From assembly GCF_004117855.1 (NCBI RefSeq), contig NZ_QWBW01000018.1:39632-103257 (forward strand): a DNA stretch of 63,626 nt. Direction: 5' to 3'. The translations under genes and the position numbers were made by a program. Positions 1 to 63,626 of the stretch are shown piece by piece (within the stretch, counting starts at the first letter, position 1; every line of letters starts with the position of its first letter). The notes under the pieces were generated by a model. The model had not been told where the DNA came from, searched no databases, and worked only from the letters and a program-made list of their open reading frames with translations. Source of the DNA: Modicisalibacter coralii (lineage in GTDB: Bacteria; Pseudomonadota; Gammaproteobacteria; Pseudomonadales; Halomonadaceae).

Positions 1-955
1 CGCTGGCGGTCGAGGTCAGGGCCTCGCCGGGGACCTGCTCGAGCGGCTCGAGGGCCAGCGTCAGGCCGTCGTCGACCCCGGCCAGCTCGGCGACCAGTTC
101 CGCCTGCAGCTCGGCGAGCCGTGCCTGGGCCGCATCGCCTTCGCCCTCGCTCATCACCAGGCTGGCGAAGGCCTCGCGCGGCAGGGCGTTGCGCAGCGTG
201 CCGCCCCGATAGTCGACCAGCCGCACGCCACACGGCGCCAGCGCACGCAGCACGCGCACCAGCAGGCGGTTGGCGTTGCCGCGCCCCTTGTGGATGTCGA
301 TCCCCGAGTGGCCGCCGACCAGCCCGGTCAGGGACAGTTGCCAGGCGCGCTCGTCGTCGCGCACGGCGCTTTGCGGCAGGCTGGCCTCGACCACCACGTC
401 GGCACCGCCGGCACAACCGATGTAGACCTCGCCGCGGTCCTCGGAATCCAGGTTGAGCAGCAGGTCGCCCTCCAGCCAGTTCTCGGCCAGGCGCAGCGCC
501 CCGCCCATCGACGACTCCTCCTCGACGGTGAACAGCGCCTCGAGCGGCCCGTGGCGCAGCGTGTCGTCCTCGAGCACCGCCAGCGCCGCGGCCACGCCCA
601 GACCGTTGTCGGCTCCCAGCGTGGTGCCCCGGGCGTGCAGCCAGCCGTCGGCGATGTAGGTCTCGATGGGATCGCGGGAGAAGTCGTGGAGCTGATCGGC
701 GTTGGCCTGGGCGACCATGTCCAGATGGCCCTGGAGGATCACCCCCGGGGCCTGCTCGCAGCCCGGCGCCGCCGGCTTCTTCAGGCGCAGGTTGCCCGCC
801 TCGTCGACATCGTGGGCGAGGCCGCGAGCCGTGGCCCACTCGACGATGGCGCGCGCGATGCCCGCCTCCTGGCCGGACGGACGCGGCGTGTTGCACAGGG
901 TACGGAAGTGACGCCACAGCGGGGCCGGCGTCAGCGTTTCCAGGTGTTCGTTCAT
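1..955 (-). CDS. pepD: Aminoacyl-histidine dipeptidase PepD (3' part cut by window edge)
   Basis: Cytosolic M20-family metallo-dipeptidase that splits Xaa-His and other dipeptides. The minus-strand frame opens with an ATG at 955 (MNEHLETLTP) and stays open to the window edge, giving about 318 residues of a protein normally near 485. The two-zinc catalytic centre is visible: GHLDM at about residues 76-80 (first His and Asp), GADNGLG at about 114-120 (bridging Asp), EEES at about 145-148 (general base and ligand Glu) and LNLDSED at about 168-173. The ribosome site is weak (only GGA about 15 bases upstream), so the start rests on family length. The gene is convergent with nothing visible; its promoter must lie in 956-1034. 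Confidence 0.93.
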   Translation of the reverse strand, partial: MNEHLETLTPAPLWRHFRTLCNTPRPSGQEAGIARAIVEWATARGLAHDVDEAGNLRLKKPAAPGCEQAPGVILQGHLDMVAQANADQLHDFSRDPIETYIADGWLHARGTTLGADNGLGVAAALAVLEDDTLRHGPLEALFTVEEESSMGGALRLAENWLEGDLLLNLDSEDRGEVYIGCAGGADVVVEASLPQSAVRDDERAWQLSLTGLVGGHSGIDIHKGRGNANRLLVRVLRALAPCGVRLVDYRGGTLRNALPREAFASLVMSEGEGDAAQARLAELQAELVAELAGVDDGLTLALEPLEQVPGEALTSTAS

Positions 956-1034
956 AGAGGGGTATCGATCCTGATCGGTCTGTCGCGTGTCATTGTAGCG
1001 ATGAAACGCCGGCAACGAAGCCCCCCCAGAAACG

Positions 1035-1066
1035 CCGACGCCCCGGCGTGATGGCCGGGGCGTCGG
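1035..1066 (-). terminator. Hairpin ending the cydABX transcript
   Basis: A perfect 13-bp stem (CCGACGCCCCGGC and its complement) with a 6-base loop lies just beyond the cydX stop. The U-tract on the minus strand is weak (GCGTTTC), so termination may need help, but stem length and place fit the end of the cyd transcript. Confidence 0.6.
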
Positions 1067-1089
1067 GGACTCAGAGAACGCAGCCGCGT

Positions 1090-1284
1090 TCAGTACTGAT
1101 CGTCGTGATGCTCCTCGTAACGGGCGTCGATGATCGCCGTACCCGCCGCGGCGATCAGCACGATCATCACCGTGCCCAGCACCCAGGCGAAATACCAGGC
1201 GCCACGCTCGCCCAGCACGATGGTCAGGGCGATCGCCACCACGGCGATGAGCAGCCAGAAGAGAAAGATCAGAATCTGTTTCAT
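1090..1284 (-). CDS. cydX: CydX-type small subunit of cytochrome bd oxidase, N-terminally extended
   Basis: A 64-residue membrane protein that closes the cyd operon 16 bases after cydB. Residues 30-38 (WYFAWVLGT) match the start of E. coli CydX (WYFAWILGT), a 37-residue single-helix subunit that stabilises the haem site of CydAB. Here the match is preceded by an extra hydrophobic segment (about residues 3-24, ILIFLFWLLIAVVAIALTIV), so two membrane helices are predicted. The long start is supported by a GGAG 8 bases ahead of the ATG and by the absence of any Met just before WYFAW. The tail is charged (ARYEEHHDDQY). The role is inferred from homology and position. Confidence 0.8.
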   Translation of the reverse strand: MKQILIFLFWLLIAVVAIALTIVLGERGAWYFAWVLGTVMIVLIAAAGTAIIDARYEEHHDDQY

Positions 1285-1300
1285 GGTGCGCGCTCCGCAA

Positions 1301-2434
1301 TCAGTAGGCGTGTTCGTCGTGGGCGATCGATTCCGGCGTCACCTTGCCGCGCATCACCCAGAAGGCCCAACTGGTGTAGATACCGATGATCGGGATGAAG
1401 ACCGCGGTGAAGGCCAGCATCCAGCCCAGCGTGCCCAGGCTCGAGGAGGCGTCCCAAACGGTCAGGCTGTGGCTGGGTTCGCTGGAGGACGGCATCAGGA
1501 ACGGGAACATCGCCGTGCCCAGCGTGACCAGGGTGGCGGCCCAGGCCAACGCGCCCAGCCACCAGGCCAGGTGCGACAGGCCGGCGCGGGCCGCGGCGAT
1601 GCCGCCCAGCACGGCCAGGTAGACCGCCGCCGGGATCAGCCACAGCGCCGGATGCGCGCCATAATTGGCGAGCCAGGCACCGGACGCGGTTTCCACGGTC
1701 TTGTTGAGCGGCAATGCCGGGCCGGCGGGATCGCCGCCCGCGGTGATCTCGTAGCCATGCATCATCGACACCCAGATGCCGCAGATGGTGAACACCGCCA
1801 GGGCCGCCAGACCGGCGACGGTGACCAGCCGGCAGGCGCGCTCGCGAATCACCCCGGTACCGCGGTTCATCACCATCGCCCCGCCCTGATAGAGCGCCAG
1901 CGCCAGCGACATCACCCCGCACAGCACGGCGAAGGGGTTGAACAGGCTGATGAAGCTGCCGGTGTAGTAGGAGATCATGTTCCAGGAGAAGTGGAAGGGT
2001 ACGCCTTCCAGCATGTTGCCCATCGCCGCGCCGAAGACGATCATCGGTACCGCGCCGGAGACGAACAGCATCCAGTCCCAGGCACCGCGCCAGCGCTCGC
2101 CGGGCAGCTTGCTGCGGTACTCGAAGCCCAGCGGACGCACGATCATCGACCACAGCAGCACCAGCATGACCACATAGAGCCCCGAGAAGGCGGTGGCGTA
2201 GATGGTCGGCCAGGCGGCGAACACCGCGCCGCCGCCGAGGATGAACCACACCTGGTTGCCGTCCCAGTGCGGGGCGATCATGTTGATCACCGCGCGACGC
2301 TCACCGTCGGTACGGCCCAGGTAGCGCAGCGCGGCGCCGACGCCCATGTCCATGCCGACCATCACCGCCAGGCCGATCAACAGCACGCCCAGCAGTACCC
2401 ACCAGGTCACCTTGAGTAGAATGTACGGATCCAT
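1301..2434 (-). CDS. cydB: Cytochrome bd ubiquinol oxidase subunit II
   Basis: Integral membrane subunit (377 residues, close to E. coli CydB at 379) of the high-affinity quinol oxidase that reduces O2 to water at low oxygen. The N-terminus MDPYILLKVTWWVLLGVLLIGLA is typical of the family apart from small changes, and several hydrophobic segments follow. It begins 3 bases after cydA and is followed after 16 bases by cydX, so the three genes are one transcript. Expression probably follows the Anr/FNR promoter ahead of cydA. Confidence 0.96.
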   Translation of the reverse strand: MDPYILLKVTWWVLLGVLLIGLAVMVGMDMGVGAALRYLGRTDGERRAVINMIAPHWDGNQVWFILGGGAVFAAWPTIYATAFSGLYVVMLVLLWSMIVRPLGFEYRSKLPGERWRGAWDWMLFVSGAVPMIVFGAAMGNMLEGVPFHFSWNMISYYTGSFISLFNPFAVLCGVMSLALALYQGGAMVMNRGTGVIRERACRLVTVAGLAALAVFTICGIWVSMMHGYEITAGGDPAGPALPLNKTVETASGAWLANYGAHPALWLIPAAVYLAVLGGIAAARAGLSHLAWWLGALAWAATLVTLGTAMFPFLMPSSSEPSHSLTVWDASSSLGTLGWMLAFTAVFIPIIGIYTSWAFWVMRGKVTPESIAHDEHAY

Positions 2435-2437
2435 GGC

Positions 2438-4021
2438 TCAGGCCTCGCTCCACTGGGATGAATGACGTTGAGAGGTCGGCTCGGCAGGCGATTCGTGCTT
2501 GCCCTCGCTCGGCCCCAGGCGGATGAATTTCACCATCAGGAACATCTCGATGACGATGAACAGGGTGTAGAGCAGTACGAAGCCAATCAGTGAGAAGACC
2601 ATGTAACCGACGCTGTGGGTGGAGGCAGACAACCAGGTCGGCAGTTGGCCGTAGACCGTCCACGGCTGGCGACCCAGTTCGGCGACGATCCAGCCGGCCT
2701 CGTTGGCGATGAACGGAACCGGAATCATCCACGGTGCCAGGCGCAGGAACCAGTTATGCCGATGCAGGGTACCGCGCAGCGAGTAGATGACCGCGAGGAT
2801 CAGGAAGGCCATCATCAAGAAGGCCGTGACCACCATGACGCGGAATGACCAGAACACCGTCGCCACCGGCGGAATGGTGTCGGCCGCCGCCTTGGCGATC
2901 TGCGCATCGGTGGCCTGGGAGACGTCCTCGGCGTAGCGCTGGACCAGCAGCGCGTAGCCCAGGTTGTCCTGATGGGCGTCGAAGGTCGCCCGTGCCTCGG
3001 CATCGTCGGGGTTTTCGCGCAGGGTCTGCAGCGCGATCAGTGCCGGGATACCGTCGCGGATCTTGGTCTCGGCGTCGGCTTCCAGGTCGTTCACGCCGGG
3101 GATCGACTCGTCGAAGGTGTGGGTGACCAGCGGGGTGAGCAGGTAAGGCACCTGGACCTCGAAGTCGTTGCGCTTTTCCTCCTGGTTGGGCCAGGCGATC
3201 AGGTTGAAGCCGGCCGGTGCCTCGGCGGTTTCCCACAGCCCTTCCATGGCGGCGAGCTTGGTGGGCTGGGCGCTGCCGTTGATGAAGCCCAGGGCGTCAC
3301 CCAGCGAGATCACGCCGACGGTGGCGAACACGCCGAACAGCGCGGCGACCCGGAAGGAACGCTTGGCCAGCTCGATGTGGCGGCGACGCAGCAGGTAGAA
3401 GGCGCTGATGCCCACCACGAAGATCGCCGCGGTCACGTAGCCGGCGATGCTGGTGTGGACGAACTTGGCCTGGGCCTCGGGGCTGAAGATCAGATCCGGC
3501 AGGCTGGTCAGCTCCATGCGCATGGTGTCGGGGTTGAACACCGAGCCGACGGGGTTCTGCATATAGCCGTTGGCGACCAGGATCCACAGCGCCGAAAGGT
3601 TGGAGCCCAGCGCCACCATGTAGGTCACCAGCAGATGCTTGCCGCGGGACAGCTTGCCCCAGCCGAACAGCATCAGGCCGACGAAGGTCGACTCGAGGAA
3701 GAACGCCATCAGCCCTTCGATGGCCAGCGGCGCACCGAAGATGTCGCCGACGAAGTGCGAGTAGGTCGACCAGTTGGTGCCGAACTCGAACTCCATGGTC
3801 AGCCCGGTGGCCACCCCCAGGGCGAAGTTGATGGCGAACAGCTTCGACCAGAAGTGGGTCATCTGCCGGTAGATGTCGCGCCCGGTGATGACGTAGATGG
3901 TCTCCATGGTCGCCAGCAGGACCGACAGGCCCAGCGTGAGCGGCACGAAGAGATAGTGGTACAGCGCCGTGGCCGCGAACTGCAGCCGCGACAACTCTAT
4001 GACGGTGTCTAGTTCTTGCAT
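2438..4021 (-). CDS. cydA: Cytochrome bd ubiquinol oxidase subunit I
   Basis: Haem-bearing subunit of the bd oxidase, 527 residues from the ATG giving MQELDTVIELSR. The frame is open 27 codons further upstream, but that stretch is not CydA-like, and this start puts haem-b595 ligand His22 (ATALYHYLF) where E. coli has His19. The second His (FVHTSIAGYV) and the quinol-binding Q-loop (GLWETAEAPAG onward) are visible. The long Q-loop region with a charged insert resembles the E. coli-type long form rather than the short Bacillus type. The 77-base leader carries an Anr/FNR-type promoter. cydDC lie directly upstream on the same strand. Confidence 0.96.
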   Translation of the reverse strand: MQELDTVIELSRLQFAATALYHYLFVPLTLGLSVLLATMETIYVITGRDIYRQMTHFWSKLFAINFALGVATGLTMEFEFGTNWSTYSHFVGDIFGAPLAIEGLMAFFLESTFVGLMLFGWGKLSRGKHLLVTYMVALGSNLSALWILVANGYMQNPVGSVFNPDTMRMELTSLPDLIFSPEAQAKFVHTSIAGYVTAAIFVVGISAFYLLRRRHIELAKRSFRVAALFGVFATVGVISLGDALGFINGSAQPTKLAAMEGLWETAEAPAGFNLIAWPNQEEKRNDFEVQVPYLLTPLVTHTFDESIPGVNDLEADAETKIRDGIPALIALQTLRENPDDAEARATFDAHQDNLGYALLVQRYAEDVSQATDAQIAKAAADTIPPVATVFWSFRVMVVTAFLMMAFLILAVIYSLRGTLHRHNWFLRLAPWMIPVPFIANEAGWIVAELGRQPWTVYGQLPTWLSASTHSVGYMVFSLIGFVLLYTLFIVIEMFLMVKFIRLGPSEGKHESPAEPTSQRHSSQWSEA

Positions 4022-4104
4022 GGCGGAGGTGCTCTCTATGATCCCTGCTGCGAAACCGGCGCCCGATGCGAGACGCAAGCGAGACCGGGGAAAGATACCC
4101 AATC

Positions 4105-4146
4105 AGGGTAAACCAACGCCCGAACGGGCCTTTTGACCTGCATCAA
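4105..4146 (-). promoter_or_regulatory. Class II Anr/FNR promoter of cydAB
   Basis: Read on the minus strand, TTGATGCAGGTCAA (4146-4133) fits the FNR/Anr consensus TTGAT-N4-ATCAA with one mismatch. After 22 bases comes TACCCT (4110-4105) as a -10 element, which puts the box centre near -41.5, the classic class II activator place. Predicted start is near 4098. The TGA in the left half-site is also the stop codon of cydC. Confidence 0.75.
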
Positions 4147-5951
4147 GGGCCGTTCAGGGGGGTGGCATCGACAGGCCGCGACGCGGCGTCGCAGGCGCTT
4201 TCATCGTCACTGGCGCCACCCGACAGGCCGCCCCCGGCGAGACGTCGGTAATCGGCGCAGTCGCGCATCAGCGTGGCGTGATCGCCCGCGGCCAATAGAC
4301 GACCCCGTTCGAGCATCACCACGCGATCGACGTCGCGCACCCAGGCCATGTGGTGGCTGATCAGCAGCAGCGTGCGCCCCGCCAGATAGCCGTCCAGGTT
4401 GCGCCACAGGCGGGCCGCGGTGGCGTTGTCCAGCCCCTCGCAGGGCTCGTCGAGGATCACCAGGGGCGCGTCGCGCAGCAGCGCCCGGGCGATGCCCAGG
4501 CGACGGATCTGGCCACCGGACAGCTTGAGCCCCTCCTCGCCCACCAGGGTGTCGTAGCCCTCGGGGAGCGCCAGGATCTCGTCGTGCAGGCAGGCCAGCC
4601 GTGCGGCCTCGATCATCGCGTCCTCGTCGGCCTCGGGGTTGCCGATCAGCAGGTTGTCGCGCACCGTGGCGTGGAACAGGTAGATCTTCTGCGGCACGTA
4701 GGCGATGCGCGCGCGCAGGTCCTCGCTGCGATAGTCGCCGATCGGTCGGTCGTCCCAGTGCAGGGTGCCGCGCTCGGCTTCGACCAGCCGCAGCAGCAGC
4801 TGGGCGACGGTACTCTTGCCGGCGCCGCTGGGGCCCACCAGGGCGAGACGCTCGCCCGGGGCGATGGCCAGATCGAGGCCCTCCAGCGCCGCCGCGCCCT
4901 CCGCCGCGTGGCGCACGCCGACTCCGACGAAGCGCAGCGCATCCCCCGCGGGCGCATCGGCCGGGGTCCGGGGCTCGGCCACTGCCGGGCGCAACGCCTC
5001 GAAGGCGCGCAGCCGACGGGTCGCCGCACGCATCTGGCCCAGTGCCTGCCAGGCGCCGGGCAACTGGGCCACGGCCTCGAAACAGCCCATCGCCAGCAGC
5101 ACCACCGGCGCGAAGTCCACTGCCGATACCCCCGGTGACTGCAGCCGCGGCACCATCAGCCAGGCGGTGGCCAGCACCGCCAGATGGGTGAGAACCAGCA
5201 CCCCGGCCTGGGACAGCCCCGAGAGCCGCGACAGGCGCGCCTGACAGGCGATCCAGCGCCGCCCCAGTTCGTCGACCCGGCGGCGGCGTTCGTCGAGGGC
5301 ACCGAACACCGTCAGCTCGCCGAGGCCCTCGACGGCGTCGACCACCTCGGCCTTGAGCGCCGCACCGACCTCGACCGCCTCGGCCCCGGGACGCCGCCCG
5401 AGCCGCTCGACCAGCGCCGGCAACAAGGCCCCGGCCGCCAGCAGCAGGGCCAGATCGACCAGCGCCACCGCCGGGCTGTAGACGGCGAGCACGGCCACCG
5501 CCCCGGTCACGCAGACCAGCGCCACCACCGCCGGGGTCAACAGCCGCAGGTAGACGTTGTCCAGGGTGTCGATGTCGGCGCGGATGCGCGCCAGCAGGTC
5601 GCCGCTGCGCAGGCCCTGCAACTGCAGCGGCGAAAGCGGCTCCACCTGGCGGTAGAACCACACCCGCAAACCGGTGAGCAGACGCAGCGTGGCGTCGTGG
5701 CTGACCAGCCGCTCGAGATAACGCCCGCCGGTGCGGGTGATCGCCAGGCCGCGGATCAACGCCGCCGGCGTGAAGTAGTTGAAGTCCGCCGACGCCAGCC
5801 CCGCCGCCGCCATGCTGGCCAGGAACCAGCCCGAGACGGCGAGCAGTGCCATGTTGGCGGAGACGGTCACCACGCTGAGCAGGATGCCCAGCACGAAGTA
5901 GCCGAGATAGGGGCGGGCCAGGGTCAGCCACCAGCGCAGATCGCTCATCAC
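4143..5951 (-). CDS. cydC: Heterodimeric thiol/haem ABC exporter, CydC subunit
   Basis: Second half of the CydDC ABC transporter, which exports cysteine and glutathione and is needed for bd oxidase assembly. 602 residues: a six-helix membrane domain (about 1-310) followed by an ATPase domain with Walker A GPSGAGKST, signature LSGGQIRRLGIARAL and Walker B LVILDEP. It overlaps the cydD stop by 4 bases (ATGA), so the two are translationally coupled. The start gives MMSDLRW; the second Met is an equal alternative. Its stop codon lies inside the Anr/FNR box that drives cydA. Confidence 0.94.
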   Translation of the reverse strand: MMSDLRWWLTLARPYLGYFVLGILLSVVTVSANMALLAVSGWFLASMAAAGLASADFNYFTPAALIRGLAITRTGGRYLERLVSHDATLRLLTGLRVWFYRQVEPLSPLQLQGLRSGDLLARIRADIDTLDNVYLRLLTPAVVALVCVTGAVAVLAVYSPAVALVDLALLLAAGALLPALVERLGRRPGAEAVEVGAALKAEVVDAVEGLGELTVFGALDERRRRVDELGRRWIACQARLSRLSGLSQAGVLVLTHLAVLATAWLMVPRLQSPGVSAVDFAPVVLLAMGCFEAVAQLPGAWQALGQMRAATRRLRAFEALRPAVAEPRTPADAPAGDALRFVGVGVRHAAEGAAALEGLDLAIAPGERLALVGPSGAGKSTVAQLLLRLVEAERGTLHWDDRPIGDYRSEDLRARIAYVPQKIYLFHATVRDNLLIGNPEADEDAMIEAARLACLHDEILALPEGYDTLVGEEGLKLSGGQIRRLGIARALLRDAPLVILDEPCEGLDNATAARLWRNLDGYLAGRTLLLISHHMAWVRDVDRVVMLERGRLLAAGDHATLMRDCADYRRLAGGGLSGGASDDESACDAASRPVDATPLNGP

Positions 5952-7744
5952 AGTGCCTCCCCGGCAGTGCCCGAGACCAGCCGGGCATAGCGCCCGCCGG
6001 CGGCGAGCAGTTCATCGTGGCTGCCCTGCTCGCTCACGCGTCCGCCCTCGAGCACCACGATGCGATCGGCGTGGCGCACGGTCGCCAGACGGTGGGCGAT
6101 GATCACCAGGCTGCGCCCCTCGCCCAACGCCTTCAGGGCCGTGACCAGGGCGCGCTCGTTGTCGGCATCGAGATGCGCGCTGATCTCGTCGGCGACCACG
6201 AAGCCGGCGTCGCGCACCAGGGCCCGGGCGATCGCCAGACGCTGCGCCTCGCCGCCGGACAGACGCAGGCCGCGTTCGCCGAGCGGCGTGTCGAGCCCTT
6301 GCGGCAGGGCGGCGACGAAGTCCCGAGCCTGGGCCTGCTCGAGGGCACGCCACAGGGCCGCGTCGTCGACGCCCCGCCCCAGGCAGAGGTTGTCGCGCAG
6401 CGTGCCGAAGAACAGCCGCGGCTGCTGCGGCACCCAGGCCAGGGTCTCGCGCCAGGCAGCGATGTCGATCTCGTCGAGGGCCACGCCATCGACGCTGACC
6501 GCACCGCGATCGGGGCGCAGCAGGCCCAGCAGCATCAGCGCCAGGGTGCTCTTGCCGGCGCCCGAGGGGCCGACGACCGCGACCGTCTCGCCGGGGGCGA
6601 TGCTCAGCGAGACGTCATCCAGCGCCGGCTGGCGCGGCACCGGTGCCTTGCCGGCGGTGGCGTCATCGTCGCTGGCGACGTCGTCGGCGGGATAGGTGTA
6701 GCCGAGCCCGGCCAGCTCGACCCGCGGCACCTGCCCCGGGCCGAGACCGTCGCGCCGCGTGCCGGTCCACTCCAGGGTCGGCGCGTCGAGCAGTTCGACG
6801 ATGCGCTCGGCGGCCCCGAGGGCTTCCATGCGCGCGTGATAGACCCCGCCCATGTTGCGCAGCGGCAGGTAGAACTCCGGTGCCAGCAGCAGCACCAGAA
6901 AGCCCGACTCGAAGTCCAGCTCGCCCCACAGCAGCCGGAAACCGATCAGCACCGCGACCAGGGCGATGCTCACCGTGGCCAGGAACTCCAGCACCAGTGA
7001 CGAGACGAAGGCCAGGCGCAGCACCTTGAGCGTGCTGGTGCGGTACTCGTCGGAGAGCCGTTCGATCAGCCGCGCCTCGCGCCGCCCCAGGTTGAAGACC
7101 TTGAGGGTGGTCAGCCCCTGCAGGGCGTCGAGGAAGTGCCCGGAAAGCTGGCCCATGCGCCGCCACTGGCGCTGGTTGAGCTTCTCCGCGCCCTTGCCGA
7201 TGAAGATCATGAACACCGGGATCAGCGGCGCGGTGACCATCAGGATCAACGCCGAGACCCAGTCGATGGGCAGGATCACCGCCAGGATCGCCAGCGGGAT
7301 CAGCGCCGCCAGCGCGGTCTGCGGCAGGTAGCGGGCGTAGTAGGCCTCGAGGTGTTCGACGCCGTCGGTGACGGTGTTGACCACGTCGCCGGTCTGGGCG
7401 CCGCGCTGCCAGACCAGCCCCAGCGCCTGCAGCTGGCCCATCAGGCGTTCGCGCACCGCGAGCTTGACGGTGCTCGCCGCCGTGAAGGCAAAGTGTTCGA
7501 CGGCGTAGGTCAGCCCGCCGCGCAGCAGCAGGATCGCCAGCATGGCGGCGAACGCCGGCCACAGCGTGGCCAGCGGCGCCTGCTGGAAGATCGCGCCATC
7601 GGCGACGTGGGCGAGCAGGGTCGCCTGGACGATCAGCAGCACGCCGCTGGCGAGCCCCAGGCCGATGGCCCAGGCGACGGGCGTGCGTACGCGGCGGCTC
7701 TCCTGCTTGAGCCAGCCGAGGGGAGTGGTCGTTGTGGTTTGCAT
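5948..7744 (-). CDS. cydD: Heterodimeric thiol/haem ABC exporter, CydD subunit
   Basis: First half of the CydDC exporter, 598 residues. Membrane domain in the first ~320 residues, then an ATPase domain with Walker A GPSGAGKST, signature LSGGEAQRLAIARAL and Walker B FVVADEI. The Walker B has Asp-Glu in normal order. An insert rich in Asp/Ala (DDVASDDDATAGKAP, near residue 355) sits at the start of the ATPase domain. The 94-base leader from the ATG to the Anr/FNR box suggests low-oxygen induction of the whole cydDC-cydABX block. Confidence 0.94.
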   Translation of the reverse strand: MQTTTTTPLGWLKQESRRVRTPVAWAIGLGLASGVLLIVQATLLAHVADGAIFQQAPLATLWPAFAAMLAILLLRGGLTYAVEHFAFTAASTVKLAVRERLMGQLQALGLVWQRGAQTGDVVNTVTDGVEHLEAYYARYLPQTALAALIPLAILAVILPIDWVSALILMVTAPLIPVFMIFIGKGAEKLNQRQWRRMGQLSGHFLDALQGLTTLKVFNLGRREARLIERLSDEYRTSTLKVLRLAFVSSLVLEFLATVSIALVAVLIGFRLLWGELDFESGFLVLLLAPEFYLPLRNMGGVYHARMEALGAAERIVELLDAPTLEWTGTRRDGLGPGQVPRVELAGLGYTYPADDVASDDDATAGKAPVPRQPALDDVSLSIAPGETVAVVGPSGAGKSTLALMLLGLLRPDRGAVSVDGVALDEIDIAAWRETLAWVPQQPRLFFGTLRDNLCLGRGVDDAALWRALEQAQARDFVAALPQGLDTPLGERGLRLSGGEAQRLAIARALVRDAGFVVADEISAHLDADNERALVTALKALGEGRSLVIIAHRLATVRHADRIVVLEGGRVSEQGSHDELLAAGGRYARLVSGTAGEAL

Positions 7745-7810
7745 CGCGGAACCGGAGTCAGGGAGTCAGTCTGGTTATGGGACGCGGCGCACCGCCGTCC
7801 ATTTCGGGCC

Positions 7811-7851
7811 AGTCTACGCGCTGTGCGCCTTCACCCCTTGACCTGCATCAA
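7811..7851 (-). promoter_or_regulatory. Class II Anr/FNR promoter of cydDC
   Basis: The minus strand carries TTGATGCAGGTCAA (7851-7838), identical in all 14 bases to the box ahead of cydA, and 21 bases later TAGACT (7816-7811) as a -10 element. As in the other copy, the TGA of the left half-site is the stop codon of the preceding gene, here tmcA. Confidence 0.72.
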
Positions 7852-10055
7852 CGTGGTTCACGATGCTGCGCCTCGAGCGCCTCGCTCAGGCGTGCCGCCA
7901 GCTCGCGCCGGTGCTGCAGCCGGGCCTTGCGCCCCGCCCCGCCCTCGTCTCCCGCCGGCGCGTCGCGGCCCAGAAAGAGCGGCGCCACCAGGTCGTCCCA
8001 CGCCTCATCGCTCAAGGTTCGCGGCGACTGGTGACGCACGATTCGAAAGGCCCGCGCCAGCCACGGCCGCACCAGCGCCAGCTCGCCGCCCCCCGCGGCG
8101 AACCAGGCGGTGCGCTCGCGGGTCGCCGCGTCCAGCGCCGGCACCGGCGCCTCGTCGAGCAAGCGGGTGACCAGCCGGGGGGGCAGCGCGGCCAGCGCCG
8201 TGCCCAGCAGGCTCGGCAGCAGGCGCTGGAAGTCGTCGCGCCACCCCGACAAACGCGCCTCGGCAGCGGCGTGAAGCGCACGCCCCATCATCAGCGCGTG
8301 TTCGCCGCTGGCGGCCTCACGACTCAGCCCCAGGCGCAGACTGACGAAGCCCTGGGCGCGCCAGAAAGCGAGCAGCGTCGGCTCGGCACCGTAGCTGACA
8401 CCCAGTTGATCGATACCGGCATCGTGCGCCCGCGCGGCCAGCGTCGCCACCAGCCGCGTGGCGATACCGCGCCGCCGCGCGGCGGGATGCACGGCGATGC
8501 GCTGGATGCGCCACCAGCGCGCCTCGGCGGCCTCGCGCCAGCCGCCGTGGGCGGCCAGCGACTGGGCGAGCAGATGCCCCCGCGGGCGACGCCGACCGAG
8601 CCGCACCGCCTCGGCCAGATCACGCGGGAAACCGCCCTCGGCCTGCGCCAGACAGACCCCCACGCAGTGCCCCGCGACGTCGGCGGTGAGCACCTGCACG
8701 TCCGGGGCATCGAGCAGCTGGCGCAGGTCGCCCGGCGTGGTGCGGTAGTGAGCCTGGACCAGCAGGCCGAACAGTTCGGCGAGGCGGCGCTCGTCGCCGG
8801 CCAGGGCCGCGCGGTCGAGGGTGCGATAGCGCAACCCGTCGCCACGCGCGAGCGCCGCCGCCACGTCGGCGTCCGTGGCGGGCTCGGCGTCGAGCAGCAG
8901 CAGGTCGCGGGTCAGCGCTTCGAGCGGATCATTCGGGGCCCAGCGCACCGGCGCGTCGAGCGAACAGGCGCGCCAGTCGGGGGTATCGCGGTCGAGTCGC
9001 GCGCGAAAGCGCACCGCGAACCCCCGCCCGGTGCCCTCGTAACCGTGCACGGTGGTGGCGAAGGCGAGCCGCGGAAACGCCGCCAGCCAGCGTCCGAGCA
9101 GCGGCGCGGGGATCGCCGCCGCCTCGTCGACGAACAGCGTGGGCGGCGAGCGCGGATCGACTCCGGGGCCGGCGAGCGCCGGCTCGACGGCGTCCGGCGC
9201 CAGAAAGCGCAGCACCGAGACACCGCGCGAGGTGTCGACCGAGAACGCCTGGCCCTCGCGCCGCCCCTCGGGCAGCAACGCGGCGAGGCGCGCGAAGACC
9301 GGCTCCACGGCGGCGGATCGCGGGGCGGTCAACCACAGCTCGCTCTCGCCGGCGGCCAGTCGCCGTGCCGCGGCGATGCCCAGCGCGGCACTCTTGCCGC
9401 GGCCGCGATCGGCGCTGATGACCAGCGGACGACGCCGGCGCAGGCGTTCGAGGCGTCTCACGGCCTGGGCCTGATCGGCCGTCAGGCAGTCGGCGTCCTC
9501 GACGGGAGACGGCGCGAAGGCCGGTGCCGCGGGCAGCGCGAGTGTCGGCAGGGCGGCGGCGGCCGGCCAGTGCAGGGTCAGCGGCGAGGCGGCGAGCTGC
9601 CGGGCGAGGCGGCCGAGCGTTCGTGCCGGCAGGCTCTCGCGGGCATGCGGCCAGGCGGCCAGGCGCGCGTAATCGGCATCGGGACAGGGAACGCCCTCGC
9701 GCCAGGCACGCGGGGTCAGCAGCACCAGCAGCCCGCCGGCGCGCACGGTGCCCGACACGGCGCCGAAGGCGTCGGGGTCGAAGCCGCCTGTTGCGGAGAC
9801 GCCATCGATCACCACCAGATCGTGCTCGCCGCCCAGTCGGGTGCGTGCCTTGGCGGCGGGCAGCGCCGCGATGCCCGCATCCGGTGACGCGGGGCCCAGC
9901 CACAGAGGGTCCCGCCAATCGCCGGCACGCCACAGGGCCAGCCCCCGGGCGACGGCCTCGGCGGGCTCGCCGTCGACCCACAGCAGGGCACGGTGGCGGC
10001 GCGCGACCAGGCAATGGCGCAGCGAAGCGAGAGACTCGGTCAGGGAAGCGTGCAT
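7848..10055 (-). CDS. tmcA: tRNA(Met) cytidine acetyltransferase
   Basis: Makes N4-acetylcytidine at the wobble base of elongator tRNA-Met, using acetyl-CoA and ATP. 735 residues with the family order: N-terminal DUF1726-like part, a helicase-like ATPase (Walker A ADRGRGKSAALG near residue 218, DEAD-like VDEAAA), a GNAT acetyltransferase (acetyl-CoA loop VHPAARRRGIATRLV) and a C-terminal tRNA-binding region. E. coli TmcA is 671 residues, so this copy is somewhat longer. Its stop codon is embedded in the Anr/FNR box that drives cydD, but the functional link to respiration is probably only positional. Confidence 0.93.
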   Translation of the reverse strand: MHASLTESLASLRHCLVARRHRALLWVDGEPAEAVARGLALWRAGDWRDPLWLGPASPDAGIAALPAAKARTRLGGEHDLVVIDGVSATGGFDPDAFGAVSGTVRAGGLLVLLTPRAWREGVPCPDADYARLAAWPHARESLPARTLGRLARQLAASPLTLHWPAAAALPTLALPAAPAFAPSPVEDADCLTADQAQAVRRLERLRRRRPLVISADRGRGKSAALGIAAARRLAAGESELWLTAPRSAAVEPVFARLAALLPEGRREGQAFSVDTSRGVSVLRFLAPDAVEPALAGPGVDPRSPPTLFVDEAAAIPAPLLGRWLAAFPRLAFATTVHGYEGTGRGFAVRFRARLDRDTPDWRACSLDAPVRWAPNDPLEALTRDLLLLDAEPATDADVAAALARGDGLRYRTLDRAALAGDERRLAELFGLLVQAHYRTTPGDLRQLLDAPDVQVLTADVAGHCVGVCLAQAEGGFPRDLAEAVRLGRRRPRGHLLAQSLAAHGGWREAAEARWWRIQRIAVHPAARRRGIATRLVATLAARAHDAGIDQLGVSYGAEPTLLAFWRAQGFVSLRLGLSREAASGEHALMMGRALHAAAEARLSGWRDDFQRLLPSLLGTALAALPPRLVTRLLDEAPVPALDAATRERTAWFAAGGGELALVRPWLARAFRIVRHQSPRTLSDEAWDDLVAPLFLGRDAPAGDEGGAGRKARLQHRRELAARLSEALEAQHREPR

Positions 10056-10080
10056 GGCGCACAGGATGCGTCATGCGCGC

Positions 10081-10118
10081 CGCCGAGGCCAGCGCGGTCA
10101 ACGGCACAGGCCTCGGCG
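10081..10118. terminator. GC-rich stem-loop between phoX and tmcA
   Basis: Perfect 10-bp stem CGCCGAGGCC with an 18-base loop in the 121-base gap between the tmcA start and the phoX stop. No U-tract follows on either strand, so it may be a weak terminator or a processing structure in the phoX 3' end. Confidence 0.35.
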
Positions 10119-10176
10119 ATGGGTGGCGGGCCGGGACGCCGTGGCGGCGGCCCGGTGGAGCGACTGAGGGTTCGAC

Positions 10177-12084
10177 TCAGCTCAGCTTGGGCATGCCGGT
10201 GATATAGCCCACCGCGGCGCCGTAGCGGTCCTTGTAATTGGCGCGCACGTAGGGGTCGAGCGTCTCGCGGACCTTGTCGTGCAGCGGGCTTTCCCAGTCC
10301 CCGGGGTGCTGGAAGTTGCTCATGATGTAGGTCCAGCCATTGACCGAGTCGACGGCTTGCAGGCCGGTGGACTCGGCACCCGCCGGGCACGACATGAGAC
10401 GGGCCAGCTTGCCGCTGTCGACGTTGTAGGCCCACAGGAAGTTGTTGACGTGGTTGCCGCTGTCCTCGCCGATGAACAGCGTGCGCAGCTCCTCGGAGTA
10501 CTTGATGTTGTCCGGGTTGGCGATGCGCTCGGCATGCGCCGTGTTGCCCAGCGCGTCGGGCTCGGCCAGGTCCTCGCCGACCAGGTTGGGCGGCACCGCC
10601 ATGTGCACCGACACCCACTCGCTGTCGATGGGCTGGCCGTCGCTGTCCTGCTGGCCACCGCGCAGGGTGTGCGCGTAGACCGCGCCGGCGACCGGCCCCT
10701 CGACATGGATCTCGTTGCTGCCGTCGGTCATCGTCTTGTAGATGTAGGACATGGCCGAATAGGCCGTCTTGTCGGCGGCGTTGACGGTGGTGCCTTCCAT
10801 CTTGGTGAAGCCCATCGACGCGCCCTTGAGCGCCGCGTAGCGATGGGTCTCGAGGAAGGCCGCGGCCTTCTCCATGCCCGGCTCGAGCTTGATCCAGTTG
10901 GTCTTGCCGCTGTAGGGGATGCGGGTGAAGCTGGCGTCCTGCGGGTCCTCGGTGCGGATGTCCATGATGTCCGCCGCCTGGATGCCGTCGTCGACCAGTT
11001 TCTGGATCTCGGCGCTGGTGGCGTGTCCCAGGCGGATCCAGCCGATGTCGCCGGCGCCGGGCCCCACCCCGGAGACCTGGCTCCACTTGCCCACGTACAG
11101 CGTGCCGGACGACAGGTCCCGCGGCTGGTCGGCGACGAACATGAACAGCCCGCCGTTGGTGGCGTCGTCGCCCATCAGCACGGTGCGCTCGTCGGGCATG
11201 ACCTGAATCAGCTCGTGGGAAATGCGCCCGAGGTTGTAGTGCTTGACGACGCTGCCGCTGCCGTCCGGATGGACGGTGACTTCCGGCAGGTGGCCGTAAT
11301 TGTAGGGCGTACCGCGCGTCTCGTCGCCGAACAGATGCCGGCAGAAGCTCTTGAACTCGGCGTCGTCGGCGACCGCGGCGTCCGGCTCGTACTCCTCGCT
11401 GGCCAGGTGCGTGCCCCAGGGCGACAGGCTGGCGCCGCAGGTGATCCACAGCCCGCCCACCGGCGAGGTGTCGACGTTGTGGTACTTGACCAGTGTCAGC
11501 TCGCCGGTTTCCGGGTTCTGATCCAGGGTCAGCACCGCGATCGGCGAGGGCAGCCGGCCGTACATCGACTCGTCGGCGCCGTTGCGGGTGGTGTACTCGA
11601 ACTGCACGACGGCGAACACCGGATTGCCGTACACGCCATCGACCCGGGCATTCTCGACCGTCAGCAGGCTGGTGCCATCCGGGCAGTCGGAGAAGAACTG
11701 GCGATTGCCGGCCGAGGGATCCAGGATCGGCCGATTGTCGATGTCGTAGTAGCCGCCGGCGACCAGCGTGCCGCCCTGGCCGTCGGGCACCCGGTCGCCG
11801 GTGATGAAGAAGGGATGATAGGCCAGCTTGACCTGGCGACTGGTGCCGTCACTCATGTGCAACTGCATCGCCGAACCGATGGTGGTGGTCGCCATGGCGG
11901 CCGGGTTGCTCAGCGAGGGCGCCGGCATCGGCAGGAAGCTCACCGAGGCCAGGGTGACATCGCCGGCGGCGAGCGCGGAACCGCTGGTCGTCAAGCCGGC
12001 GAGCCCGCCGGCGAGCGGCAACAGCGGAGCCCCCGCCATGAAGCCGAGCAGGCGGCGGCGGTTGCTATCGACAGACTGGGTCAT
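10177..12084 (-). CDS. phoX: PhoX-family (DUF839) alkaline phosphatase, Tat-exported
   Basis: Predicted periplasmic Ca/Fe-dependent phosphatase that releases phosphate from organic esters. 635 residues from the ATG at 12084, chosen because AAGGA lies 7 bases upstream and because it puts a Tat signal at the N-terminus: NRRRLLGFMAG followed by a hydrophobic stretch and ALA cleavage site at about residues 8-40. The frame is open a further 32 codons upstream, but these do not look like protein of this family. Family hallmarks include PNPDNIKYSEEL-type and GEDSGNHVNN segments near the C-terminus, and GMPKLS ends the chain. It stands alone between tmcA and paoC. A PHO-box-like repeat lies upstream. 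Confidence 0.88.
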   Translation of the reverse strand: MTQSVDSNRRRLLGFMAGAPLLPLAGGLAGLTTSGSALAAGDVTLASVSFLPMPAPSLSNPAAMATTTIGSAMQLHMSDGTSRQVKLAYHPFFITGDRVPDGQGGTLVAGGYYDIDNRPILDPSAGNRQFFSDCPDGTSLLTVENARVDGVYGNPVFAVVQFEYTTRNGADESMYGRLPSPIAVLTLDQNPETGELTLVKYHNVDTSPVGGLWITCGASLSPWGTHLASEEYEPDAAVADDAEFKSFCRHLFGDETRGTPYNYGHLPEVTVHPDGSGSVVKHYNLGRISHELIQVMPDERTVLMGDDATNGGLFMFVADQPRDLSSGTLYVGKWSQVSGVGPGAGDIGWIRLGHATSAEIQKLVDDGIQAADIMDIRTEDPQDASFTRIPYSGKTNWIKLEPGMEKAAAFLETHRYAALKGASMGFTKMEGTTVNAADKTAYSAMSYIYKTMTDGSNEIHVEGPVAGAVYAHTLRGGQQDSDGQPIDSEWVSVHMAVPPNLVGEDLAEPDALGNTAHAERIANPDNIKYSEELRTLFIGEDSGNHVNNFLWAYNVDSGKLARLMSCPAGAESTGLQAVDSVNGWTYIMSNFQHPGDWESPLHDKVRETLDPYVRANYKDRYGAAVGYITGMPKLS

Positions 12085-12181
12085 GAGATGGTCCTTGGTC
12101 ATCAGGCGGATCGGGTCACGGTCGACCGGCGCCGACGGTGCGTCGCGCCGGGTCGCTACGACCGGATGATCGCGCGCCAAG

Positions 12182-12199
12182 ATGACGCGACGCTGACAA
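12182..12199 (-). promoter_or_regulatory. PHO-box-like direct repeat ahead of phoX
   Basis: The minus strand reads TTGTCAGCGTCGCGTCAT: two GTCA cores exactly 11 bases apart, the spacing of PhoB half-sites. Ten bases further is GATCAT as a possible -10. It lies about 100 bases ahead of the phoX ATG. Only the cores match, so this is a candidate. Confidence 0.4.
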
Positions 12200-12218
12200 T
12201 CATGTGTCCGTCACGACA

Positions 12219-12243
12219 CTGCCCAGCGCGGCACGCTGGGCAG
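12219..12243 (-). terminator. Stem-loop after paoC
   Basis: Perfect 10-bp stem (CTGCCCAGCG / CGCTGGGCAG) with a 5-base loop, 34 bases past the paoC stop. The following minus-strand bases are TGTCGTG, a poor U-tract. Likely the end of the paoABC transcript. Confidence 0.55.
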
Positions 12244-12276
12244 CGATCAGAAGGCACCACCCAAGACCCCGCCGGC

Positions 12277-14478
12277 CTACTCCACCAGCAGGTGTTCGAG
12301 GCGGATCGGCAGGTCGCGGAGGCGCTTGCCGGTGGCGTGATACACGGCGTTGGCGATCGCCGCGGCGATCCCGGTCAGGCCGATCTCGCCGACCCCGCGG
12401 GCCCCGAATTCATTGAAGGCGAAGTCCGGGTGATCGAGCAGCTCGACGTCGATCTCCGGCATGTCGGCATGGGTGGGGATCAGATAGTCGGCGTAGTTGT
12501 TGTTGACCAGCCGCGCGTCGCGCGGATCGTAATCGAGGCCCTCGAGCAGTGCCATGCCGATGCCCATGACGATGCTGCCCTCGACCTGATTGCGCGCCGT
12601 GGCGGGATTGATGGCCCGGCCGATGTCGAAGTCGCTGACCACCCGCGAGACGCGCAGCCGCGAGATGCCCGGGTCCCAGCGCACCTCGACGAAGTGCGCG
12701 CCGAACGAGCGGAAGCTGTAGCGGGTCTTCTCGTCGCCCGGCGCAGCCTGGCCGTCCCCGGTGACACTGGCCAGCCGGAGGCCCTCGAGTACCTCGGCGA
12801 AGCCCACCCGACGGCCGCCACCGTCGGTCAGCGTGCCCTGCTCGACGCCGAGGGATTCACCCGCGACACCGGCAAACGCCCCGCCATCGCCGGTGGCGAC
12901 CTCCTTGAGGGCGTCGAGGGCCTGGCGGGTGGCCGCAGCCACCGCCGGCAGGGTGGTCGCCGTGGCCATCGAACCGCCGGAGAGCGGCCCCGCCGGCAGG
13001 CTGGACTCGCCGAGGCGTACCTCGATGCGCGACAGCGGCACCCCGGTCAGTTCGGCGACGGTCTGGGCGACGACGGTGTAGGTACCGGTACCGATGTCCT
13101 GGGTGCCGCAGGCGGCGGTGACGTGGCCGTCGGCGTGCAGCTCGACCCTCGCGGCGCAGGGCTGACGGCCGGCGAACCAGGTACAGCTGGCCATGCCCCA
13201 GCCGAGGATCTCGTCGCCGTCCCGCATCGCGCCGATGCCCGGCTCACGCCGCGACCAGCCGAAGCGGGCCGCGGCGTTGTCGTAGCAGGCATCGAGATGC
13301 TTGCTCGACCAGGGCAGATCCTTGCCGGGGTCGCGCTCGGCATGATTGCGCCGGCGCAGATCGAGCGGGTCGATGCCCAGCTCGCCGGCCAGCTCGTCCA
13401 TCGCGCATTCCAGGGCGAACAGCCCCGACACCTCGCCGGGGCCGCGCATCGGGCAGGGCGTGCCGTGGTTGACGGTGACCAGCCGCTGGCCCACCGCGAC
13501 GTTGTCGCAGGCATAGAGGCTGGGCGTGGCCGAGCCCACCGCATCGACATGGGTGTGCACGGGCGAGGTCTCGGTGGTGCTGTCGTGGCGGATCGCGGTG
13601 AGCCGCCCCGCCTCGTCGGCGGCCAAGCGCAGGCGCTGACGCGAGGCCGGGCGATTGCCGGTGGTGGCCATGTCCTGCTGGCGTGGCATCACCGTGCGCA
13701 CCGGCCGCCCCACCTCGCGGGCCGCCGCCGCGGTGGCCACGGCATGGGGCCACATGAACAGCTTGTTGCCGAACCCGGAGCCGATGTAGTGCGAGACCAC
13801 CTCGACGTCCTCCTCGGCGATGTCGAAGATCCGCGCCATCGCCTTGCGCTGGAAGAGCACCCCCTGGCTGGATTCGTGGACCCGCAACCGGCCGTCGCGC
13901 CACTCGGCGAGGGTGGCATGGACCTCCATCGGCACATGGCTCTCGGCGGCGATGGTGTAGGTCCGGTCGATGCGCACGGGAGACTGCTCCCAGGCTTCCC
14001 GGGGCTCGCCCCGGGAACGCGCCTGCCCCGCCTGCCACTCGCCGTCGCGGTCGGTGTGCAGCAGGCCGCTGATCGCCCCGGCTTCCTCGTGATACTCGGC
14101 GCGCACGGCGTGGGCCGCGGCGCGGGCCTGCTCGAAGGTCTCCGCGACCACCAGTGCCACAAGCTGGCCGTCGTAGTAGATGCGGGTGTCCTCGAACGGC
14201 AGGCGCACTTCGCTGACCACGTTCTGCTGCGCCATGCTGTTGGGCGACCGGGCCAGGGTCGGGAAATGGCCGTGGTGGAAGATATCGACCACCCCGGGCA
14301 TCGCCCGGGCGGTTTCCAGGTCGAGCCCGGCAAGCGTGCCGTGGGCGATGCTCGCCGGCACCGGGTAGCCGATGAGCATGCCCGGCGCGCTGTGATCGAC
14401 GGCGTAGTCGGCGCGGCCGGTGAGCTTGAACTCGCCGTCCACCCGCGGGGTGCGCTGGCCGATGGTCTGGGTCGTCAT
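12277..14478 (-). CDS. paoC: Aldehyde oxidase molybdenum-binding subunit (PaoC type)
   Basis: Large catalytic subunit (733 residues) of a xanthine-oxidase-family enzyme that binds the molybdopterin cofactor and oxidises aldehydes to acids. Recognised by the N-terminal RVDGEFKLTGRADYA, GSGFGNK, and the catalytic Glu in ARGVGEIGLTGIAAAI near residue 690, the place of the E. coli PaoC base. It overlaps the FAD-subunit stop by 4 bases, forming a PaoA-PaoB-PaoC operon. xdhC and mocA-like genes about 11 kb away are the probable cofactor insertion factors. The real substrate is not visible from sequence. Confidence 0.9.
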   Translation of the reverse strand: MTTQTIGQRTPRVDGEFKLTGRADYAVDHSAPGMLIGYPVPASIAHGTLAGLDLETARAMPGVVDIFHHGHFPTLARSPNSMAQQNVVSEVRLPFEDTRIYYDGQLVALVVAETFEQARAAAHAVRAEYHEEAGAISGLLHTDRDGEWQAGQARSRGEPREAWEQSPVRIDRTYTIAAESHVPMEVHATLAEWRDGRLRVHESSQGVLFQRKAMARIFDIAEEDVEVVSHYIGSGFGNKLFMWPHAVATAAAAREVGRPVRTVMPRQQDMATTGNRPASRQRLRLAADEAGRLTAIRHDSTTETSPVHTHVDAVGSATPSLYACDNVAVGQRLVTVNHGTPCPMRGPGEVSGLFALECAMDELAGELGIDPLDLRRRNHAERDPGKDLPWSSKHLDACYDNAAARFGWSRREPGIGAMRDGDEILGWGMASCTWFAGRQPCAARVELHADGHVTAACGTQDIGTGTYTVVAQTVAELTGVPLSRIEVRLGESSLPAGPLSGGSMATATTLPAVAAATRQALDALKEVATGDGGAFAGVAGESLGVEQGTLTDGGGRRVGFAEVLEGLRLASVTGDGQAAPGDEKTRYSFRSFGAHFVEVRWDPGISRLRVSRVVSDFDIGRAINPATARNQVEGSIVMGIGMALLEGLDYDPRDARLVNNNYADYLIPTHADMPEIDVELLDHPDFAFNEFGARGVGEIGLTGIAAAIANAVYHATGKRLRDLPIRLEHLLVE

Positions 14479-15494
14479 CCCTGATTCCCCCGTGTCGTGG
14501 TGGTCGTCCCGGCACGCGCAGTCGCGTCACGCAGGGCGCGCACGATCGCCTGGCGGGCCAGCGGGATCTTGAAGGCATTGTGCTCGCGGGGCACCGCGTC
14601 CTGCAGCGCCGCGTCGGCCGCCACCTCGAAGGAGCTCGCCACCGCCGGCTGGCCGTCGAGGGCCCGCTCGGCCTCCACCGCGCGCCACGGCTTGGTCGCC
14701 ACGCCACCCAGGGCCAGACGCACGTCGCTGATCACCTCGCCCTCCAGGGCGACCACGGCGCCCGCCGAGGCCAGGGCGAATTCGTAGGAGGCGCGATCGC
14801 GCAGCTTGAGATAGGCCGCCCCGCCGCCGACCAGCGGCGTGTCGAGGGTGACGTGGGTGATCAGCTCGCCGGGGGCGAGTTCATGCTCGATCTCGGGGTG
14901 CTCGGCGGGCAGGCGATGGAAGTCGTTGAAGGCGATCTCGCGCCGGCCCTCGGGCCCTTCGAGGGTCAGGGTCGCGCCCAGGGCGGCCAGCGCCACGCAC
15001 ATGTCCGAGGGGTGGGTGGCGATGCACTGCTCGCTGACGCCGAGCACTGCGTGCATGCGATTGATGCCGTGCAGGGCATCGCAGCCGCTGCCCGGCTCGC
15101 GACGGTTGCAGGCCGCCGCGGCATCGCGGTAGTAGGGGCAGCGGGTACGCTGCATGACGTTGCCGGCGGTGGTCGCCATGTTGCGGATCTGGGTCGAGGC
15201 GCCGGCGAGGATCGCCTGGGCGAGCAGCGGGTAGTGTTCGCGGACCAGCGGGTGATGGGCAAGCTCGCTGTTGGTCACCGCCGCGCCGATGCGCAGCCGA
15301 CCGTCGTCGAGGCGTTCGACCTCGGCCAGCGGCAGCCGGCTGACGTCGATCAGTGCCGCGGGACGCATGACGTCGAGCTTGACCAGGTCGATCAGGGTGG
15401 TGCCACCGGCGATATAGGCACGTCGGTCGTCGCCGCCGTGGATGGCGATCGCCGCGCCGGAATCCGTGGCGGTGTCGAAGGCGAAGGGTCTCAT
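14475..15494 (-). CDS. paoB: Aldehyde oxidase FAD/[4Fe-4S] subunit (PaoB type)
   Basis: Middle subunit, 339 residues from the ATG giving MRPFAFDTATDSG; the frame continues upstream, but that part lies under paoA and is not protein-like. FAD-binding segments YIAGGTTLIDLVK (about 27-39) and ASTQIRNMATTAGNVMQ (about 107-123) are clear. A cysteine-rich loop, RTRCPYYRD...ACNRREPGSGC (about 124-150), matches the extra [4Fe-4S] cluster loop known in E. coli PaoB and absent from ordinary xanthine dehydrogenase subunits. This separates the enzyme from XdhB types. 4-base overlaps on both sides indicate translational coupling. Confidence 0.92.
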   Translation of the reverse strand: MRPFAFDTATDSGAAIAIHGGDDRRAYIAGGTTLIDLVKLDVMRPAALIDVSRLPLAEVERLDDGRLRIGAAVTNSELAHHPLVREHYPLLAQAILAGASTQIRNMATTAGNVMQRTRCPYYRDAAAACNRREPGSGCDALHGINRMHAVLGVSEQCIATHPSDMCVALAALGATLTLEGPEGRREIAFNDFHRLPAEHPEIEHELAPGELITHVTLDTPLVGGGAAYLKLRDRASYEFALASAGAVVALEGEVISDVRLALGGVATKPWRAVEAERALDGQPAVASSFEVAADAALQDAVPREHNAFKIPLARQAIVRALRDATARAGTTTTTRGNQG

Positions 15495-16015
15495 GCGTCC
15501 CCTCCCCGGCCGCGCGCCTCGGACTCGGCCTGACGGATCGCCGCGAGAATGTTCTTGTAGGCGCCGCAGCGGCAGAGATTGCCGCTCATCGCCTCGCGGA
15601 TCTCGGCGTCGGAGTCGCCGATCCGCCCGTCGTCGAGCAGCGCCGCGGCGGACATCATCTGCCCCGAGGTGCAGAAGCCGCACTGGTAGGCATCCTGATC
15701 GAGGAAGGCCTGCTGCACGGGATGCAGGGCGCCGTCGCGGGCCAGGCCCTCGACGGTGGTGATCGCCCGGCCCTCGCACATCGCCGCCAGGCGCAAGCAG
15801 GAATTGATCGCCCGGCCATCGACATGCACGGTACAGGCGCCGCACTGGCCGTGATCGCAGCCCTTCTTGGTACCGGTCAGGCCGAGCCGATCGCGCAGGG
15901 CGTCGAGCAGTACCACGTTGGGCGCCAGGGTGAGTCGGTGGGTCTCGCCGTTGACGGTGAGCGTCACCGTCAGCGCGTCCGCATCCTGCGGGGGCGCGTC
16001 GGAATGGTCCATCAT
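15491..16015 (-). CDS. paoA: Aldehyde oxidase [2Fe-2S] subunit (PaoA type), no Tat signal
   Basis: Small iron-sulfur subunit passing electrons from the molybdenum site to FAD. 174 residues from an ATG preceded by GAGGA at 5 bases; the next codon is also ATG, and an upstream ATG at 16027 is possible. Cluster motifs: GCDHGQCGACTVHVDG plus a later Cys for the plant-ferredoxin cluster, and CGFC...CRCGAY for the second cluster. E. coli PaoA is about 55 residues longer because of a twin-arginine signal. No signal is visible here, so the enzyme is probably cytoplasmic. First gene of the operon. Confidence 0.91.
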   Translation of the reverse strand: MMDHSDAPPQDADALTVTLTVNGETHRLTLAPNVVLLDALRDRLGLTGTKKGCDHGQCGACTVHVDGRAINSCLRLAAMCEGRAITTVEGLARDGALHPVQQAFLDQDAYQCGFCTSGQMMSAAALLDDGRIGDSDAEIREAMSGNLCRCGAYKNILAAIRQAESEARGRGGDA

Positions 16016-16126
16016 GCCGGTCCTCATCGAAGCGGGTCGGGGCCCGGGCGGCGTTGTCAGGACGCCGCCAGGGTCCCATTAACCCTAGGTAAGGAATCCG
16101 AGGAGGACAAACGCGACGCTAGCGCG

Positions 16127-17680
16127 TCACGCCTCGATCTTTCTCAGCAGGAACACCAGCGGCACGCTGGCCAGGTAGATCAATCCCAGCCACAGGAAGA
16201 TGTCGTTGAAGGCCATCACCATCGCCTGCTGCGAGACCCGCTGGGCGATCATGCCCACCGCGGCGTGATAGGCATCCGGCACCGAGCCGGCGAGCATCGC
16301 CTGATACTTGGCGATTTCCGCGACGACCACCTCGCGGCCGGTGTCGATCGCCGGAATCAGCGCGTTCCAGTGGAAGTCCTCGCGGATGTCGCGCACCGTG
16401 TCGAGCAGCGCCAGACCCACCGCGCCCCCCAGGTTGCGCATCACGTTGAACAGCCCGCTGGCGTTGCCCACCTCGGCGGGCGGCAGGGTGCCCAGCGCGA
16501 TCCGCGAGGCGGGGATGATGCACAGGATCAGCCCCATGCCGCGGATCACCTGGGGCAAGCAGAACTGCCAGAAGCCCGACTCCACGGTCAGATCGGCGTT
16601 CATCATGGTGCCGATGCCCACCAGCAGCAGACCGGCGAGCAGCAGCACGCGCAGGTCGAGCCGGTTGGAGAGCTGGCCGACCACCGGCGCGCAGCAGAAC
16701 ATCGTCAGCCCGGTGACGAACATCACCTCGCCGATCTGCAGGCTCGAGTAGTGACGCACGTAGCCGAAGAACAGCGGCATGATGTAGACCAGCCCGTAGA
16801 GCGCGATGCCGATGATGAACCCCAGCCCGGCGCCGAGCGCGAAGTTGCGGTTGGCGAAGGCATGCAGATCGACGATCGGATGGTCGTGGCGCAAGGTGCG
16901 GGTGAAGAACCACACCCCGGCGAGGACACAGACGACCGTCGTGATCAGGATCCGGTCGCTGGCGAACCAGTCGTCGCCGGGGCCCTCCTCGAGGACGAAC
17001 TCCAGCGAGCCCAGGAATACCGCGATCAACACCAGGCCGATCACGTCGAGCCGCCGGGCCACGGCATGATCGGCCTCGTCGATGTCGAGGAAGGTCCAGG
17101 CCGCCCAGCACACCAGCACCCCGGGCACAACATTGGCCAGGAACAGCCAGTGCCAGCTCATCAGTTCGGTGATGTAGCCGCCCACCGTCGGCCCCACCGA
17201 CGGCGCCATGGTCACCACCATGCCGATCACCGCCTGCACGCTGCCCATCACCCGCCGCGGGAAGATCGAGAAGCTCACCGCCTGGGTGATGGGGATCATC
17301 GCCCCGCCGGCGAACCCCTGGATGGCGCGCAGGATCACCAGTTGCTCGATCGAGGTGGTCAGCGCACAGCCCAGGCTGGCCAGGGTGAAGCCGGCGCAGG
17401 ACAGGGTGAACGCCACCCGCGTCGACAGGATCCGCGTCAGCATGCCCGACAGCGGGATCATCACGATCTCGGCGATCAGGTAGGCGGTCTGTACCCAGGA
17501 GATCTCGTCCTCGCTGGCCGACAGCCCCGACTGGATCTCGTTGAGCGAGCTGGCGACGATCTGGATGTCGAGGATCGCCATGAACATGCCGAACACCGCG
17601 GCGATGAAGCCGATACGCTGCGGCCAGGGCGGCATGTCGCTGACGCCCTGGCGGACGCTGCCGACAGCGGCTTCGCTCAC
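16127..17680 (-). CDS. emrB: EmrB/QacA-type MFS drug efflux transporter
   Basis: Fourteen-helix proton antiporter of the DHA2 family, 517 residues, inner membrane. Motif C region (PSVGPTVGGYI near residue 160) and the N-terminal FMAILDIQIVASSLNEIQ block are typical. It pairs with the membrane fusion protein encoded just upstream (4-base overlap) and presumably an outer-membrane TolC-type channel encoded elsewhere, to pump hydrophobic compounds out of the cell. The TetR gene across the divergent promoter is the likely repressor. Substrate not determinable. Confidence 0.9.
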   Translation of the reverse strand: MSEAAVGSVRQGVSDMPPWPQRIGFIAAVFGMFMAILDIQIVASSLNEIQSGLSASEDEISWVQTAYLIAEIVMIPLSGMLTRILSTRVAFTLSCAGFTLASLGCALTTSIEQLVILRAIQGFAGGAMIPITQAVSFSIFPRRVMGSVQAVIGMVVTMAPSVGPTVGGYITELMSWHWLFLANVVPGVLVCWAAWTFLDIDEADHAVARRLDVIGLVLIAVFLGSLEFVLEEGPGDDWFASDRILITTVVCVLAGVWFFTRTLRHDHPIVDLHAFANRNFALGAGLGFIIGIALYGLVYIMPLFFGYVRHYSSLQIGEVMFVTGLTMFCCAPVVGQLSNRLDLRVLLLAGLLLVGIGTMMNADLTVESGFWQFCLPQVIRGMGLILCIIPASRIALGTLPPAEVGNASGLFNVMRNLGGAVGLALLDTVRDIREDFHWNALIPAIDTGREVVVAEIAKYQAMLAGSVPDAYHAAVGMIAQRVSQQAMVMAFNDIFLWLGLIYLASVPLVFLLRKIEA

Positions 17681-18864
17681 GAACCGCTCCCGGCGGCCGG
17701 CGATCCGGCGGCCGGCGATCCGGCGGCCGGCGATCCGGCGGCCGGCGATCCGGCGGCCGGCGTCCCGGCGGCCGGTGTCCCGGTGGCCGGCGTCCCGGCA
17801 GACGCGGCCAGTTCACCGCCGTCGTCCGGGTCCAGCTCGCGGGTATCGACCTCGGGGACCACCGACAGCCCCGAGCGCAGCCGGCCCAGGGCATCGTCGG
17901 GGCCGGTGACGCGGATCTTCACCGGCACCCGCTGGACGATCTTGTTGAAGTTGCCGGTGGCGTTGTCCTGCGGCAGCAGGCTGAACTCGGTGCCGGTGGC
18001 CGGCGACAGGCTGTCGATCACGCCGGTGAAGGTGATGTCCGGATAAGCGTCGACGTGGATCTCCACCGGCTGGCCGACGCGCATCCGCGCGAGCTGGGTC
18101 TCCTTGTAGTTGGCGACCACGTAGGCGGATTCGATGGGCACCAGTTGCAGCAGCGTCAGCGAGGGCTGGGCGAGCGTGCCCGCCTCGGCGGTGAGATTGC
18201 CGACCACGCCGTCGCGCGGGGCGACGATACGCGTCTTCTCCAGCTGATGGCGGGCCCGGGCCAGATCGGCCTCGGCGGCGTCGCGATTGGCCCGGGCACT
18301 GTCGACGTCGGATTCGGCGACCGCCAGTTGACGCCTGGCCGAGATCACCGAGGCTTCGCGCGCGGCGAGCGTCGCCCGGGCGACACGCAGGGCCGCCTGG
18401 TCGTCCTCGCGCTGCTGACGCGAGGCGTAGTTGCGCGAGGCCAGCTTCGACGAGCGTTCCAGATGCTGCCGGGCCTGGTCGACATCGGCCTGGGCGGCCT
18501 CGACCTGGGCCCTGGCCTCGTCGATCGCCGCCTGCTGGAGTGCCACCCGGCGCGTCGCCTGGGCGATCGAGGCCATCGCCACGGCGAGCTGCGCCTGCGC
18601 CTGGCTGACTTGGTCGCGATAGCTGTCGTCGTCGAGGCGCACCAGCAAGGCACCGCGTGCGACCGACTGGTTGTCGTCGACCGCCACCTCGGCGACGCGC
18701 GCCGAGAGCTCGGCGCGGATGGCCACGCTGTCGGTGTGCACGTAGGCGTTGTCGGTCTCCTCGAGGAAGCGGCCGGTCCGCCACCAGTGCCAGCCCCACC
18801 AGGCCAGCGCCGCCAGGGCCACGACCGCGACCAGGGCGACCACGACCTTGCCCGCCTGTTTCAT
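17677..18864 (-). CDS. emrA: EmrA-type HlyD-family membrane fusion protein with repetitive tail
   Basis: Periplasmic adaptor of the EmrAB pump. 395 residues from the ATG with a perfect GGAGG 5 bases upstream (a longer frame opens 12 codons earlier without a ribosome site). One N-terminal membrane helix (about 6-26), lipoyl half-motifs around ETDNAYVHTDSVAIRAELSA, a long Ala/Arg/Gln-rich coiled coil (about 95-200) and a beta-barrel domain. The last ~40 residues are unusual: about seven copies of a Pro-Ala-Ala-Gly-Ser/Thr pentapeptide encoded by a 15-bp tandem repeat, replacing the short tails usual in EmrA. Confidence 0.9.
   Translation of the reverse strand: MKQAGKVVVALVAVVALAALAWWGWHWWRTGRFLEETDNAYVHTDSVAIRAELSARVAEVAVDDNQSVARGALLVRLDDDSYRDQVSQAQAQLAVAMASIAQATRRVALQQAAIDEARAQVEAAQADVDQARQHLERSSKLASRNYASRQQREDDQAALRVARATLAAREASVISARRQLAVAESDVDSARANRDAAEADLARARHQLEKTRIVAPRDGVVGNLTAEAGTLAQPSLTLLQLVPIESAYVVANYKETQLARMRVGQPVEIHVDAYPDITFTGVIDSLSPATGTEFSLLPQDNATGNFNKIVQRVPVKIRVTGPDDALGRLRSGLSVVPEVDTRELDPDDGGELAASAGTPATGTPAAGTPAAGSPAAGSPAAGSPAAGSPAAGSGS
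17691..17795 (-). repeat. 15-bp tandem repeat encoding the EmrA tail
   Basis: Seven head-to-tail units of a 15-base sequence (plus strand CGGCGGCCGGCGATC). The first four are identical; the next three carry one or two changes (CGTCC, TGTCC, GGTGG variants). Unit length is a multiple of three, so slippage would add or drop five residues without changing frame. Confidence 0.95.
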
Positions 18865-18919
18865 GTTGCCTCCTCGATTCGCTGCGCACCCGGACGCCAT
18901 TGCCGGATGACGGACGCTA

Positions 18920-18941
18920 TAGTGTAATGAATGCTACACTA
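18920..18941. promoter_or_regulatory. Palindromic operator between emrA and tetR
   Basis: TAGTGTA-N8-TACACTA, a perfect 7+7 bp palindrome in the 119-base divergent gap. TATAGT at its left edge and TACACT on the other strand resemble -10 hexamers, so a repressor bound here would shut both promoters. The obvious ligand-responsive binder is the adjacent TetR protein. Confidence 0.7.
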
Positions 18942-18983
18942 CATCGCCACGCCGAACGACATCGCCCACCGAGGAGCCAGCGC

Positions 18984-19628
18984 ATGCCCCCTTGCGACCG
19001 TGACACGCGCTCATCCCCGCAGACCAACGCCCGCGGCCTGGCACGCCGGGAACGCTTGCTCGACGCCGCCCGCGACGTGTTTCTCGAACAGGGCTACGCC
19101 GGCGCCAGCGTCAACGAGATCGTCGCCCGCGCCGGCGGCTCGCTGGCCACGCTGTACAAGCAGTTCGGCAACAAGGAGGGGCTGTTCATGGCCGCTCTGG
19201 AGCGGCATATCGCCACCGCCTGGGTGGTGCTCGAGGAGGGGCGTCGCGAGGCGACGGTCCCCGAGCAGGTCCTCTATGACCTGGGGCGGCGGATGCTCGA
19301 GCTGAGCCTCGACCCGGGGGTCATGCGACTCAAGCGGGGGCTGGCCTTCGAGGCCGAGCGAGTCCCCGAACTCGGCGAGATGTTCCTGAGTCGTGGGCCC
19401 GACCGTATCCGCCGGGAACTCGCCACCTACCTCGCCGAGCAGGTCGCCCGGGGCCGGCTGGTCATCGACGACCCCCGCGAGGCGGCCGGCATGTTCATGG
19501 GCATGCTGCTCGGCGAATGGCATATCGATGCGCTGCTCGGGCGACGTATCTCGACCACCACCGAGGCGTGTAACGCGCGAGCCCGCCACTGCACGACGGT
19601 GTTCCTGAGAGGCTTGGTGCCGCGCTGA
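18984..19628 (+). CDS. TetR/AcrR-family repressor, probable regulator of emrAB
   Basis: 214 residues from the ATG that has GAGGAG 8 bases upstream; the frame is open further upstream without support. N-terminal helix-turn-helix (about residues 30-60: ASVNEIVARAGGSLATLYKQFGNKEGLF) is classic TetR. The remainder is an all-helical ligand and dimer domain, with a C-terminal region like AcrR-type regulators. Transcribed away from emrAB with an operator palindrome in between, the common arrangement for autoregulated efflux repressors. Inducer unknown. Confidence 0.88.
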   Translation: MPPCDRDTRSSPQTNARGLARRERLLDAARDVFLEQGYAGASVNEIVARAGGSLATLYKQFGNKEGLFMAALERHIATAWVVLEEGRREATVPEQVLYDLGRRMLELSLDPGVMRLKRGLAFEAERVPELGEMFLSRGPDRIRRELATYLAEQVARGRLVIDDPREAAGMFMGMLLGEWHIDALLGRRISTTTEACNARARHCTTVFLRGLVPR

Positions 19629-19632
19629 GATG

Positions 19633-20208
19633 CTAGGCTGACAGGGTCAACACCTGGCCATTGAGCGCCCGCCCACCACCTCCGCCGAGAAAGCGGGCGC
19701 AGTCCGCCACCGCCACACTCGAGGCCCCCTGCGGACAGAGCAGGTTGATGCGGGTCCCCGGGCCACTGGCCTCGGCCAACCGCCGCACCAGCGCCGCCAG
19801 GGCCTCGCGGACCATGCTCGCCGCCTGACTGTCGCCCTCGGGCGCCACCGCCACCAGGCGGCCCCCGCCGCGGCTGTGCATCCAGGCGCGGGCCACCTGC
19901 AGAAGACTCGACGGTCCGGCGACCTGCTCGCTCAGGCGCCGCTCCAGGGGCACGCTGCGCGCCAGCGGTCGGGGCGCGCAGACCAGCACGTCGAGCCGCG
20001 CCAGGCGTCCCAGCAGCGCATCCAGCGCGCCCTCCCCCGCGACCCGCCCGAAACGGTCCTCGCGCTCGCCGCCCAGTCCGTCGAGCACCCGCTCGAGGCT
20101 CTGTGCATCGGGCGTGAGCAGCGCCACCGTCGCGCCCTCCTCGAGGAAGGCCCGGGCGAGCGCCTCGAGCAGCTCGCCGCCACCGGCGATCAGGACCCGT
20201 TTACGCAC
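19633..20208 (-). CDS. Degenerate SDR-like protein, last gene of the TRAP operon
   Basis: 191 residues with a Rossmann-type start (RVLIAGGGELLEALARAFLEEGATVALL) and the shape of a short-chain dehydrogenase: LDVLVCAP in place of the NNAG strand, and a C-terminal LNGQVLTLSA like the usual NGQxLxVDGG. The catalytic Tyr-x-x-x-Lys is absent; the corresponding stretch reads SQAASMVREAL. It is therefore unlikely to be an ordinary oxidoreductase and may be a binding or regulatory protein, or a decaying enzyme. It starts 15 bases after dctM, with a GGAGG overlapping the gap. Confidence 0.65.
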   Translation of the reverse strand: MRKRVLIAGGGELLEALARAFLEEGATVALLTPDAQSLERVLDGLGGEREDRFGRVAGEGALDALLGRLARLDVLVCAPRPLARSVPLERRLSEQVAGPSSLLQVARAWMHSRGGGRLVAVAPEGDSQAASMVREALAALVRRLAEASGPGTRINLLCPQGASSVAVADCARFLGGGGGRALNGQVLTLSA

Positions 20209-20223
20209 AGCGATCCCCTCCTC

Positions 20224-21579
20224 TCACAGGAGGCCCGGCAGCCACAACACCAGCGCCGGAAACACCAGGCACAGGATCAGCCCGGTGAGCTGCAGCAGCA
20301 CGAAGGGGATGATCGAGCGGTAGATGGTGCCGATGCCGATCTGCCCCTCGGTTATGCCCTTGAGGTAGAACAGCGCATAGCCGAACGGCGGGGTCAGGAA
20401 GCTGGTCTGCAGATTGATCGCCACCAGGATCGCGAACCAGATCAGCAGCGCCTGGCCCGACAGGCCGTAGCCGAAGTCGAGCGCCTCGATCACCGGGGCG
20501 ACCAGCGGCAGCACCACGAAGCTGATCTCGATCCACTCGAGGAAGAAGCCGAGCACGAAGATCAGCCCCATGATCAGCAGCATCAGCCCGTAGGGGCCGA
20601 GCCCGGTGCCGGTGATCAGCGACTCGATCATGTAGTCGCCGCCCAGGCGCTTGAAGACCACCGAGAAGCAGGTCGCGCCGATCACCACGAACAGGATCAT
20701 CGCCGAGGTCCGCGAGGTCTCGCGCACCGCCTCGCGCAGGGTCGCCCAGTCCAGGCTGCGCATGACCAGCGCCAGCAGCAGGCTGCCCGCGGCGCCGATC
20801 GCCGCCGCCTCGGTGGGCGTGGCGATGCCGGCCATGATCGAGCCGAGCACGGCGACGATCAGCGCCACCGGCCCCAGCAGGTCGCGCAGCAGCGCCAGCG
20901 GCAACGGGGTGGTGTCGGCGTCCGCCGCATCGCGGTCGGCGAGCGGCGCCCAGTCCGGCTTGAGCCGCGCGGTGATCAGCAGGTAGGCGACGTAGAGCGC
21001 GCCCAGCAGCAGCCCCGGCAACAGCGCGGCCTTGAACAGCGCGCCCACCGAGACCTGCAGGATCGAGCCCATCAGCACCAGCATGATCGACGGCGGGATC
21101 AGGATCCCCAGGGTGCCCGAGGCGGCGATCACCCCGCAGGCCATCTCGGCGCGGTAGCCCTGCTTGAGCATCACCGGCAGCGCCAGGAGGCCCAGCATCA
21201 CCACCGAGGCGCCGATGATGCCGGTGCTCGCCGCCATCACCACGCCGAGCAGTGCCACCGAGACGGCCAGCCCGCCATGGGTGCGACCGAACAGCCGCTG
21301 CAGGGTCAGCAGCAACCGACGGGCGACCCCCGAACGCTCGAGCATCAGCCCCATGAACACGAACAGCGGGATGGCGATCATCAGCCAGTTCTCGATCACC
21401 CCGCCGAAGATGCGCGAGCCCACGGTACCCAGGAACGGCAGCGGGATGTCGCCGATGAAGGCGAAGGCGATGCCCAGCCCGCCGAGCAGGAAGGCCACCG
21501 GATAGCCGGTGAAGATGCCCGCGAGCAGGGTGACGATCATCGTCAGGGCCAGGGCGTATTCCGCCAGGAACTCAGCCAT
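20224..21579 (-). CDS. dctM: TRAP transporter large permease DctM
   Basis: Twelve-helix subunit of a sodium-driven tripartite uptake system, 451 residues, inner membrane. Family marks include GYPVAFLLGGLG near the start, GIIGASVVMLGLLALPVMLKQGY, and PPSIMLVLMG. It overlaps dctQ by 8 bases. With DctQ and DctP it takes up an organic acid captured in the periplasm. The DctP relationship suggests the 2-oxoacid / mannitol-chloroaromatic branch. Confidence 0.93.
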   Translation of the reverse strand: MAEFLAEYALALTMIVTLLAGIFTGYPVAFLLGGLGIAFAFIGDIPLPFLGTVGSRIFGGVIENWLMIAIPLFVFMGLMLERSGVARRLLLTLQRLFGRTHGGLAVSVALLGVVMAASTGIIGASVVMLGLLALPVMLKQGYRAEMACGVIAASGTLGILIPPSIMLVLMGSILQVSVGALFKAALLPGLLLGALYVAYLLITARLKPDWAPLADRDAADADTTPLPLALLRDLLGPVALIVAVLGSIMAGIATPTEAAAIGAAGSLLLALVMRSLDWATLREAVRETSRTSAMILFVVIGATCFSVVFKRLGGDYMIESLITGTGLGPYGLMLLIMGLIFVLGFFLEWIEISFVVLPLVAPVIEALDFGYGLSGQALLIWFAILVAINLQTSFLTPPFGYALFYLKGITEGQIGIGTIYRSIIPFVLLQLTGLILCLVFPALVLWLPGLL

Positions 21580-22207
21580 GGATCTCCTCCCGGGTATCGT
21601 GGGCGGGTGTCAGGTGACGCGGATCGAACAGGCCGGCGAGGTTGTGCAGCACCTGACCCAACGCGCCCAGTGCCAGGAACACCAGGCCGATCGGCAGCAT
21701 CGCCTTGATCAGGTAGCGGTCGGTGAGCCCGCCGTAGTTGGAGTGCTCGCCGGAGAGATACGACATCATCACGAAGTGCTTGGAGAGCCAGGCCACCAGC
21801 AGGCAGAACGGAATCAGAAAGACCAGGTGGCCGAGGATGTCGATCACCGCCCGGCCACGCGGCGAGAGCTTCTGATAGACCAGATCGACGCGCACGTGGC
21901 TGTCGTGATGCAGTGCATAGGTGCCGCCGAGCAGGGTGAGAATCCCGAACAGGTGCCACTGCAGCTCGGTAATGCTGTTGATGGTCAGGGCCTTGCCGAA
22001 CAGCACCATCGGGGTCTGCCATTCGGCGATCTCGTTGATGCCCAGGGCGTTGAGCGTCACGGTGGTGAGCACGGCCAGCGTCACCAGCAGCACCAGCCAG
22101 CTGGAGACGCGACCCACCCACAGCCCGAGCCCGACCAGCGGTCGGGCCAGGGCTTCGCACACCGCGCCGCCTCGACTGCGCCAGGGCGCAAGGTCGGCGT
22201 GCGGCAT
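21572..22207 (-). CDS. dctQ: TRAP transporter small permease DctQ
   Basis: Four-helix subunit, 211 residues, linking to DctM. The segment GINEIAEWQTPMVLFGKALTINSITELQWHLFGILTLLGGTYALHHDSHVRVDL, quoted here only by its ends GINEIAEW and HVRVDLVY, is characteristic of the longer DctQ type of this branch. Its ATG shares one base with the dctP stop codon, so translation is coupled. Confidence 0.9.
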   Translation of the reverse strand: MPHADLAPWRSRGGAVCEALARPLVGLGLWVGRVSSWLVLLVTLAVLTTVTLNALGINEIAEWQTPMVLFGKALTINSITELQWHLFGILTLLGGTYALHHDSHVRVDLVYQKLSPRGRAVIDILGHLVFLIPFCLLVAWLSKHFVMMSYLSGEHSNYGGLTDRYLIKAMLPIGLVFLALGALGQVLHNLAGLFDPRHLTPAHDTREEIHG

Positions 22208-23310
22208 CAGGCGCCTCCTTCGGACCCGGCGTCGTTATCGCGGATCGGCTGCGGGTCGGGCAGCGCCTGCAGCTCGTACCACTCGTCGATCAGCTTGACG
22301 TGCTGCATCAGCGACTTGTAGGCCTCGGCGAAGGCCGGGTTCTGGTCCATCTCCTCCTGGCGCACCTCGACCCAGGCATCCTGCAGCGCCTTGATCACCG
22401 AGTCCGGGAAGCGCTTGACCTGCACGCCCTTCTCCTCGAGCTTGTGGATGGTGCGCACCTGCTCGGGAGGCGCCTCGGCCATCGCCCACTGCAGGGTGGC
22501 GCGACAAGCGGTCTCGAACTGTGCCTTGCGCTCGTCGCTGTACTCGTCCCAGACCTGCTGATTGACCAGCAGCGAGAACCAGCTCGCGCTCTGGTGCCAG
22601 CCCGGGAAGTAGTAATACTTGGCGACCTCGTCGAAGCCCATCGCCGCATCGACCTGCGGCACCGAGAATTCGGTGGCGTCGACACGTCCGCGCTCCAGCG
22701 CCAGGTAGATCTCGTTGCCCGGCACCAGCTGGGTCGAGGCGCCGAGCTTGTTGAGCACCTTGGCGCCCAGCCCCGAGATGCGCATCGACAGGCCCCTGAA
22801 GTCCTCCGGCGAATTGATCTCCTTGTTGTACCAGCCGCCGGTCTCCTGGGGCGAGATGAAGCACGGCAGCACCTTCACGCCGTAGGGATCGTAGGCCTTC
22901 TGCAGCAGCTCGGTGCCCTCGCCGGCCCACATCCACGACATGAAGGCTTCCGGCGAGGGCCCGAACGGCAGCGCGCCGTAGAGGTTGGTGATCGGCACGG
23001 TGCCGGCCCAGTAGCCGATCCAGTCCCAGCCGGCCTGCACGGCGCCCGACGACACCGAGTTGAAGACCTCGAAGGGCGGCACCAGATCGCCCGGCTCGTG
23101 GACGCGTAGCGACACCGCGCCGCCGGTGGCGGTCTCGAGTTCCTGGGAAAGATGTTTGGCGCCGGCGCCGAGGAAGTTCTGGGTCGAGAAGGTGCTGGCC
23201 ACGTCGAGCTGCTTGGGCCCCTCGGCATGCGCGGGGACAGTGACCGCGGCGGCGACCGCCAGGCCGACCGCCGACGCCAGCAGCGAGCGAGTGGTGACGG
23301 AACTTGGCAT
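22207..23310 (-). CDS. dctP: TRAP transporter substrate-binding protein DctP
   Basis: Periplasmic solute receptor, 367 residues. The start is set by AAGGAGA 7 bases upstream and gives a signal peptide (residues 1-27, ending AHA). The GWYNKEINSPEDFRGLSMR segment and VDATEFSVPQVDAAMGF resemble the TakP-like branch that binds 2-oxoacids with a metal ion. The substrate is inferred, not shown. First gene of the operon; a sigma-54 promoter lies 57 bases upstream, so uptake is likely switched on by the adjacent activator. Confidence 0.92.
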   Translation of the reverse strand: MPSSVTTRSLLASAVGLAVAAAVTVPAHAEGPKQLDVASTFSTQNFLGAGAKHLSQELETATGGAVSLRVHEPGDLVPPFEVFNSVSSGAVQAGWDWIGYWAGTVPITNLYGALPFGPSPEAFMSWMWAGEGTELLQKAYDPYGVKVLPCFISPQETGGWYNKEINSPEDFRGLSMRISGLGAKVLNKLGASTQLVPGNEIYLALERGRVDATEFSVPQVDAAMGFDEVAKYYYFPGWHQSASWFSLLVNQQVWDEYSDERKAQFETACRATLQWAMAEAPPEQVRTIHKLEEKGVQVKRFPDSVIKALQDAWVEVRQEEMDQNPAFAEAYKSLMQHVKLIDEWYELQALPDPQPIRDNDAGSEGGA

Positions 23311-23366
23311 GGTGCGTTCTCCTTGAGCGTTGTTGTTGTCCCCCATCCGGGGGTTCGAAGGAGACC

Positions 23367-23382
23367 AGCAAGGAAGCTGCCA
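23367..23382 (-). promoter_or_regulatory. Sigma-54 (-24/-12) promoter of dctPQM
   Basis: The minus strand reads TGGCAGCTTCCTTGCT: GG and GC separated by exactly 10 bases, as needed by RpoN holoenzyme. Predicted start is near 23355, giving a leader of about 45 bases to dctP. Confidence 0.75.
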
Positions 23383-23477
23383 GGACACCGAAAACCCCTT
23401 TATTTTCAGAACCCTGCGGACAACAAAAATGCAGTAACGGCGGAGCGGGCGGCGGGGCGAGGCCAGGGACGACCCGA

Positions 23478-23583
23478 AGCGTCCGGAAAATCGGACGCTC
23501 AGGCGGCGAGAAACGCTGGAGAGGGCGCGGGGCACGTGAACCAGGGCGTCCGGCATTTCGGACGCCGTCCGCCCATGCGGACG
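23478..23583. promoter_or_regulatory. Three CGTCCG-N6-CGGACG palindromes, probable enhancer sites
   Basis: Three copies of the same palindrome lie at 23478-23499, 23545-23566 and 23566-23583, all with a 6-base spacer. The last two are 19 bases centre to centre and share a base; the first is 67 bases away. They sit about 95-200 bases upstream of the sigma-54 promoter, the usual enhancer range, and the third ends one base short of the activator stop codon. Confidence 0.75.
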
Positions 23584-23584
23584 C

Positions 23585-24988
<1,404 letters not shown>

Positions 24989-25221
24989 GTCAGCCCCGGC
25001 GTCGGTATCGTGGGTGTGGCTCCAGCGTCGCCACTGCCGCCGGGCGTGGCAAGACGACCTTGGGTGAAGCCGCCACGGCGATGTCGCACAATCGCACAAT
25101 TCAGTGGCGGGACACGTCCGACCGGCCCATAGTGGAAGAGCCCGCCCCGCCTGTCGTTGGAGACACCCGGGCGCCGCCACCCTACGCTGGAAGCACCACC
25201 ACCCGACGATCACCATTCCCT

Positions 25222-26193
25222 ATGCATGACATGGACTACCGCGTGCTGCATCAGGCACGCGACTGGGCCGGGGACGGCCACACGATCTGGCTGTGCACGG
25301 TCATCTCGACCTATGGTTCCTCGCCCAGGCCCCCGGGCGCGCTGCTCGTCGCCCGGGGCGACGGCACCCATCTCGGCTCGCTGTCAGGCGGCTGCGTCGA
25401 GGAGGCCTTTCTCGACCAGCTCGCCGCCGGCGAGTTTTCCGCCCCTGCCACCGTGCAGCGCTATGGCGAGACCCCCGCGGCCAGCGAGCGTCTCGCCCTG
25501 CCCTGCGGCGGTGTCCTCGAGGTGCTCGTCGAGCGCCGACCGGCCACGCCGGACTGGCTCGACCACCTGGCGGCCCTGTGTGATGCGCTGGCCGGCCAAC
25601 GCCGTCGGGTACGCCGGGTCTCGCTCGGCGACGGCGGCTTCGCTGACCGCCCCCTCGAGGTCGACGGTCCGGCGGTCGAGCATCGCGACGACGCGGTGAC
25701 GATGCGCATCGGCCCGGTGGTGCGCCTGATCGTCGCCGGCATCTCGCCGGTCGCCGAGGCCTGCGCCCGTTTCGCCCACGAACTGGGCCACGAGGTGGTC
25801 GTCTGCGACCCGCGCGAGGCGGCCTGCCGGACGTTCGCCGTCGAGGGCGTGCGCGTGGAGCCGGTGCTGCCCGCCTCGTTCATCGCCGCGGGCGGCTGCC
25901 ATGGCGCCACCGCGGTGGTGGCGCTGACCCACGACCCACGCCTCGATGACCTGACCATACTCGAGGCGGTGCGCACTGCGGCCTTCTACGTCGGTGTGAT
26001 GGGCTCGCGACGGACCTCGGACGCGCGCGCCACCCGGCTGATGCGGTCGGGTGGGCTGGGGCCGGAGGAGCTCGCCCGCATTCACATGCCGATCGGCCTC
26101 GACCTGGGCAGTCGCACGCCGGCCGAGATAGGTCTGGCGGTGGTGGCCGATATCCTGCGGGTCTATCACGGACGCGACCGCCATGCCCTCTGA
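25222..26193 (+). CDS. XdhC/CoxI-family molybdoenzyme maturation factor
   Basis: 323 residues. N-terminal XdhC domain (YGSSPRPPGALL, LGSLSGGCVEEAFLDQL) and C-terminal Rossmann domain (LIVAGISPVAEACARFAHELGHEVVVCDPR, quoted by its key part PVAEACARFA, and VGVMGSRRTS). XdhC-type proteins bind the molybdopterin cofactor, help its sulfuration and insert it into xanthine-oxidase-family enzymes; E. coli PaoD does this for PaoABC. Here the likely client is the aldehyde oxidase at 12277-16015. The start is one of two close ATGs (25222 or 25231). It overlaps the next gene by 11 bases. Confidence 0.87.
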   Translation: MHDMDYRVLHQARDWAGDGHTIWLCTVISTYGSSPRPPGALLVARGDGTHLGSLSGGCVEEAFLDQLAAGEFSAPATVQRYGETPAASERLALPCGGVLEVLVERRPATPDWLDHLAALCDALAGQRRRVRRVSLGDGGFADRPLEVDGPAVEHRDDAVTMRIGPVVRLIVAGISPVAEACARFAHELGHEVVVCDPREAACRTFAVEGVRVEPVLPASFIAAGGCHGATAVVALTHDPRLDDLTILEAVRTAAFYVGVMGSRRTSDARATRLMRSGGLGPEELARIHMPIGLDLGSRTPAEIGLAVVADILRVYHGRDRHAL

Positions 26194-26782
26194 ACCCAAC
26201 GCCGCAAGCCGCGCCGTCGCCGCGCTGGTCCTGGCGGCCGGCCAGTCGCGCCGTTTCGGCAGCGACAAGCGCGTCGCCCCGCTGCCCGGTCGCGGCACGC
26301 TGCTCGCCGCCACCCTGGCGACGCTTCGCCCGTACTTTCCGGAGCTCCGCGTGGTCATCGGCCCCGACGACGACCCCGCCAGCCTGGGCGTCCCCGCTGA
26401 CGTCATTACCCTGGTCAACCCCGAGGCACCACGCGGCATGGGCAACACACTGGCGGTGGGCATGCAGGCGATGCAGCGCGACAGTCGCGCGCAGGCGGTG
26501 GCCGTGATGCTGGGCGACATGCCGTGGGTGCGCGCGGCCACCTTCGAGGCACTGATCGGCGAGGCCCGTGCGGATCGTATCGTGCGACCGACCTTCCAGG
26601 GCGTGGGGGGCCACCCGGTGGTGTTCGGGCGGCATTTCTGGCCGGCACTGAGCCGGCTCGACGGCGACGACGGGGCCCGCCGACTGCTGCGCGAGCATCC
26701 GCAAGCGTGTATCGAGGTGCCCGTGGGCGACGCCGGGATTCTCAAGGACCTCGACGAGCCCGACGCCCTTGCCCCGAGTTGA
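26183..26782 (+). CDS. MocA-like molybdopterin cytidylyltransferase
   Basis: 199 residues of the GT-A nucleotidyltransferase fold: nucleotide loop LVLAAGQSRRFGSDKR (about 14-29), VMLGDMPWV (metal-binding Asp) and GGHPVVFG. MocA links CMP to molybdopterin to make the cytosine dinucleotide cofactor used by PaoC-type enzymes; MobA would make the guanine form. Overlap with xdhC supports the CMP role. The motif starts with LAAGQS, not exactly the E. coli MocA pattern, so nucleotide choice is inferred. Confidence 0.8.
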   Translation: MPSEPNAASRAVAALVLAAGQSRRFGSDKRVAPLPGRGTLLAATLATLRPYFPELRVVIGPDDDPASLGVPADVITLVNPEAPRGMGNTLAVGMQAMQRDSRAQAVAVMLGDMPWVRAATFEALIGEARADRIVRPTFQGVGGHPVVFGRHFWPALSRLDGDDGARRLLREHPQACIEVPVGDAGILKDLDEPDALAPS

Positions 26783-26794
26783 GCCCGGTCCGGG

Positions 26795-27322
26795 TCAGGC
26801 GCCGAGCGCGGCCAGTCGCTCGCGGGTGGTCTCGGCGCCCATCGCCGCAGCCAGTTCGAGGGCGGTCATGCCGTGGCTCTCGCGGGCCCGCGGATCGGCG
26901 CCCCGCGCGAGCAGGAAGTCGACGATCTCGCCGTTGTCGAACATCGCCGCGAACATCAAGGCGGTCTTGCCGTCGGGCGTGGTGCCGTCGACGGCGGCAC
27001 CGTGTTCGAGGAGTAGCCGAACCATCGGCAGATTGCCCTTGAAGGCCGCGCCGGCCAGCGGATTCTGGCCCCTGTCGTTGTAGAGCTCCGGGTCGGCGCC
27101 GTGTTCGAGCAGGACCCGCGTGGTCTCGACATGGCCGTGGTAACTGGCCAGCATCAACAGGCTGTCGCCGTTGTGATTGCGCATGTTGGGCGGCAGCCCC
27201 TGGGCCAGCCAGTGGCGGAAGTTCTCGGCCTCGCCCTCACGTGCCGCGTTGAAGATCTGCGTGGCCAGGCGGATCGTCTCCTCGTCCGGGCCGTCGTGCG
27301 GCGACTGCGATTCATTCGCCAT
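26795..27322 (-). CDS. Ankyrin-repeat protein
   Basis: 175 residues from the ATG with GGAGA 7 bases upstream. After a short acidic head come about four ankyrin repeats: GDSLLMLASYHGHVETTRVLLEHGADPELYN, GQNPLAGAAFKGNLPMVRLLLEHGAAVDG, GKTALMFAAMFDNGEIVDFLLARGADPRA and a final capping repeat; only short parts are cited as evidence (LLEHGADP, LLARGADP). No signal peptide or membrane helix, so probably a cytoplasmic protein-binding module. Partner unknown. Convergent with the mocA-like gene, 12 bases apart. Confidence 0.85.
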   Translation of the reverse strand: MANESQSPHDGPDEETIRLATQIFNAAREGEAENFRHWLAQGLPPNMRNHNGDSLLMLASYHGHVETTRVLLEHGADPELYNDRGQNPLAGAAFKGNLPMVRLLLEHGAAVDGTTPDGKTALMFAAMFDNGEIVDFLLARGADPRARESHGMTALELAAAMGAETTRERLAALGA

Positions 27323-27770
27323 GCGCTGTTCTCCTTCACCAGTGACATTCGCTTCCAGCATAAGCCCTCCACCACCCGACGTATGCCTATGCCCCCGATC
27401 GATGGGGTCAATCACTGGCCGGCCACGGTTCCTTGGCCTGATGACGAGTCGCCGCGTTGGCCAGCAAGGCTGCGCCCGGATCCCACTGCCCCCCATGCCA
27501 GAGAGCGGTTGCCCGACATAAAAAAACTCCCGACCCCATGGGGGGCCGGGAGCTGTTTCCCTGCGTCACCTGTTTTTCTGGGTCGTTGACACTCGACGAA
27601 TCGGGACCAGCGCGTGTGTCGGTTACGATGCGTGACGGGTACTTTGCCCGTCCATGCCTTGCGTCGAGTAGTCGGCTGTGACGACACGCCCATGATGCGT
27701 CGCGGCTCGTCGCCCCGCAATGGCCGGAGAATGAGTTGTGACAATCTGTGACATTCTCCCCTCGTCGGCC
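27323..27770. other. 448-base gap between ankyrin gene and LysE-type gene
   Basis: No protein frame here has a ribosome site. The gap holds the ankyrin gene promoter on the minus strand and a strong minus-strand terminator at 27521-27552, lying about 220 bases past the LysE-type gene. The stretch between may be a long 3' leader or a small RNA. A direct repeat TGTGACA occurs twice near 27735-27756. Confidence 0.5.
27521..27552 (-). terminator. Rho-independent terminator
   Basis: On the minus strand: CTCCCGGCCCCCCATGGGG then TCGGGAG and a run of six T. Eleven paired bases with a small bulge and a clean U-tract make this the best intrinsic terminator in the window. Confidence 0.8.
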
Positions 27771-28409
27771 TCAATCCCGTCCACTCAATGCCAGTCGCGT
27801 GCCGAGGCCGATGAGTGTCACCCCCAGGCCGCGTTCCAGCCAGGCCCCCAGACGCGGACTGCGCCGCAGCGCGCCGGACAGCCAGGCTCCGAGATGCACC
27901 AGTGGCGGCTCGACCAGCCCGGCGACGACGATGATCAGGCAGCCGTGCAGGAACAACTGCGCCGGGGCGGGTCCCGCGCCGGGCACCACGAACTGCGGCA
28001 GGAAGGCCAGGAAGAAGATCGCCACCTTGGGATTGAGCACGGCGACCAGCACGCCCTGGCGAAAGACCGCCCGATGCCCGGCCGGGCGGGTCCCGCTCTC
28101 GAACTGCCAGGCGCCGCCGGCACTGCGTAGCGCCTGGATGCCCAGCCAGATCAGGTAGGCGGCGCCGACCCACTTGACCAGCGAGAAGGCCAGCGCGGAG
28201 GTGGCGAGGATCGCCGACAGGCCCAGCGCCGCCATCAGCACGTGCACCCCGGCCCCGCACCAGATCCCTAGCATCGCCGTGTAACCACAGCGGCGGCCGC
28301 CACGCGCCGTCTGACCGAGAATGAATGCCATGTCCGGTCCCGGCGACAGGTTGAGCAGCACCGCCGCGGTGAAGAAGATCAGCCAGTGGGCCAGTGAATA
28401 ATCGAACAT
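27771..28409 (-). CDS. LysE/RhtB-family amino-acid exporter
   Basis: 212 residues from the ATG giving MFDYSLAHWLIFF, with GGGAG upstream. Six hydrophobic segments and family marks NLSPGPDMAFILGQT near residue 20 and VAVLNPKVAIFFLAFLPQFV near residue 115. Members export amino acids such as homoserine, threonine or lysine. The substrate here is not determinable. It is on the same strand as polA with an 88-base gap, and ends far ahead of the terminator at 27521. Confidence 0.87.
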   Translation of the reverse strand: MFDYSLAHWLIFFTAAVLLNLSPGPDMAFILGQTARGGRRCGYTAMLGIWCGAGVHVLMAALGLSAILATSALAFSLVKWVGAAYLIWLGIQALRSAGGAWQFESGTRPAGHRAVFRQGVLVAVLNPKVAIFFLAFLPQFVVPGAGPAPAQLFLHGCLIIVVAGLVEPPLVHLGAWLSGALRRSPRLGAWLERGLGVTLIGLGTRLALSGRD

Positions 28410-28497
28410 GCTTGTCTCCCGTGGCATCGCCATGACACCGGCGATCATCGTTCCAGGCGTCGCACTCCGCCACCTGCTTAGCGTCCGTGAAGGCGCG

Positions 28498-31281
28498 TCA
28501 GTGCGCCTCGTCCCAGTTGGCCCCCGACTCGGCCTCGACCACCAGCGGCACCTTGAGCTCGGCGGCGGCCTGCATGCGCCGCTTGACGGTATCGATGAAG
28601 CCCTCGACCTGGGTCTCGTCGACCTCGAAGACCAGCTCGTCGTGGACCTGCATGACCATCCAGGCGTCGAATTCGGCCGCGCCGTCGCGCGGGTTGAGCC
28701 AGCCGTCGACGTCGATCATCGCGCGCTTGATGATGTCGGCCGCGGTGCCCTGCATCGGGGCGTTGATCGCGGTGCGTTCGGCGGCCTGACGACGGGCGTG
28801 GTTCTGGGCCTTGATCTCCGGCAGGTAGAGGCGGCGGCCGAACACCGTCTCCACGAAACCGTCCTCGGCGGCCTGGGCGCGAATGCTGTCCATGAAGCGC
28901 GCCACGCCGGGGTAACGGTCGAAGTAACGGTCGATGTAGGTCTGCGCCTGATTGCGCTCGATGTGCAGCTGCTTGCCCAGGCCCCAGGCGCTCATGCCGT
29001 AGATCAGCCCGAAGTTGATCGCCTTGGCGCTGCGCCGCTGCTCGTGGCTGACCTGCTCGGGGGCGATGCCGAACACCTCGGCGGCGGTGGCGGTGTGGAT
29101 GTCGCGCTCCTCGGCGAAGGCCTCGAGCAGCCCCGCGTCCTCGGAAAGGTGCGCCATGATGCGCAGCTCGATCTGCGAGTAGTCGGCGGCGACGATGCGA
29201 TAGCCGGGCCGGGCGATGAACGCCTGGCGGATCTTGCGCCCCTCCTCGGTGCGGATGGGGATGTTCTGCAGGTTGGGGTCGGACGACGACAACCGGCCGG
29301 TGGCGGTCACCGCCTGATGGTAGCTGGTGTGGATGCGCCCGGTGCGCTTGTTGACCAGTTGCGGCAGCTTGTCGGTGTAGGTGGACTTGAGCTTGGTCAG
29401 CCCGCGGTGGGCGATGATCACCTTGGGCAGCGGGTAGTCCAGGGCCAGTTCCTCGAGCACCGCTTCGGCGGTGGACGGCGCGCCCTTGGGCGTCTTCTTG
29501 AGCACCGGAATCTTGAGCTCGTCGAAGAGGATCTCGCCGAGCTGCTTGGGCGAGCCGAGGTTGAACTCGCGCCCGGCGATCTCGAAGGCGTCCTTCTCGA
29601 GGTCACGGATACGGCCCTCGAGTTCCTGGCTCTGGGCGTGCAGGCGTGCCGCGTCGAGCGCCACGCCGGTGCGCTCCATGCGCGACAACACCGGGATCAT
29701 CGGCCGTTCGAGGGTGTCGAGGACCTCGGCCAGACGCCCTTCGGCCTCGATGCGCGGGCGCAGCTCGTTGTGCAGGCGCAGGGTGACGTCGACATCCTCG
29801 CAGGCGTAGGGCACCGCCTGCTCGAGGGCGATCTGGTTGAAGGTCAGCTGCTTGGCCCCCTTGCCGGCGACCTCCTCGAAGCCGATGGTCTTCTCGCCCA
29901 GGTACTTGAGTGCCAGCGAGTCCATGTCGTGGCGGGTCGCCGTGGAGTTGAGCACGTAGGACTCGAGCATGGTGTCGGTCAACGCCCCGACGACCCGGAT
30001 GGCGTAGCGGGCGAGCACCGAGATGTCGTACTTGAGGTTCTGGCCAATCTTGCCCTTGGCCGGGTCCTCGAGCAGCGGCTTGAGTGCGGCGAGCACGGCG
30101 TCGCGGTCGAGCTGCTCGGGGGCATCGAGGTAATCGTGGGCGAGCGGGATATAGGCCGCCTCACCCGGTTCCAGCGCCAGCCCGATACCGACGATCTCGG
30201 CTTCCATGTAGTCGAGGCTGGTGGTCTCGAGATCGAAGCAGAAGGTCTCGGCCTCGGCGAGCCGCGCCAGCCAGGTATCGAATGCCTCCCGGGTCAGCAG
30301 GGTGTGGTCCTGGCGGGCGGGCTTGGCCAGGGTGACATCCTCGGCGGTCTCGTCGGCCCCGCTCGATGCCGCGCCGGGGACGTCGTCGACGCCGGTATCG
30401 CGGCCCTCTAGCAGCTCGGCGAGCCAGTTCTTGAATTCCAGCTCGCGATACAGCGCGGTGAGCGCCTCACGGTCGGGATGCGCGATGTGCAGGTCGTCGA
30501 GCCCCACCGGCAGTTCGCAGTCGGTCTTGATGGTCGCCAGCTGATACGACAGGTAGGCCTGCTCGCGGTTGGCCTCGAGCTTCTTGTCGAGGGTCTTGGC
30601 CCCCCGGAACGACAGCGTCTTGATCCGCGCGAGGTCGGCGTAGATGGCATCCAGGCCGCCGCCGATGCCCTGCAGCAGGCCCAGCGCGGTCTTCTCGCCG
30701 ACGCCGGGCACCCCGGGGATGTTGTCGACCTTGTCGCCCATCAGCGCGAGGTAGTCGATGATCAGTTCCGGCGGCAGGCCGAACTTGGCCTCGACGCCTG
30801 CGACGTCGAGGGTCTCGTCCTTCATGGTGTTGACCAGCGTGATGTGGCGGTTGACCAGCTGCGCCATGTCCTTGTCGCCGGTGGAGATCACCGCATCCCG
30901 GCCGGCCTCGGTGGCGAGCCGCGCCAGGGTGCCGATCACGTCGTCGGCCTCGACCCCCTCGATGCACAGCAGCGGCACGCCGAGTGCGCGGATGCAGGCG
31001 TGCAGCGGCTCGACCTGGCTCTTCAGGTCGTCGGGCATCGGCGGACGCTGGGCCTTGTACTGCTCGAAGAGCTCGTCGCGGAAGGTCTTGCCCTTGGCGT
31101 CGAAGACCACCGCCATGGAGCTGTCGGGATACTGCCTGATCAGGCTCTTGAGCATGTTGAGCACGCCCTTGACCGCGCCGGTGGGCTGACCGCTGGAGGT
31201 GGTCAGCGGCGGCAGGGCGTGGAACGCCCGGTACAGGTAGGAAGAACCGTCGACGAGGACGATGGGCGGGGTGTCAGCCAT
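28498..31281 (-). CDS. polA: DNA polymerase I
   Basis: Replication and repair polymerase with 5' nuclease and 3' exonuclease, 927 residues (E. coli 928). N-terminal 5' nuclease domain ([32 protein letters not shown]), 3'-5' exonuclease with [10 protein letters not shown], and a polymerase domain with motif [14 protein letters not shown], motif [15 protein letters not shown] and motif [10 protein letters not shown]. All catalytic acidic residues are present. Start [12 protein letters not shown] is standard. Divergent from the DUF2782 gene, an order also common in Pseudomonas. Confidence 0.97.
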
Positions 31282-31475
31282 GTCGGTACCTAAGCGGGGC
31301 AGCGTTCGATGCGCCCATGATACGCAAGCCGGCCGGGCCCGTCAGGCGCCGGCGATGCCCGTCACCCCCGGTCGAGCCGGCGCGTCTTCCATCGGTCTTG
31401 ACTAAAGTCAGTGCATGACGCCGCGCATTGCGCATACACTGGCGGTAACCCGCCCGACGACTCCGGAGGCCCATC

Positions 31476-31775
31476 ATGAAACCGCTTCGTCTGCTCGCCG
31501 CGCTTCTTCTCGCCCTGCCGCTGCTGGCCGGTACGGCCGCGCCGGTACTGGCCCAGGACACCAACGACGACTCGGTGCAGCCGGACGTCACCGTGCGCCA
31601 GGAAGAGGATCGCACGATCCGCGAATACCGCGTCAACGGTCAGCTCTACGCGATCGAGATCAAGCCCAAGCACGGCCCCTCGTACTATCTGGTCGACGAC
31701 AACGGCGACGGCGACTTCCACCGCAGCGACGCCCAGCGGGTCGTCCCGCCGCAGTGGGTGCTGATCTCCTGGTGA
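31476..31775 (+). CDS. DUF2782 secreted small protein
   Basis: 99 residues with a cleavable signal peptide (1-26, ending VLAQ) and the DUF2782 core NGQLYAIEIKPKHGPSYYL and DDNGDGDF. Function unknown; it is found next to polA and thrB in pseudomonads and relatives, as here. CGGAGG precedes the ATG. The DDNGDGD stretch is a possible metal-binding loop, but this is a guess. Confidence 0.85.
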   Translation: MKPLRLLAALLLALPLLAGTAAPVLAQDTNDDSVQPDVTVRQEEDRTIREYRVNGQLYAIEIKPKHGPSYYLVDDNGDGDFHRSDAQRVVPPQWVLISW

Positions 31776-31886
31776 ACGCGGCGCGGCCACCCCTGACAGC
31801 CATGGGTGGCAGACTCGCGCCCCCCACTGCAAGGGGCGCGCTCGAGTCGCTACAATAGCGCGCTTGGCAATCAGGGCGAGACCACC

Positions 31887-32837
31887 ATGGCCGTATTCAC
31901 CCCGCTCGACGACGCCCAGGTCGCGAGCTTTCTCGAGCGCTTCGATGCGGGCCGCCTGGTGACGCTCGAGGGCGTCGCCAGCGGTACCGAGAACTCCACC
32001 TTCTTCGTCACCACCGATCGACGGTCGCTGGTGCTGACCCTGTTCGAGCAGGGCGAGCACGACGAGCTGCCGTTCTTCGTCGATCTGCTCGACTATCTCG
32101 CCGACCACCGCCTGCCGGTCCCGGGTCCGTTGCACGACCGCGAGGGCATTGCCCTGCAGAGCCTGGCCGGCAAGCCGGCACTGCTGTTTCCGCGGCTGCC
32201 CGGCAAGCATCCCAGCGCTCCCAACCTGGCCCAGTGCCGGGCGCTGGGCGATGCCCTGGGGCGCATGCACCATGTCGGCCAGCGCTTCGACGGCCAGCGA
32301 CCCAACCCGCGCGACCTGCATTGGCTGCTGGCCAATCATCATCAGGTGATGAGCTATCTGCCGCCCGAGGATCAGGCGCTGATGGCCGACGAGGTCGACC
32401 TCTACCAGGGGGTGTTCGGCGACGCCGACAGTCTGCCCCGGGGCGCCATCCACGGCGACCTGTTCCGCGACAACACGCTGTTCGACGGCGACGCCCTGGG
32501 CGGCATCATCGACTTCTACAACGGCTGCACCGGCGATCTGCTGTTCGACCTGGCGATCGTCGTCAACGACTGGGCCAGCGACGACGACGGCCGGCTCGAT
32601 CCGTCCCGCCACGACGCCCTGCTCGAGGCCTATCTCGCCCGCCGGCCGCTGACCGGGACCGAACGCGAACAGTGGCCGATGATGCTGCGCATGACCGCCC
32701 TGCGCTACTGGCTGTCGCGGCTGCTGGTGATCTACGTCGATCCGCCGGCGCACGAACTCACGCCCCACGACCCGGCGCGCTTCCGGACCATCCTCAAAAC
32801 GCGCATCGCTGAAGGCAACTTGCCCCTGCCGGGCTAG
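31887..32837 (+). CDS. thrB: Homoserine kinase, APH-fold type
   Basis: 316 residues. Phosphorylates homoserine in threonine synthesis; this is the aminoglycoside-phosphotransferase-like form found in Pseudomonas, not the GHMP form of E. coli. Motifs: HGDLFRDNTLFDGD (catalytic Asp and metal Asn) and IIDFYNGC. The start at MAVFTPLDDAQ matches the family; the frame is open 27 codons upstream without support. It follows the DUF2782 gene by 111 bases. Confidence 0.92.
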   Translation: MAVFTPLDDAQVASFLERFDAGRLVTLEGVASGTENSTFFVTTDRRSLVLTLFEQGEHDELPFFVDLLDYLADHRLPVPGPLHDREGIALQSLAGKPALLFPRLPGKHPSAPNLAQCRALGDALGRMHHVGQRFDGQRPNPRDLHWLLANHHQVMSYLPPEDQALMADEVDLYQGVFGDADSLPRGAIHGDLFRDNTLFDGDALGGIIDFYNGCTGDLLFDLAIVVNDWASDDDGRLDPSRHDALLEAYLARRPLTGTEREQWPMMLRMTALRYWLSRLLVIYVDPPAHELTPHDPARFRTILKTRIAEGNLPLPG

Positions 32838-32941
32838 GCGCTGCTATCCTCGCTCACTGAATCGCTGACAGACCGGACACGCGGCCGCATAATGCGCCGC
32901 GTTTCGTTATCGGGTCGCCCCGTCTCGCCGAGGAGAATGCC

Positions 32942-34843
32942 ATGACCGCCACTGCCGAGCAGGCACGCCGTACCTACAACATCGACCAGTGGGGCAGCGG
33001 CTACTTCGATGTCGACGACCACGGCCACGCCATCGTCCGCCCGCTGGGCAGCGAGGCCGAGGGGCCGGCACTGCCGCTCGACGCCCTGGTCGACGAGCTG
33101 CGCGGAGCCGGCCTGCAGTTGCCGGTGCTGGTGCGCTTCACCGACATCCTCCACGACCGGGTCGAGCAGCTGTGCGCGGCCTTCGACACCGCCATGGCCG
33201 AGGAGGCGTTCAATGGCGGCTACACGGCGGTCTACCCGATCAAGGTCAACCAGCAGCGCCGCGTGGTCGAGGAGATCCTTGCCACGCACGAACGCGGCCG
33301 CGACCGCGTGGGCCTCGAGGCCGGCAGCAAGCCGGAACTGCTGGCGGTACTCGCGCTCTCCGGCGACGGCCCGTCGCTGATCGTCTGCAACGGCTACAAG
33401 GATCGCGAATACATCCGCCTGGCGCTGATGGGCGAGCGCCTCGGGCACCGGGTCTACCTGGTGGTCGAGAAGCTCTCCGAACTGCCGTTGATCCTCGAGG
33501 AGGCCGCGCGACTGGGCGTGACGCCACGAATCGGCCTGCGCGCGCGCCTGGCCACGGTGGGCCGCGGGCGCTGGCAGAACACCGGTGGCGAGAAGTCCAA
33601 GTTCGGCCTCACCACCAGCCAGATCCTCGAGGTCGTCGAGCAGTTGCGCGGCGCCGGCGCACTGGCGAGCCTGCAGCTGGTGCATTTCCATCTGGGCTCG
33701 CAGATCGCCAATATTCGCGACATCCAGCGCGGCCTGCGCGAGTGCGCGCGCTTCTACCAGAGCCTGCGCGAACTCGGCGCGCCGGTGGACACCGTCGACG
33801 TGGGCGGCGGGCTGGGCGTGGACTACGAGGGCACCCGCTCGCGCAGCTTCTGCTCGGCCAACTACTCGATGCTCGAGTACGCCCGCAACGTGGTCTACGC
33901 CTTCCGTCAGGCCTGTGACGACCAGGGGCTGCCACAGCCGCACCTGATCAGCGAGTCGGGCCGCGCGCTCACGGCGCATCACGCGGTACTGATCACCAAC
34001 GTGATCGGCGAGGAGCGCGTCAGCGAGGCCCCGCCGCCCCGTCAGGTCGAGGGCGACCCGCAGCTCGACGAGTTGTGGCGGGTCCACGACCTGCTGTGCC
34101 GGCGGGTCGACCCCCGCGGCCTGATGGAGGCCTGGCACGACCTGGTCCAGGCGATCGGCGAACTGCACGAGCGCTTCGTCATGGGCCTGACCGGCATCAC
34201 CGCCCGCGCCGAGGGCGAAGCGGTGTATTTCGCCGCCTGCGCCCGGCTGCGCTCGCGGCTCGACAATCGCAACCGCGCCCACCGCGAGATCATCGACGAA
34301 CTCGCCGAGAAGCTCGCCGACAAGCTGTTCGTCAACTTCTCGCTGTTCCAGTCGCTGCCCGACGTGTGGGGCATCGAGCAGGTCTTCCCGGTGCTGCCCC
34401 TGACCGGGCTCGACCGGCCGACGACCCGTCGCGGGGTGATCCAGGACATCACCTGCGACTCCGACGGTCGCATCGACCGCTACGTCGACGGCCAGGGCCT
34501 GGAGACCACCCTGCCGCTGCCCGAGTGGGACGATGACGACGACCGGCTGCTGGGCCTGTTCCTGGTCGGCGCCTATCAGGAGATCCTCGGCGACCTGCAC
34601 AACCTGTTCGGCGACACCGACTCGGTGGACGCCTCGCTCGACGCCGACGGGCGCTGGCGGCTGTCCAACGTGCAGCACGGCGATCGCGTCGCCGACGTGC
34701 TGCACTACGTCAATTTCGACGCCGCGGTACTGCGCGCGCGTCTCGATGCCCAGCTCGAGGCCAGTTCACTGGACGCCGAGGAGCGCGCGCGCTTCATGGA
34801 CGACCTCGCGGCCGGCCTGGAAGGCTATACCTACCTGGAGTGA
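32942..34843 (+). CDS. speA: Biosynthetic arginine decarboxylase
   Basis: PLP enzyme that turns arginine into agmatine, first step of one putrescine route. 633 residues (E. coli SpeA 658). N-terminal TIM-barrel with the PLP lysine in VYPIKVNQQR (about residue 100), LVHFHLGSQI, a GGGLGVDYEGT glycine loop, and a C-terminal beta domain with ITCDSDGRID. GAGGAGA precedes the ATG. It follows thrB by about 100 bases. Confidence 0.95.
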   Translation: MTATAEQARRTYNIDQWGSGYFDVDDHGHAIVRPLGSEAEGPALPLDALVDELRGAGLQLPVLVRFTDILHDRVEQLCAAFDTAMAEEAFNGGYTAVYPIKVNQQRRVVEEILATHERGRDRVGLEAGSKPELLAVLALSGDGPSLIVCNGYKDREYIRLALMGERLGHRVYLVVEKLSELPLILEEAARLGVTPRIGLRARLATVGRGRWQNTGGEKSKFGLTTSQILEVVEQLRGAGALASLQLVHFHLGSQIANIRDIQRGLRECARFYQSLRELGAPVDTVDVGGGLGVDYEGTRSRSFCSANYSMLEYARNVVYAFRQACDDQGLPQPHLISESGRALTAHHAVLITNVIGEERVSEAPPPRQVEGDPQLDELWRVHDLLCRRVDPRGLMEAWHDLVQAIGELHERFVMGLTGITARAEGEAVYFAACARLRSRLDNRNRAHREIIDELAEKLADKLFVNFSLFQSLPDVWGIEQVFPVLPLTGLDRPTTRRGVIQDITCDSDGRIDRYVDGQGLETTLPLPEWDDDDDRLLGLFLVGAYQEILGDLHNLFGDTDSVDASLDADGRWRLSNVQHGDRVADVLHYVNFDAAVLRARLDAQLEASSLDAEERARFMDDLAAGLEGYTYLE

Positions 34844-34857
34844 GTCCTGAGCCGGCG

Positions 34858-35538
34858 TCACGGCGCGGTGCGCGTGGTCACCTCGACCCCGCCGTGGCTA
34901 GCCCCGGCCGCCAGCGCCAGGCGCAGCTCGGCCCCCCGGGGCAGCACGCCGACCCCGGCGGGCGTGCCGGTGAGTACCACGTCGCCGGGTTCGAGCGTGA
35001 AGTGGCGGCTCATCTCGGCGAGCAGTTCGGGGATGGCGAACAGCATGTCGCGGCTGTCCCCGGTCTGGCGACGCTCGTCGTCGATGTCCAGCGTGAAGTG
35101 CAGGCTCTGCCAGTCCGGTTCGCCCTCGACGGCGGCAAAGGCCGACAGCGGGCAGGCGGCATCGAAGGCCTTGGCGATCTCCCACGGGTGGCCCTTCTCC
35201 TTGAGCCGCGACTGCACGTCGCGCCGGGTCAGGTCCAGTGCCAGCCCCAACCCCGCCACCGCCCGGGCGGCCTGGGCGGGTGTCGCCGCCGTCAGCCGCT
35301 CGCCGATCAGCAGCGCCAGCTCGGTCTCGAAGTGCACCTCACCGTGGGCGAACGGCGCCTCGAGCGGCGCATCCAGGCTCACGGCGGCCGTCGACGGCTT
35401 GATGAACAGCAGCGGCTCGCTGGGTACCGGGTTGTCGAGCTCGCGGGCGTGCTCGGCATAATTGCGCCCGACGCAGACGATCTTGCCCAGCGGTTCGGCG
35501 AAGGACTTGCCGTCGGTAAAGTGCGCAGTGAAGGCCAT
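34858..35538 (-). CDS. Fumarylacetoacetate-hydrolase-family protein (YcgM-like)
   Basis: 226 residues from the second Met (MAFTAHFTDG), chosen because AGGGAG stands 7 bases upstream; an in-frame ATG at 35562 lacks a good site. FAH fold with IVCVGRNYAEHARE, metal ligands in EVHFETELALLIG, and LTGTPAGVGVL. E. coli YcgM-type members cleave acylpyruvates. Exact reaction unknown. Convergent with speA, 14 bases apart. Confidence 0.85.
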   Translation of the reverse strand: MAFTAHFTDGKSFAEPLGKIVCVGRNYAEHARELDNPVPSEPLLFIKPSTAAVSLDAPLEAPFAHGEVHFETELALLIGERLTAATPAQAARAVAGLGLALDLTRRDVQSRLKEKGHPWEIAKAFDAACPLSAFAAVEGEPDWQSLHFTLDIDDERRQTGDSRDMLFAIPELLAEMSRHFTLEPGDVVLTGTPAGVGVLPRGAELRLALAAGASHGGVEVTTRTAP

Positions 35539-35600
35539 GGCCTGGCTCCCTGTAACGATCATGGAACCCGCAGTCTACCCCAGCCGGGTGCACGAACGGC

Positions 35601-35624
35601 AACGGCCCCGCTGTCGGGGCCGTT
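35601..35624 (-). terminator. GC stem-loop after ectD
   Basis: Perfect 9-bp stem (AACGGCCCC / GGGGCCGTT), 6-base loop, 40 bases past the ectD stop. The minus-strand tail is TGCCGTTCG, a poor U-tract. It could serve as ectD terminator or isolate the FAH gene promoter. Confidence 0.45.
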
Positions 35625-35663
35625 GGCCTGTCGCTGCCTCGTCGTGAGGCCGGTGGCTCGGCG

Positions 35664-36602
35664 TCACTCGGGACGCCAGGTCTCCTCGGGGCGATGGGCG
35701 AGGAACGCCGGGCGCTTGCGGCGTGCGCCATAGGGCTCGACACAGGCGTTGTCCCAGCGGTTGTAGACGAAGAACACGTTGCTGCGCGGGTCGGGGGACA
35801 TGTTGGCGTTCGAGCCGTGCAGGGTGTTGCAGTCGAACAGCAGCAGGCCGCCGGCCGCTCCGGTGGGCGACGCGATGCCGTTGGCATCGATCAACCGCTC
35901 CAGCGCGTCAGTGCCGGGCACGCCGAACTCCTGGGTCTTCAGCGACTGCTTGTGATGATCGTCCGGCGTCTCGCCCAGGCAGGGCACGAAGACCTTGTGC
36001 GAGCCGGGGATCAGCATCAACGGGCCGTTGAAGTGATGGTTGTCGGTCAGCACGATCGAGGCGCTCACCGCGTGCATCGCTGGCATGCCGTCCTCGGCGT
36101 GCCAGGTTTCGAAGTCCGAGTGCCAGTTGAAGCCCTTGCCGTGAAAGCCCGGCTTGTAGTTGATGCGCGACTGATGCACATAGGCATTGCCGCCGAGTAT
36201 CTGGCGCACGCGACCGGTGAGACGCGCGTCACGCGCCAACTGGGCGAAACGCTGCGACAGGAAGTGCACCGCGAACAGCGAGCGGATTTCCTGGCTGTCG
36301 GGCTCGGTGATGCTGAAGTCCTTGCCACGGAAGTCGTCGTTGTCGAGCAGCGCCTTGAGTTCGGCGCGCAGCTCGGCGACTTCCTCGGCAGAGAGAAAAC
36401 CGGGCTCGAACAGGAAACCGTCGCGCTCGAAGCGGTCGAGCTCGTCCGGGCCCAGGGGGCCGTCTTCGGCCCGGCCCCGGACCACGCCTTCCTGGCGCGG
36501 GATCCAGAGCGTCTCGGGGCGCCGGGACAGCCGGGTGGGGTAGTGGTCACGTCGCTGGGATGCCGTGGCAGCACGGCTGCGGGATGCGGTCTGTACTGAC
36601 AT
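35664..36602 (-). CDS. ectD: Ectoine hydroxylase
   Basis: Fe(II)/2-oxoglutarate dioxygenase turning the compatible solute ectoine into 5-hydroxyectoine. 312 residues, from the ATG with a perfect GGAGGT 6 bases upstream. The EctD signature is intact: FNWHSDFETWHAEDGMP gives the His-x-Asp iron pair, and TLHGSNANMSPD supplies the distal His. It stands without ectABC, as is usual in Halomonas. A Crp/Fnr-family regulator is divergent from it, 430 bases away. Confidence 0.96.
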   Translation of the reverse strand: MSVQTASRSRAATASQRRDHYPTRLSRRPETLWIPRQEGVVRGRAEDGPLGPDELDRFERDGFLFEPGFLSAEEVAELRAELKALLDNDDFRGKDFSITEPDSQEIRSLFAVHFLSQRFAQLARDARLTGRVRQILGGNAYVHQSRINYKPGFHGKGFNWHSDFETWHAEDGMPAMHAVSASIVLTDNHHFNGPLMLIPGSHKVFVPCLGETPDDHHKQSLKTQEFGVPGTDALERLIDANGIASPTGAAGGLLLFDCNTLHGSNANMSPDPRSNVFFVYNRWDNACVEPYGARRKRPAFLAHRPEETWRPE

Positions 36603-37032
36603 CCAATCACCTCCGAAGTTTGTGATCAGGTTCAGATCCAGTCCTATGACGATCGATTCGCTGGCTTGTCGATAGGGATCCTTTGATGCCTCAGCGGGTA
36701 CGTATCCTAGAAGATTCCCCCTATCTTGCAACCACCCGCCCTGGTGCACGCGCATCGCCGCCGCAACGGCCCCCGGCTGGGCCCCGCCGTACGGCTCGAC
36801 CTCCCGCCCGGGCTCGTTTGCCGCGTCGAACCCGATGCCGACTCGCCTGTCCAAGTCGGTAATCGACCGGGGCGAGGTCATCCCGGCCCGCTGTCGAGGG
36901 GCTTCTCACATCGCGCCCCAAGCACGCAACCTTTGGCACAACCCACGCGAAAGTAAACCTACGTTATCGCAGGGAGGCTACCGATCATGGTTTCTTTTGC
37001 GCTTTTTGCAGGACTGCTGATTAGGAGAGTGC
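36603..37032. other. 430-base divergent promoter region of ectD and crp-like gene
   Basis: No protein frame here has a ribosome site; the small plus-strand frame at 36835 is not protein-like. The region must carry both the osmotic promoter of ectD and the promoter of the Crp/Fnr gene. I could not find a convincing TGTGA or TTGAT palindrome in it. Confidence 0.45.
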
Positions 37033-37797
37033 GTGCGACACGTGAGCAGTCACATGTTGAAGCGTTTCGGGCATTTCGTCTCGCTGAGCGAGGCAGAAAC
37101 CGCTCTGCTGAGCGAACTGGAGCGCGACTCCCGGCCGGTGGCGGCGGGAGACTGGCTGTGGCACGAAGGCGATCCGGCGGACACCCTGCTGGTCCTCAGC
37201 GAAGGCTGGGCCTGTTCGGCCCGTTATCTGCCCGACGGCAGTCGCCAGTTGCTGGAAGTCTTCCTGCCCGGCGACATCCTGGGTATCTTCGAACTGGTTA
37301 CCGGCGAACGGCGCAACGACGTCTCCATGCTGACCGACGGCCAGGTCAGCGAGTATCCCTACACTCGCGTTTTCGAGCTCTTCGAACGCTCGGAACGGCT
37401 CAAGACCGCGCTCTTCGCCATCGCCAACCAGCATCAGGCCATGCTGGCCGAACGCCTGGTGAGCGTGGCACGCCGCAACGCTCGCGAGCGTCTGGCTCAC
37501 TTTCTCTGCGAGTGCCGCGCCCGGTTGCCGGGCTCCATGAACGACACGGCCACCCAGAGTTTTCTGCTGCCGTTGTCACAGCAGGATCTGGCCGATGCCC
37601 TGGGCATGAGCACGGTGCACGTGAGCCGCACCTTCACTGCCCTGGCCTGCCTGGGGCTGGTACGCCGCCAGCACTTCCACATGGTGATTCTCGACCCGCG
37701 ACGCCTCGAGTGCATGGCCGATTTCAACGGCGACTACCTCGCCTGTGACCATCAGGCGCTCGTCCGCCCCCCGGAGCTGATCGCCGGCGGGCCCTGA
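37033..37797 (+). CDS. Crp/Fnr-family regulator 1, next to ectD
   Basis: 254 residues from a GTG with AGGAG 5 bases upstream (an internal ATG is at 37054). Cyclic-nucleotide-type sensor domain (DWLWHEGDPADTLLVLSEG, LEVFLPGDILG) followed by a winged helix: LSQQDLADALGMSTVHVSRTFTALACLGLVRR, with recognition helix STVHVSRT. No N-terminal cysteine cluster, so not an Fnr oxygen sensor, and the phosphate-binding cassette of cAMP-binding Crp is not evident. Clearly related to the two proteins at 61177 and 62377. Confidence 0.88.
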   Translation: MRHVSSHMLKRFGHFVSLSEAETALLSELERDSRPVAAGDWLWHEGDPADTLLVLSEGWACSARYLPDGSRQLLEVFLPGDILGIFELVTGERRNDVSMLTDGQVSEYPYTRVFELFERSERLKTALFAIANQHQAMLAERLVSVARRNARERLAHFLCECRARLPGSMNDTATQSFLLPLSQQDLADALGMSTVHVSRTFTALACLGLVRRQHFHMVILDPRRLECMADFNGDYLACDHQALVRPPELIAGGP

Positions 37798-37971
37798 GAT
37801 CGAGGCGTCTTGAAACCTTCCATGCTTCCCGGTCGGAGGGACAAGCCCTTCCCCCGACAGTGACGGGCGAATGAATCTCGGCCGCACCGGCTGGGATTCG
37901 CCATGCGTTGCCAACCCATTGTCGCCCCACTATGTTGTCTACAACCCTCATGAAAATCGAGGGCTCCAATA

Positions 37972-39681
37972 ATGACAACGGCAGGGGACATTATGCGATC
38001 CGATATCGCCAAGGGACTGCCGTGGCAACGGTTCATTCCGTTGTATCCCAAGGGCAGGGTGGGCCGGCATCTGCGATGTCTCGGCGTGCTGGCCTGCCTG
38101 ATGGGCCTGGGGTGCCTGATCGTCTATGCGACCGGCGGCACGGCTTACGCCTATCCGTACCTGATGCTGATTCCGGTGATCCTGAGCGCCGCCTGGTATC
38201 ACGTCTACGGCGGCCTGACGGCCGCCTTCGTCGCCGCCTCCCTGTTGGCGTGCCTGCCGCTCGAGGTGGCCACCGGGACGACACAACCCATCAGCAACTA
38301 TCTGGTCCGGCTGAGCCTGTATCTGGCGATCGGCGGTTTCACCGGGTGGCTCTTCAAGATGCTGGAAGAGGCCAATCGACTGCGCGAGATGGTCTTGCGC
38401 CACGATCCCCGCTCCGGCCTGCTCAACCTGGTCGCCCTGGAGGAGTCGCTGTCGTGCGACGTCCTCGCGCCCGCCGAGCAGCGGGCCTCGATGGCCCTCT
38501 TTCTGGTTCGCATCACCGACATCACCGACGTGCTCGAGGCCCTGGGGGCGGATGCCACGGACGCCCTGGTCACCGCCCTGGGCACACGCTTTCGGGTGGA
38601 GTTCCCGGCCATCGAGGGCGTCTATCGCTACGGCAACGCCGAAATGCTGCTGCTGTTCAGGGACATCCGGCGCCCCGACATTGCCCGGCTCGCCGAGGCA
38701 CTGAGCGAGGCCGGTGAACGCAACATCGTCATCCAGGACCTGCCCATTCGCCCGCAGCTGGTCTTGGGCAGCGCCCTCGGCCGGCGTGACGGCAATCTGT
38801 TCGACGACCTGATACGCGAGTCACGCATGGCCATGCTCGCCGCGCTCGAGCATAAACGCAGCCACTGTCACTATTCGCCGGACTATCAGCGACGCACGCT
38901 GCAGACGGTCCAGTTGATCTCCCGCGTGCGGCGCGGCGTCGAGCGCGAGGAGTTCGAGCTGCACTATCAGCCCAAGATCCGCCTGGCCGATGGCCGGGTC
39001 TGTGGTTGTGAAGCCCTGCTGCGATGGCGCAGCGATGACGGCAGCCTGGTGGCGCCGGGCCTGTTCATGCCCAAGGTCGAGGATACCTCGCTGATCGCGC
39101 CGATCACCGAGTACGTGACCGAACGTGCCTGCCGCTTCGTCATGCAGCATGACGAGCCCGTGAGCATCAATTTCTCGGTACGCAACCTCTACGACGAGAG
39201 TCTGCTCTACCGATTGCAGGCGCTGGTCGAATCACAGGGTATCGACCCCCGACGCCTCGAGGTCGAGATCACCGAAGGGGCGCTGATTCAGGACCTGGCC
39301 TTCGCCAAGGCCGTCATTCAGAAAATCCGCGACTTCGGTGCCGGCGTCAGCATCGACGATTTCGGAACCGGCTTTTCCTCCTTCAAGTACCTGCGCCACC
39401 TGCCGATCTCGGGGCTCAAGATCGACCGTGCCTTCGTGCAGGATCTCGAGAGCGACCCTCGCGCCCGGGCGCTGATGAAATGCATGATCGAGGTCGGCCA
39501 TGCCCTGAGCCTGACGGTCACCGCCGAAGGCGTCGAGACCGACGAACAGTACAAGATATTGAGCGACCTGGGCTGCGATCAGATACAGGGGTTTCTCATC
39601 TCGCCGGCCCTGCCACCCGAGGCGTACCTGGCCTGGCGCCGGACTCATGCCGCCCGCGCGCTGCCGGGCATGATTCGGTGA
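37972..39681 (+). CDS. Membrane c-di-GMP phosphodiesterase (degenerate GGDEF plus EAL)
   Basis: 569 residues. Four or so membrane helices at the N-terminus (about 35-125), a GGDEF domain whose signature has become GNAEM (YRYGNAEMLLLF), so it cannot make c-di-GMP, and an EAL domain with its catalytic set intact: CEALLRW, INFSVRN, EITEG, IDDFGTGFSS, LKIDRAF and AEGVETDEQ. Expected role is breakdown of c-di-GMP at the inner membrane, lowering adhesion. An alternative start at 37993 has its own AGGGG. Convergent with the Ter kinase gene, 73 bases apart. Confidence 0.9.
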   Translation: MTTAGDIMRSDIAKGLPWQRFIPLYPKGRVGRHLRCLGVLACLMGLGCLIVYATGGTAYAYPYLMLIPVILSAAWYHVYGGLTAAFVAASLLACLPLEVATGTTQPISNYLVRLSLYLAIGGFTGWLFKMLEEANRLREMVLRHDPRSGLLNLVALEESLSCDVLAPAEQRASMALFLVRITDITDVLEALGADATDALVTALGTRFRVEFPAIEGVYRYGNAEMLLLFRDIRRPDIARLAEALSEAGERNIVIQDLPIRPQLVLGSALGRRDGNLFDDLIRESRMAMLAALEHKRSHCHYSPDYQRRTLQTVQLISRVRRGVEREEFELHYQPKIRLADGRVCGCEALLRWRSDDGSLVAPGLFMPKVEDTSLIAPITEYVTERACRFVMQHDEPVSINFSVRNLYDESLLYRLQALVESQGIDPRRLEVEITEGALIQDLAFAKAVIQKIRDFGAGVSIDDFGTGFSSFKYLRHLPISGLKIDRAFVQDLESDPRARALMKCMIEVGHALSLTVTAEGVETDEQYKILSDLGCDQIQGFLISPALPPEAYLAWRRTHAARALPGMIR

Positions 39682-39754
39682 GATTCCCAAAGACGACGGC
39701 GCTCCCCGCACGCCTTCCCCCTGACGCCGTCACGTCTTGTCCGGGCCTTTACCG

Positions 39755-41245
39755 CTACACCAACTGCAAGTAGAGCAGGCGGCTGCCTGACGAGGTCCCG
39801 GTCAACAGTTGCAGTCCGTCGGCGAGTTCCACCTTGCCGCCTACCGGTATTGACTCCCCCGTTCCCACATTCACCAACGCCGGCATGCCCTCGTTGACCA
39901 GGAACCAACGTGCCTTGTGGTGCACGAAATAACCGACACGCGATTTGTGCCTCTCGGCCAGTCGCTCGTTGGGCACGATCGTTCGATCGATGTGCCAGGG
40001 AAAGAGACTCTGATTGGAGTAAACCATCAACCGATGGTTATCCGGCCGGTAGCGGTCGCCTCGCTTCGAGTAAAGATTGATCACCGGCAGTCGCCCCCGA
40101 TAGGGCGTGCCACAGAAGGGGCAGCGTGGCGCCCTGGTGTTGTCGAAGACGAACCAGCCTTGCTGGCAGTCACGATTCTGGCACGGTTGAATCAGGTCGA
40201 CCGTCTTGATCAGTGCCGCCTCCCACTCGTCGGCACTGGGCCGGCTGCGAGGCTCGTGCAACCCCTCGATGAAGGCCCGGTCGAACAGTGCCTTGAGATA
40301 GGGACCGGTCACGGTATAGGGCAGCCGACTCGGGTCCTTCCACGGCATTTCGGTCGGTTTGGCCTCGCTGGGATCGATGCGGTTGCTGGCATCATCAGGG
40401 TGCTCGACGAACAGCGCCTCGGCCCCCATGGTCAGACGCTCGTCCTCGCCGGGGTCCTCGGCATGCACCTTTTTGCCGCGCAGCGGGTGCCGCAGCAGCA
40501 ACAGGGTGTAGACCATCACGGCCAGCGCATGCCGATCGGTCAGGATGCTGGGCAGGGCACGGTTCGGGTCGGTCTTCGGCAGATGGCTACTTGCCACGCA
40601 CTCCGGGGCGATAAAGTCGGGCGTGCCCACGACCTCCGGCGGGAAGCGATCGGGAACCACGAGTCCGTCGACATCGATGATGCAAACCTGGCCCTTGGTG
40701 GGAGCCAGCAGCACGTTCTTGTAGCTCAGGTCGCTATGCGCCAGCCCCGCCGCGTGCAATCGCCGCACGGCGCGTGCCAGACGCAGGCAAAGCTGCAGGT
40801 AATTGAGCCAGCTCCCCCGCTCGCGCGCATCGAGAAACTTGAACTGGTTGTTGGGTGACGCGAACCACTTGCCTTCCTTGTCCTTGCCCTGAATCTTGAG
40901 CATGTCGCCATTCAACGAACCATGCTCGAAGAAGAAGTGGTCCTTGTAGAAAGGCGCCACGATGCCGACCCGTCCATTGTGCTCCACCGTCGCGGTGGGC
41001 CAGCAGAATAGCTGTTCCCAATAATCGCCCTGGGTGTCGTCGAAAATCCGCTGACGATAGGTGCCGGTGATCATTTCCAGGCGCTGACGCGCTGCCGCAT
41101 CCAGGGCGTTGCGGTAGAACGCCACCACATAACGCTTGTCAGGACTGGCATAGACATCCTTCATGCCACCGCTGGCGATGATCTTGTCACGAAACTCGAC
41201 CCGCTCGCCGTTCGAATCGGTCAGGGTGATGATCGATTCACTCAT
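39755..41245 (-). CDS. Ter-associated protein kinase with zinc ribbon and FHA-like tail
   Basis: 496 residues from MSESIITLTDSNG. Kinase fold: nucleotide loop SGGMKDVY, catalytic loop AHSDLSYKNVLL (HSD with metal Asn), metal-binding DVDG in place of DFG, and APEC. A four-Cys zinc ribbon follows (CQNRDCQQGWF...CPFCG, near residues 355-385), then a C-terminal beta-rich region resembling an FHA domain. Last gene of the arm terA-terY x3-phosphatase-kinase; overlaps the phosphatase by 8 bases. In described Ter systems this kinase, a PP2C phosphatase and TerY form a signalling triad. Confidence 0.82.
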   Translation of the reverse strand: MSESIITLTDSNGERVEFRDKIIASGGMKDVYASPDKRYVVAFYRNALDAAARQRLEMITGTYRQRIFDDTQGDYWEQLFCWPTATVEHNGRVGIVAPFYKDHFFFEHGSLNGDMLKIQGKDKEGKWFASPNNQFKFLDARERGSWLNYLQLCLRLARAVRRLHAAGLAHSDLSYKNVLLAPTKGQVCIIDVDGLVVPDRFPPEVVGTPDFIAPECVASSHLPKTDPNRALPSILTDRHALAVMVYTLLLLRHPLRGKKVHAEDPGEDERLTMGAEALFVEHPDDASNRIDPSEAKPTEMPWKDPSRLPYTVTGPYLKALFDRAFIEGLHEPRSRPSADEWEAALIKTVDLIQPCQNRDCQQGWFVFDNTRAPRCPFCGTPYRGRLPVINLYSKRGDRYRPDNHRLMVYSNQSLFPWHIDRTIVPNERLAERHKSRVGYFVHHKARWFLVNEGMPALVNVGTGESIPVGGKVELADGLQLLTGTSSGSRLLYLQLV

Positions 41246-42830
41246 CCGTAGCGTCTCCCGAGTCGGCATTCGCCACCCGACCGTCCCGATACAGCACCGC
41301 CAGCGTCCGGTCGTCGTGATGACGCTCGATGAAGAAATCCAGGTACTCGAGCAATGGGTCCCGCTCCTCCTCACACCGCGGTGCGGCCAGGACCGGAGCC
41401 AGTTCTCCGTATAGCGACCACCAGCCTGCGGCTTCCTGCATGGCGTTATCGGAATCGAACTTGGGATCGGTCACGCCATCGGTCGCCAGAATCAGCGCGT
41501 CGAGGGTTTCGAATACGCCGACCTTGACGCGCTGATAGAGGCTCTGCCCCTCCTGGAACAACGGGGCATCGAGAAAGCGGGTCTGCCCGGCATGCTGCCC
41601 CGAGTCGGCACTGTTCATGAGCGTCGCCCGACAGCCCTCGAAGAGCGCAGCGATCGCCCCGTCGCCGATACCGAAGGTCACCACCACGTGCCCTTGCGAG
41701 GTTTGCTTGTGCAGCGCCAGCAGCAGGGTGGTCGAAAAGGCCTTCAGGGGACGACCGGAGGCCTCGGCTTCGTCGTGGATCGCCCGGTGCCCCCGATGTA
41801 CGGCGGTAATGATGGTCTCCTGCAGGGGGATCACCAGCGCTTGCGGCATTCGCGAACGATCACCCTCCGCCCACCACGTCAACACGGCCCGCTCCAGCTC
41901 GGCACCGGCGTTCTCGTCGAGAGTCGAAAGCAGGGTATCGCGAGCGGTCGTCGTCGCCAGCAGGCTACCTTGTCGGGAAAATTCACAGGAACCCGCGCCA
42001 TCGCCAACCAACAACAGGTTCCAGCCTGATGTCGTGCGATCGATCACGCCTTCGTCATCCCGCTGACCGCCACGATGGGCGTGAGAGCGACCGCGCAGCG
42101 ATCCCACGGCCATACGCCAGCCATCGCCCGCCGCCAGCCGTTCGACCACGGCGTCGGGCTTGGCGTAGGGCGCATTCGGGTCGGACGCCCGGTTCTGCCA
42201 GAGGTCCCGTGAACTCGGGATCAGCGCCAGCTTGAGTGTCAGGCGCTCGACCGGCTCATCGCGACTATCGACTCCCACCATCGACAGCACCACCGAACCG
42301 CTCAGCGTCGGCTTGCCCTGCAGCCACCGCGTCTCGGTCAACGTCAGGCCGGTGCCGGCATCGTCCTCGAGAACCAGGCGCGACGGCAGGTGGTCGATCA
42401 CCGCGTCGAGCTCGACCTCGTAAACCTGGCCGACGCGGCCGTTGGGCAGGCTCTCGGTGCGGGCCGGCACCGGCGGTGGCTCGGGCGGGGGGGCCGACGA
42501 TACCGGAATGTCGCCGGGCTGCAGAGAGGCGGCGGCGTGCGGGTCATCCGAGTCGGTATCATGATGTCCAGACACTGTGGTTTCCTCGCTGATGGCGATG
42601 CCCGGCGTGAAGCCGTCCGGCTGGACTTCTGGCGCTTGGTGCTTCTCGGCGCTCTCGGCAAAGTGCCGAGCCAGCTTGTCATGCAATTGCTCTCGAAACG
42701 CGTCGATCATCTCCGCCGCGTCGGTCTCGGTCATCACGCGCTCCATCAGGCTATCCTTCAGTCGCTGCCGAGGATTCGCGTACATCAAGCTGGAGAGCAC
42801 GCGGGTGTAATACGCTTGCGACCGCCTCAC
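41238..42830 (-). CDS. Ter-associated PP2C-family protein phosphatase
   Basis: 530 residues. The first ~110 are charged and Pro-rich with low complexity; about 125-215 is a beta-rich segment; the rest is a PP2C metal-dependent Ser/Thr phosphatase with VGDGAGSCEFSRQGSLL, TFGIGDGAI and ILATDGVTD metal sites. It would reverse the action of the neighbouring kinase, possibly on TerY or TerD-family proteins. Overlaps the preceding terY3 by 4 bases and the kinase by 8, so all three are coupled. Confidence 0.85.
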   Translation of the reverse strand: MRRSQAYYTRVLSSLMYANPRQRLKDSLMERVMTETDAAEMIDAFREQLHDKLARHFAESAEKHQAPEVQPDGFTPGIAISEETTVSGHHDTDSDDPHAAASLQPGDIPVSSAPPPEPPPVPARTESLPNGRVGQVYEVELDAVIDHLPSRLVLEDDAGTGLTLTETRWLQGKPTLSGSVVLSMVGVDSRDEPVERLTLKLALIPSSRDLWQNRASDPNAPYAKPDAVVERLAAGDGWRMAVGSLRGRSHAHRGGQRDDEGVIDRTTSGWNLLLVGDGAGSCEFSRQGSLLATTTARDTLLSTLDENAGAELERAVLTWWAEGDRSRMPQALVIPLQETIITAVHRGHRAIHDEAEASGRPLKAFSTTLLLALHKQTSQGHVVVTFGIGDGAIAALFEGCRATLMNSADSGQHAGQTRFLDAPLFQEGQSLYQRVKVGVFETLDALILATDGVTDPKFDSDNAMQEAAGWWSLYGELAPVLAAPRCEEERDPLLEYLDFFIERHHDDRTLAVLYRDGRVANADSGDATDE

Positions 42831-43876
42831 CCTTGCCCCCTGCCGATATCGAAACGGCTACCACCACCGTCGCCGAACTCGATGGAGGCATCACACCAGG
42901 GGCAGGTCTGCACCCCGGGCCCGTTGCAGCACATCAACCTGCCACAACGGCACATCGCAAACGACGTGGCCGCTGCACAATGCGGACACGGCGGCACGCC
43001 CTCGAGCTGATCGCTGCTAACCGTCGAGGCACTCCCCCCTTCAGCACTCCATTCGAAATACGTTTCGCTCAACGGATAGGCACCCTCGAGTCCGTAGACG
43101 CCCTGCCCTGCAGGCCCACCGAAGCCCCCTGGCACCGATATGGCGTTGTACTTGAGCAGGTACGGCTTCCGGCTGCGATGGCAACGCCCGGTAAAGACGA
43201 CGACCTGATCGTCGACTGGCGCCGCATCGCCATCCTTGACCAGGCTGATCCCCACCTCCTCGGCCTTGGCCAGTGAAATACCCGGTGCGCTCTGGCCCAT
43301 GTCGAGCGCCTGACTCTGAGCGGCGACCGACGCGGAGACCCATCGCGCGAAGCGGCTCAGATCATCGTCACCACCGGCCCCCAGGGCCACGACATCATCG
43401 GTGAGCTGCTTGAGTATCCGGGCATCGGCGGCGCCGCCCAGGGTCACGGCAATCAGGTGGGCACGACTGGCATACTGCTGGCGCCAACGACGAATCGCCG
43501 CCTCGGTACGATCGGTCGGACGGCCATCGGTCAGCAGGTAGACAACCGGCTCCCAGTCACCTCGTCGATCGGGCGTGGTCTTCTTGACATCGACCTCGAT
43601 ACGCGTCATCAGCTCATCGAGCGCCTCGCCCAGCGCCGTGCCGCCCCCCAGGGGCAAGCGCGGCGGATAGAAGCTCATCAACTCGACCAATGGCACCACC
43701 ATGCCCGCCTTCCCGGCGAAGGCGATCACCGAGATGTACACAGTCTCCAGGGCGTTGGGATCCTGACGAAGCTGCTCGACGATCGACTCCATGGCAGCCT
43801 GCAACTGAACCAGTGGCTCGCCAGCCATGGACTCCGAGACATCGAGCACGAAGAAAATCGGTAAACGTCGCATCAC
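42827..43876 (-). CDS. TerY-like vWA protein 3 with C-terminal zinc ribbon
   Basis: 349 residues. vWA domain (1-200) with metal-site DVSES (about 12-16), a Thr in GGGTALGEALDE and LTDGRPTD. After it comes a ~80-residue beta-rich region, then two Cys-rich motifs, CPHCAAATSFAMCRCG and CPWC, forming a zinc ribbon. Nine bases after terY2. Of the three vWA copies only this one has the extra domains, so it is the likely bridge to the phosphatase and kinase. Confidence 0.85.
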   Translation of the reverse strand: MMRRLPIFFVLDVSESMAGEPLVQLQAAMESIVEQLRQDPNALETVYISVIAFAGKAGMVVPLVELMSFYPPRLPLGGGTALGEALDELMTRIEVDVKKTTPDRRGDWEPVVYLLTDGRPTDRTEAAIRRWRQQYASRAHLIAVTLGGAADARILKQLTDDVVALGAGGDDDLSRFARWVSASVAAQSQALDMGQSAPGISLAKAEEVGISLVKDGDAAPVDDQVVVFTGRCHRSRKPYLLKYNAISVPGGFGGPAGQGVYGLEGAYPLSETYFEWSAEGGSASTVSSDQLEGVPPCPHCAAATSFAMCRCGRLMCCNGPGVQTCPWCDASIEFGDGGGSRFDIGRGQG

Positions 43877-43885
43877 GGCCTCGCG

Positions 43886-44530
43886 TTACAAGACAACCTG
43901 AACTTCGTCGGGCGGCGGCGGCAAGGTGATGTCATCGTCAGCACCATGCTGCTGGCCGCTGGCGTTAGCCGCGATGGAGGCCGAAACCCACTGGAAGTAC
44001 GTGGCGAAACCGGCACTGTCCATGGTCTCGAGACTCACCGTCTTGGTCGCGAACTTCTTCAGATGCTCCTGCTTGGCCTTAGGGCCCGCGGCACAGGCGA
44101 TGATCTCCGAGAACTTCATCCCCTTGATACGCTTTACCGCCGCCTCGAAGTCCATCAGGTCCGACGGTGCGCCATCGGTCATGACGAACAGCATCGGTCG
44201 AAAGTCGCCCTTCTGCTCGGCGGTCGAAGTGATGACGTCCCGCTCCACACAATCGCAAACCTTGTCGAGACCTTCCCCCATATGGGTCGCTCCGGAACGG
44301 GGCAGCTCGATGTCCTCGACCTGGGCGTCGGCCAACGGCTGCAGGGGGAGCAGCTCCTTCACCTGATGATCGAAGGTAATGACCGAAAGGTACACGGTCT
44401 CCAGCGCATAGGGATCCTGGCGCAGAGCCGTCAGCATCGCTGCCAGCCCAACGTTGACCGACTGAATGGGCTCGCCGCGCATGGAGCCCGACGAGTCGAT
44501 GAGCAAATAAATGGGTAGTCGACGATCCAT
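43886..44530 (-). CDS. TerY-like vWA protein 2
   Basis: 214 residues from the ATG with AGGAG 4 bases upstream. A bare vWA domain with a canonical metal site: DSSGSM (about 11-16), GATHMGEGLD and MTDGAPSD. vWA domains of this type bind partner proteins through a metal ion. Related to terY1 (44545) and to the N-terminal part of terY3; the trio looks like tandem duplication followed by divergence. Confidence 0.86.
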   Translation of the reverse strand: MDRRLPIYLLIDSSGSMRGEPIQSVNVGLAAMLTALRQDPYALETVYLSVITFDHQVKELLPLQPLADAQVEDIELPRSGATHMGEGLDKVCDCVERDVITSTAEQKGDFRPMLFVMTDGAPSDLMDFEAAVKRIKGMKFSEIIACAAGPKAKQEHLKKFATKTVSLETMDSAGFATYFQWVSASIAANASGQQHGADDDITLPPPPDEVQVVL

Positions 44531-44544
44531 GGTGACTCCTGGCC

Positions 44545-45189
44545 TCAATCTTTGTGCAGGTCGATGACATTGATTTCTCGAGGCGGCGGCGGCAGTTCCG
44601 CAACGCCATCGCCGCCGCCGGACTCCACGGACTGGCTGGTCATCGAGACGCTTGCCGACACCCAGGCGAAGAAAGCGCGGATCGACTCGGCGTCGTTACT
44701 GTCCAACCGAACCACATCCGTGGCGAACCGCTGCAGATCCGCCACGTCGGCCTCGGCACCCGCCGCGCAGCCAACCACCTTGGCCACGCTGACGTTCTTC
44801 ATGGCCTGGACACCGGCCTCCAGGTCATCATTGGCAACGCCATCGGTGAACACGAAGACCAGCGGGCGCCAGTCACCCTTGGCATCACGGGTCGCTGTCT
44901 TGACCTCCCGGCGGATTCCCTCGGCGGTCAGCGTCAACGCGGCGCCAAGGGACGTCGAACCATCCGGACGGAGCGTGGGCGGCTGGAAGGTCATCAGGTC
45001 GGACAACCCCACGGTATGCTCGGCTTTCGAGCTGAACTCGATGACCGAGAGATGCACCGTCTCCAGGGCGAAAGGGTCTTGTCGCAACATGTCGACAAGC
45101 GCCTGCAGCCCTTGGTTGACGGCATCGATCGGCTCACCGGCCATGGAATAGGACTTGTCGAGGACAAGGTACACGGGCAGTCGTCTCAT
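44545..45189 (-). CDS. terY: TerY-like vWA protein 1
   Basis: 214 residues from the ATG with GAGGA 5 bases upstream. vWA metal site DKSYSM, then GSTSLGAALTL and FTDGVANDD. TerY was named in the plasmid tellurite loci of enterobacteria. Same length as terY2, 14 bases apart. A 137-base gap with a nested hairpin separates it from terA. Confidence 0.86.
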   Translation of the reverse strand: MRRLPVYLVLDKSYSMAGEPIDAVNQGLQALVDMLRQDPFALETVHLSVIEFSSKAEHTVGLSDLMTFQPPTLRPDGSTSLGAALTLTAEGIRREVKTATRDAKGDWRPLVFVFTDGVANDDLEAGVQAMKNVSVAKVVGCAAGAEADVADLQRFATDVVRLDSNDAESIRAFFAWVSASVSMTSQSVESGGGDGVAELPPPPREINVIDLHKD

Positions 45190-45225
45190 GGATTCCTCAT
45201 GACGGTTAGTGTCGGTAGTGCGCGA

Positions 45226-45277
45226 TGGTGGGTCGACGTCGCCGATTCCCCGAGACCGCTCGGGACGCGACCCACCA
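45226..45277 (-). repeat. Nested hairpin between terA and terY1
   Basis: An outer perfect 10-bp stem TGGTGGGTCG / CGACCCACCA (45226-45235 and 45268-45277) encloses a second stem CCCGAG / CTCGGG (45249-45264). No U-tract. In the terA-terY transcript this would fold stably and could act as attenuator or processing site. Confidence 0.6.
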
Positions 45278-45326
45278 GGCATGATAGGAGCATGGCAGGC
45301 CCATCAGACGTTCCCGCCGCCGCGGC

Positions 45327-46520
45327 CTACTTCCGACCCGCCTTCCAGCGGAAGCCGAAGCCGTACTGCTTGTCCGCGACCTGGTGGCCCGCGAAGTAAT
45401 TCACTTCCTTGGAGATGTGCAACGCACCGTCTCGATTTTCCAGCATTGCGATCACGCAGAAGTTCTGCTGGCTGCCACTGGCATCCATGCGGATCTCGAT
45501 TTCCGGTTGGTCGGGCGTCTTGATCACGACACGGCCATCGGTCTGGGCCCAGTTGGGCACACCCTCGTAGATGAAGGCGAAGATCATCACACGCTTGACG
45601 TCGCTCCAGTGCTTGCCATTGATATAGAGGTTTTCGCCGGCATTCACCGCCCCCGTTCGATCGTCGCCATCCAGGAAGATGTAGGGAGCACTGTCGAGGC
45701 TACCGAAATGCCGGCCGAGGGCCTGCACGATGCCCTTGGTGCCATCGCGAAACTCGTACATGCACCCCAGGTCCAGATCGATGCCCCCCGACTTGCCGCC
45801 ACCCAGTAGCGAGCCCAGCAAGCCTTTCTTGGCGCCGCCACCGCCGCCCGGGTTCCAGTTCAGGTTGACGTGGATCTTGCCGAAAGAGCTCGACGTCTTT
45901 TCCAGCGATATCGTGTCGCCCTTCTTGTCCAGGGTTATCTTACTGAGATTGATCGACTTCTTGGCCTCGGGACCGGGCTTGGCCGCTGACGGCGTCTCAC
46001 GAGGCGTGGCCTGGCCGGCGCCACCCTCGACCTCGACGCCAAAGTGTTCGGCGAGCGGCGCCATGCCGCCGGCAAACCCCTGGTCGACCACTTTCACCTT
46101 CCATTCATCATTGCGACGATACAATTCACAGACGATCAGGGATTTCTCGGGACGTCCGGCGCCTTGGCCGTCGAACGTGAAGTCGTCGCCTGCGCCGAAG
46201 AGCCGAAAGCTGTAGCCGCCGGCCAGTGCGGACAGGCCTTGCTCGACGGTCAGGACGAAGGCGATGCGCTCCAGGTGCGGCGGCACCTTGCTCAAGTCGA
46301 CGCTAAACGTTGACCCGTCTTCCTGCGACACCGCACCGGAGGCATGACGTGGCTGATTGAAGAAGACGAAATCGACATCGGACGACACCTTGCCAGTCTT
46401 GGCGAGCAGGATCGCCGAGGCATCCAGGTCGATGGACGATGCATGGTCGACATTGAACTGCAACGTCAGCTGCGACGTCGAAAGCTTGGCATTCTGGCCA
46501 GCGACGAGAGGGTTACTCAT
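45327..46520 (-). CDS. terA: Two-domain TerA-type tellurium/stress protein
   Basis: 397 residues with two TerD-like beta-sandwich domains. The first (1-160) has SIDLDASAILL but lacks the second acidic motif (SQEDGSTFS). A Pro/Ala linker follows. The second (about 200-390) has GGIDLDLGCMYEFRDG and LDGDDRTGAVNAGE, the calcium-binding pattern of TerD proteins. An inserted loop, KKGLLGSLLGGGKSGG, lies between strands. Length and two-domain form match TerA. Cytoplasmic, no signal. First gene of the minus arm; GAGGAT precedes the ATG. Confidence 0.86.
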   Translation of the reverse strand: MSNPLVAGQNAKLSTSQLTLQFNVDHASSIDLDASAILLAKTGKVSSDVDFVFFNQPRHASGAVSQEDGSTFSVDLSKVPPHLERIAFVLTVEQGLSALAGGYSFRLFGAGDDFTFDGQGAGRPEKSLIVCELYRRNDEWKVKVVDQGFAGGMAPLAEHFGVEVEGGAGQATPRETPSAAKPGPEAKKSINLSKITLDKKGDTISLEKTSSSFGKIHVNLNWNPGGGGGAKKGLLGSLLGGGKSGGIDLDLGCMYEFRDGTKGIVQALGRHFGSLDSAPYIFLDGDDRTGAVNAGENLYINGKHWSDVKRVMIFAFIYEGVPNWAQTDGRVVIKTPDQPEIEIRMDASGSQQNFCVIAMLENRDGALHISKEVNYFAGHQVADKQYGFGFRWKAGRK

Positions 46521-47079
46521 TGCTTACTACATCCTCGGTTAAGGCAATTGCCGACGGTCATACCGCGATTTCGGCGCAGCCACTGACGGCAGGGCGGCTG
46601 GCCATACCAGCATTCGCAGAGATCGCCAGCGTCGACAATGGCAAAAGTCTCATGACGTGGCTAGAGAAACGTCGAGCCGACCTCGCAACCACTCCCATTG
46701 TCGGCGATCACTTACAAAAGCAATGGCAAATGTCTTACACGCTTGACCGGCGCTGCAAGAAGGGGGTAAAGAGCACTGGAAAGCAAGGAACTTCATGGTT
46801 AAATTGATGTCCTTTCCTGCAACCTCATTGACACTCCGGGTATCTTGGAGGCAGCAAGCCGTAACGCACCTTTCGGCCTGCGACTTATAACCTTCTGTCG
46901 CTCAAGGCTTTTCCATTCGACCCACGGACATCCGAGAAAGGCAAGAGTTTTTTTACACGCCTGTCAAAACCCCTCCAAATGGGGCAGCGGAAACGACAGG
47001 ATATCCATTGAAACGACAATGATTTTTAGTAACCTACGCTGAAATAACCGCTCATCATACGCTATCACTAGAGGTAAGC
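46521..47079. other. 559-base divergent regulatory region of the Ter island
   Basis: By eye this is poorer in GC than its surroundings. No protein frame is supported: the two open frames (46520 and 46845) lack ribosome sites and family features. It must hold the promoters of both ter arms. A candidate plus promoter is at 47008-47035. Confidence 0.5.
47006..47035 (+). promoter_or_regulatory. Candidate promoter and small palindrome ahead of terB
   Basis: TTGAAA (47008-47013) and TAACCT (47030-47035) are 16 bases apart. The -35 lies in a small palindrome, CATTG-N6-CAATG (47006-47021), a possible operator. About 45 bases before the terB ATG. Confidence 0.35.
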
Positions 47080-47544
47080 ATGCTCAATTCCATCGTTGCG
47101 AAAGCCCGTGAATCCTTCTCGTCCCTCAAGGCAGACGCCCAGAAATTCAAGAACGACAGCTTCCTGAATGCAGCCATGGCAGCCAGTGCCATGATCACCG
47201 TTGCCGATGGCACCATCAGCCGCGAGGAAAAGCAGAAGGCGATCGCCTTCGTGCGCGCCCACGATGCGCTCAGTGTCTTCGACCCCAGCGAAGTTGCCAA
47301 GCGTTTCAAGAATTATCTGGATGCCTTGGACGCCGACAATCCCGACACGGATGTCGATATCGCCGAAATCACCGCCATGAGCGACATCGGCAAGGTCAGG
47401 AAAAATCCGGACCAGGCACGCATGGTGGTACGCCTGGCAATCGCCATCGGCGGCGCGGACGGCGACTTCGATGCTCAGGAGCAGGCTCAAGCCTCCAAGA
47501 TCGCCAAGGAGCTGGGTCTCGATCCGGCAGAATTCGGCCTGTAA
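47080..47544 (+). CDS. terB: TerB-family stress protein
   Basis: 154 residues, all-helical and acidic. Core AAMAASAMITVADGTISREEKQKAIAFVRAHD (cited in part: VADGTISREE) and the repeated acidic site IGGADGDFDAQEQ are the TerB metal-binding helical repeats. It is the first gene of the plus arm. TerB is thought to bind TerC on the cytoplasmic side of the membrane. GAGGT precedes the ATG. Confidence 0.92.
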   Translation: MLNSIVAKARESFSSLKADAQKFKNDSFLNAAMAASAMITVADGTISREEKQKAIAFVRAHDALSVFDPSEVAKRFKNYLDALDADNPDTDVDIAEITAMSDIGKVRKNPDQARMVVRLAIAIGGADGDFDAQEQAQASKIAKELGLDPAEFGL

Positions 47545-47559
47545 AGAGACGCTCACTAC

Positions 47560-48561
47560 ATGGACTTTGGCTTTCCCGTCGAGGCGGTCGTCATTCTGGC
47601 GATCGCCGTCGTGGCATCGGTGTGGCTCGACCTGTTCTCGCATCGCAATGCCGAAGAAGTCACCTTCAAGAACGCCGCCGCCTGGTCGGTCTTCTGGATC
47701 GCCCTGGCATTGGCCTTCTATGGCTATCTGAACCTTCGCTATTCGCCGGAAGCCGCGAGCCTTTTCCTGTCGGGTTATGTGCTCGAAAAAGCACTTTCGA
47801 TCGATAACATGATGGTATTCGTGGCAATCTTCGCGAGCTTCAACATCAAGGGGATCCTCCAGCACCGGATCCTTTACTACGGCATTGCTGGCGCCTTGGT
47901 CTTCCGCGCCATCTTCGTCGCCGCGGGCACTGCAGTGTTCGGCCTTTCCCACTGGATCGAAGTCTTGTTCGCCGCCATCGTCCTGTGGACCGGTGTCAAG
48001 ATGTTCATCGGCAGCGCCGATGACGAGGCGTCCGAGGATTACTCCGATCACTGGTCCGTTCGGTTGACTCGCCGTATCGTGCCGGTGATCCCACGACTGG
48101 TCGGCAAGCATTTCCTGGTGCGCAAGGACAAGGCTTATGAGGTCGCCGAACGGGAAGGCTTCGAGCTGCCAAAGCGGGCGGCCTTCTATGCCACCCCAAT
48201 GCTGCTGTGTCTGATGTGCATCGAGATCTCCGACATCATCTTCAGCTTTGACAGCGTACCGGCCATCATTGCCGTCACGCAGGAGCCCTTCCTCGTCTAC
48301 GCCTCGGTGATCTTCGCGATCCTCGGGCTGCGTAACCTCTACTTCATGCTGGCCGCCGCCGCCAAGTATCTCGTCTACCTGGAGAAGGCTGTCGCGCTGG
48401 TACTGGTGTTTATCGCCGCGAAGCTGGCAAGCTCGGCGCTGGGCATCTACCACATCGACCATCAGGTCAGTCTGTTCGTGGTGCTGGCATTGATCCTCGG
48501 AGGCGTCCTGATAAGCCTGGTGTTTCCGGCCAAGGAAGAGAGCGTTAGCAACAACAACTAG
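47560..48561 (+). CDS. terC: TerC-family integral membrane protein
   Basis: 333 residues with about nine membrane helices. Family marks: GYVLEKALSIDNMMVF with acidic residues in the membrane (GLSIDN type), LCLMCIEISDIIFSFDSVPAIIAVT, and FAILGLRNLYFMLA. TerC members act in metal ion handling (Mn exporters such as MntP/YkoY relatives) and partner TerB and TerD proteins. Fifteen bases after terB. A stem-loop follows the stop. Confidence 0.94.
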   Translation: MDFGFPVEAVVILAIAVVASVWLDLFSHRNAEEVTFKNAAAWSVFWIALALAFYGYLNLRYSPEAASLFLSGYVLEKALSIDNMMVFVAIFASFNIKGILQHRILYYGIAGALVFRAIFVAAGTAVFGLSHWIEVLFAAIVLWTGVKMFIGSADDEASEDYSDHWSVRLTRRIVPVIPRLVGKHFLVRKDKAYEVAEREGFELPKRAAFYATPMLLCLMCIEISDIIFSFDSVPAIIAVTQEPFLVYASVIFAILGLRNLYFMLAAAAKYLVYLEKAVALVLVFIAAKLASSALGIYHIDHQVSLFVVLALILGGVLISLVFPAKEESVSNNN

Positions 48562-48568
48562 GTATCCG

Positions 48569-48588
48569 ATGCCCCCTTCGGGGGGCAT
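48569..48588 (+). terminator. Stem-loop between terC and terD
   Basis: ATGCCCCC-TTCG-GGGGGCAT, a perfect 8-bp stem capped by a very stable UUCG tetraloop. No U-tract follows, so it more likely protects the terBC message or tunes expression of terD than stops all transcription. Confidence 0.45.
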
Positions 48589-48665
48589 TGGCAAGTACCC
48601 GACGGGTATTTGCCAGTGCCTCTTTGCCAGGTGCTATCCCGTTTATCGCACTAAAGGAGCGTTAC

Positions 48666-49238
48666 ATGATCGATCTGAGCAAGGGCAGCCGCATCAACCT
48701 GTCCAAGGAAGCCCCCGGCGCCACGAAATTCACCCTCGGCATGGGCTGGGACACTCGCATCACGGATGGCGCCGACTTCGACCTGGACGCCTCTGCACTC
48801 CTGCTGGACGCCAATGATCAGCCCGTCGGCGGCACCAGTTCCCTGGTGTTCTACGGCCAGCTTGCGTCACCGTGCGGCGGCGTCGCTTCTTCCGGCGACA
48901 ACCGCACCGGCGAAGGCGACGGCGATGATGAGACCATCACGGTCGACCTGACCCAGCTCAATGCCGACATCGCGAAGATCGTGCTTGTCGTTACCATCCA
49001 CGAAGCGGATGCCCGCGGCCAGAACTTCGGCATGGTCAATAACGCTTTCGTACGCATCCTCAAGGATGGTAACGACGAGCCGGTCGCACGCTACGACCTA
49101 TCCGAAGACTACTCCACCGAAACCGCGGTCATCTTCGGTGAACTGTACAAGAAGGATGGTGACTGGCGCTTCGCTGCCAAGGGCGATGGCTTCGCCGGTG
49201 GCTTGGCCGCCTTCCTCAAAGGCTACGGCCTCCAGTAA
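48666..49238 (+). CDS. terD: TerD-family calcium-binding stress protein
   Basis: 190 residues from the ATG with AAGGAG upstream. Single TerD beta-sandwich with the two acidic calcium motifs DFDLDAS (about 34-40) and GDNRTGEGDGDDE (about 77-89). Starts IDLSKGSRINLSKEAP and ends AAFLKGYGLQ, as classic TerD. Cytoplasmic. Confidence 0.93.
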   Translation: MIDLSKGSRINLSKEAPGATKFTLGMGWDTRITDGADFDLDASALLLDANDQPVGGTSSLVFYGQLASPCGGVASSGDNRTGEGDGDDETITVDLTQLNADIAKIVLVVTIHEADARGQNFGMVNNAFVRILKDGNDEPVARYDLSEDYSTETAVIFGELYKKDGDWRFAAKGDGFAGGLAAFLKGYGLQ

Positions 49239-49303
49239 TTTTTCATCCGGCCAGGGACGATCCTGGCCGACTTCAATCAATGACGACTCGGGAAACGTGA
49301 CGA

Positions 49304-49882
49304 ATGGCTATTTCTCTTTCCAAAGGCGGCAACATCTCGCTGAGCAAGGAAGCCCCGGGGATCAAGAAGATCCGCATCGGGCTGGGATGGGATGCCCGTG
49401 TCACCACGGGGCAGGACTTCGACCTCGATGCCAGCATTTTTCTGACCAATAGCGAAGGCAAGTGTCGCCAAGATCAGGACTTCATCTTCTACAACAACCT
49501 GAAATCCACCGACGGTTCGGTGGAGCACATGGGTGACAACCGCACCGGCGCAGGCGACGGCGATGACGAAGTCATCAAGGTCGACCTCGAGAAGGTCCCG
49601 TCAGACGTCGACAAGATCGCCGTTACCGTCACCATCCATGACGCTCAATCGCGTGGACAAAACTTCGGCCAGGTCGAGAATGCCTTTGCCCGCGTCATCA
49701 ACGACGAGAGCGATCAAGAGATCGTGCGTTATGACTTGTCCGAAGACTACTCGGTGGAAGACGCAATGATCTTCTGCGAAGTCTATCGCAACAACGGTGA
49801 GTGGAAGTTCCGTGCCATCGGCCAGGGCTTCAGTGGCGGTCTCGCCGACTTGGCATCCAAGTACGGTTTGAATGCTTCCTGA
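49304..49882 (+). CDS. terE: TerD-family protein (TerE/TerZ type)
   Basis: 192 residues, start [19 protein letters not shown], calcium motifs DFDLDAS and [13 protein letters not shown] both intact, ends [10 protein letters not shown]. Closely similar to terD 65 bases upstream, so a duplication. Assignment to TerE rather than TerZ follows gene order and is not firm. Confidence 0.9.
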
Positions 49883-49892
49883 ATCGACACTC

Positions 49893-49923
49893 GGGTGGGG
49901 GCTTTTCTTGCCCCTACCCTTTG
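49893..49923 (+). terminator. Stem-loop after terE
   Basis: GGGTGGGGG pairs with CCCCTACCC (one G-T pair), 9-base loop, followed by TTT. May partly separate the Ter protein genes from the enzyme genes that follow on the same strand. Confidence 0.5.
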
Positions 49924-49939
49924 AGCTGGAGAAGACGGC

Positions 49940-50371
49940 ATGTCGATGAAAGCCAAGCTTCGAGCCGATCTGATCGGTGCGGGCGAAGGGGCCTTCTGGT
50001 TAGTGATAACCTGGCTCGTGACTTGGGGAATGATGGTGCATAACGACTGGCTTTATCTGCTGGCGTTCGGCTTGTCGGTTCTGGCCGGCGGCGTATGCTT
50101 CCTGCATCGACGTTCGGCGATCACCATGGGGCGTTATCGTGTCAGGGTCGGTCGCACGGAGATGTGGTGGCACCTGCTGGTAATTCCGGTGCTGTTGGCA
50201 CTGGTGATCTGGACCATTCTGGAAAGCCTGTTCGGCGGGATCGACGATGCCCGCTACAAGCTGGTACTTCTGGCCAGCTTGAGCACCGCCGGCTGGGTGG
50301 TTTACTGCCTGACCAACATCTTGAAGCGGGTTTTCCAGAGTTTCCGGAACAACCGGAAAAGACCGGCATGA
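49940..50371 (+). CDS. Unknown membrane protein inside the Ter island
   Basis: 143 residues, not recognised. Four hydrophobic segments at about 18-34, 40-55, 74-93 and 108-125; basic tail (RVFQSFRNNRKRPA). The head MSMKAKLRADLIGAGEGAFW is charged. Its stop overlaps the ATG of the PRTase gene by 4 bases, so it is co-translated with the enzyme set and may anchor it to TerC at the membrane. That link is inferred. Confidence 0.7.
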   Translation: MSMKAKLRADLIGAGEGAFWLVITWLVTWGMMVHNDWLYLLAFGLSVLAGGVCFLHRRSAITMGRYRVRVGRTEMWWHLLVIPVLLALVIWTILESLFGGIDDARYKLVLLASLSTAGWVVYCLTNILKRVFQSFRNNRKRPA

Positions 50372-51540
50372 GTACGCAGAACATGATCCACGGTATTCAG
50401 GCGGGTCGTCTGACACTAGAACTCACCGACAATGGTCACCGACTCGACGAACTCCTCGCGTTCGCCTCGCGTCTCAACCCTCGCCGGGGGTACCTGTTCG
50501 TGTCGCGCGTCCTGGGCAAACACATTCCGGTTCGCCCGACAAAGATGGATGCCATTCATGCCGAACTCGCAGAATCCATTCGTCTACTCGGTGACACAGC
50601 CTATGTGGTGGGCATGGCCGAGACCGCCGTGGGCCTTGGCGCCGGCATCGCTCGTCACCTGGGAGACTTGCATACGCATAGCGTCTTCCACCACACCACG
50701 CGATTTCTGGTACCCGACCCCTGGATACGTATCCGGGAGGCACATTCGCATGCCGATACCATGCACATGGCACGGCTTTCCAGCGAGGCCGCACTAGCCA
50801 TCGAGGGCACCCGGGATCTGGTACTGGTCGACGACGAGATATCGACCGGTTTGACCCTGGCGCAACTTGCCAGCACATTGCTCGCCCAGCCCGAGCTGGC
50901 CCACGTCAAACGGCTGCACATCGTCTCGCTGGTGAGCTGGTTGACCGACGCTGCCCGGTCCCGGCTGTTGGCGGCATTGCCGAGACACGTCGATGTCGAC
51001 TTCGTGCAGTTGATGGCCGGCACGTTCGACTTCTCGCCGGATCCCACCTACCAGGCGAGCTTGCCGGGCGATGTCGACACCGACTTCTGCGATGTCTTGC
51101 TGACCTCCAGCGAGTCGCCTGATACTCCCCGCCCCCTTGAACGAGAAGGCCTTTACGGCAAGATTCTCACCGCGACGCCCCTGGCCCCCTCACGGGAAAT
51201 AGAACTGCACCGGAGACTCGACCCTAGCCGACCCCATGTGGTCTATGGCATGGGCGAGTTTCTCGATGCCCCTTTCCGGCTGGCCCTGGATCTCGAGAAG
51301 CAAGGCATGGATGTCCTTTTCCAAAGCTCGACACGTTCACCGATCGCACTCGGCGACGCCGTGACATCCCGCCTTGAGCACCCTGCTCCCGGTAATAATG
51401 GCAAGACCCACTTCTTGTACAACGCCCCATTACGCCATACCCCCCTGGCCTTCGACGGCATCGGCCGTCCGGCATTGAGCCAGGCACTCGAAGCAGCTCA
51501 CCGGCGTCTCGCCGGGCAAGCCGATGGAGTCATGGCATGA
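50368..51540 (+). CDS. Ter-island phosphoribosyltransferase with C-terminal TRSP domain
   Basis: 390 residues. PRTase fold with PRPP loop LVLVDDEISTGLT (about 150-162); C-terminal TRSP domain, named for a motif visible here as QSSTRSPIALGDAV near residue 315. In published analyses of Ter systems by Anantharaman, Iyer and Aravind, this is one of two PRTases of a predicted route to a nucleoside-like metabolite. Overlaps the next gene by 4 bases. Confidence 0.84.
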   Translation: MSTQNMIHGIQAGRLTLELTDNGHRLDELLAFASRLNPRRGYLFVSRVLGKHIPVRPTKMDAIHAELAESIRLLGDTAYVVGMAETAVGLGAGIARHLGDLHTHSVFHHTTRFLVPDPWIRIREAHSHADTMHMARLSSEAALAIEGTRDLVLVDDEISTGLTLAQLASTLLAQPELAHVKRLHIVSLVSWLTDAARSRLLAALPRHVDVDFVQLMAGTFDFSPDPTYQASLPGDVDTDFCDVLLTSSESPDTPRPLEREGLYGKILTATPLAPSREIELHRRLDPSRPHVVYGMGEFLDAPFRLALDLEKQGMDVLFQSSTRSPIALGDAVTSRLEHPAPGNNGKTHFLYNAPLRHTPLAFDGIGRPALSQALEAAHRRLAGQADGVMA

Positions 51541-52295
51541 GCGGGGGCCGACTTATTCTGCTGACCGATCTGGACGACACACTGTTTACCAGTGAGCGGT
51601 CCCTGCCCGATACGGCGACCGGGGTAAACCTGGCGGCCGTCGATGGCCAGGGGCGACCACTATCCTTCCAGACCCATCAACAGCACACGCTGTGGCGATT
51701 GCTCGCGGAATCGGCAGACCTCATCGTTCCGGTGACCGGTCGAACCAGCTATGCACTGGAACGTGTTGCACTGCCATTCCGGGGGGGCTATGCCGTGGTC
51801 AGCCATGGTGCACTGGTCACCCAAAACGGGCGGGTACACCCAGCATGGCGGGCACGCCTGGCGCCTCGACTCGACGAGGCGCGAAGCGTCCTTGCTCGGG
51901 CTCATGCCGCACTGCAAGCAACTCTGCCAAGTGCCTATCCGGCACTGGACGTTTCACTGCGCCTGCTCGAGGATCTCGAGGTGCCTGTGTATCTATCAAT
52001 CAAGGCATCCGGAACGCTGCCCGATGAGGCACATGACCTGTGCGCACGCATCGCCCGGGAGCATGGGCTGAATCTCCACGCCAATCGGCGCAATGCCGCT
52101 CTGCGCCCACCCTATACCTGCAAGGCCGAGGCCTGCCGCTTCCTGCTCGACGAGGTCGTTCAGCGCCAGCCCGAGGATACCGTGATAACCCTCGGTGACA
52201 GCCTATCGGATCTGCGTTTCATGACCCGGGGAGACATGGCCTTGATACCCACGCAGAGTCAAATCTGGAACCAGCTGAAGGATATCGCACAATGA
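51537..52295 (+). CDS. HAD-superfamily phosphatase of the Ter enzyme set
   Basis: 252 residues. HAD motifs: LLTDLDDTLF (nucleophile and acid Asp), VPVTGRTSY, Lys in YTCKAEACRF and TLGDSLSDLRFM. The cap domain is of the Cof/SPP type. Expected to remove a phosphate from a sugar-phosphate or nucleotide intermediate. Overlaps both neighbours by 4 bases. Confidence 0.87.
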   Translation: MSGGRLILLTDLDDTLFTSERSLPDTATGVNLAAVDGQGRPLSFQTHQQHTLWRLLAESADLIVPVTGRTSYALERVALPFRGGYAVVSHGALVTQNGRVHPAWRARLAPRLDEARSVLARAHAALQATLPSAYPALDVSLRLLEDLEVPVYLSIKASGTLPDEAHDLCARIAREHGLNLHANRRNAALRPPYTCKAEACRFLLDEVVQRQPEDTVITLGDSLSDLRFMTRGDMALIPTQSQIWNQLKDIAQ

Positions 52296-53425
52296 CTGCG
52301 GCCGCGCTCGCCCCTCTGCATGGCTCCTATCTGCCGGATGACTGCCAGTTCCTGCTGACCCCGATCGAGGCGGACTACCTTACCATCGAGGAAAAAGAGC
52401 GCCGAATCCAGTCGGGCCAGGCTCACTACAGCGAGATGATTCATCGCGAGTCAGCGCCCAGCCCTCGCTACCTGGCACTGTTCGAGACGCTCTGCGAGCG
52501 CTATGCGCCTCGCCTCGCCAATGAAGTTCGTCAGCTCGCAAGCCAGATCGTCGCTGACCTGGGACACAGCGACACGCCACTCGTCCTGGTGAGTCTGGTG
52601 CGGGCAGGAACACCGGCCGGCGCCCTTCTGCGCCGCGCGCTGATCAACCATGAACATCAGGCCTGCCATCATTACAGTGTCTCGATAATCCGCGACCGCG
52701 GCATCGATAGCATCGCGATGGATTATCTGCTGGACGATGTCGGCGTCGACCCCCGACGTGTCGTCTTCGTCGATGCCTGGACAGCCAAGGGTGTCATCAC
52801 TCGCGAGCTTCGTCAGGACATAGCCCGCTACAACGACACGCGCCGAGCCAGGAACAAGGACACCATCGTTCCGCGGCTGGCGGTGATCTCGGACATTGGC
52901 GGCACTGCCGACTACGCGGCAACCTGCGAGGATTACGCGATCCCCTCCGGCATACTCAATGCCACCGTGTCGGGTCTCGTTTCGCGCTCGGTGCTCAATC
53001 ATCGAGTGCCGGCCGGTGCCTTCCACGGCTGCGTGGTGTACCACGAACTCGCCGAACACGACCGTAGCCAAGCCTTCATCGAGCATGTCGCTGCGCATCT
53101 GGTCACACCGAGCCCAGCGGTCGCCCCTCCGTCGGACGCCGACCGGACCCGCCAGCAGGCCCTGATGCAGGCAATGCTCGACCGGATCCAGCGCGACTAC
53201 GCGGTCCATGATATCAACCACATCAAGCCGGGCATCGCCGAAGCCACGCGGGTGATGCTGCGCCGTGTACCGGCCTTGTTGATGGTGCGCGACCCGGCGC
53301 ATCCCGATGTCGAGCATCTTCTGCTGCTTGCCGAGGAAAAGGGCGTGGCAATCGAGGTACGCCCCGACATGCCTTTTCATGCCTGCTCACTGATCCAGGC
53401 CCTGGTTCATCAGGAGGCGCCATGA
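52292..53425 (+). CDS. PRTase with PELOTA-type RNA-binding domain (StiP family)
   Basis: 377 residues. StiP-type start LLTPIEADYLTIEEKERRIQSG, PRPP motif VVFVDAWTAKGVITREL (about 155-171), and a C-terminal PELOTA-like RNA-binding domain ending RPDMPFHACSLIQ. The family was first named cysteine protease StiP in error; the fold is a phosphoribosyltransferase. It may attach or transfer a base-like group with RNA as partner. Function unproven. Confidence 0.84.
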   Translation: MTAAALAPLHGSYLPDDCQFLLTPIEADYLTIEEKERRIQSGQAHYSEMIHRESAPSPRYLALFETLCERYAPRLANEVRQLASQIVADLGHSDTPLVLVSLVRAGTPAGALLRRALINHEHQACHHYSVSIIRDRGIDSIAMDYLLDDVGVDPRRVVFVDAWTAKGVITRELRQDIARYNDTRRARNKDTIVPRLAVISDIGGTADYAATCEDYAIPSGILNATVSGLVSRSVLNHRVPAGAFHGCVVYHELAEHDRSQAFIEHVAAHLVTPSPAVAPPSDADRTRQQALMQAMLDRIQRDYAVHDINHIKPGIAEATRVMLRRVPALLMVRDPAHPDVEHLLLLAEEKGVAIEVRPDMPFHACSLIQALVHQEAP

Positions 53426-54297
53426 TGACCTGCCCTCGCTATGGCGATATGGGCGCCTCCCTCTATGTACCGGCGACCCACAAGTCGCTCGAGAGCATTC
53501 TTGCCGATGGCTGTCATGGCGCACGGTCACTGATCCTGTGCACCGAGGATGCCGTGGCAGCCGATGCGGTGGCCTGGGCCGTTCGCCGCTTGATCCGAAC
53601 GCTGCAGGCCGCTCCCGCCCAGGTAACATTTCTACGTTTCGTGCGGCCACGCAATCCGTTCGTGCTTCGCCAGTTGATAGAAGTGCCCGAGGCCCTGGCA
53701 CGCCTCGATGGCGTGGTGATCCCCAAATTCGACGATACCTCGGCCCCAGAGTGGCACGACGTGCTCGAGCGTTGCCCCCAGTTGCCCGTCATGCCAACCC
53801 TCGAAACCCCCTCGCTATTTCGCGAGGACACCGCCTTGGCGACACTCGAGGCCGTCCAGAGCCTACGCAACCCGGTGATCGCGCTGCGTATCGGCGCCAA
53901 CGATCTACTGGGCGCCATCGGTCTCAAGCGCCAACCAGGTCAAACGGTCTACGAAACGCCGCTGCGCTCGACACTGGAACGCCTGATCACGCTGTTCCGA
54001 CCGGCGGGTTATGAACTAGCCGCGCCGGTCTGCGACCTGATCGGCGAGACGGAGACGCTCTCCCGTGAAGTCGCCCAGGACATCGCCTGGGGCTTCTATT
54101 CCAAGACCTGCGTACATCCCTCCCAGCTGGCAGTGATCGAAGAGCATTTTGCCCAGGCCTTGAGACGTCAGAAACAACAGGCCCACGCCTTGCTCAACAG
54201 CCACGATGCCGTTTTTCAGGATGCCGGCCAGATGCTGGAGCAAGCCTGCCACAGTCACTGGGCAAGGCGTATCGCCACCCTGCAGTCCACTTCATAG
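53422..54297 (+). CDS. HpcH/CitE-like TIM-barrel lyase of the Ter enzyme set
   Basis: 291 residues. Relatives split or join C-C bonds with CoA esters or oxaloacetate-like substrates. MGASLYVPATHKSLESIL near the start, VIPKFDD, PVMPTLETPSL, RIGANDLLGAIGL and SKTCVHPSQL fit the family. Overlaps the preceding gene by 4 bases; last of four coupled enzymes. Substrate unknown. Confidence 0.85.
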   Translation: MMTCPRYGDMGASLYVPATHKSLESILADGCHGARSLILCTEDAVAADAVAWAVRRLIRTLQAAPAQVTFLRFVRPRNPFVLRQLIEVPEALARLDGVVIPKFDDTSAPEWHDVLERCPQLPVMPTLETPSLFREDTALATLEAVQSLRNPVIALRIGANDLLGAIGLKRQPGQTVYETPLRSTLERLITLFRPAGYELAAPVCDLIGETETLSREVAQDIAWGFYSKTCVHPSQLAVIEEHFAQALRRQKQQAHALLNSHDAVFQDAGQMLEQACHSHWARRIATLQSTS

Positions 54298-54320
54298 CCC
54301 AATAACGCGAGAGAACCGAG

Positions 54321-55055
54321 ATGATCAACCTTACCAAGCCCGACGAAACGGCAACGATCGACCTGAGCAAGGGAAGTTCCGACATCGTGGTCCGCGCCCA
54401 ATGGGTCGACAATGGCGATGGCGACGATGGCAACGACGACCTCGACCTGCGCTGCTCGATCCTGCATCCGGGTGACAAGATGTACTTGGTGGACGGCGAA
54501 TATCGCGGCTCGCTTCAGGAACCGCCGTTCGCCCATCACCACGGCGACGTCCAGAGTGCCAGCGTCGACATGCCCGGCGAAGAGGTGATCACCGTGGCGC
54601 GTGATATCGCCAAGCGGGCCGGCGGCCCCGTGGCTTTGTGCTTCAGCGTCTACTCGGCGCTGAACAATGGCGCGGTCTCGGTCGCCTCCCTACGCCCGCA
54701 AATGAAGATGAGCTGTGGCAACGATGAGGTCGTTTGCAGCTTCGATTTCAACCAGGGACCCGGCGCCAACAATCCCAACATCTACACCTATGTCATCGGC
54801 TACGCGATTGTCACCGAGGACGAAGTCATCCTTGCGCCATCCGGCAAGACCTCGAAGCCAGGTCAAGAAGAAACACCGTGGATCTTCTGGAAGAATGACT
54901 CTATCGATATCGATATTGTCGGTCCAGCCGTCTTCAAGGGTGCCCAGACCAAACACTCCGAAAAGTACAACAAGCAAGCCAATATTTCGTACCGTTTCGT
55001 GAATGTTCCCGCAACACCGAAAAAGAAAGGCCTGCTAGGCGGCCTATTCGGCTAA
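54321..55055 (+). CDS. Divergent TerD-like protein
   Basis: 244 residues. Starts INLTKPDETATIDLSKG, contains NGDGDDGNDDLDLRCSIL, a calcium-type acidic loop placed differently from TerD, and ends KKGLLGGLFG. The fold looks like a TerD/TerA relative, but one motif is rearranged. The tail KKGLLGG matches the insert KKGLLGS in terA. The gene starts 23 bases after the lyase. Not found under a common gene name by me. Confidence 0.7.
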   Translation: MINLTKPDETATIDLSKGSSDIVVRAQWVDNGDGDDGNDDLDLRCSILHPGDKMYLVDGEYRGSLQEPPFAHHHGDVQSASVDMPGEEVITVARDIAKRAGGPVALCFSVYSALNNGAVSVASLRPQMKMSCGNDEVVCSFDFNQGPGANNPNIYTYVIGYAIVTEDEVILAPSGKTSKPGQEETPWIFWKNDSIDIDIVGPAVFKGAQTKHSEKYNKQANISYRFVNVPATPKKKGLLGGLFG

Positions 55056-55069
55056 CGAGAGCAAGCCGG

Positions 55070-55090
55070 GCCGAGGCCGCTCGGCGTTTT
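55070..55090 (+). terminator. Terminator/attenuator between the last two ter genes
   Basis: GCCGAG-GCCG-CTCGGC followed by GTTTT, in the 77-base gap. Six-bp GC stem and short U-tract; partial termination is likely. Confidence 0.6.
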
Positions 55091-55132
55091 CCGTCGTAAT
55101 AGCAGTACACTCATTCATAGGAAGGAAATCGT

Positions 55133-55744
55133 ATGGCTATCAGTCTGTCCAAGGGGCAACGTATCAGCCTGGAAAAACAGGATGGCGGCACGCTCGACTA
55201 TATCGAGATCGGTGTTAACTGGGGGGCCATCGAGAAGAAAGGTTTCTTCGGCGGCAAGAAGCACGTCGCGGTCGACCTGGATGCCTCAGTAGGCCTGTTC
55301 GATGCGCAGGGTAATCTGGTCGATACGGTCTTTTTCCAGAAGCTCACTTCGTCATGCGGCTCGATCAAGCACAGCGGCGACGACCGAGTCGGTGATACGG
55401 GTGGCGACGATGGCCAAGACAACGAAGTCATTCAGATCGACCTCAAGAGCGTCCCGGCCAACGTCGACAAGCTGGCGCTGGTTCTGAACTCATTCTCGAT
55501 GCAGAACTTCGGCGAGATTCCCTTCGCAGGCATCCGTATCCACGACGGAAAAGCTGGCAAGGGCAACATCTTCGCGACCTTCGACGTCGCGAATGACCCC
55601 TCCTTCTCGGGCCGTGTAAGCATGATCATGGGCAGCGTATACCGTCACGAAAACACTTGGAAGTTTCGATCCATCGGCGCCGCCATCCCCGAGAAGCGGC
55701 TGCAGGATTCTCTAGCCGCCTTCGCTCGTGATTACGCAAACTGA
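55133..55744 (+). CDS. TerD-family protein (TerZ/TerX-like), last gene of the Ter island
   Basis: 203 residues. Start [19 protein letters not shown]; first acidic motif VAVDLDASVGL, second GDDRVGDTGGDDGQDNE with a longer loop than in terD. An inserted EKKGFFGGKKH segment follows the first strands. Ends FARDYAN. AGGAAG precedes the ATG. Resembles TerZ/TerX subfamily members, assignment tentative. Confidence 0.82.
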   Translation: MAISLSKGQRISLEKQDGGTLDYIEIGVNWGAIEKKGFFGGKKHVAVDLDASVGLFDAQGNLVDTVFFQKLTSSCGSIKHSGDDRVGDTGGDDGQDNEVIQIDLKSVPANVDKLALVLNSFSMQNFGEIPFAGIRIHDGKAGKGNIFATFDVANDPSFSGRVSMIMGSVYRHENTWKFRSIGAAIPEKRLQDSLAAFARDYAN

Positions 55745-55980
55745 ATCCTTCACTCAAGGAGTGGCGGGTCCACCAAGCGCTCAGTCGCACCGCCCGATAT
55801 CGAGGATGCCGGTGTTGCCCGGCTATCGACTCGCCGGCGGACCTCGTGACTGACTGAGCGAGGCAGTGCCGCTAAACCAAGGCTGGCGGCACCGCCGCCG
55901 GGCCGTGGCGACATGCTATGCCCCGCGACACAACCTGGGCATACCGGAAACTTAAGAACGCGTTTTCAAACCCTGATGAT

Positions 55981-56109
55981 GATGGGCATCGGGGGCAAGG
56001 CGAAGCGAGGGTCCTTTGCCATGGATGGCAAAGGTAGCGCCCAGGGATGGGTTTACAGCGCCCTCGCAACGGTCCGACGCCTCGGGCCTTGCCACCGAGG
56101 AAGCCCATC
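55981..56109. repeat. ERIC-like 129-bp imperfect inverted repeat
   Basis: Left arm 55981-56002 (GATGGGCATCGGGGGCAAGG...) pairs with right arm 56086-56109 (GCCTTGCCACCGAGGAAGCC...), with a few mismatches. Inside is a perfect 22-bp palindrome at 56013-56034 (CCTTTGCCAT-GG-ATGGCAAAGG) and the phrase CCCAGGGATGGGTTTACAGC. Size and shape resemble ERIC/IRU elements, which lie in transcribed gaps of gammaproteobacteria. Confidence 0.6.
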
Positions 56110-56181
56110 CCGTCCATCGGTTATGAAAGCAACTCTAAAGCCCTCCCGAACGCGGCCGGGTCAAAACCGGGCATCGGCTGG

Positions 56182-56216
56182 AAAACTGTCCATCAGGCTT
56201 CCTGATGGGCAGTTTT
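56182..56216. terminator. Bidirectional Rho-independent terminator
   Basis: AAAACTGTCCATCAGG / CCTGATGGGCAGTTTT: 16 positions with a single mismatch and a 3-base loop, with A4 and T4 ends. It can end the chemoreceptor gene on minus and any ter read-through on plus. Confidence 0.8.
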
Positions 56217-56286
56217 CGCTATATCGCCGGCGAACTTCGCGAGTAGGCACCGCAGCCTGGCCATCATAACGGCCCTTCAGTCGCGA

Positions 56287-57954
56287 TCAGAACGCTTCCC
56301 ATGCCTCCGTGGTACTGTTTCCGAGCTTCCGGCGCTCGGGCACGGCAGGAACAGGGGCTCGAGCCGGCTCGGACGCCGGAGAGGGGGGCGCGACCACGTA
56401 CTGATCGCTGGTGCGGAATTTTGCGATCATCCCGGCCAGCGTTTCGGCCTGTCCCTTCAGGGACGCCGCGGCCTGACTCGTTTCATCCACCAGCGAGGCG
56501 TTCTGCTGCGTCGCCGAGTCCAGTTGGGTCAGGGCGATGTTGATCTGCTCGATGCCACTGTTCTGTTCACGGGTGGCAATCGAGATCTCCTTCATCAGAT
56601 TGGACACCTGCCTGATCGCGGCCACCGAGGACTCGATCGTCTCGCCGCTGCGCTTGGCCTGCTCGACGCCGCCCGCAATGTCCCGGACCGTGGTCTCGAC
56701 CATCTCGCGAATGCTCTTCGCCGATTCCGCACTACGACTCGCCAGTGAACGGACCTCCTGGGCGACCACGGCAAAACCCCGTCCCTGCTCACCGGCGCGA
56801 GCCGCTTCGACCGAGGCGTTCAAGGCGAGAATATTGGTCTGGAAGGCAATCGAGTCGATGATCTCCACGACGGCGTTGACCTGCCTGGAACTCTCGGCGA
56901 TCGCCTCCATCAGTTGCGTGGTGCGTTTTACCTCGACGCCCCCCACCTCGGCGGCATCCGCCGCGTCACCGGACAGCCGGTCCGCCTCCTGAGCGGAATC
57001 CGTGTTCTGGCGAACCGTCGACGCCATCTCCTCCATGCTCGAAGCGGTCTCCTGGAGCGCGGCCGCCTGAGCCTCCGTCCGCGAGGCCAGGTCCTGGCTG
57101 CCCAGGGCGATCTCGTTGGAACCGGTGAACACGCTCTCGCTACTGCGACGAAGTTCCCGAACCAGCCCGCTCAGGTTGTCCTGCATGTCGTCCAGCGCCG
57201 CGAACAGCACCGAGATCTCATCGCGTCCATCGCGGTCGATGTGCGACGTCAGATCCCCATCGGCAACGCGCTGCGCGACGCCGACGGCACGATGCAGGGG
57301 TCGGGAGATACTCAGGGTAATCACGTAGGCCAACACCACCGCCAGCATGAGCGCGATCGCGGCGAACATCACCAGCGACCAGAGCGAGATCCGGTACTGC
57401 TGATCGATCTGCCCCCTGGCGAGAGCCACCCGCTCCGATACCGCCACGTCGATCTTCTCCGCCAGGTCCTCGAGGCGATAGATGGCATCCTTGTACTGGC
57501 TGAAGGCCCGATTGGCCTGCGCCGTCTCCCGGATTTCGCCGCTGACGATCCGTTCATGCACGGAGCGGAAACCCGCTGCATAAGCTTCCAGCGCCTTTTC
57601 GGCATCACCGTAGAGGGTCTGTATCGCTTCCTGACGAGCCAAGCGCCCCCCTTCCTCGAGCGCGGCCGCCAGGGCCTGCCGCGACGCCTCCCACTTGCCG
57701 AAATAGGCATCGGACTTCTCGGCATCCGCAATGTTGATGAAGGTATCCTTCTCGAATCGGCGCTCTTCGAGTGCCAGCGTCTGGATCGTCGCCGCGTTGT
57801 TGCCCAACGCGATGTCCTCGTTGAGCGTTTTATCCGTTATGGCCTTTATCGAGTAGAGCCCGAGGGATCCGGTGGCGAAGGTCCCGAGCAGCAATGCCAG
57901 AACGGCGCCAAAGGCAATTCCCAACCGAGTGCCTATCTTGAAACGTGAAAGCAT
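56287..57954 (-). CDS. Methyl-accepting chemotaxis protein with CheR-docking tail
   Basis: 555 residues from the ATG giving [12 protein letters not shown], with GGAG 7 bases upstream. Membrane helix at about 10-32, periplasmic four-helix bundle sensor (about 33-190), second membrane helix (about 192-212), HAMP domain, then a signalling hairpin with the tip [21 protein letters not shown]-terminus AWEAF fits the xWExF pentapeptide used to tether CheR/CheB. Ligand unknown. Transcribed alone and ends at the bidirectional terminator. Confidence 0.92.
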
Positions 57955-58262
57955 GTGCCACTCCTCAGTGGTTGTCGTTTCGCGGTTGTGAGGAGTATCG
58001 GTATCGGGCGGGGCTTCTGAAACAGGAAAACGGCTTTTCAACGCGGCTTTTGCAATGTTTCACAAAGTCGACTTAGCCAGACATCCGTCGAGCGAATCCG
58101 ACATAGCCATAGGCACTGCACTTCTGGAACCGTGAGCGGGAAAGGAACAACAGGGTGGGAAAGGAACGGACGGGGGCGCTCGAGGTGAGCCGCGATCTTC
58201 CGCAAGATTCGCAGCGCATTGAAAGAAGGGCGGCGGAATTGCCGCCAACCCTCTGTTTTCAC

Positions 58263-58338
58263 TGGTGCCGACGAGTGGACTCGAACCACCGACCTACGCA
58301 TTACGAGTGCGTTGCTCTACCAGCTGAGCTACGTCGGC
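58263..58338 (-). tRNA. tRNA-Thr(CGT)
   Basis: A full cloverleaf on the minus strand: acceptor GCCGACG / CGTCGGC, D arm GCTCAGCTGGTAGAGC, anticodon stem ACGCA / TGCGT with loop CTCGTAA (anticodon CGU, reading ACG), T loop TTCGAGT, and an encoded CCA end. 76 bases. Confidence 0.97.
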
Positions 58339-58386
58339 GCGGGTTGAATGTTACTGGCTCGTCAATGAAACGACAAGCACCGGTGA

Positions 58387-58551
58387 TCAGGCTTCGTCGT
58401 CGCCTTCACGGCGCAATTCCTCGGCGAGGTTGCGCAGGTACCCAGGCGTCACCGACGACATGCCCGCCTCGCTCATGGCATTCGCCAACCGGAGATAGGC
58501 ATCCGCATCGCTGAGGGCGAGCTTGGCCTCTTCCAGGTCGAGCTCCGTCAT
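58387..58551 (-). CDS. Small hypothetical protein (54 residues)
   Basis: MTELDLEEAKLALSDADAYL then LRLANAM and ends RNLAEELRREGDDEA. AGGAG lies 9 bases ahead of the ATG. Acidic, helical, no signal or membrane segment. Below usual length cut-offs but well supported by ribosome site and composition. 49 bases upstream of tRNA-Thr on the same strand. Function unknown. Confidence 0.65.
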   Translation of the reverse strand: MTELDLEEAKLALSDADAYLRLANAMSEAGMSSVTPGYLRNLAEELRREGDDEA

Positions 58552-58944
58552 CACACTACACTCTCCTTGGCTGCCCTGACGTGACCACGATGCGTCGCTG
58601 CGCCATCGAGGGGCGTCAAAGATGCCACACTTTTGCCTCTACTCAAATGCCGAACCAACGATTGCCGACGTCGCACCGCATATTCCGTAGCACGCTTCCT
58701 GGCACGATGAGACGCGCAAAAGAAAGCCCCGCAGGGGGTACGGGGCCAAACGTTGAGGGTCGCTCGCGGGCATCCTTGGCGATCATGACTCCTGTCGTGA
58801 ACGTGCCTTGCCTGCCCCGCCGGCCATCCATGGCCTGAGCGTCCTTGCTTGCCTGGACAATCGTCCTGATTGCCGCTTACCCAAAGCCTAGACAACAAAA
58901 CCTTTCTGTACAAGTTTTGAGTAACTTTTTTCTTCCCACGCCAC
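58552..58944. other. 393-base gap after the EctC-like gene
   Basis: No credible gene. A minus-strand terminator lies at 58717-58746. An AT-rich stretch right after the EctC-like stop has weak inverted repeat CAAAAC...GTTTTG (58892-58919). Confidence 0.5.
58717..58746 (-). terminator. Rho-independent terminator
   Basis: On minus: GCCCCG-N9-CGGGGC followed by TTTCTTTT. Six-bp GC stem with good U-tract, about 200 bases past the EctC-like gene. Confidence 0.7.
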
Positions 58945-59346
58945 TCAGTGCTTGATCAGCGTCCCGTCATCGTCGTACAGCGGGTAGCTGCCTTCCGCGT
59001 CGTGATCTTCCGGACCGACCAGCGACGGAGTGAATACGCAAAGCACCGTCATGCCCTTCTCGCTGCTGAGAATGTGCTTCTGGTGCTTGTCGAGGGCGTA
59101 CATGACACCGGGCTTGAGGTCCCATTTGCCGCCTTCGGTCAGGTCCTCGATCTGGCCCTCGCCCTCGATGCAGATCACCGATTCCTTGTGGTTCTTGTAC
59201 CACATGTGCAGGGCCTCGCCGGGCTTGATGTAGGTCTCGTGCAACGAGTGACCCATGCCATCGGCGCGCAACGTGTAGCGGCGACTGATGAACTTGTCCT
59301 CGTCGACGGCGGTCTGCTCGGCATCCTTATGGTCACGAACGATCAT
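58945..59346 (-). CDS. Orphan ectoine-synthase-like cupin (EctC family)
   Basis: 133 residues from MIVRDHKDAEQ, with AAGGAGG 8 bases upstream. Cupin fold. It aligns with EctC along its full length: EGEGQIEDL, GVMYALDKHQKHIL, LCVFTPSLVGPEDHDAEG. Metal ligands known in EctC (Glu57, Tyr85, His93) are kept, as are Tyr52, His55, Thr40, Phe107 and Glu115. Changes: Trp21 is lost (NWDSTR to KFISRR) and Asp91 becomes Gln. Not with ectAB but with an amidase. It may act on a different substrate or run the hydrolytic reaction. The true function is unknown. Confidence 0.82.
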   Translation of the reverse strand: MIVRDHKDAEQTAVDEDKFISRRYTLRADGMGHSLHETYIKPGEALHMWYKNHKESVICIEGEGQIEDLTEGGKWDLKPGVMYALDKHQKHILSSEKGMTVLCVFTPSLVGPEDHDAEGSYPLYDDDGTLIKH

Positions 59347-59481
59347 CGAATGCTCCTCCTTGCTTTCGATCGATAAATGAAAGGCGTCTTTGGCTGCTCG
59401 CCGGCAGGAGGACACCCGGCTCCTGCCATGCTAGGGCACGGTGGCATCTCACCGATGCGCCCCGCTGCAACCGCGCGGCAA

Positions 59482-60897
59482 TCAACCGTACTGGGCCGGA
59501 TCGGGCACCGCCGGATGGCGCGCCGGGTGTGCTTCCATGTAGGCGTGACAGGCGCGCAATACGCGAACGTCGTCGAACTTGCCGCCCGCCAGCTGGAACC
59601 CCACCGGCAGCCCGGAGGCGGTGAACCCGCAGGGGATCGACGCCGCCGGTTGCTGACTGAGGTTGAAGGGATAGGAGAACGGTGCCCACTCCTCCCAGTC
59701 GCGCATGTTGCTGCCTGGCGGTACCTCATGATTGATCTCGAAGGGTTCGAGCGGCACCGATGGTGTCATCAGCAGATGATAGTCCTGATTGAAGTGCTCG
59801 AGCTGCTCGGCCAGACGGGCGCGATCGGCCTGCGCGCGGAACAACTCGACAGCGCTCCATGACTCGGCATGCCGAGCATTGGCGACCAGGCCGGGATCGA
59901 GCTGCTGACGCTGCTTCTCGCTGCACTGCGACCACAGCTCCAGCGAGGCGGTGAACCATAGCTTGCGGAAGATATCGATCGGCGATTCGAAGCCGGGCTC
60001 GATCTCGACGATCTCGGCACCGAGTTCCTCGAGACGCTGGGCCGCTTCACGGACGCGCTCGGCAATCTGCGGATCGACATCGGCATAGCCCAGCGTCGGC
60101 GAGTAGGCAATGCGCAGCCCGCGCAGGTCCTGATCGAGATCGGCTCCCCAATCTTCCGGCTGGCCACGTGTCGCGTAGGGGTCACGGTAGTCGTAACGGC
60201 CGATCACGTTGAGCATGCGCACGGAATCCCGCACAGTGCGTGTCAGCGGGCCGATATGCGACAGCGAGGGTTCCTGGGCCGGTGGCCACTGCGGCGTCCA
60301 GCCGAAGGTCGGCTTGAACCCGAAAACCCCGGTAAAGGCGGCAGGAATGCGAATCGAGCCGCCCGAGTCGCCACCCTGGTGCAAGACGCCCATGTTGAGC
60401 GAGGCCGCCGCGGCGGCGCCGCCCGAGGAGCCGCCAGGGGTCAGACGGGTATCCCACGGATTGCAGGTAGCCCCGTAGACGCGATTGTCGGTGACCGCCT
60501 TCCAGCCGAATTCGGGGGTGTTGGTCTTGCCCAGCAGTACGGCACCGGCCTCGCGCAGCCGGGCCGCCGGGGGGGCATCCGACTCGCAGAGCGTATCCGG
60601 CACCGTGAGCGAGCCCTCTCGGGCCGGCATGCCGGCGACATTGGTCAGGTCCTTCAGCGAAGCCGGCACGCCATCGATATCACTCAATGGCTGGCCCTGG
60701 CCCCAGCGACGAGCCGAGGCACGGGCTGCCTTTTCGGCGCCCTCCCGGTCCACGTGGACATAGGCATTGACCTTGTCGTTGAAGCGGTCGATGCGATCCA
60801 GCGCGGCGCGGGTCACCTCCAGCGGGGAGGCCTTCCCCGTGCGAAAGAGTTCGACCAGACTGCCGGCGTCCATCGTGCCTAGATCCGTGTCACTCAC
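59482..60897 (-). CDS. Amidase-signature-family hydrolase
   Basis: 471 residues, GTG start with AGGGAGG 5 bases upstream. The Ser-cisSer-Lys triad is complete: Lys in SLKDLTN, Ser in GGSSGGAAAA and Ser in GGDSGGSIRIPA. Amidases of this family hydrolyse linear amides. On the same strand as the EctC-like cupin 135 bases downstream, so likely one transcript. Substrate unknown; a link to an ectoine-like amide is only a guess from position. Confidence 0.9.
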   Translation of the reverse strand: MSDTDLGTMDAGSLVELFRTGKASPLEVTRAALDRIDRFNDKVNAYVHVDREGAEKAARASARRWGQGQPLSDIDGVPASLKDLTNVAGMPAREGSLTVPDTLCESDAPPAARLREAGAVLLGKTNTPEFGWKAVTDNRVYGATCNPWDTRLTPGGSSGGAAAAASLNMGVLHQGGDSGGSIRIPAAFTGVFGFKPTFGWTPQWPPAQEPSLSHIGPLTRTVRDSVRMLNVIGRYDYRDPYATRGQPEDWGADLDQDLRGLRIAYSPTLGYADVDPQIAERVREAAQRLEELGAEIVEIEPGFESPIDIFRKLWFTASLELWSQCSEKQRQQLDPGLVANARHAESWSAVELFRAQADRARLAEQLEHFNQDYHLLMTPSVPLEPFEINHEVPPGSNMRDWEEWAPFSYPFNLSQQPAASIPCGFTASGLPVGFQLAGGKFDDVRVLRACHAYMEAHPARHPAVPDPAQYG

Positions 60898-61176
60898 GTC
60901 ATCCTCCCTGAATTGCGTGGTTGATACCTGAATAAACGTAGCGGAACGGGCTGCGGAGAACCAACCCTGGGGGCCTGGGCCACATCCGCCTTGCCTTGTC
61001 GACTACGACACTGCCAATGAGTTCGCCGATTGCGGCGCGTGATCTTTCGTGTCGGACCTCCCTTTTGGACGGCGGCTCTAGTAAATTCAGAGCCTCGCTC
61101 GCAAAACCAGGCGGATATCGCTGTGCAACAGCCAAGCTTCCTTCACCCCCGATACTGACGACACAAGGATGTGGAC

Positions 61177-61923
61177 ATGCAGGAACCGGTAAGCTGTGTC
61201 ACCAAGAACCTCGGTCATCACGTCAATCTGCGCGACTCCGACATCGCCTTGCTCAAGGACCTGGAGAAGGACCCGCGTCAGGTCGAGAAAGGCACGGTGC
61301 TCTGGGAAGCCCAGGACACGCCCACCCAGCTCTATACCCTGCGCTCCGGCTGGGCCTATGCCTTCCACTGCTCCGAGAACGGCGCCCAGCAGGTCATCGA
61401 CATCTTCCTCCCCGGCGACGTCATGGGTCTGCGCGACGCCACCTCGGTGACCCACTACACGACCGCGACGATGCTCACCGACGGCGTTATCTGCCCGTTT
61501 CCCACCGTGCGTCTCGAGGACCTGTTCACCAAGTCGCCGCGACTGGCGCTCGGTCTGCACGCCTCGGCCGCACGTCAGCAGGGAGTGATCACGGAGCGCC
61601 TGGTGAACGTGCTCAGTAACGATGCCTGCTCGCGCCTTGGCCACTTTGCGCTGGAAATCTATTACCGTCTCACTCGCATCGGGGAGGCCACCGGCAACGC
61701 GTTCATGATGCCGCTGACACAGCGCCAACTGGCCATGCTGCTGGGCATGAGTGAAGTCCATGTCAGCCGCACCATGAGTGAGCTGGCCGATCGCGGACTG
61801 ATCACCCGCCAGCGCCAGAGCTTCTTGATCAACGACCTGGAGACACTCTCCAAGATTTCCGATTTTCGACCCGAGAAATTCACGGATCGCATCAACCCGT
61901 GCCTGTCCCACCTGTTCCAGTAG
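61177..61923 (+). CDS. Crp/Fnr-family regulator 2, divergent from the amidase
   Basis: 248 residues, ATG with AAGGA 7 bases upstream (a GTG six bases earlier is too close to it). Sensor domain VLWEAQDTPTQLYTLRSGWA, LPGDVMGLRDA; winged helix LTQRQLAMLLGMSEVHVSRTMSELADRGLITR. A single N-terminal Cys, no Fe-S cluster pattern. Shares GHHVNLRDSDIALLKDLE, length and recognition helix with regulators 1 and 3. Confidence 0.88.
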   Translation: MQEPVSCVTKNLGHHVNLRDSDIALLKDLEKDPRQVEKGTVLWEAQDTPTQLYTLRSGWAYAFHCSENGAQQVIDIFLPGDVMGLRDATSVTHYTTATMLTDGVICPFPTVRLEDLFTKSPRLALGLHASAARQQGVITERLVNVLSNDACSRLGHFALEIYYRLTRIGEATGNAFMMPLTQRQLAMLLGMSEVHVSRTMSELADRGLITRQRQSFLINDLETLSKISDFRPEKFTDRINPCLSHLFQ

Positions 61924-62376
61924 CGGTGACGACGAAGGGCGGCAAGCAGCGACGCCACCCTTCGCCCCTGCCCCCTATGAACGATGTCACCCAACATTAC
62001 TAACAGATCGGAGCGGGTCGTTTATTCAACACAGGTTAATTCACGACGAATCGGAGCAATATCCGGGCCTCGACAAGGCCAGCTGATAGCCGAATCTCCC
62101 TAGGTGACATCGACAACCAGGCGGCTTGTGGCGATAAAGGCAAACACCGCCCAGGCGTCTCGGCAGGCGCAAAGCCAAGAATATTTCGGGAGGCTGCGGG
62201 CAAGGATCAGTAACATTTTCCTGCTTGCCGAACCCGGTAAACCTTGCCACGGTGTCAATATCACAGAGGATGTGATGAGAACCCACGGATCGCCATACGG
62301 GATCCGTCTTTACGCCGTGCCGTTCGGGTTCGAACACATCACCACTCCCGGCCGGCAGCGCACAAGGAGTCGTGCC
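61924..62376. other. 453-base gap between the paired Crp/Fnr genes
   Basis: No protein frame here has family features or a ribosome site. It must hold the regulator 3 promoter. No clear TTGAT or TGTGA palindrome found. Confidence 0.45.
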
Positions 62377-63123
62377 ATGCCTGCACAGGAACGCTACATG
62401 GCCAGGAACATCGGCCATCACCTCAGTCTTTCGAAACGCGATCACGCCCTGCTCGCCGAGCTCGAGGCCAGTCCTCGACCGGTTGCCAAGGGCACGGTGC
62501 TCTGGGAATCGCGAACCACCCCGGATCAGCTCTACACCCTTTGCGAAGGCTGGGCCTACACCAGCCAGTGCTCGGCGGACGGATCGCGCCAGATTCTCGA
62601 TCTCTTTCTACCCGGCGACATCATGGGGCTGCGCGATCTCACCTACCATGATCACTCGACGACGGCGGTGATGTTGACCGACGGCGTGGTCAGTCCCTTC
62701 CCGATCGACCGGCTTCCCAGATTGATGCGCCGCTCCGCCAGGCTGGCCTGGGCCTTGCAGGCCTCCGCCGCACGGCAGGAGGGCTTGATCACCCAGCGCA
62801 TGGTCAACGTCCTGAGTCACGATGCCGCGTCGCGTATTGCCCACTTCGTCCTCGAGGTACACCACCGCTTGCAGCGCATCGAAGAAACCTCGGGCGACAG
62901 TTTCGACCTGCCGCTGTTGCAGCGGCAGTTCAGCATGCTGCTGGGCATGAGTTCCGTCCACGTCAGCCGCACACTGGTGGAAATGGCCAATCGAGGACTG
63001 ATACAGCGATCGAGACGCAATATCCGCCTGCTCGATTTTGAGGCTCTCAATCGCATGGCGGACTTCGACCCGAACACCCTCAACGACAACCTCAACCCGC
63101 ATATCCCGCTGACTGCTGGATAG
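62377..63123 (+). CDS. Crp/Fnr-family regulator 3
   Basis: 248 residues, the same length as regulator 2, ATG with AAGGAG upstream. Head ARNIGHHLSLSKRDHALLAELE, sensor VLWESRTTPDQLYTLCEGWA, LPGDIMGLRDL; HTH LLQRQFSMLLGMSSVHVSRTLVEMANRGLIQR. Very like regulator 2 throughout, so a tandem duplication. Followed by an intergenic stretch and an IS66 end. Confidence 0.88.
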   Translation: MPAQERYMARNIGHHLSLSKRDHALLAELEASPRPVAKGTVLWESRTTPDQLYTLCEGWAYTSQCSADGSRQILDLFLPGDIMGLRDLTYHDHSTTAVMLTDGVVSPFPIDRLPRLMRRSARLAWALQASAARQEGLITQRMVNVLSHDAASRIAHFVLEVHHRLQRIEETSGDSFDLPLLQRQFSMLLGMSSVHVSRTLVEMANRGLIQRSRRNIRLLDFEALNRMADFDPNTLNDNLNPHIPLTAG

Positions 63124-63193
63124 GTCGTCATTGTCAATGTGTCACGACGGACAACGCTAGAAGTACACCAGAAAGGCGTCGCAGAAACGAGGC

Positions 63194-63214
63194 GACCGGC
63201 CCTCGAGGCCGGTC
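63194..63214 (+). terminator. GC stem-loop after regulator 3
   Basis: GACCGGCC-CTCGA-GGCCGGTC, perfect 8-bp stem, 71 bases past the stop. No U-tract. Confidence 0.35.
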
Positions 63215-63327
63215 AGCAGGCACATGCTCGGGTGCGAAGGTTGGTGCTGCACGTGCAGGGCAGAGAATGTCAGGCTCGTGTAACGAAACGATGACAAGCA
63301 GGTCGTCAACGTGATCTAACAACTCCC

Positions 63328-63626
63328 GTAAGCGATCCAACAACCCCATCTGTACCGGCCTGACTCAGGCCGGTAGGGTGTCCTTCCACTGCCAGGGAAG
63401 CAGTACGTCGGGGTCGTCCTCGTCGCCGAGGGTCGGCAGCGTCTCGAACACGAACTGCAGGTACTCGTAGGGCGAGAGACCGTTGACCTTGGCCGTCTCG
63501 ATCAGGCTGTAGATTGCCGCGCTGGCCTGGGCCCCGCTCGGTGTGTGGCTGAACAGCCAGTTCTTGCGGCCCACCACGAAGGGGCGGATGGCGTTCTCCG
63601 CCGGGTTGTTGTCCAGCGGGATCACC
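63328..63626 (-). mobile_element. IS66-family element, one end (truncated by window edge)
   Basis: The plus strand starts inward with GTAAGCG at 63328, the usual IS66-family tip, and the transposase C-terminus follows. Bases CAACTCCC (63320-63327) next to the tip are the candidate half of an 8-bp target duplication. The other end is outside the window. Confidence 0.7.
63365..63626 (-). CDS. tnpC: IS66-family transposase TnpC, C-terminal part
   Basis: 87 residues visible, 5' end beyond the window. Contains the final catalytic segment [22 protein letters not shown] (Glu of the DDE triad in the PAENAIRP core) and [14 protein letters not shown] typical of IS66 TnpC. Stop lies inside a palindrome TACCGGCCTG...CAGGCCGGTA (63353-63375). 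Confidence 0.9.

Follow-up and report, generated by a model that had tools for sequence, protein, structure and literature searches.

Ter-dependent stress response systems with a biosynthetic module, the product of which was a prediction, were reportedly described by Anantharaman, Iyer and Aravind in 2012. The TerY-P triad is defined as TerY, a kinase and a PP2C phosphatase (PMC4978471), and the ter locus of Klebsiella is composed of two operons on opposite strands, one of them putatively biosynthetic (PMC8115787); in the same 2021 paper the nucleoside-like metabolite of the Ter cassette remained a prediction. In a Pseudomonas plasmid system terC and terD form the minimal tellurite-resistance pair, whose growth burden is eased by terA or terZ (PMC8779313), and Ter has been viewed more broadly as a general signalling system (PMC7824862). 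Here, we analyze a divergent Ter island in Modicisalibacter coralii, within a window (the whole stretch of DNA analysed) of 63,626 nucleotides. The host belongs to the Halomonadaceae, a salt-loving family. We think it rather probable that this is a Ter stress-response island of a known type, probably of horizontal origin, in a Halomonadaceae variant without the ATP-grasp enzyme, and that it operates by the mechanism proposed below.

Organization of the Island

The island comprises 17 genes in about 16 kb (39755-55744), arranged in two divergent arms (table 1). The minus arm contains terA, three TerY-type VWA genes, a PP2C phosphatase gene and a kinase gene; the plus arm contains terB-C-D-E, a small membrane protein gene, the PRTase-TRSP, HAD, StiP/PRTase-PELOTA and CitE-like lyase genes and two TerD-like genes. 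When the coordinates and strands of all the genes named in the earlier note were checked, each was found where it had been placed, with Pfam support for most. The claim that these parts match described Ter systems also holds, phospho-signalling genes, TerD proteins and a biosynthetic cassette being united here.

Table 1. Features of the Ter island, in window coordinates
Feature	Coordinates	Strand	Evidence
Protein kinase (TerY-P kinase)	39755..41245	-	PF00069 E 2.5e-9; HxDxxxxN and IDVDG motifs
PP2C phosphatase	41238..42830	-	PF13672 (PP2C_2) E 3.3e-30; Asp motifs present
TerY with TerY_C metal-binding domain	42827..43873	-	PF15616 E 3e-38, VWA E 8.5e-12; DxSxS and CxxC
TerY-type VWA protein 2	43886..44530	-	PF00092 E 3.9e-13; DxSxS
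TerY-type VWA protein 1	44545..45189	-	PF00092 E 3.1e-11; DxSxS
terA (TerD domain and C-terminal region)	45327..46520	-	PF02342 E 1.1e-33
Divergent intergenic region, presumed promoter region	46521..47079		559 bp
terB	47080..47544	+	PF05099 E 3.1e-18
terC (TerC/Alx metal homeostasis membrane protein)	47560..48561	+	PF03741 E 3.3e-42; TIGR03718 over cut-off
terD	48666..49238	+	PF02342 E 3.4e-70
terE	49304..49882	+	PF02342 E 2e-87
143-aa membrane protein	49940..50371	+	no Pfam or NCBIfam match; two hydrophobic peaks
PRTase_2-TRSP phosphoribosyltransferase	50368..51540	+	PF15609 E 1.3e-48, PF12500 (TRSP) E 5.1e-12
HAD-IIB-like phosphatase	51537..52295	+	TIGR01486 E 2.8e-7 and TIGR01484 E 6.8e-5, both below cut-off; no Pfam match over cut-off; DxDxT and GDxxxD motifs
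StiP: HGPRT-like phosphoribosyltransferase with C-terminal PELOTA domain	52292..53425	+	PF11202 E 1.1e-91, PF15608 (PELOTA_1) E 5.9e-31
CitE/HpcH-HpaI-like C-C bond lyase	53422..54297	+	PF15617 E 5.2e-69; PDB relative 1sgj E 6.3e-10
244-aa divergent TerD-like protein	54321..55055	+	no Pfam match; homologues, weak profile match
TerD-domain protein	55133..55744	+	PF02342 E 9.1e-38

All of terA, terB, terC, terD and terE from the terZABCDEF tellurite operon are present. The terF label falls on none of the island genes, the terF profile having become broad (262 hits), and the last gene of the plus arm shares one profile label with the Klebsiella terZ. Of the two TerD-like genes that had been proposed for the end of this arm, that last gene does encode a TerD domain; the 244-aa protein is without a Pfam match. 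Its plasmid homologues (about 44% identity) are, among those listed, mostly annotated “TerD family protein”, and a profile comparison with TerD, based on four shallow rows only, gave a probability of 9.5% and E 0.0034.

The minus arm has the composition of a TerY-P triad, a TerY VWA protein with TerY_C and, adjacent to it, the PP2C and the protein kinase. All three of the VWA genes previously counted as terY are there, but Pfam recognizes the TerY_C domain in one only. The kinase carries what we take to be kinase motifs (HxDxxxxN, IDVDG) and, from a reading of the translation, probably starts at ATG 41245 rather than at 41374; the PP2C start is uncertain, either GTG 42830, which would overlap the stop of the TerY_C gene by 4 bp, or about 42734. 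A PADLOC scan of 10 of the 17 island proteins revealed a weak likeness of the kinase to the PD-T4-6, mad6 and MkoA models. This likeness, and the published idea that Ter signals threats (PMC7824862), would fit an island for defence against phages or plasmids, with the nucleotide-like product as its signal of invasion; the other nine scanned proteins had no PADLOC match, however, and none of the 17 island proteins has a nuclease, toxin or DNA-processing domain that Pfam recognizes, and we judge such a function decidedly unlikely.

Between the two arms, a promoter scan listed no sigma-70-like site, promoter and terminator scans gave results near the shuffled means, and an alignment with two other loci revealed little similarity except at the terB-proximal end. 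The island occupies a gap that varies among strains and lies next to a tRNA-Thr gene.

The presence of the island is sporadic, and relatives of the same genus have a shorter gap at the site. In one relative speA, an ectD-like gene, tRNA-Thr, a cupin gene and an amidase gene are ordered as in the window, but the ectD-like gene and the tRNA lie about 4 kb apart, against 21 kb in the window, and there are no Ter genes in that relative's 20-kb stretch at the site. The island was probably acquired horizontally.

The Biosynthetic Cassette

The enzymes that characterize a Ter biosynthetic cassette, PRTase_2 with TRSP, StiP/PRTase with PELOTA, a HAD phosphatase and a CitE-like lyase, are all encoded here; the ATP-grasp enzyme, which the reference plasmid loci usually have but which is not universal, is not. 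A 4-bp overlap occurs at each junction of the five genes from the membrane protein through the lyase (49940-54297). The membrane protein gene lies directly upstream of the PRTase gene, a place that is occupied by the ATP-grasp gene in L018 and L019; homologues were found in the Halomonadaceae loci L013 and L014 (52%), and a plasmid search with this protein gave no matches.

Phosphoribosyltransferase folds are predicted for both PRTase enzymes. The PRTase-TRSP model (pLDDT 91.7) has human APRT as its top PDB match, with no convincing PDB match for the TRSP part, and the StiP model (pLDDT 95.5) has HGPRTs as its top PDB matches; PDB sequence searches with the two proteins found no relatives. The models speak against the name “cysteine protease” that StiP bears in databases: from its modelled structure it looks like a phosphoribosyltransferase instead, and a protease identity is unlikely because the model matches HGPRTs, although Cys247 is nearly invariant (no cysteine is fully so in 52 rows). 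The presumed PRPP loop of StiP has changed from TGKG to TAKG in the window's clade (FVDAWTAKG in the window), which might alter or abolish the reaction.

The 4-bp overlaps of the cassette genes and the membrane protein gene, the presence of catalytic motifs typical of such enzymes, and the several StiP loci in which terC is unlabelled (e.g., L010 and L011, stretches of about 20 kb only) all argue against the view that the island serves simply for tellurite or metal resistance. Under that view the function would lie in terC and terD alone (with terA), the biosynthetic and phospho-signalling genes being weakly selected passengers. The role of terCD as the minimal set in the Pseudomonas plasmid system (PMC8779313) and the repeated variation in the presence of the ATP-grasp and lyase genes are in its favor, and we consider it unlikely.

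Distribution of the ATP-Grasp and Lyase Genes

An ATP-grasp enzyme had not been seen in the island by the earlier note, and this observation now extends to the entire genome: no Ter-type ATP-grasp was found at E 1e-10 in the window genome (G000) or in five relatives (G006, G068, G070, G187 and G193). Since PF15632 was too unspecific, matching 13 of the 14 controls and giving two sub-cutoff matches to the window genome, we used a model built from 21 Ter ATP-grasps, with which four controls outside the model scored 337-372 bits. On this search we reject a location of the Ter enzyme elsewhere in the genome; a non-Ter ATP-grasp could substitute for it.

Nor need the cassette always contain this enzyme. 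In a phylum-wide sample (12 of 398 genomes, E 1e-20), a less biased check than the set of closest loci, it is absent from 8 of the 12 StiP genomes, the positives being one genome search and three local matches. On the StiP tree it is missing from 18 of the 21 rows of one clade, and its state changes at least 15 times; with such lability, its absence here may be quite ordinary. All 31 rows counted as lacking it were searched genome-wide, weak matches of 48-79 bits (L022, L023 and L032) and a fragment in L095 being scored as absent and L024, with the gene on another contig, as present. Since a large share of the loci are from metagenome genomes that are incomplete, gaps may account for some of the absences.

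The absence of the ATP-grasp and the Gly-to-Ala change in the StiP loop coincide in one clade, a pattern that could reflect a decaying pathway in which the loss and the loop change have abolished the cassette's product and left only the ter genes functional. Against this, the PRTase, HAD, StiP and lyase are kept in five relatives at 53-77% identity to the window (53-67% for the HAD protein), L022 also has all four, and 36 StiP positions are invariant among the 52 rows that include the window; decay seems to us highly improbable.

An ATP-grasp without the lyase occurs in none of the 97 loci scored for both, which suggests a PRTase/HAD/PRTase core to which the lyase, and then the ATP-grasp, were added. 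The ATP-grasp step may be a dispensable tailoring step. The lyase is absent genome-wide from 11 genomes, and all 10 rows counted without it were searched genome-wide. A tree-aware test of the two traits was underpowered (about two informative pairs of 13, median p 0.5), and L068, without the lyase yet with a 117-bit ATP-grasp-like match, is a possible exception; it was unscored, as were L089 and L102, for one or both traits. The locus set consisted of the 80 closest to the query of at least 584 relatives; L021 (its contig equal in length to that of L011), L109 and L110 (likewise equal to L098 and L097) and L017 (to L012) were dropped before the counts, and L102 was omitted from the second tree.

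Discussion

In the mechanism that we propose for this Ter stress-response island, the PRTase-TRSP and StiP-PELOTA enzymes would form a nucleotide-like compound with PRPP as substrate; the HAD enzyme would remove phosphate from it, and the CitE-like lyase would add a short carbon unit or take one away. This product, a small molecule, would act by way of the TerB and TerD-family proteins on a metal-handling membrane complex centred on TerC, whose state the TerY/kinase/PP2C set would tune through reversible phosphorylation. The earlier note likewise proposed that the kinase and phosphatase may control the TerD proteins or the pathway. The product, its signalling role and the targets of the kinase are what we infer from this gene content.

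It is possible, if distinctly tentative, that the island represents a marine or halophilic ATP-grasp-free subtype with a TAKG StiP, distinct from the enterobacterial form and with a nucleotide-like signal simpler than its own, in a pathway built from the core outward with the lyase and then the ATP-grasp as options. If so, a comparison of subtypes would show both the order of the pathway and its core product. The natural ATP-grasp-free versions and their lyase-free relatives form a graded series for reconstituting the minimal reaction, with the product to be found through comparison of mutants.

The union of all modules in one divergent unit had been thought special, but as a novelty it is ruled out by a Klebsiella plasmid, by the 14 of 100 StiP loci with the full TerY_C, PP2C and kinase set in the same stretch, and by two Halomonadaceae genomes. 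A phage search returned one record only, at 27% identity. The Klebsiella pneumoniae plasmid pVA684-388 (L019) resembles the window in having every module, TerY_C, PP2C and kinase included, in a single divergent locus; it differs in carrying an ATP-grasp gene, terF, DUF4236, terW and, beside terA, terZ, and its cassette lies in the triad arm, whereas that of the window lies in the terBCDE arm. Closer still are L013 (G006) and L014 (G068), from one other Halomonadaceae genus, in which all 17 genes follow the window's order and orientation, with proteins 45-86% identical to those of the window and, here too, no ATP-grasp genome-wide; in L013 the kinase is matched in two frames, and in L014 it is truncated by the end of the stretch. 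Recurrence of the order in another genus is what the earlier note had named as lowering its novelty, although the note also asked for a known product, and the product here is only a predicted one. The plasmid of Halomonas sp. I5-271120 (NZ_CP130702.1; L017) shares the plus arm, terB through the final TerD gene, with no ATP-grasp annotated; unlike the window's island it is plasmid-borne, and its stretch lacks terA, the TerY-P arm and the 143-aa gene.

The 2012 system, as reported, and the window have in common the PRTase-TRSP, HAD, StiP/PRTase-PELOTA and CitE-like lyase, the TerB/C/D family and the TerY-P triad; the window differs in having no ATP-grasp, an extra 143-aa membrane protein and terA at the head of the triad arm. 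The linkage of the modules was already known, and the ATP-grasp-free form of the Halomonadaceae is a variant of the Ter island.

Gene content of the island

All 17 genes that the earlier note had assigned to the two divergent arms of the island are present, and the arms are separated by 559 bp. Catalytic or metal-binding motifs were found in the kinase, the PP2C, all three VWA proteins, both phosphoribosyltransferases (PRTases), the HAD protein and the CitE-like lyase. Two of the original gene names apply only in part: among the three presumed terY products a single one has the TerY_C domain, the other two being without it, and one of the two "TerD-like" proteins (54321-55055) resembles TerD weakly in a profile comparison and owes that name to the annotation given to most of the plasmid homologues listed for it. 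In the series that runs from the small membrane protein gene through PRTase, HAD and StiP to the lyase, each gene shares 4 bp with the next, which suggests translational coupling.

Features of the island, its surroundings and one compared locus
Feature	Sequence	Position	Observation
PhyH-family dioxygenase, ectoine hydroxylase-like (ectD-like)	window	35664-36881	left edge of the gap; kept in three relatives
GGDEF/EAL protein	window	37972-39681	flanks the island inside the strain-variable gap
Ter island	window	39755-55744	17 genes in two divergent arms
Protein named TerD-like	window	54321-55055	no Pfam match
Chemoreceptor	window	56287-58041	flanks the island inside the strain-variable gap
tRNA-Thr(CGT)	window	58263-58338	adjoins the variable gap with the island; borders a shorter gap in three same-genus relatives
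ATP-grasp fragments	L095, Burkholderia sp. D-99 ter locus	6229-6860	gene order otherwise Pseudomonas-like

Distribution and insertion site

A lyase match above 200 bits was obtained in 10 of the 201 Halomonadaceae genomes, and in 1 of 14 within the window's genus. The StiP cassette lies in the fetched stretch at seven of these ten loci, two of the remaining three being on short contigs. Across the phylum, StiP was detected at E 1e-20 in 12 of 398 genomes. One Halomonadaceae locus (L007) has a strong member of the lyase family (367 bits) in a 20-kb stretch where nothing else was labelled as a Ter gene, and a 234.9-kb contig from a viral collection (L102) encodes PRTase-TRSP, HAD and a very divergent StiP in a stretch without lyase or ATP-grasp.

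In the same-genus genome G098, speA, the ectD-like gene, tRNA-Thr, a cupin and an amidase are ordered as in the window, and the ectD-like gene lies about 4 kb from the tRNA, versus about 21 kb in the window; this distance is 3.2 kb in G110 and 6.7 kb in G118, whose stretches have no match to the cupin or amidase. Profiles revealed no Ter genes in the site stretches of these three genomes. For the EAL gene beside the island, the genus's remaining 13 genomes gave no DNA matches beyond short, weak ones, and a single long match (74%) to the chemoreceptor gene lies in G019, in a stretch without the tRNA. Since the relatives have a shorter, Ter-free gap and the flanking genes are poorly matched, the island and its neighbours occupy a strain-variable gap. 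None of the scanned proteins showed an integrase domain.

Predicted folds and the StiP loop

AlphaFold2 models of PRTase-TRSP and StiP had pLDDT values of 91.7 and 95.5. Foldseek matched the former to human APRT (E 5.5e-5, TM by target 0.71) and the latter to HGPRTs (lowest E 4.3e-6, TM by target ~0.5), HGPRT-type enzymes making up all 50 matches listed. The predicted HGPRT-like fold thus leaves the name "cysteine protease StiP" unsupported, though a protease role keeps a low probability given the nearly invariant Cys247. In the StiP model the FVD-x-WT-x-KG stretch is predicted to follow a core strand, and in type I PRTases the PRPP loop is likewise placed after a core strand.

Among 100 StiP rows (one unread), those with the loop variant TGKG have the ATP-grasp present in 63, absent in 11 and unscored in 2, and those with TAKG have it present in 4 and absent in 19. 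This motif changes about four times on the tree, so the pairing of TAKG with ATP-grasp absence mostly reflects one clade and is not independent evidence. Orotate PRTases have Ala at the like position; hence a change from TGKG to TAKG need not inactivate StiP.

Absence of the ATP-grasp and the lyase

The Pfam profile PF15632 matched the window's genome twice, both times below cut-off, and was rejected as unspecific because it also matches 13 of 14 controls. A replacement model, built from 21 Ter-linked ATP-grasps and applied at E 1e-10, found no match in the window's genome (G000), so that the absence first remarked in the island extends genome-wide; nor did it find any in G006, G068, G070, G187, G193 or G189, the last with a TGKG StiP. 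Four control loci outside the model, some with close relatives inside it, scored 337-372 bits (L036, L059, L062, L083). The StiP group to which the window belongs includes a seventh genome, that of Halomonas sp. LBP4 (L022), with a 79-bit match that we count as another, non-Ter ATP-grasp.

On the StiP tree (99 rows, quick search; weak matches of L022, L023 and L032 scored as absent), a clade of 21 rows (SH-aLRT 100) has the ATP-grasp absent in 18 and present in 3, and over the whole tree the enzyme changes state at least 15 times versus a shuffled mean near 27. Among the 12 StiP genomes of the phylum sample, 8 are without a Ter ATP-grasp, and three of the four positives were called by local matches; the absence is therefore common and no peculiarity of the window's genome, and the enzyme is not the regular member of the biosynthetic set that had been expected. 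In L095 the ATP-grasp gene survives as fragments only, perhaps through a recent loss.

Among 97 loci scored for both enzymes, lyase and ATP-grasp occur together in 66, the lyase without the ATP-grasp in 21 and neither in 10, and no locus has an ATP-grasp without a lyase (Fisher p 3.5e-6, kinship ignored); an independent-pairs test, in which about 2 of 13 pairs were informative, gave a median p of 0.5. A genome-wide search at E 1e-15 found no lyase in 7 of 10 genomes of one set and 4 of 5 of another, the four genomes with a lyase being those with a local one, used as controls; several lyase-free genomes are metagenome assemblies, but the listed completeness of G467 and G313 is 100%. The lyase-free locus L068, left unscored, has a 117-bit ATP-grasp-like match and is a possible counter-example to this nested pattern. 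We hypothesize that PRTase-TRSP, HAD and StiP-PELOTA form the core, to which the lyase and then the ATP-grasp were later added.

Proposed function

Our best reading, which we consider moderately probable, is that the island's enzymes would make a nucleotide-like small molecule, that this molecule would couple to the TerB/TerD proteins and TerC, and that TerY, the kinase and PP2C may control the system. It is rather unlikely that the island represents a distinct, ATP-grasp-free marine/halophile Ter subtype, with a TAKG StiP and a nucleotide-like signal simpler than the enterobacterial one, and that the pathway grew from a PRTase/HAD/PRTase core, the lyase and then the ATP-grasp being optional additions. 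Among the papers listed in text searches, no title or abstract opening dealt with an ATP-grasp-free Ter subtype; the founding paper of 2012 may describe one. The L068 match and the phylum sample slightly lower the odds of both readings.

Comparison with known Ter systems

The joining of all Ter modules in one divergent locus, which had seemed special, is not new. On the Klebsiella pneumoniae plasmid pVA684-388 (L019), terF-E-D-C-B-A-Z diverges from an arm of ATP-grasp, PRTase, HAD, StiP, lyase, DUF4236, terW, VWA genes, TerY_C, PP2C and kinase; one account describes the Klebsiella ter locus as two opposite-strand operons, one putatively biosynthetic (PMC8115787). TerY_C, PP2C and kinase share a stretch in at least 14 of 100 StiP-bearing loci, a lower bound because contig ends cut many stretches. 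When gene orders were compared, the window's 17-gene order also appeared in two Halomonadaceae loci of another genus, L013, where the kinase matches in two frames, and L014. The general signalling view of Ter systems that a further source presents agrees with our best reading (PMC7824862). In Helicobacter pylori the TerY-P triad is described beside DNA-processing genes (PMC4978471), whereas none were seen in the window's island. The island is an ATP-grasp-free variant of an already known type of Ter system.
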